A stretch of 41,250 bases of DNA from a candidate division FCPU426 bacterium (GTDB lineage: Bacteria; Oederibacteriota; Muellerivitia; Muellerivitales; Muellerivitaceae), in assembly GCA_003152075.1 (NCBI GenBank), contig PLZG01000080.1:1-41250 (forward strand), written 5' to 3'. Below, in pieces: positions 1 through 41,250 of the stretch. Each line of letters begins with the position of its first letter. Positions within the stretch are counted from its first letter, which is position 1. The notes below the pieces were generated by a model. It searched no databases. It saw only the letters and a program-made list of their open reading frames with translations, and was not told where the DNA came from. The position numbers were made by a program, and so were the translations under genes.

Positions 1-2
1 TG

Positions 3-1112
3 GCCCAGCACGGCATTGAACTGAACCTGATTCCCACCGCCGGAGGCGTGGAGAACCTTAAACTGCTTCGCGACCCGAAGTCGGGGGTCCAGCTGGGTTT
101 CGTGGAGGGCGGCGTGGCCGCCGAAACCGACTCGCCTGAATTGGTCTCTCTGGGAACCCTGGGTTATGAACCCATGTTTTTTTTCTCGCGCAAGCTCGCC
201 TCGGACCGAGTCCTGTACGCTTTAAAAGGGAAAAGGGTGGCGGTGGGGCCCGAGGGGAGCGATTCGCGGGCCTTGGTGGAGGAACTTCTCAAACGCCATT
301 CGTTGGACTTAACCCATTTCAAGGCGCTGAGTCTTTCCCCGGAGGAGGCCACGGATCAATTGCTCAAGGGCCAGATTGACGCGGCCATCCTTATGACAAG
401 TTGGGGCTCGCCGGTAGTGCGGAAGTTGGTTACCGCCCCGGGTATCGACCTGGCGAACTTCAAACGGGCCGACGCCTATGTGGCGCTTTTTCCATCTCTC
501 AGTAAGCGGGTGATTCCGGAGGGCGCTGGGGATTTGGAAAATGACCGGCCGCCCCACGACACAACCCTGCTGGCTACCAAGACCAGCCTTATCGTGCGGG
601 GAGACCTGCATCCAGCACTTCAATATCTTTTGCTGGAAATCATCTCCGAGGTTCATTCCAGGGGCGGGGTGCTACAGAAAGCCGGGGAGTTTCCCGCGCC
701 CGAGGCCCTGGAGATTTCCCTGAGTCCTAACGCGAGGCATTACTACAAATCAGGAAAACCCTTCCTCCAGCGCTACATGCCCTTTTGGCTGGCCGTTCTA
801 GTGGAACAACTGGTGATTGTAATTATTCCCTTATTGGGCCTTCTCTATCCTCTGGGAAAGGGTTTGGCGTCCTTGTACGGATGGGGAATGCAGCGCAGGA
901 TTTTCCTGATTTACGGGGAGCTTCATTGGCTGGAAAGGGAGATTGACCAGCTGGGCGGGAAGCGGCCGACGGAGGAGATTCTAGCCCGAATGAAGCACCT
1001 GGAAGAGAGAGCCAACCGGGTTCGGGTATCCTCGAAATATATCCCGATGCTCTACAGCTTAAAAGAGACCATCGCATACGTCCGCGTTCGGGTGGCTACT
1101 CTGGGGAAATAA
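3..1112 (+). CDS. TAXI-family TRAP-type solute receptor, 5' end outside window
   Basis: The reading frame is open from the first bases, so the GTG at 48 is probably an internal codon; 369 residues are visible. The opening stretch GIELNLIPTAGGVENLKLL, followed by VQLGFVEGGVA, matches the ligand-binding core of TAXI-type (TRAP-associated extracytoplasmic immunogenic) receptors, which bind small organic acids or amino acids outside the cytoplasmic membrane. After the periplasmic domain comes one strong hydrophobic segment (about nt 785-860) and then a charged helical tail rich in Glu and Arg (YGELHWLEREI region). The protein is therefore membrane-tethered and not freely periplasmic. No TRAP permease follows it; any partner would lie upstream. 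The family call is firm, the substrate is unknown. Confidence 0.8.
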   Translation, partial: AQHGIELNLIPTAGGVENLKLLRDPKSGVQLGFVEGGVAAETDSPELVSLGTLGYEPMFFFSRKLASDRVLYALKGKRVAVGPEGSDSRALVEELLKRHSLDLTHFKALSLSPEEATDQLLKGQIDAAILMTSWGSPVVRKLVTAPGIDLANFKRADAYVALFPSLSKRVIPEGAGDLENDRPPHDTTLLATKTSLIVRGDLHPALQYLLLEIISEVHSRGGVLQKAGEFPAPEALEISLSPNARHYYKSGKPFLQRYMPFWLAVLVEQLVIVIIPLLGLLYPLGKGLASLYGWGMQRRIFLIYGELHWLEREIDQLGGKRPTEEILARMKHLEERANRVRVSSKYIPMLYSLKETIAYVRVRVATLGK

Positions 1113-1141
1113 TGCCCGAATGAGATTTCTCATCCTCCGCA

Positions 1142-1321
1142 ATAGATTTGGGATTGTTTGGAACAGAAGAGGGTGAATGTTCAAAATGGTTTCTTTCGGT
1201 GAGTTGGAAGGTAAAACAGGACGACATCGAAGCGATGAAGTGGTATCAGAAAGCCCCCGAGAAAAAGAATGTGGACGCTCAAAAAGTCATTATCTTGTTA
1301 AATAAAAAAAATAAAAAGTAA
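1142..1321 (+). pseudogene. Sel1-like repeat remnant
   Basis: The frame ending at the TAA at 1319-1321 encodes DDIEAMKWYQKAPEKKNVDA followed by QKVIILL. This resembles one Sel1-like (TPR-like) repeat, whose usual pattern is EAxKWYxKAAxxGxxxAQxxL. There is no ATG or convincing ribosome site upstream in this frame, and only one repeat is recognisable. It reads as the decayed 3' end of a Sel1-repeat gene. Apart from this remnant, the 227-base gap between the TAXI gene and the reductase shows nothing else. The left boundary is arbitrary. Confidence 0.4.
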
Positions 1322-1339
1322 TTCAACTGAAAGGTAACC

Positions 1340-2320
1340 GTGCAAACTCGCAAATTAGGTAATTCGGATTTGAATATCACCCCTCTCGGCGTGGGCAGTT
1401 GGGCCATTGGGGGTCCGGAAGGTAACTACAACTGGGGCCCCCAGAATGACGAAGATTCGATCAGGGCTATCCGGGTCGCGGTAGAAAAGGGAATCAATTG
1501 GATCGACACGGCTCCCGCTTATGGCAAAGGACATTCCGAGGAGGTGGTGGGGAAGGCAATAAAGGGCTTATCGGCAAAGCCTTATGTTTTTACCAAGAAC
1601 TCTCTGGCCTGGGGTAAGGACCGGGTCATCACCAATTGCCTTAAGGCGGATTCGGTTCGGCTGGAATGCGAGGAAAGCCTGAAACGGCTGGGGGTCGAAA
1701 CCCTAGACCTCTGGCAGATCCATTGGCCCAACCCGGACTCCGATGTGGAGGAGGGGTGGGGAGAAATGGTCCGCCTGAAAAAAGAGGGAAAAGTTCGCTG
1801 GATCGGCGTTTCCAATTTCACTCCTGCTCAGATGAAGAGGGCCCAGGCAATTTCCCCTGTGACGTCACTCCAACCACCTTATTCGGCAGTGCGAAGGGAC
1901 ATTGAGAAGGAAATTCTCCCCTTTTGTAAAGAAAATGGCATCGGGGTTATCGTCTATTCACCAATGCAGGCGGGAATTTTAAGCGGGAGGATGACCCGGG
2001 AACGGATTCAAAATATGGCTGAGACCGATTGGCGCCGGAACAACGACCAATTCAAGGAACCGCTTCTCGCGCGTAATTTAGCCCTGCAGGACTTGTTGGG
2101 AAAAATCGGGGCGAGGCATGGCCATAACGCGGGTGTCGCGGCCCTAGCTTGGGCTTTGAGACGCGTTGAGGTTACGGGTGCCATTGTAGGGATCCGCCAT
2201 TCCGACCAGGTGGAAGGGCTTATTGCGGCGGGCGATTTCCGCCTTTCGAAGGACGAAATCGAAGAAGTGGACAAATTGTTTTCCGCAAAAACTGAGCCGG
2301 CCATGGTTCTCGAATCCTAA
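1340..2320 (+). CDS. Aldo/keto reductase
   Basis: A 326-residue protein, normal for an NADPH-dependent aldo/keto reductase with a TIM-barrel fold. The catalytic tetrad is visible: D56 and Y61 in DTAPAYGKG, K86 in FTKNS and H128 in QIHWP. The GVSNF segment and the PYSAVRRDIE/VIVYSPM region fit the cofactor-binding half of the barrel. It most resembles the branch of the family with a long N-terminal hairpin (GNSDLNITPLGVGSWAIGG). The start is GTG at 1340, preceded by a GAAAGG ribosome-site-like stretch. The substrate cannot be inferred. It appears to stand alone: the upstream gap holds only a remnant and the next gene is a small hypothetical. Confidence 0.9.
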   Translation: MQTRKLGNSDLNITPLGVGSWAIGGPEGNYNWGPQNDEDSIRAIRVAVEKGINWIDTAPAYGKGHSEEVVGKAIKGLSAKPYVFTKNSLAWGKDRVITNCLKADSVRLECEESLKRLGVETLDLWQIHWPNPDSDVEEGWGEMVRLKKEGKVRWIGVSNFTPAQMKRAQAISPVTSLQPPYSAVRRDIEKEILPFCKENGIGVIVYSPMQAGILSGRMTRERIQNMAETDWRRNNDQFKEPLLARNLALQDLLGKIGARHGHNAGVAALAWALRRVEVTGAIVGIRHSDQVEGLIAAGDFRLSKDEIEEVDKLFSAKTEPAMVLES

Positions 2321-2385
2321 ACCTTTAAAATTTATTTTTGAAACTATTTTTGGGATAATCTTTTTCAAATCATTCGGAGGCTTGG

Positions 2386-2589
2386 ATGAAAATCACTGAG
2401 AAAATGGCGCAAGAACTTCTTGAGGAACTTTTCAAATCGGAGTCGAAATTGAACAAGTGGCGTAAGCATGGGATCGGTATCGTTATGTCAAAAGAAACTT
2501 ATGAAGCGTTAAAAGCGGCCGATCACCCCAAAAAAGGTTTTGTTTTGCAGGGTGTTTTGGTTGAAAGGCGTGGTAATCTCCGGTTTTAA
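2386..2589 (+). CDS. Small hypothetical protein, 67 aa
   Basis: A short soluble protein with an ATG start and a good ribosome site (GGAGG, 8 bases upstream). It begins with an amphipathic, Glu/Lys-rich helix (MKITEKMAQELLEELFKSES), followed by SKETYEALKAADHP and a short Val-rich C-terminal strand ending GNLRF. No cysteines, membrane segment or catalytic motif are visible. I do not recognise the family. The ribosome site and regular codon use support it as a real gene; no function can be assigned. Confidence 0.6.
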   Translation: MKITEKMAQELLEELFKSESKLNKWRKHGIGIVMSKETYEALKAADHPKKGFVLQGVLVERRGNLRF

Positions 2590-2619
2590 TCATTAATAAA
2601 ATTCTCTTCGGGAGGTTTA

Positions 2620-2694
2620 ATGGATAAGCCTCCACTGGGGATTGGTTGGAAGGTAAAGGAACTCAAAACACCGGCATTTCTGGGAACGGGTTGA
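2620..2694 (+). CDS. Possible 24-codon mini-ORF
   Basis: An ATG at 2620 follows a strong GGAGG (2611-2615) at a 4-base spacing and opens a 24-codon frame that begins MDKPPLGIGWKVKELK and stops at a TGA at 2692-2694. It lies in the 172-base gap before the GT2 gene. It may be a leader peptide, a small protein, or the broken start of a lost gene. Nothing beyond the ribosome site supports translation. Confidence 0.25.
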   Translation: MDKPPLGIGWKVKELKTPAFLGTG

Positions 2695-2761
2695 GGTTCA
2701 AGTGGTGGAAAATCTCCGATTTTGATAGAGTCGTCCAATCCATTCCACGACAAGGAACCCC

Positions 2762-3565
2762 TTGCCTAAGACTTTCGTCGTCCTACCTGTTTACAACGAA
2801 GCGAAAACCCTGGGGAATATCCTCTCGCGCTTAAGTCCAACGGTACACACCATGGTTTGCGTGAACGACGGCTCCCAGGACGACAGTCTCGGGATACTAA
2901 CCAAGTTTGTCCACAAAAGAAAAAATACCTATATCGTCAACCAACCTGCAAATAGCGGAATGGCCGGGGCGCTGAAGGCCGGTTTTTTGTTTGTTCTTTA
3001 CTTGGGTAAAAGGGGGTTGGCCAATGAGGAGGACATCGTTGTTACCATTGACGCCGACGGCCAACATAAACCTGAATATATTCCCCAAATCGTGCGATAT
3101 TTGAAACGGAAAAAGGTAGATGTGGTCTTAACCCGACGGAATTTTTACGTCTATCCCAAATACAAGGTTTTAGGAAATTGGTTTTTGACTAGGACAAATT
3201 CGATTCTTTCGGGAATGAATTATAATGACGTGGAATCAGGGTTGAGATTGCTGAAGGTAAAGACCCTCATACCCATTTTAAGCTACTATACGGGGGTAAA
3301 ATATTCCTGCGCCCAGGAAATCGCGCTGGTTTCCGCGAGATCGGGGTTTAAAATCGATAATGAATTCAAAGTCGATATCGCTTACTACCGGGCAGGGACT
3401 ACGATTTGGGATGGTTTTATTGTCTTGTTCCTAAGTCTTCTTGCGTTCTTTCGCTGCGTTCTGGGTCTCTCGGGCAATGTTTTATTTGATGTGCCCTTAA
3501 TGAGGAGTTCTTTTGACGATTCACGGGCTTTATGGAATCGCAAGGGAAGAAGGGGGAAAGGCTGA
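2762..3565 (+). CDS. Family 2 glycosyltransferase
   Basis: A 267-residue GT-A-fold enzyme. The nucleotide-sugar core is clear: VVLPVYNEAKTL at residues 6-17, CVNDGSQDDS at 33-42 and the metal-binding DxD in TIDADGQHKPEYIP (D97, D99). A C-terminal hydrophobic stretch (GFIVLFLSLLAFF, about residue 220) may be a membrane anchor or surface helix. The start is TTG at 2762, with AAGGA about 6-8 bases upstream; no better in-frame start exists because the frame is closed shortly upstream. It is the first enzyme of the glycan-related locus that follows, and the next gene starts 3 bases after its stop codon. Likely role: transfer of a sugar to a lipid carrier or growing glycan on the cytoplasmic face. 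The donor sugar is unknown. Confidence 0.85.
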   Translation: MPKTFVVLPVYNEAKTLGNILSRLSPTVHTMVCVNDGSQDDSLGILTKFVHKRKNTYIVNQPANSGMAGALKAGFLFVLYLGKRGLANEEDIVVTIDADGQHKPEYIPQIVRYLKRKKVDVVLTRRNFYVYPKYKVLGNWFLTRTNSILSGMNYNDVESGLRLLKVKTLIPILSYYTGVKYSCAQEIALVSARSGFKIDNEFKVDIAYYRAGTTIWDGFIVLFLSLLAFFRCVLGLSGNVLFDVPLMRSSFDDSRALWNRKGRRGKG

Positions 3566-3568
3566 ACA

Positions 3569-3946
3569 ATGGATTTCAATCTTCCGAAGGTCGGCGCTTT
3601 TCTTAGTTGCAACAACATTCAACAGGATGTTTTAAGCAAAAATTATGAATTGAGGGGCGTATTCCAGGGTTTCGGTCCGCCCGGATATCCTTTGGGAGCC
3701 GAATTCATGACCTTCACCCGTTTGTTTCATGACAAGGCGGGAGAGTTTCAGATCGACATCTCGCTTTTTAACGAGAAGGGCGAGAAGATATCGGACAGCC
3801 AACCCCGCAAACTCCTATTTGGTGAAATGCAAATGCATGATTTAATCACCGCCTGGCGTGTTATGTTTCCAGCAGCGGGAATTTATGTTTTTAAGGTTTT
3901 TTGCAATAACCTAAACTTGGGTGAATACAAAATTTTTTGCCGGTAA
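3569..3946 (+). CDS. Hypothetical protein, DUF6941-like
   Basis: A 125-residue soluble protein that starts 3 bases after the GT2 stop codon, so the two are probably co-transcribed. The pattern GAFLSCNNIQQ, LRGVFQGFGPPGYP, then alternating strands (FQIDISLFNEKGEKI; GIYVFKVFCNNLNLGEYKI) suggests a small all-beta sandwich. It recalls DUF6941-type proteins, which share an opening 'C-D-N-V ... G-V-F' layout. No catalytic motif is evident. The resemblance is from memory of the pattern only, so the family call is weak; the gene itself looks real. Confidence 0.55.
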   Translation: MDFNLPKVGAFLSCNNIQQDVLSKNYELRGVFQGFGPPGYPLGAEFMTFTRLFHDKAGEFQIDISLFNEKGEKISDSQPRKLLFGEMQMHDLITAWRVMFPAAGIYVFKVFCNNLNLGEYKIFCR

Positions 3947-4085
3947 TTCGCCCTTTTTGGCCCTTTTGTAAGTGTTAATTGCCAAAAAGTTGCGATATAC
4001 TATGCGCCGTTCCGCACATTTAGGGCCTATTTAGCGTCAAAATTATTGAGCTTCAAAATACCTTCATTGAATTTAAAGGAAAAAC

Positions 4086-7000
4086 GTGGCTAAGAAAGTC
4101 AAAAGCCTTTTAACCACCGACCTTTTACGAAAACCCCTCTTTTGGCTCCTGATCATCATCCTTTTGGGCGGTTTTTTCCGTTTTTATAATTTAGATTGGG
4201 ATTTACAGCATTCCTTCCACCCTGACGAAAGAAACATTCTGGGGCAAACCTCCGCCATCCAGGCTTCGGCGGGTTACAAGGTTGGTTTTTTCGCCTATGG
4301 CCAGTTGCCAGTTTACCTGTACCGAGCTACAGGGGAATTGGTATCCACGCCTCAGTCTTTCATTGATTTTTTCCGCGGGCAGCAAAAGTTAGCCCAGGGG
4401 ATTTATTGGGCTTTTCTCCTGGTTTTATTTGCGGGTATTCTGTGGTTTTTCTCCCAAAAAAGATTTGCGTTTCAAGCCTTTGGGGGGGCCGTTGTTTTGT
4501 TTTTAATGGCCATCTTTTTCAAATGGAATTCCACCCAGTTTACACGCTTCGATGTTTTCACTACCTGGTTTGCCGCTTTGGACGGTCAAAGGGGGTCCCT
4601 TAACTTATTACACTTGACCATTCCAATCCTTCCCGTTGTTTGTTTTGCATTTGTGGCGATAGCGGCTTTTGGAATTTCGGCCTTGATTTCCTATTACCTT
4701 GAAATGGAATGGGTTGGATTGCCTTTTTATTCCGCCTGCGGCGTTACATTTCTCATGGGAGTCGTTCCAGCATTTTTTCCTGACGGATTACATATAACTA
4801 GGAATATGGCGGCCTTGGCCTTCACCCTTATTTTGTGCGCGGGGGCGGTTTGGTTCGCCTGGCTTTCCAGGGTCGGAAGGGTTGTACTGGCCTTGCTGGC
4901 AGTTTGGATTTATTTCGCTTCCCGAGTCCACGGTGGGTTCACCTACACAGGCTATGGGGAATGCATGCTCATCGGTCGATGGTGGTCCGCGCTCTTTTCC
5001 ACCCTGACAATCGGGGCCATTTATATTTTTGTCCATCGGGCCTACAAGAATAATGGGATGGCCTTATTCGCGGCTGCCAGTTTCGCCTTCGCGGTGGTTA
5101 GCATTGAACAAGCCCATTACTGCATTACCGAGTCTTTTATTACTTTGATGTTCGTGGTAGTGGCCCTCTGCGCCCTGGACATTATTGTTGAGGGTGGTTG
5201 GAGAAGTTACCTGACAGCGGGGACGGCCTTCGGACTCTCGATGGCAGCCAAAACCAGCTCCCTTTATTACGTCCTTCCCATCGTTTTGGCCCACCTCATC
5301 TTTATGGCGAAGAGATCGGCTCAAGAATGGGAGCTACAAGATAAAAAAACAAAAGCGAACCGAGAACTTAATTCGGTCCTGGCAGTCGCTCTTTTGGCGG
5401 TCATTCTGGCCATCTTTCCCCTGGTAGGATACAAATTTCAGGGTGTGATTCAGGACCTCTTTACCTTGAACCCATCGCTGGGGCACATGATCTGGATAGT
5501 TTTGTTTTCCGCTCTCACGGGATTGGGTGTGGTTTTTTCACTCTGGGGGTTCACGGAAATTAGGGTCATTCGTGCCCAAATTCCCCAGTGGATCAAGCTG
5601 GCCTCGGCCGGTGGGTTAGGTTTCTTTCTGTTTTGTCTATTGTCGCCTTGGTCCCTCCTTGATTTTGATGGGTTCATGAGTTCCCAAAATTATGAATGGC
5701 ACGTGGTTTCCATTTCGGACGCTTGTTACGTCATTCAATTCAAGGATTCGCCCCGGTACCTTTATCATCTTCTCAATTTGATGCATGTTGAATTGTGGTG
5801 GCCCTTAGGGGTTGTGGTGGTGGCTGGAATGGTTTGGGTTTTGGGAAGGTTTTTGGGAAATCTTTTCCGTCCAGTAAAAAAAGGGTATCTATTGCCTTTG
5901 CCTTTTGCACGGGGGAAGGGCTTCGCTTTTTCATTGCCAGACCTGTTAATCCTTTGTTGGTTCATCCCTTATTTCGGTTTTATCGGTTCCTGGAACACGA
6001 AGTTCATCCGATATATGGTTCCGCTCGTGCCGGCTTTTTGTATTTTTGGGGCCAGGTTTTTAAACGATCTGGTACAAAAATTTAAATCATTCCCATTCAC
6101 CCAATATGTAAGGTCTGCCGTCGCCACCGTAGTTTTGGGAGCCAGTCTATTTTATTCCATGGCCTATATGCATATTTATAGTGTTCCCCACACCTGGATC
6201 GAGTCATCGGTTTGGATGTTTAAAAACGTTCCACAGGGCGCCAAGATCATGACCGAAACTTGGGATGACGGATTGCCCACCGGGGTCGACCATCAAATGG
6301 ACTCTCGTGTTGAAGGAACCATGGGGCCCCAAAACTACGGGCATGGGGACCTGACAATTTATGAGATGCACGGGTTTCCCTCGGACGACTCCCCGGTTAA
6401 GCGGAATTATTACGCCAACATCCTTCAGCAAGGGGATTACATCAGTATCGCTTCAAAAAAAATGTGGTACTCCCTTACCAACTGTACCCCTGAATTTAAA
6501 CCCCATGGATACAATGTTTATCCCATCACTTCCCGGTATTATCGGTGCCTTTGGTCGGGCCTTTTGGGTTTCAAGATGGTCAAGGAATTCCACAGTTTTC
6601 CCAGCTTCCTGGGATGGGAGCATCCCGATGACATGGCCGAGGAGTCCTTCTCGGTTTATGACCATCCTCGGGTTTATTTTTTCAAAAGGTTTGAAACGGT
6701 TTCGCCTGAGCGGATACTCAAACTTCTGGATTCGGATGACTATGTCAAGGGAATCAATCGGGACATCATGCGGACCATCACGCCCGACAACGTGGATTCT
6801 TTTATCGCCGAAAGGCACAAATATTTGGAAGAAACCGGGTTGCTGAAGAAACTGGATGAGGCCGCACCTGTAACGGTTGCGGCGGAGAATCCCGCGAAGC
6901 CGGCAGCGGCCGCCCCCGCCACTGTTGCGGTGGCCGCGGGGTATCTTAAAAAACCATCCAAGAAACCCAACGCCGCAGGAATTGTCCCGGTTCCTGTCGT

Positions 7001-10000
7001 ACCTACCCCGGAAATCAAAATTGATCCCCCGTCGACTGTGCCAGGTTTGCCGGACGATAAAACCCTTGGAGTTTTAAAATCTTACGCCGACCATCCGATG
7101 GTCGAAGATGATATTTCTAAAATACCCGAAGCGCCTGAGGAGAAAACTTCTTACCAGTTCCGAGCGTGGTTTAGCTGGCTATTTCTTTTAATTGTTCTGG
7201 GTTGGCTGGCCTTACCCTTGACCCTCAAGGTAATGGGCCCCCTAGCCTCGGGAGCCTATTCACTCAGCAAAGTCCTGGGTTTTTTCGTTTTTGCCTGGGT
7301 GGTTTGGTTTTTCACCAGCCTTAAATTGGACCATTTCACTGTGGGTTCCTGTTGGGTTTGGTTTTTACTCTTGGCGGCGGGTTCAGCTTATTTTTACTGG
7401 CGCGATCAAAAATCCCTTAAAGCGCTCTATTTAATGCACAAACAATCCTGGCTTATCCAAGAGGGGGCTTTTGCCTTAGCTTTTTTGGTGTTTACATTGG
7501 TGAAGATATACATCCCCAATATCCATGATCCAGTAGGGGAAGGGTATAACGGCGGCGGTGAGGCGGGTATGGATTTTGGGTTTTTGGCCTCGGTGGTTCG
7601 CGGTGAAACATTCCCGCCCCAAAATATGTGGATGGCCGGGTTGCCCATTGGGTATAGCTTTTATTACGGTCACCTGATGATGGGTATTCTCACCAAGACT
7701 TTGGGATTGGTCCCAGCGGTCACCTATAACCTTGCCCTGATCACCCTTTTTGCCATGATTTTCTCCTGCGCATTTGGGTTGGCCTTTGCCTTGTCCGGAC
7801 GGCTCATCAGTGGCTGGATCGCCGGGTTCTTGTGCGCCGTGGCGGGAAACCCAGCGGGCGCGAAACAATATATGGACGTGATTCACCAATGCTTCGCCTC
7901 GATGAGTCTGGGGCCACTAATGCAGCATACCTATGACTTTTTCGGGCCGACGAGGGTAATACCGCCCCTTTCCATCAACGAGTATCCCTATTTCAGCGTT
8001 TTGTATGGCGATATGCACGCCCATACCCTGGCAATGCCTTTCGCCATGTTACTTATTGGGGCCGTCGCCTCACTTTATATGTCGAAGTCGGTTAATCCTT
8101 TTGACTTTAAAAATGACTGGCCGGTCCTGTTAACCATTGGATTTTTGCTTGGGGGGGTCGCTTTTTTGAATTCCTGGGAAATACCTGTCTGGGTAATTTT
8201 TACTGGAATTATTTTGGTAGTTCGCCATCTTTCCACTTTGAATGGCAAAGTCTTACAGAGGGGACTGACTATCGTTTTTGGCCTTTTGGTGGCGGCCCTG
8301 ACTATTTTGGGATGGTGGACCAGGGCCAAACCTGGTTTAGATCCTCACGCGGTAGGAGGAAATACCGCTTACCTGGTTTTCTTTGTTTTGCTCGGATTAG
8401 CCGGTGCGACCATTTGGCTATATCAACAAAAAACAACCGTGATATTTTCAAAGCACTTAGTGGCTATTGCCATCGGTATGGTTGCTCTTTTTACCGCGAC
8501 AGGTCTCTTATGGGCACCTTTTTTCGCTGGATTTCATCCTCAGCAGAGCACCGTTTTGTGGGTGTTGCCCACAATTCGGACCTCCGTCAGGAATTATTTT
8601 AATGTTCATGGATTTTTTCTTGCGGTCATTTTATTGAGTTTTGTGACCGCTTACTCCGATGAAATCGTTAGGTGGATGGGAAGGGCCAAATTAAAAAAAC
8701 ACCGGCCCAAACCTTTGATTGATCAATTGCTGGAGTGGTTAGAGAAAATGGTGTTACCCGAAAACGCGGTCCAAGGAATGGTCACTCTTGGTTTTGCGAC
8801 TTTGGGAGTGATTTGGGGAGCTTCCTGGATTGAGTGGACTGAGCCCCCGGATAAGACCGCCTATTCACAGTTTTTGGGGATCGTGGCGGTAGGATTGTTG
8901 TTGGCCGCTCTTTATTTGAGGAAGCGGTGGGAATTGTGGCTGGCCGAAGCCACATTGGTTTTGCTCTGGATGGCGGTGTTGGTCCTCCATGGAATACACC
9001 TGATCCAAGATTTGCCCTTCACGCTGAACCTAGGTTTCTTTTCCCTTTTGTGGCTTGTGGCGTTTTTCCACCTGGGATTGGCGGTTAAGGTTTTCAAAAA
9101 CCGCAATCTTTCTTTCGCCTATCTTTTAGTTTCATGTTTCTTTTTTATCACGGCCTTCGTGGAAATTTTTGCCATGAGTGAGTACTTTGGATTCGGCGAA
9201 GGGATGCGGAACAATACACTGTTTAAGTATTACATTATCGCGTGGGAAATGGCGTCCATCACTGCTGGAGTCTTTTTGCCGCAGATATTTGATTTTTTCG
9301 TGAAATTGTTCAGGTTGGTGAAAAAGGAATGGCCGGTGCCCCGAAGGGTAATGTTGGTTTTCTCAGGTTTTTTCATTTTTGTCCTTCTTTGGGCTTTGCT
9401 GGAGAGCTTTTATCCCTACATGCAATCATCCCTTGTTTACATCTCCGACATTGTTCTTGTCGGGGGGATTCTCGCCTGGGGGCTGTTGGAAAAATGGTTC
9501 AAAAAATGGAATTCGAAACGGATATTTATTGGCGTCTCTGCCGCCCTCATCTTTATTTCCTTGATTGCGTCAATTCCGCAGGGTAACGGTAGGGGATTGG
9601 CCCTCGTCCAACATTGGGCCGTGGATTTATGCGTTGGGTTTATATTTCCGGCCGCTTTAGCCTTCGCCCTAGTAAGCCTTGGTTATTTGTTGATGGAAGG
9701 TCGCAAGGATATTGGGAGGAGAATGGCTTCCTATGGTTGGATCGCATTGGTGGCGGGATTGGGCCTTCTCGTATCCATCTACCCTTTTGCGGCCAGTGTC
9801 AGGAAATGCCACGGTTTCTTCAATTCCATCCGGCAACAATGGGGTGGTTTCGTTGCCGGGCCCACATTAAACGGTCTCTCCTATATCCATCGTTCGAACC
9901 CGGGAGATGACGCGGCCATTCGTTTTTTAAACGACCATGTTCCTGGCCAGCCCTGTTTGATGGAGTTTGTGGGCGCGGGATATAACACTTGGGGATCCAG

Positions 10001-10328
10001 AATGTCGATTTTCACGGGAATTCCAGCACTCATGGGTTGGGATGGGCATGTGGGGGAATGGGTTGGAGCAAGATTGGGCGACGATATTCGAAACCGTGTT
10101 TCCGCCGTACAGCAAATCTTCAATACGACAGACGCTCCCTTGGCGCAAAAAATGTTGGATGCCTACGGCGTGAGATTGGTGATGGTAGGCTTGAATGAAA
10201 AGCATGGGGCTGCGGAGAAACCTGGCTATCTCCCCGAAGGTTTGGCCAAATTCGCTGGTTTTTTGCCATTAATTTACAAGAATCCCCAAGTAGAAATTTA
10301 TTATAATCCTCCACCGGCCACTCGTTAA
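4086..10328 (+). CDS. Giant membrane protein: PMT-like GT-C fused to Chlor_Arch_YYY (DUF2298)
   Basis: 2080 residues with many membrane segments. Residues 1-700 look like a PMT/GT39-type GT-C enzyme: a first membrane helix (about 18-31), then a first outer loop with HPDERN (D47, E48), where GT-C enzymes keep their catalytic acid, and FAYGQLPVYLYR at about 69-80. Residues 700-905 form a soluble outer domain. A Pro/Ala/Lys-rich linker spans about 924-1018. From about 1025 onward the protein is a Chlor_Arch_YYY (TIGR03662) unit, with GYSFYYGHLMMG, GDMHAHTLAMPF (about 1308) and NNTLFKYY (about 1708) landmarks and a C-terminal soluble end. The start is GTG at 4086 with AAAGGA upstream; a TATACT -10-like box lies at 3996-4001 with no clear -35. 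Predicted role: use of a lipid-linked sugar at the outer face of the membrane. The fusion is read directly from one unbroken frame; the reaction is inferred. Confidence 0.85.
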   Translation: MAKKVKSLLTTDLLRKPLFWLLIIILLGGFFRFYNLDWDLQHSFHPDERNILGQTSAIQASAGYKVGFFAYGQLPVYLYRATGELVSTPQSFIDFFRGQQKLAQGIYWAFLLVLFAGILWFFSQKRFAFQAFGGAVVLFLMAIFFKWNSTQFTRFDVFTTWFAALDGQRGSLNLLHLTIPILPVVCFAFVAIAAFGISALISYYLEMEWVGLPFYSACGVTFLMGVVPAFFPDGLHITRNMAALAFTLILCAGAVWFAWLSRVGRVVLALLAVWIYFASRVHGGFTYTGYGECMLIGRWWSALFSTLTIGAIYIFVHRAYKNNGMALFAAASFAFAVVSIEQAHYCITESFITLMFVVVALCALDIIVEGGWRSYLTAGTAFGLSMAAKTSSLYYVLPIVLAHLIFMAKRSAQEWELQDKKTKANRELNSVLAVALLAVILAIFPLVGYKFQGVIQDLFTLNPSLGHMIWIVLFSALTGLGVVFSLWGFTEIRVIRAQIPQWIKLASAGGLGFFLFCLLSPWSLLDFDGFMSSQNYEWHVVSISDACYVIQFKDSPRYLYHLLNLMHVELWWPLGVVVVAGMVWVLGRFLGNLFRPVKKGYLLPLPFARGKGFAFSLPDLLILCWFIPYFGFIGSWNTKFIRYMVPLVPAFCIFGARFLNDLVQKFKSFPFTQYVRSAVATVVLGASLFYSMAYMHIYSVPHTWIESSVWMFKNVPQGAKIMTETWDDGLPTGVDHQMDSRVEGTMGPQNYGHGDLTIYEMHGFPSDDSPVKRNYYANILQQGDYISIASKKMWYSLTNCTPEFKPHGYNVYPITSRYYRCLWSGLLGFKMVKEFHSFPSFLGWEHPDDMAEESFSVYDHPRVYFFKRFETVSPERILKLLDSDDYVKGINRDIMRTITPDNVDSFIAERHKYLEETGLLKKLDEAAPVTVAAENPAKPAAAAPATVAVAAGYLKKPSKKPNAAGIVPVPVVPTPEIKIDPPSTVPGLPDDKTLGVLKSYADHPMVEDDISKIPEAPEEKTSYQFRAWFSWLFLLIVLGWLALPLTLKVMGPLASGAYSLSKVLGFFVFAWVVWFFTSLKLDHFTVGSCWVWFLLLAAGSAYFYWRDQKSLKALYLMHKQSWLIQEGAFALAFLVFTLVKIYIPNIHDPVGEGYNGGGEAGMDFGFLASVVRGETFPPQNMWMAGLPIGYSFYYGHLMMGILTKTLGLVPAVTYNLALITLFAMIFSCAFGLAFALSGRLISGWIAGFLCAVAGNPAGAKQYMDVIHQCFASMSLGPLMQHTYDFFGPTRVIPPLSINEYPYFSVLYGDMHAHTLAMPFAMLLIGAVASLYMSKSVNPFDFKNDWPVLLTIGFLLGGVAFLNSWEIPVWVIFTGIILVVRHLSTLNGKVLQRGLTIVFGLLVAALTILGWWTRAKPGLDPHAVGGNTAYLVFFVLLGLAGATIWLYQQKTTVIFSKHLVAIAIGMVALFTATGLLWAPFFAGFHPQQSTVLWVLPTIRTSVRNYFNVHGFFLAVILLSFVTAYSDEIVRWMGRAKLKKHRPKPLIDQLLEWLEKMVLPENAVQGMVTLGFATLGVIWGASWIEWTEPPDKTAYSQFLGIVAVGLLLAALYLRKRWELWLAEATLVLLWMAVLVLHGIHLIQDLPFTLNLGFFSLLWLVAFFHLGLAVKVFKNRNLSFAYLLVSCFFFITAFVEIFAMSEYFGFGEGMRNNTLFKYYIIAWEMASITAGVFLPQIFDFFVKLFRLVKKEWPVPRRVMLVFSGFFIFVLLWALLESFYPYMQSSLVYISDIVLVGGILAWGLLEKWFKKWNSKRIFIGVSAALIFISLIASIPQGNGRGLALVQHWAVDLCVGFIFPAALAFALVSLGYLLMEGRKDIGRRMASYGWIALVAGLGLLVSIYPFAASVRKCHGFFNSIRQQWGGFVAGPTLNGLSYIHRSNPGDDAAIRFLNDHVPGQPCLMEFVGAGYNTWGSRMSIFTGIPALMGWDGHVGEWVGARLGDDIRNRVSAVQQIFNTTDAPLAQKMLDAYGVRLVMVGLNEKHGAAEKPGYLPEGLAKFAGFLPLIYKNPQVEIYYNPPPATR

Positions 10329-10379
10329 TTTTCTGGTTCCGGCGGACAACAAACAGCTTCATTTCTCGGAGGGCTTTTG

Positions 10380-12902
10380 ATGGGTTCCATATTTATTTGG
10401 TGGTTCGTGGTTTTGATCCTTGGTCTCGCCACTTTTCCCATTACATTTGTTGTCCTGAGGCATCTGCCCGACAAGGGCTATTTCTTCAGCAAAATTCTCG
10501 CCCTAATGATGACGGGTTACCTAACCTGGATTTTTGGATACGTATCTTTTAACGGCGGCACGATTTTTTTCACCTTTTTGATCCTAGTAGGTTTGTCGGC
10601 CCTGCTTTTGTGGAATTGGACGGGGGCCTATTTTTTTGATTTTTTTAAAAAAAATATTGGGTTTTTCATCGTTGTCGAAAGTTTTTTCTTAATGGCGTTC
10701 CTGGTGGCCGGCGCTTACAAAATGAGAACCTACGGCATTGTGGGTCAGGAAAAGCCGATGGACTTCACTTTCATCAATGGCATTTTATCCTCTCCCAATA
10801 TGCCGCCCCATGATCCGTGGCTTTCCGGCGGAAGCATTTCGTATTATTACTTCGGCTACTTGATTATGGCCATTCTTTGTAAAATCACTATGGTGAGCGC
10901 TGGCGAGGCTTACAATTTGGCCGTTGCCTTGACTTGGGCCTTGGCGGCAGTGGGGGGATTTTCACTTGGCTACGCTTTGACGCGTCGGTATCGCTATGCG
11001 TTCCTTTCGGCCTCTAGTTTGGCAATTTTTGGCAATATGGACTACTGGCACAGGGCCGTTCAAAGTTTCCAAATCGGAGATTTGCAGGCTCCCTACTACA
11101 ATCACGCGGTCAACCCGAATGTGCCCGCGGGAATCGCGGGATTCTTTGGTTTTCTTTTTAGTCCTTTAGAGCATAATTGGGATTATTTCCAAGCTTCCCG
11201 CATTATCCCGGTTCCACCAGCTGACAAGATGATCAATGAATTCCCCTCATTCAGCTTTTTCCTTTCCGATTTGCATCCCCATGTTATGGCTATTCCCTTT
11301 GTGTTACTGGCCATTGCCCTGGCTTTTAACCTTATAAAAACAACCACGGCCGGGGTAGGGGTTCTGGGTGGACGAAGGCCCTGGCAGTTATTTCAATGGG
11401 GACTCTTGATGATGGTTTTTGGGGGATTGTCTTTTATGAACAGCTGGGATTTTCCAACCTTCCTTTTTTTGTTTGGGGTCTGCTTGTTCCTTCAACAATG
11501 GTGGTCCAACGAGCAAGTGTTTGGTACTTGGTTTAAGGCTGTGGCGACATTTGGAATACCGGTGGTCATAGGGTCCTTATTATTGTATGCCCCCTTCTAT
11601 TTTAGGTTTCAATCTCAGGCACAGGGAATTGGGATAGGGAATGACCGGACTGATCTTTATTATCTTTTTATCATTTTCGGCTTGTTTTTCACTTTGGTGA
11701 TACCGGTTCTTTTGGGAAAAGCCATTTCAACTAAAGGGGAAAAGAACCAGAAGGGACGTGGAAAGAAAACCGGGGAAATGAGGTGCTCGATATGCGACAA
11801 GGACGGCACCGGGAGTAAGTTTTGTGGGTTTTGTGGCGGCGATTTGGCCCCGATGGTGGACGTGGAAATTGTTTCCTTGCCGGATGATTTGGCCCGGTCG
11901 GTTCTTACAAAAATTGGATCTTGGCTTTCTCCTGAATCGAACCCCTTGAGGGGGTGGATGGTGCTTGGAGGATTAGTTGGTTTATTGATTTTAGGTAATA
12001 TCCCCATGCTTAAGATATCAACCATCCTTTTCGCGGCGTTATTCATCGTGTTTTGTTTGGTTTCTTTAGCTTCGAAAACCGAAACCAAGGAAATGATTTT
12101 TTCCACCCTGATGGTACTCATTGCTTTTTTGTTGATCCTGGCTTGTGAGGTTGTTTATTTGCGGGACCTCTTTGCCGGTTCCCTTTACCGAATGAACACA
12201 CTCTTCAAATTTTATTACCAGGCCTGGATTTTGTTCAGCATAGCCTCGGGTCCCTTTTTGAAATGGCTTGTTGATAATATATGGCCACGTTGGGAATTCT
12301 GGAAAAAGGCCATATGGTTGGGTCTCGCGTTATTCGCGATTTTAGGGGCCATCATGTATCCCGCTTTGGCCTTTACATCCCGAATGAGGGGGAGCGCCGC
12401 CGACTTGGCCACAATGGACGGGTCAGTTTATTATGAAAATTCTTTTCCCGCGGATTACCAAGCGGCCCAGTGGATTAGCGCTAACATTAAACCGGTGAGT
12501 GGGAAAGTCCCCGTGATTCTTGAAGCTTGGGGAGATTCCTATATGACCACCATCGAAACATCGGGCGGACGACTTGCCACTTTGACTGGTTATCCAACAC
12601 TTTTAGGCTGGGCTTGGCATGAAGTTCAATGGCGTGGTTCGGGGGATAAGGCGGTTATTCGTGGAGGGGACGAGAATGATACTATTCAACACCGGGAAGC
12701 CGATATTGACGCTATTTTCACTTCGCCCGATCTCAACCAAACAAGGGATTTGATGAAAAAATACGGGGTGGATTATGTTTACGTGGGAGATGTGGAAAGG
12801 GCGAAGTATAAGGCCCATCCAGAAAACTTGAATAAGTTTTCCCAGTTGGGAACCGTGGTACAGCTTTTTGGCGGCTCCGCGTTATATAAAATCAATTCCT
12901 AG
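10380..12902 (+). CDS. Chlor_Arch_YYY (DUF2298) membrane protein with internal zinc ribbon
   Basis: 840 residues from the ATG at 10380 (a TTG directly upstream is also possible; CGGAGG precedes both). The landmarks match the second half of the 2080-residue neighbour: MDFTFINGIL, SISYYYFGYLIMA (about 153-165), SDLHPHVMAIPF (about 295-306), MNTLFKFYYQAW (about 604) and a C-terminal soluble part with TGYPTLLGWAWHE. These define the YYY family, thought to be GT-C-like. A loop between membrane helices holds a zinc-ribbon knuckle pair, CSIC-x9-CGFC (C469, C472, C482, C485), which is not a normal part of the family. It lies 51 bases after the fusion gene and ahead of two NHL proteins, consistent with one transcript. 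Zinc binding and the role of the ribbon are inferred. Confidence 0.85.
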   Translation: MGSIFIWWFVVLILGLATFPITFVVLRHLPDKGYFFSKILALMMTGYLTWIFGYVSFNGGTIFFTFLILVGLSALLLWNWTGAYFFDFFKKNIGFFIVVESFFLMAFLVAGAYKMRTYGIVGQEKPMDFTFINGILSSPNMPPHDPWLSGGSISYYYFGYLIMAILCKITMVSAGEAYNLAVALTWALAAVGGFSLGYALTRRYRYAFLSASSLAIFGNMDYWHRAVQSFQIGDLQAPYYNHAVNPNVPAGIAGFFGFLFSPLEHNWDYFQASRIIPVPPADKMINEFPSFSFFLSDLHPHVMAIPFVLLAIALAFNLIKTTTAGVGVLGGRRPWQLFQWGLLMMVFGGLSFMNSWDFPTFLFLFGVCLFLQQWWSNEQVFGTWFKAVATFGIPVVIGSLLLYAPFYFRFQSQAQGIGIGNDRTDLYYLFIIFGLFFTLVIPVLLGKAISTKGEKNQKGRGKKTGEMRCSICDKDGTGSKFCGFCGGDLAPMVDVEIVSLPDDLARSVLTKIGSWLSPESNPLRGWMVLGGLVGLLILGNIPMLKISTILFAALFIVFCLVSLASKTETKEMIFSTLMVLIAFLLILACEVVYLRDLFAGSLYRMNTLFKFYYQAWILFSIASGPFLKWLVDNIWPRWEFWKKAIWLGLALFAILGAIMYPALAFTSRMRGSAADLATMDGSVYYENSFPADYQAAQWISANIKPVSGKVPVILEAWGDSYMTTIETSGGRLATLTGYPTLLGWAWHEVQWRGSGDKAVIRGGDENDTIQHREADIDAIFTSPDLNQTRDLMKKYGVDYVYVGDVERAKYKAHPENLNKFSQLGTVVQLFGGSALYKINS

Positions 12903-12969
12903 GCGGAGCGGTAGTGGTTGTATGTGGGTGACATTTTTTGCCGTTAAAAATTTCTGATGGAGGACAGGC

Positions 12970-13992
12970 ATGCTGAAGATAGGCGATCGTGAAGTGAATA
13001 ACAAAGAATTAACGGCCGGAATTTTATTCGTGCTGGTAGCTCTTACACTGCTATGGGTTATGTTTCCCCCTTTTAAACCCGCGCCAACGGTTTTACAAAT
13101 TGGCACGGTGGATCCGATTTTAATGCAAGGCGGCCAACCGGGGAGTAAAGCAGGGCAGTTCAGTTACCCAAGGGGCGTGGCGGTAGACAGTCACGGGGAT
13201 ATCTATGTGGCTGACAGCCGAAACCACCGGATTCAAAAGATCGACGGCAAAACCGGGAAGTATTTGCTGGAATTTGGGGGGCTGTTTAAAGTCGATGGCG
13301 GCGACCGTAAAAAAGTTGAGGGAACCGCGCCTGGCAAGATGCAAGAACCTAATGACGTAACAATTGGCCCAGATGACATGGTCTATGTTATGGATACTTG
13401 GAACAGCCGAATTCAGGTATTTTCGCCAAAGGGAAAGAACAAGAAGGTTTTCACGACAGATGACGGATTTTTCGCGCCGCGTGGCATTGTGGTGGACCCC
13501 AATGGATTTGTTTATGTGGCGGACACGGGAAAACACCGGATCGTAAAATTTGACCCGAAGGGAAACAAGATCCGGGCTTGGGGATCTAAGGGGGAGAAGG
13601 AAGGGGAGTTTAACGAACCCATTGGGGTGGCGCTTGACCAAGCGGGGAACCTTTATGTCGCGGATCGGTTAAATTTTCGCATTCAGGTTTTCAACTCGGA
13701 CGGCCAATATGTCAAGGAATGGCCGATTAAGGGTTGGGCGAAGGATCAAATAGACATGGAACCCCACCTGGCTTTGGATAAAGTTAATTCGGTACTTTAT
13801 GTTTCGGATGGCCGGGGGAAAAAAGTTTATGCCTATCATCTTGATGGAACCCTATTTTCAACCCTTGAAAACGATTCGCAAAACCGTCCATTATTCGCGG
13901 TCCCGATTGGGGTGGCGGTTGATAAGGATGGGAATCTTTATGTTGTAGACGCCTCAATGGCCAGAATATTGAAGATAAAGGGCCAACATTAA
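12970..13992 (+). CDS. Membrane-anchored NHL-repeat beta-propeller 1
   Basis: 340 residues. A short cytoplasmic head is followed by one membrane helix (about residues 14-32, ending in VMFPPF) that probably acts as an uncleaved signal anchor. The rest is a run of NHL repeats, each with the pattern PxGVAVDxxGxxYVADxxNHRIQKF, for example FSYPRGVAVDSHGDIYVADS (about 65-84), and further copies near 13460-13560, 13610-13710 and 13900-13980. Such propellers are protein- or glycan-binding platforms. Its position between YYY-type membrane proteins and a paralogue suggests an outer-face partner of those proteins. The start is ATG at 12970 with GGAGG upstream. Ligand unknown. Confidence 0.85.
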   Translation: MLKIGDREVNNKELTAGILFVLVALTLLWVMFPPFKPAPTVLQIGTVDPILMQGGQPGSKAGQFSYPRGVAVDSHGDIYVADSRNHRIQKIDGKTGKYLLEFGGLFKVDGGDRKKVEGTAPGKMQEPNDVTIGPDDMVYVMDTWNSRIQVFSPKGKNKKVFTTDDGFFAPRGIVVDPNGFVYVADTGKHRIVKFDPKGNKIRAWGSKGEKEGEFNEPIGVALDQAGNLYVADRLNFRIQVFNSDGQYVKEWPIKGWAKDQIDMEPHLALDKVNSVLYVSDGRGKKVYAYHLDGTLFSTLENDSQNRPLFAVPIGVAVDKDGNLYVVDASMARILKIKGQH

Positions 13993-14012
13993 TTTCCATC
14001 GGGAGCATTTGA

Positions 14013-15008
14013 ATGGCTAAGAAGAAAAAAGGCAAAAAAAACAAAAAAAAGCCCAGTAAGGGAATAAAAGTATTTCTGGGCTTACTTGGTGTTCTGCTGT
14101 TAATCCTATTTTTGCGTTGGGGTTTCGACCAAATCAATGGAGCCATTAACGCCTCAAAGTCAATCGACGTGACCGTTGATTTGGAGTTGGGCACCCATGG
14201 AGATGGGCCTGGTCAATTTTTGGAACCCTGGGGAGTAGCTACCGATTCGAACGACAATTTTTATGTCGCAGATTTTGGCGGGCACCGTATATTAAAATTC
14301 AATCCCGAGGGAGAGCAGACCCTCTCGTTTGGCAAATCGGGTAAGGAAGAAGGTGAATTCAACCAGCCCAGCGGCCTATTTGTGGACTTGAAGGGAGATA
14401 TATACGTTTGCGATACATTCAACCATCGGATCCAGAAATTCGATTTAGAAGGCAATTTCCTGAAAGTATGGAATCACAATTTTTTCGGGCCCAGGTCAAT
14501 CACGGGAGACAACCGGAATCGGATCTATGTGGTTGATACGGGAAACCACAAAATCCAGGTATTTGATCCAGAGGGAAATTTCTTGTCGGAATTTGGCTGT
14601 TTTGGAACTGGTGACGGTAAATTTAGGGAACCAGTCGGAAGTACGGTAGATTCGGACGGTTTTTTATATGTTGCGGACTCGGATAACACGAGGATCCAAA
14701 AATTCGATCCGGTTGGTAAATTTGTTTCTTCCTTCAAGGTTTCAACCTGGAGGGGGAAGAATGAGGAATCCCCTTACCTGGCCTTCGGCCAGGGATTCCT
14801 TTACGCCTCTAATGCCAGCGCCCACACTGTCCTTAAATATGACCTGTCAGGAAAATTAGTCGCGATTTTGAAGAAAAAGGACAAGGAAGGTTTCTCCACC
14901 GCGACGGGAGTCGCCGCTGACCATCAAAATCGACTTTATGTGGTCGAAAGGGGCCCGGGAAAAGTGGCAAGGTTTTCGATTCCATCGGCTCCAGCCCCTT
15001 CCAAGTAA
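14013..15008 (+). CDS. Membrane-anchored NHL-repeat beta-propeller 2
   Basis: 331 residues, paralogous in design to the gene 20 bases upstream. A very basic head (Lys-rich, residues 1-18) precedes one membrane helix (about 19-35), which predicts the propeller lies outside the cytoplasm. NHL repeats follow, such as LEPWGVATDSNDNFYVADF, PSGLFVDLKGDIYVCDTFNH and EPVGSTVDSDGFLYVADSDN, about six in all. No catalytic motif is visible. The stop codon overlaps the start of the next gene (TAATG), so translation is probably coupled to the methyltransferase. The tandem pair may form hetero-oligomers or bind two partners; this is inference. Confidence 0.85.
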   Translation: MAKKKKGKKNKKKPSKGIKVFLGLLGVLLLILFLRWGFDQINGAINASKSIDVTVDLELGTHGDGPGQFLEPWGVATDSNDNFYVADFGGHRILKFNPEGEQTLSFGKSGKEEGEFNQPSGLFVDLKGDIYVCDTFNHRIQKFDLEGNFLKVWNHNFFGPRSITGDNRNRIYVVDTGNHKIQVFDPEGNFLSEFGCFGTGDGKFREPVGSTVDSDGFLYVADSDNTRIQKFDPVGKFVSSFKVSTWRGKNEESPYLAFGQGFLYASNASAHTVLKYDLSGKLVAILKKKDKEGFSTATGVAADHQNRLYVVERGPGKVARFSIPSAPAPSK

Positions 15009-15727
15009 TGGGTGTGTCTGGCTTAAAAGACACCTGGGATGGACAACTGGAAACCCTCGACGATCTCTCGGAAGCGGTTCACTATAACCGGTGGATCTAC
15101 GGCATGATGAAACCCTATTTAGGGTCCAAAGTTATCGAGATTGGCTGCGGAATTGGAAATATGACGGGGTTACTTGCTCAAGGACGAGACGTTCTTGGGA
15201 TTGATATCCATCCAGGGTATGTCAAAAAAGCACGGTCCAAATTCAAAAACAACAAAAACATTTCCTTTCGGGTTGTAGACATGGGGAAAAAATTCCCTTC
15301 TTTTAACAGTTTTAAACCCGATACGATTGTTTGCATCAATGTTTTCGAGCATATTCAAGCTGATAGGCTATTTTTAAAAGAATGCCTTAAACTCCTCCCG
15401 CCCCGGGGAAGGATTCTCATTTTTGTTCCGGCGCTTCCATCCCTTTTCGGAAGCATGGATTCAAGTTACGGCCATTTTCGAAGGTATGACAAGGATGATT
15501 TAATCGGGAAGATGAAGGGAGTTGGTTTTTCCGTATTAAAATGCCGGTATCTAAATTTATTGGGTGTGTTGGGGTGGTGGTGGAACGGCAAAGTATTAAA
15601 AAAAGCGATCGTTCCGAAGTCTCAAATCCTAATTTATGACAAGATCATTCAATGGATCGCGCCGGTTGAGAAATGGTTGCCCAAACCCATTGGCCTTTCT
15701 CTTTTCTGCGCGGGCGTGAAACTCTAG
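15008..15727 (+). CDS. Class I SAM-dependent methyltransferase
   Basis: 239 residues with a Rossmann-type SAM site: motif I EIGCGIGNMTGLL (residues 44-56), an acidic residue after the second strand in LGIDIHPGY, and the motif IV-like VCINVFEHIQ. The C-terminal half (FGSMDSSYGHFRRYDKDDL) is typical of methyltransferases found in glycan and O-antigen loci. The ATG shares its first base with the upstream stop codon. The likely target is a sugar, lipid or small molecule of the envelope pathway; the true acceptor is not visible. Confidence 0.85.
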   Translation: MGVSGLKDTWDGQLETLDDLSEAVHYNRWIYGMMKPYLGSKVIEIGCGIGNMTGLLAQGRDVLGIDIHPGYVKKARSKFKNNKNISFRVVDMGKKFPSFNSFKPDTIVCINVFEHIQADRLFLKECLKLLPPRGRILIFVPALPSLFGSMDSSYGHFRRYDKDDLIGKMKGVGFSVLKCRYLNLLGVLGWWWNGKVLKKAIVPKSQILIYDKIIQWIAPVEKWLPKPIGLSLFCAGVKL

Positions 15728-15771
15728 TTCTGAGCCGAGATTCTGAAATGCCTCAGCCAAAGGAAAAGTGG

Positions 15772-16500
15772 ATGTCCAAAAGTCATAATAAGACCATCAT
15801 CATTGTCCCCACCTATAATGAAATAGGTAACATTGAAATGGTATACCGGAAGATATTTAAAGCCACCAAAGCATGCGATTTGCTCATTGTGGATGATAAT
15901 TCACCCGATGGTACGGGGGCACTCGCCGAGGGAATCGCGAGGAAGGACAAAAGAGTCGCCGTTCTTCACCGGTCAGGAAAATTGGGACTGGGGTCCGCCT
16001 ATGTCCATGGGATGCAATACGCGCTTAAGAAAGATTATGAAAACGTGATCGCCATGGACGCGGACTTGTCCCATGATCCTGTTAATCTTCCTCGAATGCT
16101 TGAAAATATAAAAAATAATGACCTGGTTATCGGATCCCGCTATGTGAAGGATGGGGGAATGGTCAATTGGAACGCTCGCCGATTTCTTATCAGCCAAATC
16201 GCTAATTTATATTGCCGATTTATGTTGGGGTTAACCCAAGCGGATTGTTCGGGGGGCTATAAGTGTTATCGGGCGGATCTTCTTCGGAAAATTGGTTTGG
16301 CCAACATCTTTTCGCCTGGGTATTCCTTTCAGGTGGAAATACTTTACCGGGCAATTCGCGCCGGCGCGAAGGTCTTGGAAATTCCTATTATTTTCGTGAA
16401 TCGCCACGAAGGGGAAAGTAAGCTATCTACCAGGGAATTGGTGGGATTTGGTTGGACCGTACTAAAGCTTAGGTGGCTCTCCTGGCTTGTGAAGGTTTAA
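15772..16500 (+). CDS. DPM1-like polyprenyl-phosphate glycosyltransferase (GT2)
   Basis: 242 residues from the ATG at 15772, chosen because AAAGGA sits 8 bases upstream and because starting earlier (15673) would overlap the methyltransferase. Core motifs: IIIVPTYNEIGNI (9-21), LLIVDDNSPDGTG (37-49), AMDADLSHDP (94-103) and IGSRYVKDGG. This is the pattern of polyprenol-monophosphomannose synthases, which move a sugar from GDP-mannose (or a related donor) onto a polyprenyl phosphate. There is no C-terminal membrane domain, as in the soluble bacterial and DPM1-type forms. It would supply the lipid-linked donor for the GT-C-like proteins of this locus. The family is secure; mannose as the sugar is an assumption. 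Confidence 0.88.
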   Translation: MSKSHNKTIIIVPTYNEIGNIEMVYRKIFKATKACDLLIVDDNSPDGTGALAEGIARKDKRVAVLHRSGKLGLGSAYVHGMQYALKKDYENVIAMDADLSHDPVNLPRMLENIKNNDLVIGSRYVKDGGMVNWNARRFLISQIANLYCRFMLGLTQADCSGGYKCYRADLLRKIGLANIFSPGYSFQVEILYRAIRAGAKVLEIPIIFVNRHEGESKLSTRELVGFGWTVLKLRWLSWLVKV

Positions 16501-16620
16501 CCCTAAATTAAAAGCCTATATTGTTTGGTCATTTGAAAACCTTGATTATGTCTAGGTGGTTTGTGTTTCAGAATAATGATTTTTCCCCGTCGGGATTTTG
16601 CTTAAGGAGTGGTTCGAATC

Positions 16621-17694
16621 ATGGGCAAAAAAACAGTCTCTTCTCAGATAAAGCCAATTCAGCGCTTAAGGCACCCAGACGCGCTTATTTTTGTATTAGG
16701 TGGAATAATTGGGGCCATGGTTAACTTTGGAGTGACATGGTTCCTTCTTGAAAAAATAGACATGAACCCCTTTGTTTCTTTTTTTTGCGGGACCATCGCG
16801 AACCAATTATTCCATCATTTGTATTACAACGTGGTTTACGTGAACCAGGAGATAAGGCTTAAGACACCCCTGCCTTTGCATTTATTCTTTTATTTATGCG
16901 TCGCGGGCTTCAGCTCATTATTGTTTTATGTTTTAAACGCACAATTTTCTTTTTCGTTGCTTATCTCTGTCGGCCTCAGCATCACCATCCTTTCGTTTGC
17001 AAACGTGTTTTTGATCAGGATATCCACTTTTGGATCGGCCCAATTGGCCGAGGTGGAGTATCGGGAAATGAACGACAGTTATTACGACGATCAAACGGAT
17101 GAGGAAAAAGTTAGTCGGTTCAGGGCTTGGTATCATCGTTCCCGTTATGAGCGCATGACGAAATTCGTCGGGGAACATTTCCGCAAAGGCATGAAAATGG
17201 CGGATTTGGGTTGCGCCAATTGCTTGTGGAATATCCATGGATTACCGGTGGTAGGTGTGGATATCAACGACAAAATGCTGAAATGGGCGAAAAGAAACAA
17301 TCGATTGAAGGATTATAAAGTGACGGCTAACTTGGCTCAAACGGGGTTAAAGACTAAAGCTTTTGACTTGGTTTTAATGAGTGAGACCTTGGAGCATATC
17401 TTGGATTTGCGCGGGGTTTTATCCGAAGTTAACCGGGTATTAAAGGATAAAGGCACTTTCTTGATCACTGTGCCCTATGACTATTTTTTAGGGCCCTTTT
17501 TCATCTTGTTCAATTTGAATTGCATTTACATGGGATACATCCGGGGAAGCATCTATCACAAATACCGTTGTGGCCATATTAATCACTTTACCAAAAGCCG
17601 ATTAAGCCAAGTTCTAGCTGAAAATGGATTAAAGCTTAAAAGATGTTTCGTGGTGAATGGATTGTTACTTTACGCGGTTGCGGAAAAGGCTTAG
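16621..17694 (+). CDS. GtrA-like membrane domain fused to SAM methyltransferase
   Basis: 357 residues from the ATG at 16621. The upstream GTG at 16609 lies inside the AAGGAG ribosome site, so it is not the start. Residues about 20-145 form a four-helix GtrA-like domain (FVLGGIIGAMVNFGVTWFLL; FVSFFCGTIANQLFHHLYYN), a family linked to moving polyprenyl-phosphate sugars across the membrane. From about 160 a soluble class I methyltransferase follows, with MADLGCANCLWNIHG (motif I, about 193-207), VVGVDINDKML and DLVLMSETLEHI. The two modules lie in one unbroken frame. The design suggests methylation of a lipid-linked or membrane-proximal sugar. A strong terminator follows. The fusion is seen directly; the substrate is inferred. 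Confidence 0.8.
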   Translation: MGKKTVSSQIKPIQRLRHPDALIFVLGGIIGAMVNFGVTWFLLEKIDMNPFVSFFCGTIANQLFHHLYYNVVYVNQEIRLKTPLPLHLFFYLCVAGFSSLLFYVLNAQFSFSLLISVGLSITILSFANVFLIRISTFGSAQLAEVEYREMNDSYYDDQTDEEKVSRFRAWYHRSRYERMTKFVGEHFRKGMKMADLGCANCLWNIHGLPVVGVDINDKMLKWAKRNNRLKDYKVTANLAQTGLKTKAFDLVLMSETLEHILDLRGVLSEVNRVLKDKGTFLITVPYDYFLGPFFILFNLNCIYMGYIRGSIYHKYRCGHINHFTKSRLSQVLAENGLKLKRCFVVNGLLLYAVAEKA

Positions 17695-17724
17695 TTAGGC
17701 CTTTGAAATCTGAAGTTGGGTAAT

Positions 17725-17758
17725 AAAAAAAGGACGGCCTGAGGGCCGTCCTTTTTTT
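17725..17758. terminator. Bidirectional intrinsic terminator
   Basis: A near-perfect hairpin: seven A, stem GGACGGCC, loop TGAG, stem GGCCGTCC, seven T. It lies between the convergent GtrA fusion gene and the Agl23-like gene and, being symmetrical with A and T tracts on both sides, should stop transcription from both strands. Confidence 0.93.
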
Positions 17759-17787
17759 ATTAGTTGAATCTTTAAGTGTTGCTTATT

Positions 17788-20223
17788 TTAGTGTTTGGAA
17801 GAGGAGGAGTTGTTTTCTGATTTGTGAGTGTGTTTCTTCGCTTCCGGTGTGGCTGAGGGGGTCGGCTCGGGCTTGGGGTAGTCGGAGGGAATATCAGCCC
17901 TGTCGGTACCCGTAAACCCGTATTTTTGAGCCAGATCAGGCCGGACCCACATCCGCATATTGTAGCTTCCCAAGTCGGACCAAACTTCCCTGTAAAGAAT
18001 CCATTTTTTTAAGTCACTCCAATCCACCATGTCTGGGCGAGCTGGTTTTAAAGGCAGGAAATTACTGAAGAACCAGTCGAAAAATAAACCCATATTCATA
18101 TCGGAACCAGGAAAGCCTTTTTTGAACCAAGCAGGAATCCACCAAACTCGAAGTTTGTATTTCCGGTTGACGTAACCGGCTTGGCTCAAGATGGGATAGG
18201 CCTGGGCGTCAGATTCCGTGCCCGTTAAAATAATTGGATTGTCGGCTACAGTGATCGTCGCCGGATGGTTCCGTCTGGCGAAATCCCTGAGCATCCATGC
18301 GAAAGGCCAGGAGCATTTGTCCTCAATCGTCAAGGCCATGCCGTCATGCAACCCCTTTTCGGCATCACTCGTCCCCGCGGGAGCGGTTGAGTCCGGGCCT
18401 CCGGTCTCCCCGTATGAAATGGTCCGGATGATTTTTTCCACATCTTTTACATCAGGCCCCGATTGGACATAAACCAAAGGCTCAACCGGATTTGCCTCAT
18501 GATAAAAACTTAAAAGAACAGCTGAATGCAGGGAATAGGTCATCAGCAATCCGAAAACACTGATTACGGCGATCCGAGCGCATTTCCATAATTGCACTGT
18601 TGGTTTTGACTCGAATACTTGGCCCATGAAGTAAGCCGTTAATAGCAAGGCCGGGGTGAGTGGGTGGAGTATCAACCAAGGCATTTTTTCGCCCGCCCAT
18701 GAAAACAAAACCAACGAGCCGATGTACCAGTAGGAGAGGAAAAGGGGAATGGTTTTTGGTTTGAAAAACCCGTAATAAACCATGGCAACGGCTGAAAACA
18801 GAAAGGAAACCAACTCATTGGCAGGGAGCTGAACCAAATAATAATAAGGCGGTTGGTCACCGCGGTGAACATCATGCTGATCCCACCAGTATTGCAAGCC
18901 GCCGAAGGCGCCGTTGTAAATCGCATAGAGAAGTCCATGTATCCGTCCTAGAAAATCTCCCTGGTTGGCGCCCACGGTAAAAAAGGTTGTGAACAGCAAG
19001 GTGAATATAATTCCAAATATTGAAACGGAACCGGTTAAGGCGGGAGCGACATTCGTCAACCATAACCAACAGAACCAAAAGAGCAGTCCAAAGTAAGCCA
19101 TCAATAACAAGAAGGAAAATATGGTTGGTTGGTTGAGGTGAAGAGCGGGAATCCTGAGGGCCACCAGAGTTACAACCCACCAGAGACTAAATCCAAAAAG
19201 CGGCCACTGAATTTTTTCAACCCTAAGGTCCATGATGATTTTCCATAAATCGCTTCCAGCTTTTTGCTGCTTTAAATTTGTTTGCCATTGGATGAAAAGC
19301 TGAAAAACGGTGTACAAAAAGGCAGCTCCCAAAAGAAGGCCAAAAATTGGCATTCGGTAAGACTCGGTTTTTGGAATGATTAATTGGGTCAATATTCCAA
19401 TGGCGGTTAGACCACCCGCGATGAAAACGTCAGCCCATGGTAAAAGACGAATAAAGAGGTAGGTGCCAATAACCGCAATCGTTAAAAAAATTGATTCTTT
19501 GGTACAGAAGGCGATGCTGAAGCCTAGGGAAGCGATCCAAAGATCGAGAGGAAGGCGCGAACGGTAATAGCGAATCAGAAACACCACCATGAGAAGGGTA
19601 GCGCCGGCGATATAGGCATCCTCACGGGTAAATCGGTCAAAGTACATGAAGCTCGGGGAGAAAACGATCATGGTGGTGGCTATAAAGGCTCCGAGACGGC
19701 CCCAAAATGGGGCAAGAAACATGGCTAAAACCACAGTAAGTATTCCAAAGGAAGCGGCTAGGTATCGGGAAGTGGCGTTGGATACCCCGAATAAGTAGTA
19801 CATGAAGGCGTTGCCGTGAAACTGGAATGGGCCATGCATCATGGGGTTGTATTCGTAATCACCATCTTTAAACAATTGGTAAGAATAAAAGGCGTGCATG
19901 CTTTCATCGTGATGGTGTGGCTTGTCACCAAGATGATGAAATCGGGTGAAAATCGTGATCAGAATTAAGGCGACATAAGCGATTTCAAGCCAAGAAAAGG
20001 AAAAACTCCCCTTGATAACGGCGGAAGGGGATTGAGTTAAAGTTTTTTCTTTGGGCTCGGATTCGGTTTGTGACGAAACTTTGATATTTTTGGGGGGTGG
20101 AATTGGTTTCGAGGGCTTTTCATTTTGGCTAGGGGCTTGAAGTTTGGTCCCGCATTGCTCACAAAAATTATTTGAAACGGGGTTTTTAGAACCACATTTA
20201 CCGCATACCTTCAATTCAGACAT
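17788..20223 (-). CDS. Agl23-like (TIGR03663-type) GT-C-like membrane protein with N-terminal zinc ribbon
   Basis: 811 residues, the only long minus-strand gene in the window. An N-terminal zinc ribbon has C7, C10, C21 and C24 (CGKC...CEQC). A Pro/Ser/Lys linker follows, then membrane helices from about residue 78. The first outer loop holds HHHDESMHAF (D106, E107) and MMHGPFQF (H130, G131, P132), followed by conserved arginines (R153; DRFTRED near 196-202). DE, HGP and two arginines are the landmarks known for TIGR03663, a family named for archaeal Agl23 that is usually found with Chlor_Arch_YYY genes, as here. The tail is His/Ser-rich and disordered. AAGGAG precedes the start, and a strong promoter lies upstream. 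Expected role: membrane glycosylation or flippase-associated. The biochemical activity is not established for the family. Confidence 0.85.
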   Translation of the reverse strand: MSELKVCGKCGSKNPVSNNFCEQCGTKLQAPSQNEKPSKPIPPPKNIKVSSQTESEPKEKTLTQSPSAVIKGSFSFSWLEIAYVALILITIFTRFHHLGDKPHHHDESMHAFYSYQLFKDGDYEYNPMMHGPFQFHGNAFMYYLFGVSNATSRYLAASFGILTVVLAMFLAPFWGRLGAFIATTMIVFSPSFMYFDRFTREDAYIAGATLLMVVFLIRYYRSRLPLDLWIASLGFSIAFCTKESIFLTIAVIGTYLFIRLLPWADVFIAGGLTAIGILTQLIIPKTESYRMPIFGLLLGAAFLYTVFQLFIQWQTNLKQQKAGSDLWKIIMDLRVEKIQWPLFGFSLWWVVTLVALRIPALHLNQPTIFSFLLLMAYFGLLFWFCWLWLTNVAPALTGSVSIFGIIFTLLFTTFFTVGANQGDFLGRIHGLLYAIYNGAFGGLQYWWDQHDVHRGDQPPYYYLVQLPANELVSFLFSAVAMVYYGFFKPKTIPLFLSYWYIGSLVLFSWAGEKMPWLILHPLTPALLLTAYFMGQVFESKPTVQLWKCARIAVISVFGLLMTYSLHSAVLLSFYHEANPVEPLVYVQSGPDVKDVEKIIRTISYGETGGPDSTAPAGTSDAEKGLHDGMALTIEDKCSWPFAWMLRDFARRNHPATITVADNPIILTGTESDAQAYPILSQAGYVNRKYKLRVWWIPAWFKKGFPGSDMNMGLFFDWFFSNFLPLKPARPDMVDWSDLKKWILYREVWSDLGSYNMRMWVRPDLAQKYGFTGTDRADIPSDYPKPEPTPSATPEAKKHTHKSENNSSSSKH

Positions 20224-20675
20224 GAAGAACTCCTTCGGTGGGGTATAAAGGCCGCAAAACGTTTAAATCTCAAATCTTTTGAGCAAATTTGACGGTAAAC
20301 TATACCTATCCGTTAAACCTTTTGTCAACAAATCGGGCTGGTACAAAAGCTTGATTTCAAAAGGTTTTTCGGTAATTCGCTTATTAATAAAATCTTCAAA
20401 GTGTGGACGTGTGAAAGCAGGAAAAGGGCCCCAACTTTGGAAGGAAATCGGGAACCGCGGAATTCATTTTCATTCCAGTTTAATTTTAAACCCGCTTTAA
20501 TTGTGGCTTTTAAACCAATATTTTCTGCTTCAAGCAAAATACTGAAATGCCGGATTTTGCCCGCTAATGGGGGGATATAAAGTTGCAATTAACTAAAATG
20601 ATTGATACACTTTTTTGACGCCCAAGTAATACGACGCCCAAAAATTTAGATCTTCTTTGAAGAGAGGAGAAATTT
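20224..20675. other. Divergent intergenic region, 452 bp
   Basis: This gap separates the minus-strand Agl23-like gene from the plus-strand PorV-like gene. The left part holds the minus-strand promoter. The right part holds a weak plus-strand promoter candidate (TTGCAA 20583-20588, 17 bases, TACACT 20606-20611) and a 9-base direct repeat GACGCCCAA at 20617-20625 and 20633-20641. The middle (about 20340-20580) has short frames on both strands but no ribosome site or protein-like sequence that I trust. Confidence 0.5.
20299..20328 (-). promoter_or_regulatory. Sigma70-type promoter of the Agl23-like gene
   Basis: On the minus strand, TTGACA (20323-20328) and TATAGT (20299-20304) are separated by 18 bases. 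This is a consensus -35 and a 5/6 -10. Transcription would start near 20292, giving a leader of about 70 bases. Confidence 0.7.
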
Positions 20676-21650
20676 GTGATATCGAAACGATTTTCTTTTG
20701 CGGCGCTTGCAAGCGCTTTATTGCTTTTAGCCCCGGGGGTTTACGCTCAACAACCGGATTATGCGGCGGAGGTATTAACTAAGGGGGCAGGGGCAAGACC
20801 CTTGGCCATGGGTGGAGCATTTGTTGCGGCGGCCACCGACGCGACGGCGGCATATTGGAATCCCGCTGGTTTGGCCCTGATTGATGATATTGAAATTACC
20901 ACGATGCACTCGGCCCAATCCGACCTTCAAAGTTATGATTTTATCAATTTGGCCTTCAACACACAATCAGCTGGCTCCTATGCCCTTAGTTATTTACGTT
21001 TGGGGGTCGATGGAATTGCCCTTACGAACGCAAATAGTCCTAATGTTGTTGGCACAACAACTTATTCCGACCAGGCTGCCCTCATATCAGGAGGCTGGAA
21101 GCTCGGAAAACAGTTTGCACTTGGCGGAACGATTAAACTTTTGAAAACTGATGCCGCTGGTGCTTCCGCTTTTGGTTTTGGTTCTGACTTGGGACTTATA
21201 TTTAAGCCCATTAAAGAGCTATCCTTTGGCCTGGTGGCTAGAGATTATACTGGTGGTTCTTATATTCAATGGTCAGGTACGGCTACAAACCCCACTCAAG
21301 TTTTACAACCCAGCGTGACTCTCGGGGTTTCCTGGACCGAGGAATTGGGAAAAAGGCAAAAAACAGGGGATGCCCCCGTTCCCGTTAGCACTCTTTCCGT
21401 GAATTTTGACGCGGATACCCTATATGGCCCCAAAGGCTTGAACAATTACCACTTAGGCTTGGAATATTGGTACCGCCAGTTTGTGGCAGTTCGCGCTGGG
21501 GCGGAATCAAAGGGATTTCAGTTTGACGCTGATTCCTTCACCCCTTCAGCAGGGGTGGGAGTATGGGCCTATCTCTTCGAGATTGACTATGCCTTCGTGG
21601 CCAATTCCATCGGCGGGATCCATTACATATCTCTGATTACCCGTCTGTAA
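20676..21650 (+). CDS. PorV/PorQ-family outer-membrane protein 1
   Basis: 324 residues, GTG start with GAGAGGAG upstream. A signal peptide (residues 1-24, ending VYAQQ) precedes the family signature GARPLAMGGAFVAAATDATA and AYWNPAGLALI (about 39-70), typical of PorV/PorQ (UPF0164-type) beta-barrels related to FadL-like porins. The remainder is alternating strands with aromatic girdles, ending in an aromatic-poor LITRL strand. In Bacteroidota PorV is a type IX secretion component, but the family is wider and no other secretion genes are seen here. An intrinsic terminator follows. Confidence 0.85.
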   Translation: MISKRFSFAALASALLLLAPGVYAQQPDYAAEVLTKGAGARPLAMGGAFVAAATDATAAYWNPAGLALIDDIEITTMHSAQSDLQSYDFINLAFNTQSAGSYALSYLRLGVDGIALTNANSPNVVGTTTYSDQAALISGGWKLGKQFALGGTIKLLKTDAAGASAFGFGSDLGLIFKPIKELSFGLVARDYTGGSYIQWSGTATNPTQVLQPSVTLGVSWTEELGKRQKTGDAPVPVSTLSVNFDADTLYGPKGLNNYHLGLEYWYRQFVAVRAGAESKGFQFDADSFTPSAGVGVWAYLFEIDYAFVANSIGGIHYISLITRL

Positions 21651-21670
21651 GAGCCCAGAAACGAAAAACT

Positions 21671-21711
21671 AAAAGAGGGGATTTTTAATAAAAAAAGTCC
21701 CCTCTTTTTTT
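21671..21711 (+). terminator. Intrinsic terminator after PorV-like 1
   Basis: An 11-base stem AAAAGAGGGGA (21671-21681) pairs with TCCCCTCTTTT (21698-21708), followed by more T. The 16-base loop is A/T-rich and can itself pair. It lies 20 bases past the stop codon. Confidence 0.85.
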
Positions 21712-21771
21712 ATTTTTTGATTATTATATCTGAACGCCGAAGGCCTTTATTTCTCTTCCCTTGGGGTATTC

Positions 21772-23811
21772 ATGAGATATCAACTGCCTCTTTCCGCGTT
21801 TCTATACTTGGTTTGTTTTCCAACCTTCGCTTCCTATCAAATCGCTCCATCGACTGGTTCCGGATTACCTTATTCCTTAGAAACTAAGACCCAGCTCAAG
21901 CAGTTATATAACGACAGGAGAGTCATAGGCGGTCAAATCATCGCCTTAAAAGACCAACCTGGAAAAAGTTATAGCGGAAATTATATTGATGTTGGTGATT
22001 TGGGAGGGGTCAAAAAGGGAGATGTTTTTGCTTTGTATACGCCCAAGGGGGAGCCGGTCGGCTTTATCCGTGTCAATGAAACCCAACACTATACTTCTAC
22101 TTTTGACTTTGTGGAATTGACCGTTGATCCGACTGACAACTTATCGGCAAAAAAAATTACAGAGGATGTCAAAAGTCGTATTCCGGATAACTTGCTGGCC
22201 TTCCCGAACATGAGGCGTTACAAAAAAGGGATGGTTGTGGCTTCCAAGAAAAAAGGACTTCAGCCTCCGGGTGTGGCTCCGGCCGCAGCTGGGCAAGCAG
22301 CATTACCTCCTTTGCCGGGGGATAGCACCGCTACCGCCCCAAGCTCAAATCTTCCTCCCTTGCCCGGTGAAAACGCAGCAACACCATCGGGGACCAGCCT
22401 TCCGCCTCTGCCCAGCGATAATGCTGTACCTGCTGGTGGGGCTCAAGGGAGCGGCCTTCCGCCATTACCGATGGATAATACGACTCCTTCAAGCCCCGCT
22501 CCGGCTGGAGGTGCCTTGCCCGCTTTGCCCGGGGATACTGGAACGAACGCAGGCCTTCCGCCCCTTAGCACCGATTCTTCGGCTCCACCATTGCCTGGTT
22601 CTGATAATTCCGCTCCGGGTTTACCAGCCTTGCCAGCCACTGGAGCTCCTGATTCAGGCTTGCCAGCTTTACCAGGGGCAACGAATGGAACTGGATCGAT
22701 AGCTTTACCACCGGATAATTCGGGAACCCTTCCCGCTTTGCCTCCGCCTGGGGGAGCAGATTCAGGGTTACCTCCCGCTCCGGGCCAAGATTCTTCTTTG
22801 CCACCGCTTCCAGGCGCTTCATCCTCAACCTTGCCTCCGCCGGCTGATTTGCCGCTCCCGGGTTTACCCGAGGGAAATCCTCCGAATCCAGGATCTTCAA
22901 CACTTCCTCCGCAATCCGAACTTCCCGGGGCTGCTTCACCGCTTGCGGGGGGAACTGGATTGCCTGACCTAAATGCTCCGCTACCTCCAGTTGATAATGG
23001 TTTACCTCCGATTTCTGACGCGGGAACGACCGCTTCACCACCTTTAAGCGGAGATATTCCGTTGCCGCCGGCGGCCAACGCTTCTTTACCCCCACCTGCT
23101 GGTGACATGTCACTTCCACCTGTCGCCGACAATTCCTTGCCACCCTTGGCTTCCAACTCGTCAGGTGTGCCGGAATTACCGCCGCCTTCAACTGCTTCCT
23201 TGCCACCAATGGATAATGCCTCGGTCTTGCCGCCTCCGGATATGTCATTACCTCCCGTTGCAGACGCATCTTTGCCGCCTATAGCTTCAAACCCGTCTGG
23301 AGTGCCGGATTTGGCCCCGCCTTCAACAGCCGCCATGTCCCCCACGGGGAGCGGTTCAGCATTGCCGCCGCCTGATATGTCACTTCCTCCAGTGTCCGAT
23401 GCTTCTTTGCCCCCCGCCAGCAATCCATCAGCCATGCCTGAATTGCCTTCAGTTACCGCAGGCTTACCTCCAATGGATAATAGTTCCGCTTTGCCACCTA
23501 CTGCCGATTTGTCTTTGCCGCCCGTTGCCTCCAATAGCTTGCCCCCTGCCCCCTCCAATGAAAGCTCGATGCCCCTTCCTGGAATAGACAATACCGCTGC
23601 GACTCTTCCCCCGGGAGTTCCTGATATGAATAGCCAAGCCATGACGCCACCGGGCCTAGACGTGCCGCTGGTTGTCAATAATGGAACCCCCGCAACGACT
23701 TCCGCCTCCCATGCGGCCGACCTAAATCTTCCCTCGGTCCCTACTGAAGTTAAGAGCGGTTTTTTACAGGATCTCCCGACTCTTTCTTCCTCAAAAAAAC
23801 CAGCGGCTTAA
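21772..23811 (+). CDS. Secreted Pro-rich repeat protein
   Basis: 679 residues. A signal peptide (about 1-20) leads into a folded N-terminal domain (about 45-150) with GGQIIALKDQPG, IDVGDLGGVKKGDVFALYTP and GEPVGFIRVNETQHYTSTF. This beta-rich layout recalls small domains of secreted or peptidoglycan-associated proteins (FlgT-C-like), but I cannot name it. From about residue 165 to 640 the protein is low-complexity, built on LPPLPGD-like units, and includes a 45-residue tandem repeat (see separate entry). No membrane anchor or sorting motif is visible. The extended, proline-rich stalk suggests a spacer across the periplasm or surface. The ribosome site is weak (GGGG). The shadow frame on the minus strand is Gly-rich and not a gene. 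Confidence 0.75.
   Translation: MRYQLPLSAFLYLVCFPTFASYQIAPSTGSGLPYSLETKTQLKQLYNDRRVIGGQIIALKDQPGKSYSGNYIDVGDLGGVKKGDVFALYTPKGEPVGFIRVNETQHYTSTFDFVELTVDPTDNLSAKKITEDVKSRIPDNLLAFPNMRRYKKGMVVASKKKGLQPPGVAPAAAGQAALPPLPGDSTATAPSSNLPPLPGENAATPSGTSLPPLPSDNAVPAGGAQGSGLPPLPMDNTTPSSPAPAGGALPALPGDTGTNAGLPPLSTDSSAPPLPGSDNSAPGLPALPATGAPDSGLPALPGATNGTGSIALPPDNSGTLPALPPPGGADSGLPPAPGQDSSLPPLPGASSSTLPPPADLPLPGLPEGNPPNPGSSTLPPQSELPGAASPLAGGTGLPDLNAPLPPVDNGLPPISDAGTTASPPLSGDIPLPPAANASLPPPAGDMSLPPVADNSLPPLASNSSGVPELPPPSTASLPPMDNASVLPPPDMSLPPVADASLPPIASNPSGVPDLAPPSTAAMSPTGSGSALPPPDMSLPPVSDASLPPASNPSAMPELPSVTAGLPPMDNSSALPPTADLSLPPVASNSLPPAPSNESSMPLPGIDNTAATLPPGVPDMNSQAMTPPGLDVPLVVNNGTPATTSASHAADLNLPSVPTEVKSGFLQDLPTLSSSKKPAA
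23107..23580 (+). repeat. 135-bp in-frame tandem repeat
   Basis: Copies start at 23107, 23242, 23377 (132 bp) and 23509 (partial). Each encodes 44-45 residues opening with MSLPPVADASLPP and ending near SALPPPD, so the repeat keeps the reading frame. The sequence has diverged between copies, implying an older expansion. Confidence 0.85.
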
Positions 23812-23863
23812 TCTTTTTAAGCCTTACTTCATTACCTCTCCTCATTTCATCCCTTACGCAAGA

Positions 23864-23869
23864 TATAAT
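23864..23869 (+). promoter_or_regulatory. Candidate -10 box ahead of the LptF/G gene
   Basis: A perfect TATAAT lies 78 bases ahead of the start codon at 23948. No good -35 hexamer is present at 16-18 bases upstream, so this is a candidate only. The rest of the 136-base gap has no terminator hairpin that I can see. Confidence 0.35.
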
Positions 23870-23947
23870 GTTTAGGCTGAAAATTTAGAGACCTTATTGG
23901 CGTATTTTGATTTTTGCCAATTACGGTTCAAGTTTTGAGGATTCTTC

Positions 23948-25159
23948 ATGCCTGTTTTGCTCCGCTATTGCCTGAACGCCCTTTGGCCCCCCTTTTTGCT
24001 TGCCACAGGTTGTTTGGTTTTTGTTTTTAATCTACTTTTCTACCTTGTCCCGTTTTTGACGAACCTCTTTGTGTACCAAGCGGGGATTCTTTATTCTTTT
24101 CTCTTGTTGCTTTATGTGCAGCCGGGTATTTGGATTCTAGCCATCCCCGCTGGTTTTTTAGCGGCACTGCTTATTGTTTATGGGCGTCTAAGCGCGGATG
24201 GGGAACTAATGGCCATCGAATCTTGCGGTTTTTCGACATGGGGTCTTGTTTGGCCCATGTTCGTCGTTTCGCTTCTCCTTAGCCTGTTTTTAATAGTATT
24301 CATGGATATTTTGCTTCCTTGGGGAAATGTTTCTTATCTTAAACTGGATTACAAAGTGATGAACGAGAAGGCATCAATTATTGTCAAGGAACGGATTTTT
24401 ATGGATGGGTTCGAGGGTTATACACTTCATGTTGATAGAAAGGATGACGCTCAAAATACCCTAAACGATGTCAAAATTTTTGCCTTTAAAGACAAAGATA
24501 AAAAATATCCCTATCGGGTGATATGGGCGGATCAAGGGGTTCTGCATCAAGACCCTCATAATTTTCATGCCATTTTGGACTTGGGCCAAGGGCGCATGCA
24601 GCAAATTGACGCAAAAAAACACCAAGGAAATTTTGATGAGTTTTTCGGTATGAAATTCAAGAGTTGTTCTTTAGATTTAAGCATTAACCAGTTTCATGAT
24701 GGCCCCATCGATTTTCGTGATCCTCGAAATATTTCCATGCGAGAGTTGGCGGCGGACATCAAAGAAAAAAAAGAAAAAAATCAGGACGTTCGATATGCCG
24801 AATCAGAGTTTCACAAAAAACTTTCCCTTCCTTTTTCCGCTTTGGCTTTCGCCTTTATTGGAATTCCGCTGGGATTAACCGTAAGGAAAGGTTCCTTGAT
24901 CGGTTATTTTTATGCCCTCCTTTTGGCGGCCATTTATTATTATTTTATCTTATTTGGCGACGCGGTGGGCCCTATGGGGGTATTACCTCCAAGTGTGGCG
25001 ATGTGGCTTCCAAACGCGGGCTTGGTCGCCATTGGCTTGGTTTTAGTGTACCGGTTAATCCACAAACATGATTTTTGGGCAAACCCCTTCCGAAAAACAA
25101 AATATTCGCCCACGAATTTTATAAATTCAATGCAGCCCACGGACATAAAGCCAGAATGA
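23948..25159 (+). CDS. LptF/LptG-family LPS export permease
   Basis: 403 residues with the layout of the YjgP/YjgQ family: three N-terminal membrane helices, a periplasmic beta-jellyroll domain (about 140-270) and three C-terminal helices. Family landmarks are YGRLSADGELMAIESCGFS after helix 2 and FHKKLSLPFSALAFAFIGIPLGL before helix 4. In the Lpt machine this permease pairs with LptB ATPase to pull LPS from the inner membrane. Only one such permease is here, so the LptF/LptG partner must be elsewhere, and the sequence alone does not say which it is. Its stop overlaps the lptD start (ATGA), tying it to outer-membrane delivery. Confidence 0.9.
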   Translation: MPVLLRYCLNALWPPFLLATGCLVFVFNLLFYLVPFLTNLFVYQAGILYSFLLLLYVQPGIWILAIPAGFLAALLIVYGRLSADGELMAIESCGFSTWGLVWPMFVVSLLLSLFLIVFMDILLPWGNVSYLKLDYKVMNEKASIIVKERIFMDGFEGYTLHVDRKDDAQNTLNDVKIFAFKDKDKKYPYRVIWADQGVLHQDPHNFHAILDLGQGRMQQIDAKKHQGNFDEFFGMKFKSCSLDLSINQFHDGPIDFRDPRNISMRELAADIKEKKEKNQDVRYAESEFHKKLSLPFSALAFAFIGIPLGLTVRKGSLIGYFYALLLAAIYYYFILFGDAVGPMGVLPPSVAMWLPNAGLVAIGLVLVYRLIHKHDFWANPFRKTKYSPTNFINSMQPTDIKPE

Positions 25160-27303
25160 AAAAATCTGTAATGGCTCAATTCACCGTTAGGCTTGGGTTG
25201 GCATGCCTTTTTATATTGTGGGGTGCCGCTTCTCAGGTTTGGGGGGATTTGAGCCTTTCCACAAATTCAAATGTCCATATCCAAGCAGACCGGATCGAGT
25301 ATTTGAAGGACCAAGGGTTAGTGGTAGCAAGCGGCCAAGTGCATATCCAACAGGACCAAGTTCACTTATACGCGGATAAAATACGTTACGATATGACGGC
25401 CCAGAATATTTTTGCCGAGGGACATGTCATTTGGCAGGATGAAAGTCAGGAAATAGAGGCGAAAAATCTAACCTATAATCTCAGGGATAAAAAAGGAAAA
25501 GCCTTCGATATAAAAACCACGGCGCCACCTTGGATTAGCACGGGTTCTGAAATTGATATTGAAGATCGCAAAATCACCATTAAAAACGCCATAACCACCA
25601 CTTGTGATTACGTGGAAGGGTATCGACATTACTTCCTTAAATCCGACCGAATCACGATTTACTCCGGCGATTACTTGGTGGCCGAAAATGTGGTGATGTA
25701 TATTGGCAAGGTTCCGGTTTTTTATTTTCCTTTCTTTGTCCGTACCATCCATGATTTGAAAACGCCTTTTTCGATTTCAACTGGCGCAACGGATTACCTT
25801 GGTAATTACATTTTGCTTACTACCAATTACTTGTTAAGTACAACGAATTTCGGCGCTTTGTATTCGGATTATTTTTTTAAAAAAGGAATTGGCGTTGGAT
25901 TGCGTCACGAAATCGCCTTAAACGATTCCTCGGTTCTCTCCCTTTATGGATACGGTATCCAGGAAAAAGACACGCCGAATTTTCGCTGGGAGGGCCGGGC
26001 CCGAGGCCTTTGGGCCCTCTCGTCCAGTTTTCAAGGTAGGGTTGAAGCCGATATTCCAGGAGACAGTTTTTTCAGCCAGGATTATTCGGTCGCCCGCAGG
26101 GATCCGAGCTTAGTTTCAACGGTCAAAGAGTTCGACGTATCCACTACCCTTACTCGTCAACAGTGGACGCTAGGCCTTCTGATGAGACGGCAGGAATCGG
26201 CGGATTTCACTAAACCTGTAATTTCCGGATTGGTCAGCAGTCCCGCCACGCTTTACTCAAATTATTTTCTTACTCTCCAAAATTTACCCCAACTGACCTT
26301 CACCCTTTTTCCCCAACCGATTATCTGGAAAAATTGGTTAAAGTACGATTTAACCCTTCAAGGCGACCATACCTACACAAAGGCCAATGACTATTACGTG
26401 AATCATCTCAGTGGTGAATTGGGTATTAGTCAAAGTCTTTTATTTTTACAAAATCAAACCCTTTATACACGGGTTGGTTTGAACGACATTTTTCAAGATG
26501 TTTCCGATGTAGGAGTAACAATCGGCAATGGGAGCGCGGGGGAAACGCATTCCGTCAATACCCAAGAAACTTGGTCTTCCCGTTGGACGGAATTTTTCAA
26601 CACGAATTTTACTCATAATTTTTCCCAAAAAATCAATAACCTCTTGCCCACGGACCCACCCTATGGGGTCACCAGTGATCTTGTCACTGGAAGGCTTGAA
26701 CTCACCTTAGGATCTTACTTGACTGCGCGGACCAGCACCACCTATGACTTGAACGCCCAAGTAAATACGGATGGAGCCCGTTTTGGGTACTTACGAGAGG
26801 AATTCCTTTTGAATGCGTCCACTCAGTTCGATTATTCCGCCTTCGCTGATTATTCTATGAAGGCCGAGGCGTTGAAGGATTTCAGCACGATCCTCAATTT
26901 GCGGAGTCCAAACAGTTTTTGGCAGTTCCAGATATCCGGAAATTTTGTCGATCCGAATGTCAGCAATATTGGATATGTTACCTTTGGACTACCCGCTTCT
27001 TTTTACATTGCGGGGCAAGTGTCTTTCGCTTTTTTCACCAATTACCGCATGAGTGCGTTGGAAAGCTACGACTTGACCAATTCGAAATTCATCACCCGGA
27101 GCATCAGTTTTTACCGGGACCTGCACGATTGGGAGGCGGAATTGAATTACAACGAAGATCCTGTTCTGGGTAAAACGGTCTTTTTTAAATTAAACTTGAA
27201 GGCCTTCCCGGGAAGGCCTTTAACCGTTTCGGATGACCAGATCACGAGGTTAAACAGCCTTCGAAATCAGGGGTTGACGGGTGCGGCAAGTCAATTCCAA
27301 TAG
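25156..27303 (+). CDS. lptD: LptD-like LPS-assembly outer-membrane protein
   Basis: 715 residues from the ATG at 25156, which overlaps the permease stop; the earlier in-frame start at 25075 would lie deep inside that gene. A signal peptide (about 1-30) is followed by an OstA/LptA-type domain (VHIQADRIEYLKDQGLVVAS, GQVHIQQDQVHLYADKIRYD), then TTTCDYVEGYRHYFLKSDRI and KVPVFYFPFF, the junction typical of LptD, and a long beta-barrel region rich in aromatic strands. LptD inserts LPS into the outer leaflet. After the signal peptide I see only one cysteine, so the disulphide pairs that control the E. coli protein cannot form. An LptE partner is not visible here. Confidence 0.85.
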   Translation: MKKSVMAQFTVRLGLACLFILWGAASQVWGDLSLSTNSNVHIQADRIEYLKDQGLVVASGQVHIQQDQVHLYADKIRYDMTAQNIFAEGHVIWQDESQEIEAKNLTYNLRDKKGKAFDIKTTAPPWISTGSEIDIEDRKITIKNAITTTCDYVEGYRHYFLKSDRITIYSGDYLVAENVVMYIGKVPVFYFPFFVRTIHDLKTPFSISTGATDYLGNYILLTTNYLLSTTNFGALYSDYFFKKGIGVGLRHEIALNDSSVLSLYGYGIQEKDTPNFRWEGRARGLWALSSSFQGRVEADIPGDSFFSQDYSVARRDPSLVSTVKEFDVSTTLTRQQWTLGLLMRRQESADFTKPVISGLVSSPATLYSNYFLTLQNLPQLTFTLFPQPIIWKNWLKYDLTLQGDHTYTKANDYYVNHLSGELGISQSLLFLQNQTLYTRVGLNDIFQDVSDVGVTIGNGSAGETHSVNTQETWSSRWTEFFNTNFTHNFSQKINNLLPTDPPYGVTSDLVTGRLELTLGSYLTARTSTTYDLNAQVNTDGARFGYLREEFLLNASTQFDYSAFADYSMKAEALKDFSTILNLRSPNSFWQFQISGNFVDPNVSNIGYVTFGLPASFYIAGQVSFAFFTNYRMSALESYDLTNSKFITRSISFYRDLHDWEAELNYNEDPVLGKTVFFKLNLKAFPGRPLTVSDDQITRLNSLRNQGLTGAASQFQ

Positions 27304-27355
27304 CCCTGTGACCAAACCCTAAAATACACATGCCTGGAAAAACGGGAGAGAATGC

Positions 27356-27366
27356 TGTAATAATAC
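27356..27366 (+). promoter_or_regulatory. Candidate extended -10 for a leaderless uvrA
   Basis: TGT-AATAAT at 27356-27364 overlaps TAATAC at 27361-27366. Either would place the transcript start within about two bases of the uvrA ATG at 27373. No -35 box is evident. Confidence 0.3.
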
Positions 27367-27372
27367 TGGCCC

Positions 27373-30252
27373 ATGAAAAAGAACAGTATTGTTGTTCGCG
27401 GCGCCCGTGAGCATAACTTAAAGAATATCTCCGTAGAAATGCCTCGGGATCAATTAGTGGTCATTACTGGAGTGTCGGGTTCGGGTAAGTCCTCCCTGGC
27501 GTTTGACACCCTTTATGCCGAGGGCCAACGCCGTTATGTCGAATCACTATCCTCGTACGCCCGCCAGTTCCTGGGCCTTATGGAAAAACCGGACGTTGAC
27601 CTGATTGAAGGTTTGTCCCCGGCGGTTGCTATCCAGCAAAAGGCGGGAAGCCGGAATCCCCGGTCAACAGTTGGCACGACCACAGAAATCTACGATTACT
27701 TGCGACTATTGTTCGCTAGGGTGGGCAGTCCCCACTGCGTGAATTGTGGACGTCCAATTAGCCGGCAAACAGTTCAACAGATCGTGGACCGAGTCTTTTC
27801 ATTTCCTGTTGGGTCCAAACTTCACATCCTCGCGCCCCTGATTTCAAGCCGAAAAGGGGAGTACAAGAAAATTTTTGACCAGGTTCGGAAAGACGGGTTT
27901 GTCCGGGTCCGTGTAGATGGTCAGTTAAAAGAGCTGGATGACGACATCAATCTTGAAAAAAATAAAAAGCATGACATTGAGGTGGTGATTGACCGTCTGG
28001 TATTAAAACCTGAAATAAAAAAACGCCTCGCGGATTCACTTGAGACGGCCCTGAAGCAAGGGGATGGGATCGTCAAAATCCTGATGGGGAGCGGATCCAA
28101 AGAAACTGAACAACTTTTTTCTGAACACTTCGCCTGTGTTTATTGCGGCATCAGCGTGGAGGAACCGGCTCCTCGGAATTTTTCATTTAATAATCCACAT
28201 GGGGCATGCCCCGCCTGTACGGGAATGGGTTATAAAATGGAAGCAGATCAATCACTTGTCATCGACCAAGAAAAATCCATTGAGGAGGGGGCCGTAGACC
28301 CCTACAGCACTCCAAAGGCGGTTTATTACCAGAACCTTTTGGAAGGCGTTTGCCAACATTTCAAAGTTAGTCAAACTATCCCATTCAAAAAAATTCCTGA
28401 AAAGGTCCAGAAAGCCATTCTTTATGGGACTGAAGAGGAAATCGAATTTAAAATCCGCAAGGGAAGCTACCAGCAAAAATTTTGGGGACCCTTTGAGGGA
28501 GTTATTCCTAACCTGGAAAGGCGTTTCCACGAAACCGATTCGGAATATATCCGTGAAGAAATCGAGAAGTATTTGATTAGTAAGCCCTGTCGGGCCTGTA
28601 AAGGAACCCGTTTAAAGCCCGAGAGTTTGGCTGTTACGATTGGTGACATCAACATTATTGACGTCACTAAATTCTCCGTAAAAAAAGGCTTGGAGTTTTT
28701 TGACAAGTTAAAATTAAACGAAAAATCCTTGGCAGTGGCTGGACAGATATTAAAAGAAATTAAAAATCGTCTTTTGTTTTTAAAAAATGTAGGTTTGGAT
28801 TATTTAACCCTTGACCGTATGACGGCTTCTTTGTCAGGGGGAGAGGCCCAGCGGATTCATTTGGCCACCCAAATTGGAAGCGCCTTAGTTGGGGTTCTTT
28901 ACATCTTGGATGAGCCTTCCATTGGATTACACCAACGAGATAATGTGAGGTTGTTAAACACGTTGAACCACTTACGTGATATCGGTAATACGGTCATCGT
29001 TGTCGAACACGACGAGGATACGATTGAAGCCGCGGATTACATTATCGACATGGGCTTGGGAGCCGGGGTGGCTGGTGGTGAGGTTGTGGCTGCGGGTAGT
29101 TTGGATCAAATTCTCTCAAACCGGATTTCGCTGACGGGCCAGTATCTTTCAGGAAAATTATTTATACCGGCCAAAATGAAAATCGAAAAAAAGTTCGAAA
29201 AATACTTAATTTTAGAAGGGGCCACTAAAAATAATCTTAAAAATCTATCGGTTAAATTACCTTTGGGGTGTTTTTTAGCCGTTACAGGAGTATCGGGATC
29301 GGGGAAAAGCACTCTGGTTATGGAAACCCTATATCCGGCTTTATTGCACAAGCTTTATGGGCTCCGGGTTAAACCGGAGGGTTATGGAGCGATTGAGGGG
29401 GTGGAAAATATTGACAAAATCATTGAAATTGACCAATCCCCCATAGGCCGAACACCACGGTCAAATACGGCAACCTATACCGGTATATTTACCCATGTTC
29501 GGGATCTTTTTGCCCGCTTACCAGACGCCAAAGCAAGAGGTTACAAGGAGGGACGGTTTAGTTTTAACGTCAAGGGTGGGCGATGCGAAGCCTGTGAGGG
29601 CGATGGCGTCATCAAGATTGAGATGCATTTTTTACCGGATGTTTATGTACCGTGTGAGGTTTGCAAAGGAAAAAGATATAATCGTGAAACCCTTGAAATA
29701 CGTTACAAGGAAAAAAATATTGCTGAAATTTTAGATTTAAGCGTTGATGAGGGTTTAAAGTTTTTTTCCGTGATACCCAAAATTCATAAAGTGATGGAAA
29801 CCCTGCGCGATGTGGGGTTGGGTTACATCAAGTTGGGACAACCAGCCACCACCCTTTCAGGCGGGGAAGCTCAAAGGGTTAAGCTCTCCACCGAGCTGGG
29901 AAAAAGAAGCACGGGTAAAACTGTTTACATTTTAGATGAACCCACCACGGGACTTCATTTTGCCGATGTGGATCATTTGATAAAAGTTTTAAAACGCTTA
30001 GTGGATGCTGGTAACACAGTTATCGTGATTGAACACAACTTGGACGTGATCAAAACAGCGGATTACATTCTTGATTTGGGTCCCGAAGGCGGGGAAGAAG
30101 GGGGACAAATTGTGGCCTCCGGGAGTGTTCAGGAAATCATCGATTCGCCCAAATCTTACACAGGAAAGTTCTTGGCCGATAAAATTAAGAAAGACCAAAA
30201 TAGGGTAAAATATCAAGGGAAAATGGTAGTCGGGAGCGGAAATGCCCGTTGA
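27373..30252 (+). CDS. uvrA: Excinuclease ABC subunit A
   Basis: 959 residues, a full-length UvrA, the damage-recognition ATPase of nucleotide excision repair. The first Walker A is [14 protein letters not shown] (33-46), followed by [19 protein letters not shown]. Zinc modules are visible at CVYCG...ACPACTG (about 254-284) and CEACEGDGV...CEVCKGKRY (about 738-768). The second Walker A is [10 protein letters not shown] (near 638-647). Both ABC signatures are intact ([12 protein letters not shown] and [12 protein letters not shown]), as are the DEPS and DEPT Walker B regions. No ribosome site precedes the ATG. It sits between outer-membrane genes without functional link to them. Confidence 0.97.
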
Positions 30253-30277
30253 CTGCCTTTTGGGGTAGGGATATAAT
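30249..30277 (+). promoter_or_regulatory. Promoter of PorV-like 2
   Basis: TTGACT (30249-30254), 17 bases, TATAAT (30272-30277). The -35 overlaps the uvrA stop codon. Transcription would start near 30284, about 32 bases before the TTG start codon. Confidence 0.72.
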
Positions 30278-30315
30278 TTTTTTATCATAATTATTTTAAA
30301 GGAGCTTTTTTTTTC

Positions 30316-31284
30316 TTGAAAAAATCACTTGGGTTTAAATCATTAAAACCATTTTTCTTATTTTTTATTTGCCTATATGGGGGCCTTGCGCAGACAGTTT
30401 TTGCGGGTGGACCCGGAAGTACGGGTGCTGTTGAGCTCAAAATTCCAGTTAGCCCAAGGGCTGTCGCCATGGGAGAAGCTTTTGTTGCTGTGGCGGATGA
30501 CGCCAGCGCAGTTTATTGGAATCCGGCCGGCTTAAACCAAGCCGGTGGCACCCATCTGATGCTCGAATACAATGTTTTTATTGAAACTGTTCGTTATAAC
30601 GGCGGCGATCTAGTGATAAAGTTGGATAAGGATTTTGCGTTGGGTCTGGGGGCAAAACTCCTATCCACTGGTACCGAAAATGAGGTAAATGCTGCCGGAG
30701 TTACAACAGGGAACACATTTAGCGAAAGCTACATGGATATTGACTTGGCGGGAGCTTACCGACTCAGTTATTATTTTGACGTGGGGTTAACCGCGAAATA
30801 TATCTCCAAAAATTTGGCCGGGACCACGGCTTCCACTTTTGCGGTGGATTTGGGCCTTCTCTACCGGACTCCAATACCGCATTTGACAGCGGGAATGAAC
30901 ATCCAAAATCTTGGACCTGGACTTAAATTTGATCAAACCCCGGATCCCCTTCCGCTAAATTTGAAACTCGGCGTCGCTTATAAAATGTTTGAGGACAATT
31001 TTACCGTCGCTTACGACGTAAATTTTCCAAATGACAATGCTATTTCCACCAGTATTGGCGGGGAATATTGGTATAAAGACACATTGGTGGGCCGGTTCGG
31101 ATACCAATTCCAGGGTTCCATCGACCAAAATCAATTAGGCATTGGTGGAAAAGCGGGTTTGTATTTGGGGGCTGGCGTGAAAGTCGCGGCGTTCAAGAAC
31201 TTTTATTTGGGCCTGGATTACGCATGGACAGATCAAGGTTTCTTGGGTTCCAACCATCATTTCGCCATGGACTTTTATTTTTGA
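30316..31284 (+). CDS. PorV/PorQ-family outer-membrane protein 2
   Basis: 322 residues with a TTG start; AAAGGAG lies 11 bases upstream across a T-run, and no ATG is available before the signal peptide. The signal peptide (about 1-30) is followed by LKIPVSPRAVAMGEAFVAVA and AVYWNPAGLNQ, the same family signature as the gene at 20676. The two differ widely elsewhere, so they are old paralogues. The predicted barrel ends in an aromatic strand (HFAMDFYF) with a C-terminal Phe, the usual signal for outer-membrane insertion, which the first paralogue lacks. Role unknown: lipid, hydrocarbon or protein handling at the outer membrane. Confidence 0.85.
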   Translation: MKKSLGFKSLKPFFLFFICLYGGLAQTVFAGGPGSTGAVELKIPVSPRAVAMGEAFVAVADDASAVYWNPAGLNQAGGTHLMLEYNVFIETVRYNGGDLVIKLDKDFALGLGAKLLSTGTENEVNAAGVTTGNTFSESYMDIDLAGAYRLSYYFDVGLTAKYISKNLAGTTASTFAVDLGLLYRTPIPHLTAGMNIQNLGPGLKFDQTPDPLPLNLKLGVAYKMFEDNFTVAYDVNFPNDNAISTSIGGEYWYKDTLVGRFGYQFQGSIDQNQLGIGGKAGLYLGAGVKVAAFKNFYLGLDYAWTDQGFLGSNHHFAMDFYF

Positions 31285-31290
31285 ACCCTG

Positions 31291-31318
31291 TTGCCTTCCA
31301 TTGGTTTTCCCTTATACT
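31291..31318 (+). promoter_or_regulatory. Candidate promoter of the Crp/Fnr-type regulator
   Basis: TTGCCT (31291-31296), 16 bases, TATACT (31313-31318), lying between the PorV-like 2 stop and the regulator start. Confidence 0.4.
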
Positions 31319-31402
31319 TCTTGAGCGTTGCGGTTGAGTTTCGATGTTGTTTATTTTAAATCCCAGGAAATGCAAAGCTTTTCAAAGTCCAGAGGGTCCA
31401 AA

Positions 31403-32059
31403 ATGAGTACCGAACAAGAAATATTCGATAAATGTGGCCGTTCCTATAATCCGGGAGACAATATCTTTCGCGAGGGTGATGTTGGCAATGAAATGTATAT
31501 TATTCAATCAGGCCGAGTCAAAATCACGAAGCAATTGAAGGATGGCGTCGAAAAAACCTTGGTTATTTTGGGCCCCGGGGACTTTTTCGGGGAGATGGCG
31601 GTTATCGATAAAGATGTTCGTTCCGCTAACGCGACTGCCGTGGATGCTTCCCGTTTAATCGCCTTGGACGAAGAAGTTTTTGAGATGCATATGCAGACCA
31701 ATCCCAAAATAGTGAAAAAAATCCTGAAAAACCTGACTTCGCGGTTGCGGGACGCTAACCAACAAATCGCCAATCTCATGATCAAGGACGCAAATCGTCT
31801 GGTTGCCAACACCATTCTTTTGGTGGTACACAAGCATGGCCAAGAGGGCCCGACCGGAATCACCATGGATATCAGTTTTAACGTCCCCGAGTTAAGCAAA
31901 ATGTGCGGGTTAGATTTACCCAAGACTCAAGAAATAGTTGATAAACTCATCAAGGCTAAGGTGGTCAGTTTGTCCGGGGACATTATCATCGTGACGAGCC
32001 TTGATAATCTTGAGAAATTCATTAGATTCTTGGAAATGAAAGAACAATTCGGGGAATAA
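31403..32059 (+). CDS. Crp/Fnr-family transcriptional regulator
   Basis: 218 residues from the ATG at 31403, chosen because GAGGG lies 7 bases upstream and the cyclic-nucleotide domain begins just after; the GTG- or ATG-type starts further up add a tail unlike the family. The N-terminal beta-roll is clear (YNPGDNIFREGDVGNEMYII, SGRVKI, ILGPGDFFGEMAVIDKDVRS). A dimer helix follows (SRLRDANQQIANLMIKD), then a C-terminal winged-helix region (NVPELSKMCGLDLPKTQEIV). The canonical R-T-S/A cAMP pocket is only partly kept (DVRSANATAV), so the ligand is uncertain. No iron-sulphur cysteine set as in Fnr is seen. Target genes unknown; a terminator follows, so it is monocistronic or ends a unit. Confidence 0.85.
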   Translation: MSTEQEIFDKCGRSYNPGDNIFREGDVGNEMYIIQSGRVKITKQLKDGVEKTLVILGPGDFFGEMAVIDKDVRSANATAVDASRLIALDEEVFEMHMQTNPKIVKKILKNLTSRLRDANQQIANLMIKDANRLVANTILLVVHKHGQEGPTGITMDISFNVPELSKMCGLDLPKTQEIVDKLIKAKVVSLSGDIIIVTSLDNLEKFIRFLEMKEQFGE

Positions 32060-32073
32060 GGCGCCCCTTGTTT

Positions 32074-32105
32074 AAGCCCCGCACTCCTTGTGGGGCTTTT
32101 TTTTT
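32074..32105 (+). terminator. Intrinsic terminator after the Crp/Fnr-type gene
   Basis: Stem AAGCCCCGCA (32074-32083) pairs with TGTGGGGCTT (32089-32098) with one G-T pair, a 5-base loop, and a T-run to 32105. Confidence 0.9.
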
Positions 32106-32139
32106 GTTTGCCAAAATTGATTAATCCCAGAGAAAAAGC

Positions 32140-33114
32140 GTGATCCTAACCGAAATTACAGCTCCCATCCAAAAAGACCTGAACCGGGTTGAGCAGGCGA
32201 TTGCTCAAACCCTTAAAACGGATAATTTATTCATTCAACAGATGGTTGATTATCTTTCCCACTCCACGGGGAAAAGAATCCGTCCTGCCCTTGCCATACT
32301 ATCGGCCAAGTATTGTGGAAACCTTCCGGATGAGGCAATTACTTTGGGCGCGGCTTTGGAAATGATCCATGTGGCTACCTTGATCCACGACGATATCATT
32401 GATAATTCAGCTGTTCGCCGAAAACAAAAAACCCTTAATTTTAAATGGGGTAACGAAATATCGGTTCTCATGGGCGATTATGTTTTCGCTTCTTCCTTTT
32501 TTTTAATGGCTAAAGTCCTTCCCAAGCCGGTGTTGAGTACCCTAGCGGATACTACCAACATCATCTGCCGGGGAGAAATTTCTGAAACTTTCAACCGGTT
32601 TAACGTCGACATGGCCGAAAAGCAATATTTGGAAGTCATCAAGGAGAAAACAGCCAGTTTGTTCGCGGCTAGCTGTCAAACCGGGGCGATGTTGGCGGAA
32701 GGGGATGACCTGACCATTAACCGCCTTTACCGTTTTGGAATGGGCGTGGGTATGGCTTTTCAAATTATTGACGACACCCTGGATTTCACCGGAAAGGAAT
32801 CGAGAGTGGGTAAACCCGTCATGAGCGATTTGCGGGAGGGTAAACTGACCCTTCCGGTCATTCATTGCCTGGATAATTGCATCGCGGCCGAGAAAAAGCG
32901 GCTTAAAAAAATGATTTTAAAAAAAGTGAAAACAGGTGGCGATCTCAAATGGCTCATGACGCTTTTGAAAAAATATAAATCTGTCGAATACTCGCTTAAT
33001 AAAGCAAAGTTCTTCGTGGAGGACGCCAAAACCGCGCTTTATCAGTTGAACGGTAACAGGGATAAAAACGACTTGCTTCAGTTTGCCGACTTTTTGATTG
33101 ACCGGGATTTTTAA
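32140..33114 (+). CDS. Polyprenyl diphosphate synthase
   Basis: 324 residues, GTG start with only a weak AGAGA ribosome site. The trans-prenyltransferase landmarks are intact: GKRIRPALAIL (about 44-54), the first Asp-rich motif LIHDDIIDNSAVRR (D84, D85, D88) and the second FQIIDDTLDF (about D211, D212, D215) followed by GKPVMSDLREGKLTLP. It extends allylic diphosphates with isopentenyl diphosphate, giving a long chain (C35-C45 type) for quinone side chains or similar. Chain length cannot be fixed from sequence by eye. Being next to the complex I operon, a quinone role is attractive; a role in lipid carriers for the glycan locus is less likely because those need cis-prenyl chains in bacteria. 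Confidence 0.9.
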   Translation: MILTEITAPIQKDLNRVEQAIAQTLKTDNLFIQQMVDYLSHSTGKRIRPALAILSAKYCGNLPDEAITLGAALEMIHVATLIHDDIIDNSAVRRKQKTLNFKWGNEISVLMGDYVFASSFFLMAKVLPKPVLSTLADTTNIICRGEISETFNRFNVDMAEKQYLEVIKEKTASLFAASCQTGAMLAEGDDLTINRLYRFGMGVGMAFQIIDDTLDFTGKESRVGKPVMSDLREGKLTLPVIHCLDNCIAAEKKRLKKMILKKVKTGGDLKWLMTLLKKYKSVEYSLNKAKFFVEDAKTALYQLNGNRDKNDLLQFADFLIDRDF

Positions 33115-33155
33115 ATCGAGAGACCGAATAAACTGGAAATTGTCTTAGGTTGTGC

Positions 33156-33184
33156 TTGAATTTTTACGGTGGGATGTGTATAGA
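33156..33184 (+). promoter_or_regulatory. Promoter of the nuo operon
   Basis: TTGAAT (33156-33161), 17 bases, TATAGA (33179-33184). Transcription would start near 33191, giving a leader of about 37 bases before nuoA. Confidence 0.65.
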
Positions 33185-33227
33185 ATAAGCAGATTTAGCC
33201 TTCCATCCTCGAACCCTGAGAGAACGC

Positions 33228-33608
33228 ATGCTTGAACAGTATGGCTATGTTCTGGTCTTCTTAATGGCGGGAATTGTTTTTATTCTTGGGGCTTTCATCA
33301 CCGGCTGGGCATTGAGTCCCAACGGATTGCTCGGCTTGAAATACAAGTATAAAAAAGAGGTTCTTGTCGACACCTATGAATGCGGTGTTGAGACCTATGG
33401 CTCTTCCTGGTTCCGTTTCAACGTCAGTTTTTACCTTTACGCCCTCCTCTTTGTGATTTTCGACATCGAAACCGTTTTTCTTTACCCGTGGGCGGTATCG
33501 TTTAAAGCCCTAGGAATGTTTGGGTTTATGGAAATGATCGTGTTCATCTTGATCCTGTTAGTGGGACTCGCTTATGCCTGGAAAAAGGAGGCCTTAAAAT
33601 GGGAGTAG
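33228..33608 (+). CDS. nuoA: NADH-quinone oxidoreductase subunit A
   Basis: 126 residues, three membrane helices. The loop between helices 1 and 2 carries the family signature [18 protein letters not shown], and helix 2 has [20 protein letters not shown] with the conserved acidic residues. NuoA sits at the junction of the peripheral and membrane arms of complex I. It is the first gene of the operon, and its end overlaps nuoB by 10 bases. Confidence 0.95.
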
Positions 33609-34141
33609 GCTTGAAAGGTATGACCCGACCGGAAATTGAACAAATGGAGGGCGAGAGCCAGATCCCCGGCTTGTGGACCTTGGAAAAAGCTGTTGGGTTT
33701 ATTTTCAAGTGGGCCCGGAAGAACTCCCTTTGGCCGCTTCAGTTTGGAACGGCTTGCTGCGCAATTGAGATGATGGCCACTGCCGCCGGGCGTTATGATA
33801 TCTCCCGATTTGGTTCCGAAGTGTTCAGGCCCTCTCCCCGCCAGGCGGATCTCCTGATCGCCGCCGGCACTATTACGGAAAAAATGGGTTACGCCCTTAA
33901 AAAACTTTACGAACAAATGCCCAAACCCAGCTGGGTTATCGCCATGGGGAGCTGCACTATTGCTGGCGGTCCTTATTATTACGACTCCTATACTGTGGTG
34001 AAGGGAATCGATTCCTTCGTGCCCGTGGATGTCTATGTTCCGGGTTGCCCGCCACGCCCGGAGTCCTTGATTCACGGTTTGATGGCTATTCAAAAAAAGA
34101 TCGAGGATGAGCCGATTTTTCGCCGCCGGAGAATCGATTAA
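33599..34141 (+). CDS. nuoB: NADH-quinone oxidoreductase subunit B
   Basis: 180 residues, start ATG at 33599 with AAGGAGG inside the nuoA end. It holds the terminal N2 4Fe-4S cluster: C53 and C54 in [11 protein letters not shown]119 in GSCTIAGG and C150 in PGCPPRPE are all present. The quinone-site flank [20 protein letters not shown] is conserved. It passes electrons to quinone with NuoD. Confidence 0.96.
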
Positions 34142-34226
34142 GTTACCGAGTTTCTTGCCTTTCGACACTGCCGTAAGTTCAAAAGATAAAAGATTATTAA
34201 CGATTTGATCTCAAGGATTGAGCCGC

Positions 34227-34700
34227 GTGACCAACGAAGAACTCAAAACAAAAATTGAATCCGACTTCAAGGATAAGGTCCTGTCGGCAACCATTTCCGC
34301 GCAAAAAGAACTGATAGTCGTGGTCAAACCAGAATCTTATTTGTTCGTTTGCCAAGGCTTGCGCGACAAAAGTGAATACGCCTTTCAGCACCTTTCTTGC
34401 CAGACCGCGGTGGACTATCCCAAGGAAAACAAGATCACCGTGGTTTGCCATCTTTGGTCTTATAAATATGGCCATCAAATCACGATCAAGTTGGATGTAG
34501 ATCGTGCTAATCCCAAGGCGCCAACCTTGGAGAATATCTGGAAAAGCGCCAATTGGTTTGAAAGGGAAGTGTTCGATCTTTACGGGGTTATATTTGAGGG
34601 ACACTCGGACTTGCGTCGCATCATGATGCCCGAGGACTATACCAAGTTCCCTTTGAGAAAGGATTTCGCGGATGACGGATTTATTATTAAGCCAAATTAA
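34227..34700 (+). CDS. nuoC: NADH-quinone oxidoreductase subunit C
   Basis: 157 residues from the GTG at 34227, preferred because AAGGA lies 9 bases upstream; a TTG at 34218 is too close to that site. The signature NWFEREVFDLYGVIFEGHSD and RRIMMPEDY...PLRKDF mark the 30-kDa subunit. It is a separate protein, not fused to NuoD. The 3' end overlaps nuoD by 29 bases. Confidence 0.92.
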   Translation: MTNEELKTKIESDFKDKVLSATISAQKELIVVVKPESYLFVCQGLRDKSEYAFQHLSCQTAVDYPKENKITVVCHLWSYKYGHQITIKLDVDRANPKAPTLENIWKSANWFEREVFDLYGVIFEGHSDLRRIMMPEDYTKFPLRKDFADDGFIIKPN

Positions 34701-35817
34701 AGTTAACGACGAGTCCCAGTTTGGGACGGATGATTATGTCGTCAACTTGGGCCCCCAACATCCGGCAACCCATGGTGTATTGCGCCTGATCGTCAAGCTT
34801 GACGGGGAGACTGTTAAGGAAACAATCCCGGTTTTGGGCTATCTTCACCGCTCCATTGAGAAAATCTGTGAAAACCGCACCTATCCCCAATGCATCACTT
34901 ATACCGACCGGGTCGATTACGTTTCCGCCATGAGCGTGAATTTGGCTTTCGCCCTTGCCACCGAACGCTTGATGGGTTTGGAAGCGCCCCCCCGGGCCCA
35001 ATGGTTGAGAATGATCTTCGTGGAGTTGCAGCGTTTGGCCAGCCATCTTCTTTGGATGGGAGCATTCGCGGGTGATATTGGAGCTTTGACACCATTTCTC
35101 TATGGACTTCGGGAAAGGGAGAGAATTCTAGACCTTTTTGAGATGACTTGCGGCCAGCGGTTGACTTACAATTACATCCGCATTGGCGGCGTGATGATCG
35201 ACATCCTCCCCGAGTTTGTCCCCAAATGCCGGGCCTTTCTTGATTATTTTGAGCCCAAGATTGCCGAGTACGAGGATCTTTTAACTTATAACCCCATCTT
35301 CCTGGAACGTACCAAAGGCGTGGGCGTAATTACCCCCGAGGTTGGAATTAATGCCGGTGTTTGTGGGCCGTCCTTGCGGGGGTCGGGCGTTTCCTGCGAT
35401 GTGCGTAAGCAACAGCCCTACCTTTTTTACGATCAGGTCAAATTTAACGAATGTCTTGAGACGGCAGGTGATTGCTGGAGCCGCTATAAGGTTCGTATGA
35501 GGGAGTTGAGAGAAAGCGTTTCCCTTATCCGCCAATGTTTGGACCGCCTTGAACCCGGACCCATTGAAACGAAGCTTCCACCGGTTTTGAAGGCGCCCCC
35601 CGCGAGCGAAATTTATTCCCGGATTGAGTCGTCGCGTGGGGAAATGGGTATTTATTTAGTAGGCGACGGAACAGTTAAGCCTTGGAAGTGTAAATATCGT
35701 TGCGCTTCTTTTAACAACACCTATGTTCTTGACCAGCTGACGCGGGGTTGGAAGATCGCGGATATCATGGCGGTGTTGGGCAGTTTGGACATGATCGTTC
35801 CTGAAGTTGATCGGTAA
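34672..35817 (+). CDS. nuoD: NADH-quinone oxidoreductase subunit D
   Basis: 381 residues, ATG at 34672 with AAAGGA upstream inside nuoC. Key landmarks: LGPQHPATHGVLRLIVKLDG (quinone-site His loop), YLHRSIEKICENRTYPQ, TDRVDYVSAM, and GPSLRGSGVSCDVRKQQPY. The C-terminal tail reads SLDMIVPEVDR, with Pro where most homologues have Gly before the last EVDR. NuoD forms the quinone cavity with NuoB. The next gene is nuoH: nuoE, F and G are absent from their usual place. Confidence 0.95.
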   Translation: MTDLLLSQIKVNDESQFGTDDYVVNLGPQHPATHGVLRLIVKLDGETVKETIPVLGYLHRSIEKICENRTYPQCITYTDRVDYVSAMSVNLAFALATERLMGLEAPPRAQWLRMIFVELQRLASHLLWMGAFAGDIGALTPFLYGLRERERILDLFEMTCGQRLTYNYIRIGGVMIDILPEFVPKCRAFLDYFEPKIAEYEDLLTYNPIFLERTKGVGVITPEVGINAGVCGPSLRGSGVSCDVRKQQPYLFYDQVKFNECLETAGDCWSRYKVRMRELRESVSLIRQCLDRLEPGPIETKLPPVLKAPPASEIYSRIESSRGEMGIYLVGDGTVKPWKCKYRCASFNNTYVLDQLTRGWKIADIMAVLGSLDMIVPEVDR

Positions 35818-35839
35818 CTTTTAAAGGAAATTAATAACA

Positions 35840-36898
35840 ATGTTAAGCGGCGAAAATATCGTCAAATCGGTTTCGGACCTTCTGCACCAGCTTTACGCGA
35901 TGGTCGGCCTATCCGCCTTCAAGGGCGTTTTGGATCCCATTGTGGCGGCGCACGTCATGTTTGGTTTCATTTCCGTTTTCGTCATGTTCCTGGTTTGGAT
36001 GGAGCGTAAAGTTTCGGCCCATATGCAAAGCCGCATTGGGCCCAACCGGGTAGGCATATTCGGACTTTTGCAAACGGTGGCGGATGCCATCAAGCTCACG
36101 ATTAAAGAAGACATTAAGCCCGTGCATCGGGACAAGATTCCCTATTACATCGCGCCTATCATCGCTTTTGTTGCCACTTTTGCTGGAATGGTGGTTATAC
36201 CATTCGACAAGGGTATGGTTGTGCAAGACCTGAACATCGGCCTTCTATACATCATCGCCATTACCAGCTTCACGGTCATCGCCATATTGTCCGCTGGCTG
36301 GAGCTCTAACAATAAGTTCGCACTTTTAGGCGGTTTTCGCTCGGCTGCGCAAATCGTAAGTTACGAAGTTCCCCTGGTTCTTTCCCTGGTTCCGGTCATC
36401 ATGATGACCGGAACCCTCAGGTTGGGCGGTATCGTGGAATATCAATCCCAAAACCATTGGTTTGTTCTCTACCAATTTATCGCTTTCTTCATTTTCATCA
36501 CTTCGGCCACGGCGGAGGCTAACCGGGCGCCTTTTGACATACCGGAGGCTGAATCGGAGCTTATCGGTGGTTTTCACACCGAGTATTCGGGGGTGAAGTT
36601 CGCCATGTTCTTCTTAGGGGAATATATTGCAGTGATTGTTTCTTCGGCGGTTGCGGTCACTGTGTTCCTTGGTGGGTGGCTTCCACCCTTTGCTTTTCTT
36701 GCATTTGTCCCGGGGTTCATCTGGTTCATGATAAAGCTTTTGTTGGTTATCTACCTTGTTATGGCCTTCCGTTGGACTTTTCCCCGATTACGTGTTGATC
36801 AATTGATGGATTTTGGATGGAAAGTTTTAATTCCTGTAGCCATTCTCAATATTTTAGTCACGGGGTTTTGCGTTTTGTTTTTTGGGAAGGGGGTTTAG
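35840..36898 (+). CDS. nuoH: NADH-quinone oxidoreductase subunit H
   Basis: 352 residues, about eight membrane helices; AAAGGA lies upstream. Signatures: WMERKVSAHMQSRIGPNRVG and EANRAPFDIPEAESELIGGF, with the acidic loop that couples quinone reduction to proton pumping. It joins the peripheral arm to the membrane arm. Confidence 0.96.
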   Translation: MLSGENIVKSVSDLLHQLYAMVGLSAFKGVLDPIVAAHVMFGFISVFVMFLVWMERKVSAHMQSRIGPNRVGIFGLLQTVADAIKLTIKEDIKPVHRDKIPYYIAPIIAFVATFAGMVVIPFDKGMVVQDLNIGLLYIIAITSFTVIAILSAGWSSNNKFALLGGFRSAAQIVSYEVPLVLSLVPVIMMTGTLRLGGIVEYQSQNHWFVLYQFIAFFIFITSATAEANRAPFDIPEAESELIGGFHTEYSGVKFAMFFLGEYIAVIVSSAVAVTVFLGGWLPPFAFLAFVPGFIWFMIKLLLVIYLVMAFRWTFPRLRVDQLMDFGWKVLIPVAILNILVTGFCVLFFGKGV

Positions 36899-36899
36899 C

Positions 36900-37421
36900 A
36901 TGGGAGCGGTTGGCCATTATTTTTCAAGCATCGTCATGGGTTTTTGGAACCTTGTGATAGGGCTTTCAGTTACTACTAAGTATTTTCTCCGGATGAAAAC
37001 CAATACCCAGCAATATCCTGAGGAACGCCTGCCCTTGCCGGAGAGAAGCCGCAGCATGATCAAGCTTATTTACGACGGGGAAAAGGATCAATTTAACTGC
37101 GTGGCCTGCATGATGTGCGCGAAAGCATGCCCCAACAGCTGTATCAAACTGGAAGGCGTGCGCCAGCCCGACGGAAAACGCCGCGTGACAACCTTCAAAC
37201 TGGATTTCTCCACCTGCATTTTCTGTGGCTATTGCGTGGAGGCCTGCGGGTTTGACGCCCTTACTTTCGTTTCCGAGGAATACGAGAATTCGGTTTACCA
37301 GCGGGGAAGCCTCTTGCAAGACGAGCAAGCCATGAAATGGGTTCGTCCCGCTCATTTGACTCCTAAAACGGAAGAACCGGCTAAGGTCGCTGCTCCGGCC
37401 GGCGCGACGGCGGGGGCATAA
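36900..37421 (+). CDS. nuoI: NADH-quinone oxidoreductase subunit I
   Basis: 173 residues from the ATG at 36900, one base after the nuoH stop; GAAGGGGG precedes it. Two 4Fe-4S motifs are intact: C67, C70, C73, C77 and C106, C109, C112, C116 (CVACMMCAKACP and CIFCGYCVEACG). They carry electrons towards NuoB. An Ala/Pro-rich tail of about 20 residues is lineage-specific. Confidence 0.95.
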   Translation: MGAVGHYFSSIVMGFWNLVIGLSVTTKYFLRMKTNTQQYPEERLPLPERSRSMIKLIYDGEKDQFNCVACMMCAKACPNSCIKLEGVRQPDGKRRVTTFKLDFSTCIFCGYCVEACGFDALTFVSEEYENSVYQRGSLLQDEQAMKWVRPAHLTPKTEEPAKVAAPAGATAGA

Positions 37422-37424
37422 GGA

Positions 37425-37970
37425 ATGGCAAACGTCCTCTTTTACCTAATCGCAGGAGTGATCATTGGGTCCGCCTTTTTGGCCATTACGCTTCGGAACC
37501 TGTTCCATTGTGCCTTGTTTTTAGCCCTGACGATGTTCGGGGTGTCGGGTATTTTCCTTTACTTAAATTCGGAATTTTTGGCCGCTGTTCAGGTTTTAAT
37601 TTATGTCGGCGCGGTCACTGTCCTCATTATTTTTGGAATCATGCTCACCCGGAACGTCATGGATGAAAAGACCAGGGTCATGAACGGCCAGGTTTTCCTC
37701 GCCTTGGTGGTGGCTGCGGCAATGATGGCAATATCCTTCGCGGCCATGAACAAATCCGTTTTTAAAACCAATGACCATCCGATGGCGGCAGTTTCAGCTT
37801 CACCTGATCAATCGCAGGCCTCTCCCTCAACCCATACGGATGTTTACTCCTTGGGGCCAGAATTGATTCGCCCTGAAAAAGGCTTCGCTTTCGCTTTTGA
37901 GTTCGTCTCCATCCTCTTGCTTTCCGCCCTAGTGGGGGCAATCGTCATCGCCAGAAAGGACCCGGCATGA
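37425..37970 (+). CDS. nuoJ: NADH-quinone oxidoreductase subunit J
   Basis: 181 residues with five membrane helices. The third-helix signature [20 protein letters not shown] is clear. A longer-than-usual hydrophilic insert (about 120-150, Ser/Gln/Pro-rich) precedes the last helix. Overlaps nuoK by 4 bases (ATGA). Confidence 0.93.
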
Positions 37971-38281
37971 GCACGATCCCGGTCGTTCATTTCCTCTACC
38001 TAGCCATCATCCTTTTTGGAATCGGGTTGTTCGGGGTCCTGGTACGTAAAAACGCTATCTCGGTCTTGATGGGTGTGGAGCTGATGCTGAACGCCGTGAA
38101 TATCAACTACCTGGCATTTGCCAAATACTGGAATTGGAACAGCCTGACTGGTACGGTTTTCGTGGTTTTTGTCATTACCATCGCGGCGGCAGAGGCGGCC
38201 GTGGCCCTGGCCATCGTTATATCGATTTATAGACAATTTAAAAACGCGAATGTGGACGAAGTTCATTATTTGAGCCAATAG
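37967..38281 (+). CDS. nuoK: NADH-quinone oxidoreductase subunit K
   Basis: 104 residues, three membrane helices. Both proton-path glutamates are present, in [15 protein letters not shown] and [11 protein letters not shown]. Coupled to nuoJ through the ATGA overlap. Confidence 0.95.
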
Positions 38282-38338
38282 GGTCGAACGCCGCTTGTGA
38301 CGGGTTGGGTCGTACTACCTCTGACAAGGAATTTTGGA

Positions 38339-40222
38339 ATGATTCAGTATTCTTGGCTGATCCCGACGATGCCGGCACTGGCTTATGTCGTGATCATCCT
38401 TTTCACCCGTCGATCGAGGATTTTGTCTGGGCTCATTTCCATTTTTACCATGGCAATCTGTTTCGCTTTTTCAGTGGGAATCCTACTGGAATTGCTTGCC
38501 AAGGCGCCCGCTGATCGCTCCATTCCCTTAAGCTGGACTTGGCTTGAGATCCCACCCTGGTCCGCCAATGTGGGCGTATTAATCGACCCTCTATGCGTGA
38601 ATATGCTCCTAGTCGTTACTCTCATTTCACTTTTGGTCCAGATTTACTCCTGGGGTTACATGCATGATGAGGAGAGGTTTTCCAGCTACTACTCCTATCT
38701 TTCCCTTTTTACCGCTTCCATGTTGTTGCTGGTGGTGTCCAACAACTTCCTCCAGATCTTCGTGGGTTGGGAACTAGTGGGTTTGTGCTCTTACCTCTTG
38801 ATCGGCTTCTGGTTTTTCAAACCCGAGGCCGCCGACGCTTGTAAAAAGGCTTTCGTGGTGAACCGGGTAGGGGACATGGGTTTCCTCATGGGTGTGGTCA
38901 CCATCGGGATGGTCTTCGGTACTTTTGATTTCAAGACTGTGTTTGACGCCGTCACCTTGGGCATCGCCAACGGTACCTACGACACCACCCACCACTATAT
39001 CGCGGGGATTGCTCTCTTGCTGTTCTGCGGGGCTGTAGGGAAGAGCGCCCAATTCCCATTGCATGTTTGGCTTCCCGACGCCATGGAAGGTCCCACACCG
39101 GTTTCCGCCCTCATTCACGCGGCTACCATGGTCGCGGCGGGTGTTTACATGGTCGCCAGGACTTACATGCTCTTTTCCGCCGATCCTTTCGCCATGACGG
39201 TGGTGGCCTATACGGGCGGCTTCACGGCCATTTTCGCGGCCTCCATCGCCGTGGCGCAAAACGACATCAAACGCATTCTCGCCTATTCAACCCTTTCCCA
39301 GTTGGGCTACATGATCCTGGCACTTGGCGTGGGCGGTTTTACCCCCGGAATGTTCCATTTGACCACCCACGCTTGTTTCAAGGCCCTCCTATTCCTGGGA
39401 GCTGGCAGCGTCATTCATGGAGTTCATAACCAGGACATTTGGAAAATGGGTGGGTTGTGGAGCAAGATGAAAATAACCGGCACGACCTTCTTTATCGCCA
39501 ATCTGGCCATCGCGGGTATCTTTCCATTGGCGGGGTTTTGGTCCAAGGATGAAATTTTATCGGCGGTAAGCGAGAGTAAGATTCCAGGTCATGAGATTCT
39601 CTATTACGCGGCTGTTTTTACCGCCTTCCTTACGGCCTTTTACATGTTCCGACTTTTCTTTGTGGTTTTCATGGGCCAGCCCCGCGACCATCACGCTTAT
39701 GACCATGCGCACGAATCCCCGCTAACCATGACGGGGCCCCTTATGGTTCTCGCGGTTCTTTCCATTTGCGTTGGTTGGTTAAACCTCCCGGGTGTTGACT
39801 CTTTTTCTAAATTCCTCCATTACGGCGAGTACCACGAGGAAGTTTTCCACATGGGTATCGCCATAGCCTCCTCCATCGTGGCATTAGCTGGCATTGGCCT
39901 CGCCTTCGTCTTCTACATTTCTAAGCCCGAGCTGGCGGGGAAAACGGCTGACACCTTTAAACCTATTTATTTGCTTTTGAAAAACAAGTATTACGTGGAC
40001 GAGTTTTACGGGTGGATGGTTAAGAATTTTCTGTTTGGTTTCGCGACCATCTGCACCTGGTTTGACGACAACATCGTGGATGACGGAATGGTGGATGGAA
40101 CGGGTTGGATTACCCGGAAAATGGGGAGCCTCTTTACCTTGACCCAGACCGGTTACGTTCAAAATTACGCCTTGGTTATTTTCGCGGGCGTTGCGGCGAT
40201 TTATTTGTTTGTTAGCTTCTAA
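38339..40222 (+). CDS. nuoL: NADH-quinone oxidoreductase subunit L
   Basis: 627 residues from the ATG at 38339, where the family's usual opening (IQYSWLIPTMPAL) begins and AAGGA lies about 10 bases upstream; the GTG at 38297 adds an atypical tail. It is an antiporter-like proton pump subunit with the core LWVGWELVGLCSYLLIGFWF-type helix (seen here as IFVGWELVGLCSYLLIGFWF), the lysine/histidine path FPLHVWLPDAMEGPTPVSAL and a C-terminal lateral helix region. A His-rich loop (DHHAYDHAHE) is present as in many homologues. Confidence 0.95.
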   Translation: MIQYSWLIPTMPALAYVVIILFTRRSRILSGLISIFTMAICFAFSVGILLELLAKAPADRSIPLSWTWLEIPPWSANVGVLIDPLCVNMLLVVTLISLLVQIYSWGYMHDEERFSSYYSYLSLFTASMLLLVVSNNFLQIFVGWELVGLCSYLLIGFWFFKPEAADACKKAFVVNRVGDMGFLMGVVTIGMVFGTFDFKTVFDAVTLGIANGTYDTTHHYIAGIALLLFCGAVGKSAQFPLHVWLPDAMEGPTPVSALIHAATMVAAGVYMVARTYMLFSADPFAMTVVAYTGGFTAIFAASIAVAQNDIKRILAYSTLSQLGYMILALGVGGFTPGMFHLTTHACFKALLFLGAGSVIHGVHNQDIWKMGGLWSKMKITGTTFFIANLAIAGIFPLAGFWSKDEILSAVSESKIPGHEILYYAAVFTAFLTAFYMFRLFFVVFMGQPRDHHAYDHAHESPLTMTGPLMVLAVLSICVGWLNLPGVDSFSKFLHYGEYHEEVFHMGIAIASSIVALAGIGLAFVFYISKPELAGKTADTFKPIYLLLKNKYYVDEFYGWMVKNFLFGFATICTWFDDNIVDDGMVDGTGWITRKMGSLFTLTQTGYVQNYALVIFAGVAAIYLFVSF

Positions 40223-40243
40223 ACTCTCAGGAGAAAAGACTCA

Positions 40244-41250
40244 ATGCTCCAAGTATTAGCAACCATTTTGATTGGCTTTGGGATTACCTTTAGCTTTTTC
40301 CATTCCGCTGCCCAAGGCCCGAACGTCCTTCCGATTCTGACCTGTTTCATCATTGTCCCGGTCATCTCGGCCTTGTTGATCATGGTCTTGCCTGAAAAAT
40401 GGACGAAATGGATCAGCCTTTTCATGGCCTCGATGGAATTAGGTATCGGTTTCAAGCTTTTTTTCATGTTTCAAACCGTGTCGGCAGGGTTCCAATTTGT
40501 GGAAGAGGTCCCCTGGCTCAAGAACTTTGGGATTAACTACATTCTTGGCGTGGATGGAATGAGCACCCTCATGGTCCTCCTGGTAGCCTGCGTTTATTTC
40601 GCCGGCACCCTTATTTCCTGGAATATCACAATGCGGACCAAGGAGTACTTCGTCCTCTTTTCATTGCTGGTGGGTGGTGTGGCGGGGGCCTATGAAAGCC
40701 TTGATCTATTCTTTTTCTTCCTTTTTTACGAAACCGCAGTTCTCCCCATGTACTTGTTGGTGGGCATTTGGGGTAGCGGTCGCAAGGAATACGCGGCCAT
40801 GAAATTGACTGTGATGCTCCTGGCAGGATCTGCCTTCATGTTGGTGGGATTTATCGCCATGTATTATTCCTCCGGCGTTCATACATTCGATATCCGGGTG
40901 TTAGGGGATTTGAGCAAGACCGGATTTACCCTTGAGTTCCAAAAAACCTGGTTTCCATTGCTTTTCGTTGGCTTTGGCGTGATCGCCGCGCTTTTCCCGT
41001 TCCACACTTGGTCACCTGACGGATATGGCTCAGCCCCGACCGCAGCATCCATGCTGCACGCCGGGGTCCTGAAAAGCCTGGGCGGTTACAGCATCATCCG
41101 GGTGGCCTTGCCCGCCATGCCCGATGGGGCAAAATATTGGTTGCCCTTACTTGTGTCCCTAACCCTCATTAACATGCTGTACGCCGCCATCGTCGCCTTG
41201 AAGCAAAAAGATTTCAAATACGTCATCGCCTATTCTTCGGTTTCCCACTG
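40244..41250 (+). CDS. nuoM: NADH-quinone oxidoreductase subunit M, 3' end outside window
   Basis: 335 codons are visible from the ATG at 40244 (AGGAG upstream) and the frame stays open to the window edge. Landmarks: YILGVDGMSTLMVLL, FFFFLFYETAVLPMYLLVGIWG (conserved Glu) and FPFHTWSPDGYGSAPTAASM followed by AGVLKSLGGY (conserved Lys). It is the second antiporter-like subunit; nuoN would be expected next. Confidence 0.93.
   Translation, partial: MLQVLATILIGFGITFSFFHSAAQGPNVLPILTCFIIVPVISALLIMVLPEKWTKWISLFMASMELGIGFKLFFMFQTVSAGFQFVEEVPWLKNFGINYILGVDGMSTLMVLLVACVYFAGTLISWNITMRTKEYFVLFSLLVGGVAGAYESLDLFFFFLFYETAVLPMYLLVGIWGSGRKEYAAMKLTVMLLAGSAFMLVGFIAMYYSSGVHTFDIRVLGDLSKTGFTLEFQKTWFPLLFVGFGVIAALFPFHTWSPDGYGSAPTAASMLHAGVLKSLGGYSIIRVALPAMPDGAKYWLPLLVSLTLINMLYAAIVALKQKDFKYVIAYSSVSH

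Follow-up and report, generated by a model that had tools for sequence, protein, structure and literature searches.

The stretch of DNA analyzed here (the window; 41,250 nucleotides of contig PLZG01000080.1, assembly GCA_003152075.1) comes from candidate division FCPU426/Goldbacteria, an uncultured lineage, and carries a compact gene cluster at positions 2762-20223. Searches against curated models and their cut-offs identified two TIGR03662 (YYY) proteins, one TIGR03663 (Agl23) protein, two anchored NHL propellers, a DPM1-type synthase, a second family 2 glycosyltransferase (GT2), two methyltransferases, and a DUF6941 gene. The inventory of YYY, Agl23, NHL, DPM1, GT2, and methyltransferase proteins drawn up in a first-pass annotation was thereby borne out; the DUF6941 gene (3569-3946) was missing from its gene list. 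The features are as follows.

2762-3565, +: GT2a, family 2 glycosyltransferase, a single membrane segment at the C terminus (PF00535, E 3.5e-19)
3569-3946, +: DUF6941 small protein (PF22091, 29 bits; cut-off, 27)
4086-10328, +: YYY1, whole gene, 2080 amino acids (TIGR03662, 333.6 bits, above the cut-off of 300.25)
4086-7160, +: predicted PMT-type GT-C domain of YYY1 (N-terminal; profile matches to solved PMTs), with HPDER motif at 4218-4232
7161-10328, +: C-terminal YYY domain of YYY1 (TIGR03662, 333.6 bits; residue comparison)
10377-12902, +: YYY2, single-YYY GT-C-like protein with an outer C-terminal domain, 841 amino acids (TIGR03662, 508.4 bits; cut-off, 300.25)
10743-10763, +: putative catalytic loop of YYY2 (ExxMD)
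11268-11282, +: DxHxH of YYY2
11784-11834, +: zinc ribbon of YYY2 in a predicted cytoplasmic loop (C470, C473, C483, C486; invariant in 13 phylum members)
12970-13992, +: NHL1, membrane-anchored NHL propeller (PF01436, E 1.8e-45; single N-terminal transmembrane segment, residues 12-38)
14013-15008, +: NHL2, membrane-anchored NHL propeller (PF01436, E 1.8e-35; single N-terminal transmembrane segment, residues 14-41)
15008-15727, +: MT1, class I methyltransferase, accessory (PF08241, E 1.7e-15)
15772-16500, +: GT2b, DPM1-type polyprenyl-phosphate-hexose synthase (5mlz, E 7.3e-29; PF00535, E 6.5e-29)
16609-17694, +: membrane domain, possibly GtrA-like (three N-terminal membrane segments), fused to a methyltransferase (PF08241, E 2.1e-15)
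17788-20223, -: Agl23-like GT-C protein, 811 amino acids (TIGR03663, 228.5 bits; cut-off, 126.25)
19828-19836, -: HGP of Agl23
19903-19914, -: HHDE of Agl23
20152-20205, -: N-terminal zinc ribbon of Agl23 (C7, C10, C21, C24; PF13240, 24 bits, just under the cut-off)

Donor-synthesis and accessory genes

The protein matched by GT2b, 5mlz, is the Pyrococcus dolichol-phosphate mannose synthase, which places GT2b in the DPM1 type; its open reading frame spans 15673-16500, with the likely start moved from 15673 to 15772, and the gene is retained in nearly all families examined that had enough sequence. The gene at 16609-17694 had been called a GtrA-methyltransferase fusion; the methyltransferase part of that call stands, and the GtrA part does not, the membrane portion scoring 12.8 bits (E 0.14) against PF04138, below the cut-off of 26.1. 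No flippase of the window's own was identified above threshold. GT2a also lies upstream of DUF6941-YYY1 in two relatives (L028 and L029) and is truncated in a third (L027). The DUF6941 gene occupies the same place across the family, and its product is a lineage-specific accessory; MT1 is lacking from L029 and L031. The presence of MT1, the GtrA-MT gene, and DUF6941 varies between genera.

Co-occurrence and gene neighborhood

TIGR03662 and TIGR03663 are linked in the TIGRFAM comment, which has them in the same genomes and often close together; new here is the quantification of this link. The two families occupied identical genome sets, comprising 31 of 70 genomes in the archaeal phylum and 41 of 61 in the Chloroflexota; of all 131 sampled genomes, 72 encoded both families, 59 neither, and none only one. 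The two genes are often unlinked in archaea, and Haloferax volcanii, which served as a control, has both families. The identical genome sets suggest that YYY and Agl23 proteins probably work as a pair.

The gene neighborhoods of close homologs had been singled out beforehand as the place where the first-pass reading might fail; in the FCPU426 relatives, the genes stay together. Relatives with enough sequence retain the block of YYY, NHL, NHL, and DPM1, with Agl23 at the end of the block or adjoining YYY. Within the family, the conserved unit is YYY2-NHL-NHL-DPM1, with Agl23 encoded on the other strand; in distant families, it reads YYY-Agl23-NHL-NHL-flippase-DPM1. The flippase-like genes of these clusters fall into PF03706 (20 loci) or PF01943 (10 loci), and no cluster has both.

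The zinc ribbons follow a similar pairing. The CxxC-CxxC motif was present in 20 of 20 Agl23 proteins from the FCPU426 group and in 0 of 36 others, and the YYY2-type ribbon was absent outside that group; the ribbon is found on both Agl23 and YYY in 20 loci, on neither in 36, and on only one of the two in none.

GT-C features of Agl23, YYY1, and YYY2

TIGR03663 is named a flippase by NCBIfam; the Agl23 sequence looks like a transferase, scoring 35 bits against Pfam PMT and matching ArnT (5ezm) at the profile level (E 2.9e-5). The DE, HGP, and Arg landmarks claimed for it are present, with D106, E107, H130, G131, R153, R197, E243, and E512 invariant in 48 of 48 homologs and P132 conserved in 47. 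The N-terminal domain of YYY1 had no match in Pfam, and its profile (A3) matched the solved PMTs 9i5k (E 6.4e-7) and 6p25 (E 2e-5) and aligned with Agl23 by hhalign (probability, 98%; E 2.3e-13). This similarity, together with the DE pair (P46, D47, and E48 are invariant in 18 of 18 sequences), indicates a PMT/ArnT-type GT-C domain.

A sequence search of the PDB with YYY2 returned only zinc-ribbon proteins and noise, and because this was uninformative, the fold was predicted with AlphaFold (pLDDT, 90.5; pTM, 0.93). Foldseek comparison of the model with the PDB gave eight matches with an E value of <0.001, all of them GT-C enzymes (best, 1.1e-7), and the model had convincing matches only to enzymes of this kind, namely AglB (including an AglB C-terminal domain), DPY19, and AftA; the TM-scores of 0.27 to 0.50, at 10 to 13% identity, are low and make YYY2 a remote relative of known GT-C enzymes. 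A single-sequence scan of the named genomes with YYY2 gave no match, whereas an alignment query did find matches. Among 69 single-YYY homologs from archaea and bacteria, E125, D146, E288, D298, H300, H302, D597, R605, and H748 are identical in all, and the D129 position is D or E in all. The helix count would place E125 as the acid in the first outer loop, and E125, D146, D298, H300, and H302 form a putative active site. GT-C active-site acids, on which the first-pass annotation had let its reading depend, are therefore represented by invariant candidates in all three large proteins.

The YYY domain of YYY1 retains the E, M, D, and DxHxH residues, has N in place of D146, and carries a degenerate YYYxG motif (SFY, in YSFYYG; ISYYYFGY in YYY2). 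By hhalign, YYY gave a negative result against Agl23 (3%) and 52% against the YYY1 N-terminal domain; YYY is therefore not close to the Agl23/PMT type, and YYY domains may represent a distinct, GT-C-like branch.

NHL propellers and natural fusions

An NHL propeller forms the C-terminal domain of Agl23 in 15 Chloroflexota proteins, and one YYY protein also carries a C-terminal NHL propeller. The host genome encodes many NHL proteins; the window propellers are nearer to the fused propellers than to nearly all of their same-genome paralogs, NHL1 scoring 213 bits against Agl23-fused propellers versus 152 bits at best against own-genome paralogs, and NHL2 210 versus 130 bits. The model of one fusion protein (L062; pTM, 0.68) is certain as to the propeller fold and not as to its placement over the GT-C part; its Foldseek list was filled by propellers and has no bearing on the GT-C part. 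Identity of the window propellers with the scytonemin protein ScyF (NF035926) was rejected, at 164.9 and 159.9 bits against a cut-off of 350.

Discussion

Our results suggest, with a probability of about 0.7, that the cluster encodes a glycosylation machine at the outer face of the inner membrane, in which an Agl23-YYY pair of GT-C proteins uses a polyprenyl-phosphate-sugar and the propellers serve as outer domains. In the scheme that we infer, the cytoplasmic GT2b would load a hexose onto polyprenyl phosphate, a flippase would turn the lipid-sugar outward, and the GT-C enzymes (Agl23, the PMT-type N-terminal domain of YYY1, and the YYY domains) would move the sugar to an outside acceptor. Agl23 and YYY would function as a pair, probably within a single complex; the propellers would correspond to the outer domain of the GT-C enzymes, split off as separate proteins, and might hold or recognize the acceptor. 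The first-pass annotation had likewise read the locus as a membrane glycosylation machine with GT-C-like proteins, and the neighborhoods, co-occurrence, and GT-C acids support it in this. Further support comes from the family calls with the DPM1 match, the Agl23-NHL and YYY-NHL fusions, the YYY2 fold, the PMT/ArnT relatedness, the flippase-like genes, the paired zinc ribbons, and the grouping of the propellers. Counted against it are the low TM-scores of YYY2, the loss of first-loop acids from the YYY domain of YYY1 in some FCPU426 families, the lack of an above-threshold flippase in the window, and a report of flippase activity in Haloarcula hispanica Agl23 (PMC11182771).

That protein is the one tested family member and is reported to be a flippase for lipid-linked sugars: purified, it translocates M5GN2-PP-Dol in liposomes, and it suppresses a yeast rft1 deletion (PMC11182771). 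Agl23 might accordingly be mainly a flippase, as its NCBIfam name has it, with transfer from the flipped donor left to YYY, and obligate pairing would fit such an arrangement. We consider this unlikely, as Agl23 is related to PMT/ArnT, flipping alone would require neither its invariant DE pair nor its numerous invariant polar residues, and many clusters already contain a flippase-like PF01943 or PF03706 gene. It is about equally doubtful that the YYY proteins lack catalytic activity and serve as GT-C-like partners for positioning Agl23 or the acceptor. The YYY1 domains of four loci (L033, L036, L057, and L064) have lost E125, D129, and H748, so that some YYY domains would work without these acids, and the modest TM-scores point the same way; however, nine residues kept in every single-YYY homolog are the pattern of an enzyme site.

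The first-pass annotation had left the propellers as either outer partners or substrates. Their role as outer partners of the GT-C enzymes is strongly supported by the natural fusions, which disfavor the other option. That they are glycoprotein substrates, or independent binding proteins encoded nearby and outside the enzyme, would agree with their separate genes in the window and the abundance of NHL proteins in the genome; covalent fusion to Agl23 (15 loci) and to YYY (one), and the resemblance of the window propellers to the fused ones, make this quite improbable. An ordinary mixed envelope operon without special coupling, as the variable accessory genes and the opposite strand of Agl23 might suggest, is hardly credible given perfect co-occurrence even where the genes are unlinked, the fusions, and the paired zinc ribbons.

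A more specific form of the glycosylation machine, which we put forward tentatively and think may well be wrong, is an obligate hetero-oligomer that pairs Agl23 with YYY as distinct GT-C enzymes, capped outside by NHL propellers and, in Goldbacteria, joined inside by the zinc ribbons; if true, it would constitute an uncharacterized envelope-glycosylation machine common to archaea and several bacterial phyla. To our knowledge, no function has been assigned to TIGR03662/DUF2298, and a search of the open-access literature turned up nothing on what DUF2298 does. YYY now gains a GT-C-like fold, candidate active-site residues, and exceptionless co-occurrence with Agl23 in the sampled genomes of the archaeal phylum and Chloroflexota, and the fusions make the propeller part of the enzyme. 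Which of Agl23 and YYY flips and which transfers could be tested in tractable archaea such as H. volcanii.

In GtrA-GtrB-Gtr serotype glucosylation, a lipid-phosphate-sugar synthase, a flippase, and a GT-C transferase are encoded by separate genes. The window resembles such three-component systems in this division of roles and differs in its propellers, its sub-threshold GtrA domain, and the number of its GT-C modules (two to three). With ArnT, PMT, and the bacterial and yeast O-mannosyltransferases it would share the GT-C fold, polyprenyl-phosphate-sugar donors, and a DE pair in the first outer loop, although the similarity is remote only (profile E 2.9e-5 for Agl23 and 6.4e-7 for the YYY1 N-terminal domain); we know of no YYY partner or NHL domain in ArnT/PMT enzymes. 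In structure, the YYY2 model comes closest to AglB, DPY19, and AftA, which are GT-C enzymes whose C-terminal domains lie outside; YYY differs from them in additional helices at the N terminus and in invariant motifs of its own. H. hispanica Agl22/Agl23 act in the synthesis and utilization of lipid-linked hexose (Mol Microbiol 2020, doi 10.1111/mmi.14577, cited in the available part of PMC11182771, which does not mention YYY). That pair likewise combines a lipid-linked-sugar glycosyltransferase with a TIGR03663-type protein, in roles matching those of GT2b and Agl23; the window further contains two YYY proteins along with propellers and zinc ribbons.

Gene Content and Neighborhood

Profile searches recovered in place every gene that the first-pass annotation had named in the cluster at 2762-20223; only the GtrA part of its GtrA-methyltransferase fusion was not borne out, with a match below threshold. 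YYY1 (2080 aa) and YYY2 (841 aa) scored above the TIGR03662 cut-off, and the propeller proteins NHL1 and NHL2 have one N-terminal membrane segment apiece. GT2b, which matched 5mlz (E value of 7e-29), is a DPM1-type enzyme, its start better placed at 15772, downstream of the MT1 stop. The genes from 2762 to 17694 share a strand, most of them overlapping or separated by short gaps, and Agl23 faces them from the opposite strand:

17788-20223, minus strand, Agl23 (above the TIGR03663 cut-off)
23948-27303, Lpt genes

The Lpt genes indicate a two-membrane envelope. Adjoining them and a PorV-like gene is a secreted-looking 679-aa protein (21772-23811), largely of proline-rich LPPLPGD-type repeats, for which Pfam returned no match.

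The named close relatives (YYY2 identity of 57-69%) are mostly labeled candidate division FCPU426 (Goldbacteria). Within the window's own family and order (loci L027, L028, L029, L031, and L032), GT2a, DUF6941, YYY1, YYY2, NHL1, NHL2, MT1 (missing from some), and GT2b are kept as a block with Agl23 at its end; the same-family locus L029 carries Agl23 genes duplicated in tandem (1726-6667). Distant families of the phylum have the order YYY, Agl23, NHL, NHL, PF01943 flippase, and DPM1-type GT2. The cluster in distant FCPU426 families is followed by a gene for a protein of roughly 482 aa (L040:16963-18414, L053:18733-20181, and kin) and by further GT2 genes, a possible sign that the sugar or lipid is modified; the L040 protein is a radical-SAM protein with a B12-binding domain. 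FCPU426-type clusters also occur in records titled Methylomirabilis, Proteobacteria, and Spirochaetia (L053, L049, and L065), bin labels that are probably wrong. Agl23 mostly adjoins YYY in Chloroflexota, where PF03706 and a PF01593 flavoprotein often come next, and archaeal clusters have the same parts (Agl23, PF01593 enzyme, GT2, YYY, and PF03706). The amine-oxidase-like PF01593 flavoprotein recurs in both groups, and none was seen in FCPU426 clusters; examples are as follows:

L062:14615-15952
L083:16107-17429
L130:6299-7567
L128:7058-8350

The archaeal cluster L128 also has a tubulin-like CetZ gene between YYY and Agl23 (8471-9646). Among 76 named loci with room, Agl23 lies immediately beside YYY in 45, two to five genes off in 10, and is absent in 21, several of which are interrupted by a contig end.

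Association of YYY, Agl23, and the Propellers

The TIGRFAM comment already notes that TIGR03662 and TIGR03663 co-occur. At cut-offs of 1e-40 and 1e-25, YYY and Agl23 were found in the identical 31 of 70 genomes in the phylum of a Methanosarcinaceae record and the identical 41 of 61 in that of a Chloroflexota record, counts that are not independent events, the genomes being related by descent. Linkage does not explain the co-occurrence, as several archaea have YYY and Agl23 at distant sites of the same chromosome. In the window's phylum (25 genomes scanned), the discordant genomes were G001 (a weak Agl23 of 135.7 bits and no YYY), G010 (contig stopping just past YYY), and G005 (YYY as weak fragments only).

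In the FCPU426 group, a C4 zinc ribbon is present at the N terminus of Agl23 and in a loop of the single YYY protein (470-486), cytoplasmic by helix count; outside the group, both proteins are without it. Both partners have the ribbon at 20 loci and neither at 36, with no discordant locus. Its presence in both suggests that Agl23 and YYY are in contact on the cytoplasmic side; the pairing may represent one event in a single lineage.

TIGR03663 is followed by an NHL propeller in one chain in 15 Chloroflexota-type proteins (5 of these, and a sixth weaker one, confirmed by the curated model, the others by a profile built here), and TIGR03662 likewise in a Tritonobacter protein. The window propellers scored 213 and 210 bits against fused propellers of another phylum versus 152 and 130 bits at best against the own-genome NHL paralogs examined, although a few fused propellers scored lower than the best such paralog. 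One modeled fusion has a six-bladed NHL propeller (pTM of 0.68, placement of the domains uncertain). Taken together, these results make it most likely that the window propellers are outer domains of the GT-C enzymes in detached form. The window's genome is rich in NHL repeats (120 matches in several dozen open reading frames, some of >3000 aa). Near YYY clusters (L034:1781-5347 and L102:1-6251) lie other large PMT_2 proteins that carry PA14 domains, and NHL as well in one case, a further combination of GT-C and outer domain.

Proposed Mechanism and Candidate Active Sites

In the proposed machine, GT2b would make polyprenyl-phosphate-hexose on the inside, a flippase would move it to the outside, Agl23, the YYY1 N-domain, and YYY2 would use such lipid-sugar donors there, and the propellers would hold the acceptor. 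Flippase-like genes in Agl23 loci belong to PF01943 in 10 cases and to PF03706 in 20; no locus has both, and 26, many on short contigs, have neither. The presence of these genes argues that flipping is often performed by a protein other than Agl23, but the reported flippase activity of H. hispanica Agl23 in liposomes (PMC11182771) counts against this, so Agl23 may act as either a transferase or a flippase.

Agl23 profiles matched ArnT. The N-terminal 1000 residues of YYY1, which had no match in Pfam, matched solved PMTs and Agl23 in profile comparison; their PDE triplet is invariant, and HPDER is present in nearly all. The YYY domain had no match among solved proteins by sequence search; the predicted YYY2 model (pLDDT of 90.5, pTM of 0.93) matched AglB, DPY19, AftA, PglB, STT3, and ArnT with low TM-scores. 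Thirteen residues (E125, M128, D146, W148, E288, D298, H300, H302, D358, D597, R605, N607, and H748 of YYY2) are identical in 69 of 69 single YYY proteins. The YYY domain of YYY1 is partly degenerate, with E125, D129, and H748 lost in four distant FCPU426 loci and N at the D146 position in the window, so the single YYY protein is, on residue conservation, the likelier enzyme. In G016, a genome of the same genus (L027/L047), one TGA splits the YYY1 frame into 1665 and 417 aa, which is either genuine decay or an artifact of assembly. The metal ligands of AglB are a first-loop Asp and a D-x-H motif, and two YYY motifs, ExxMD and DxHxH, appear similar to these by sequence.
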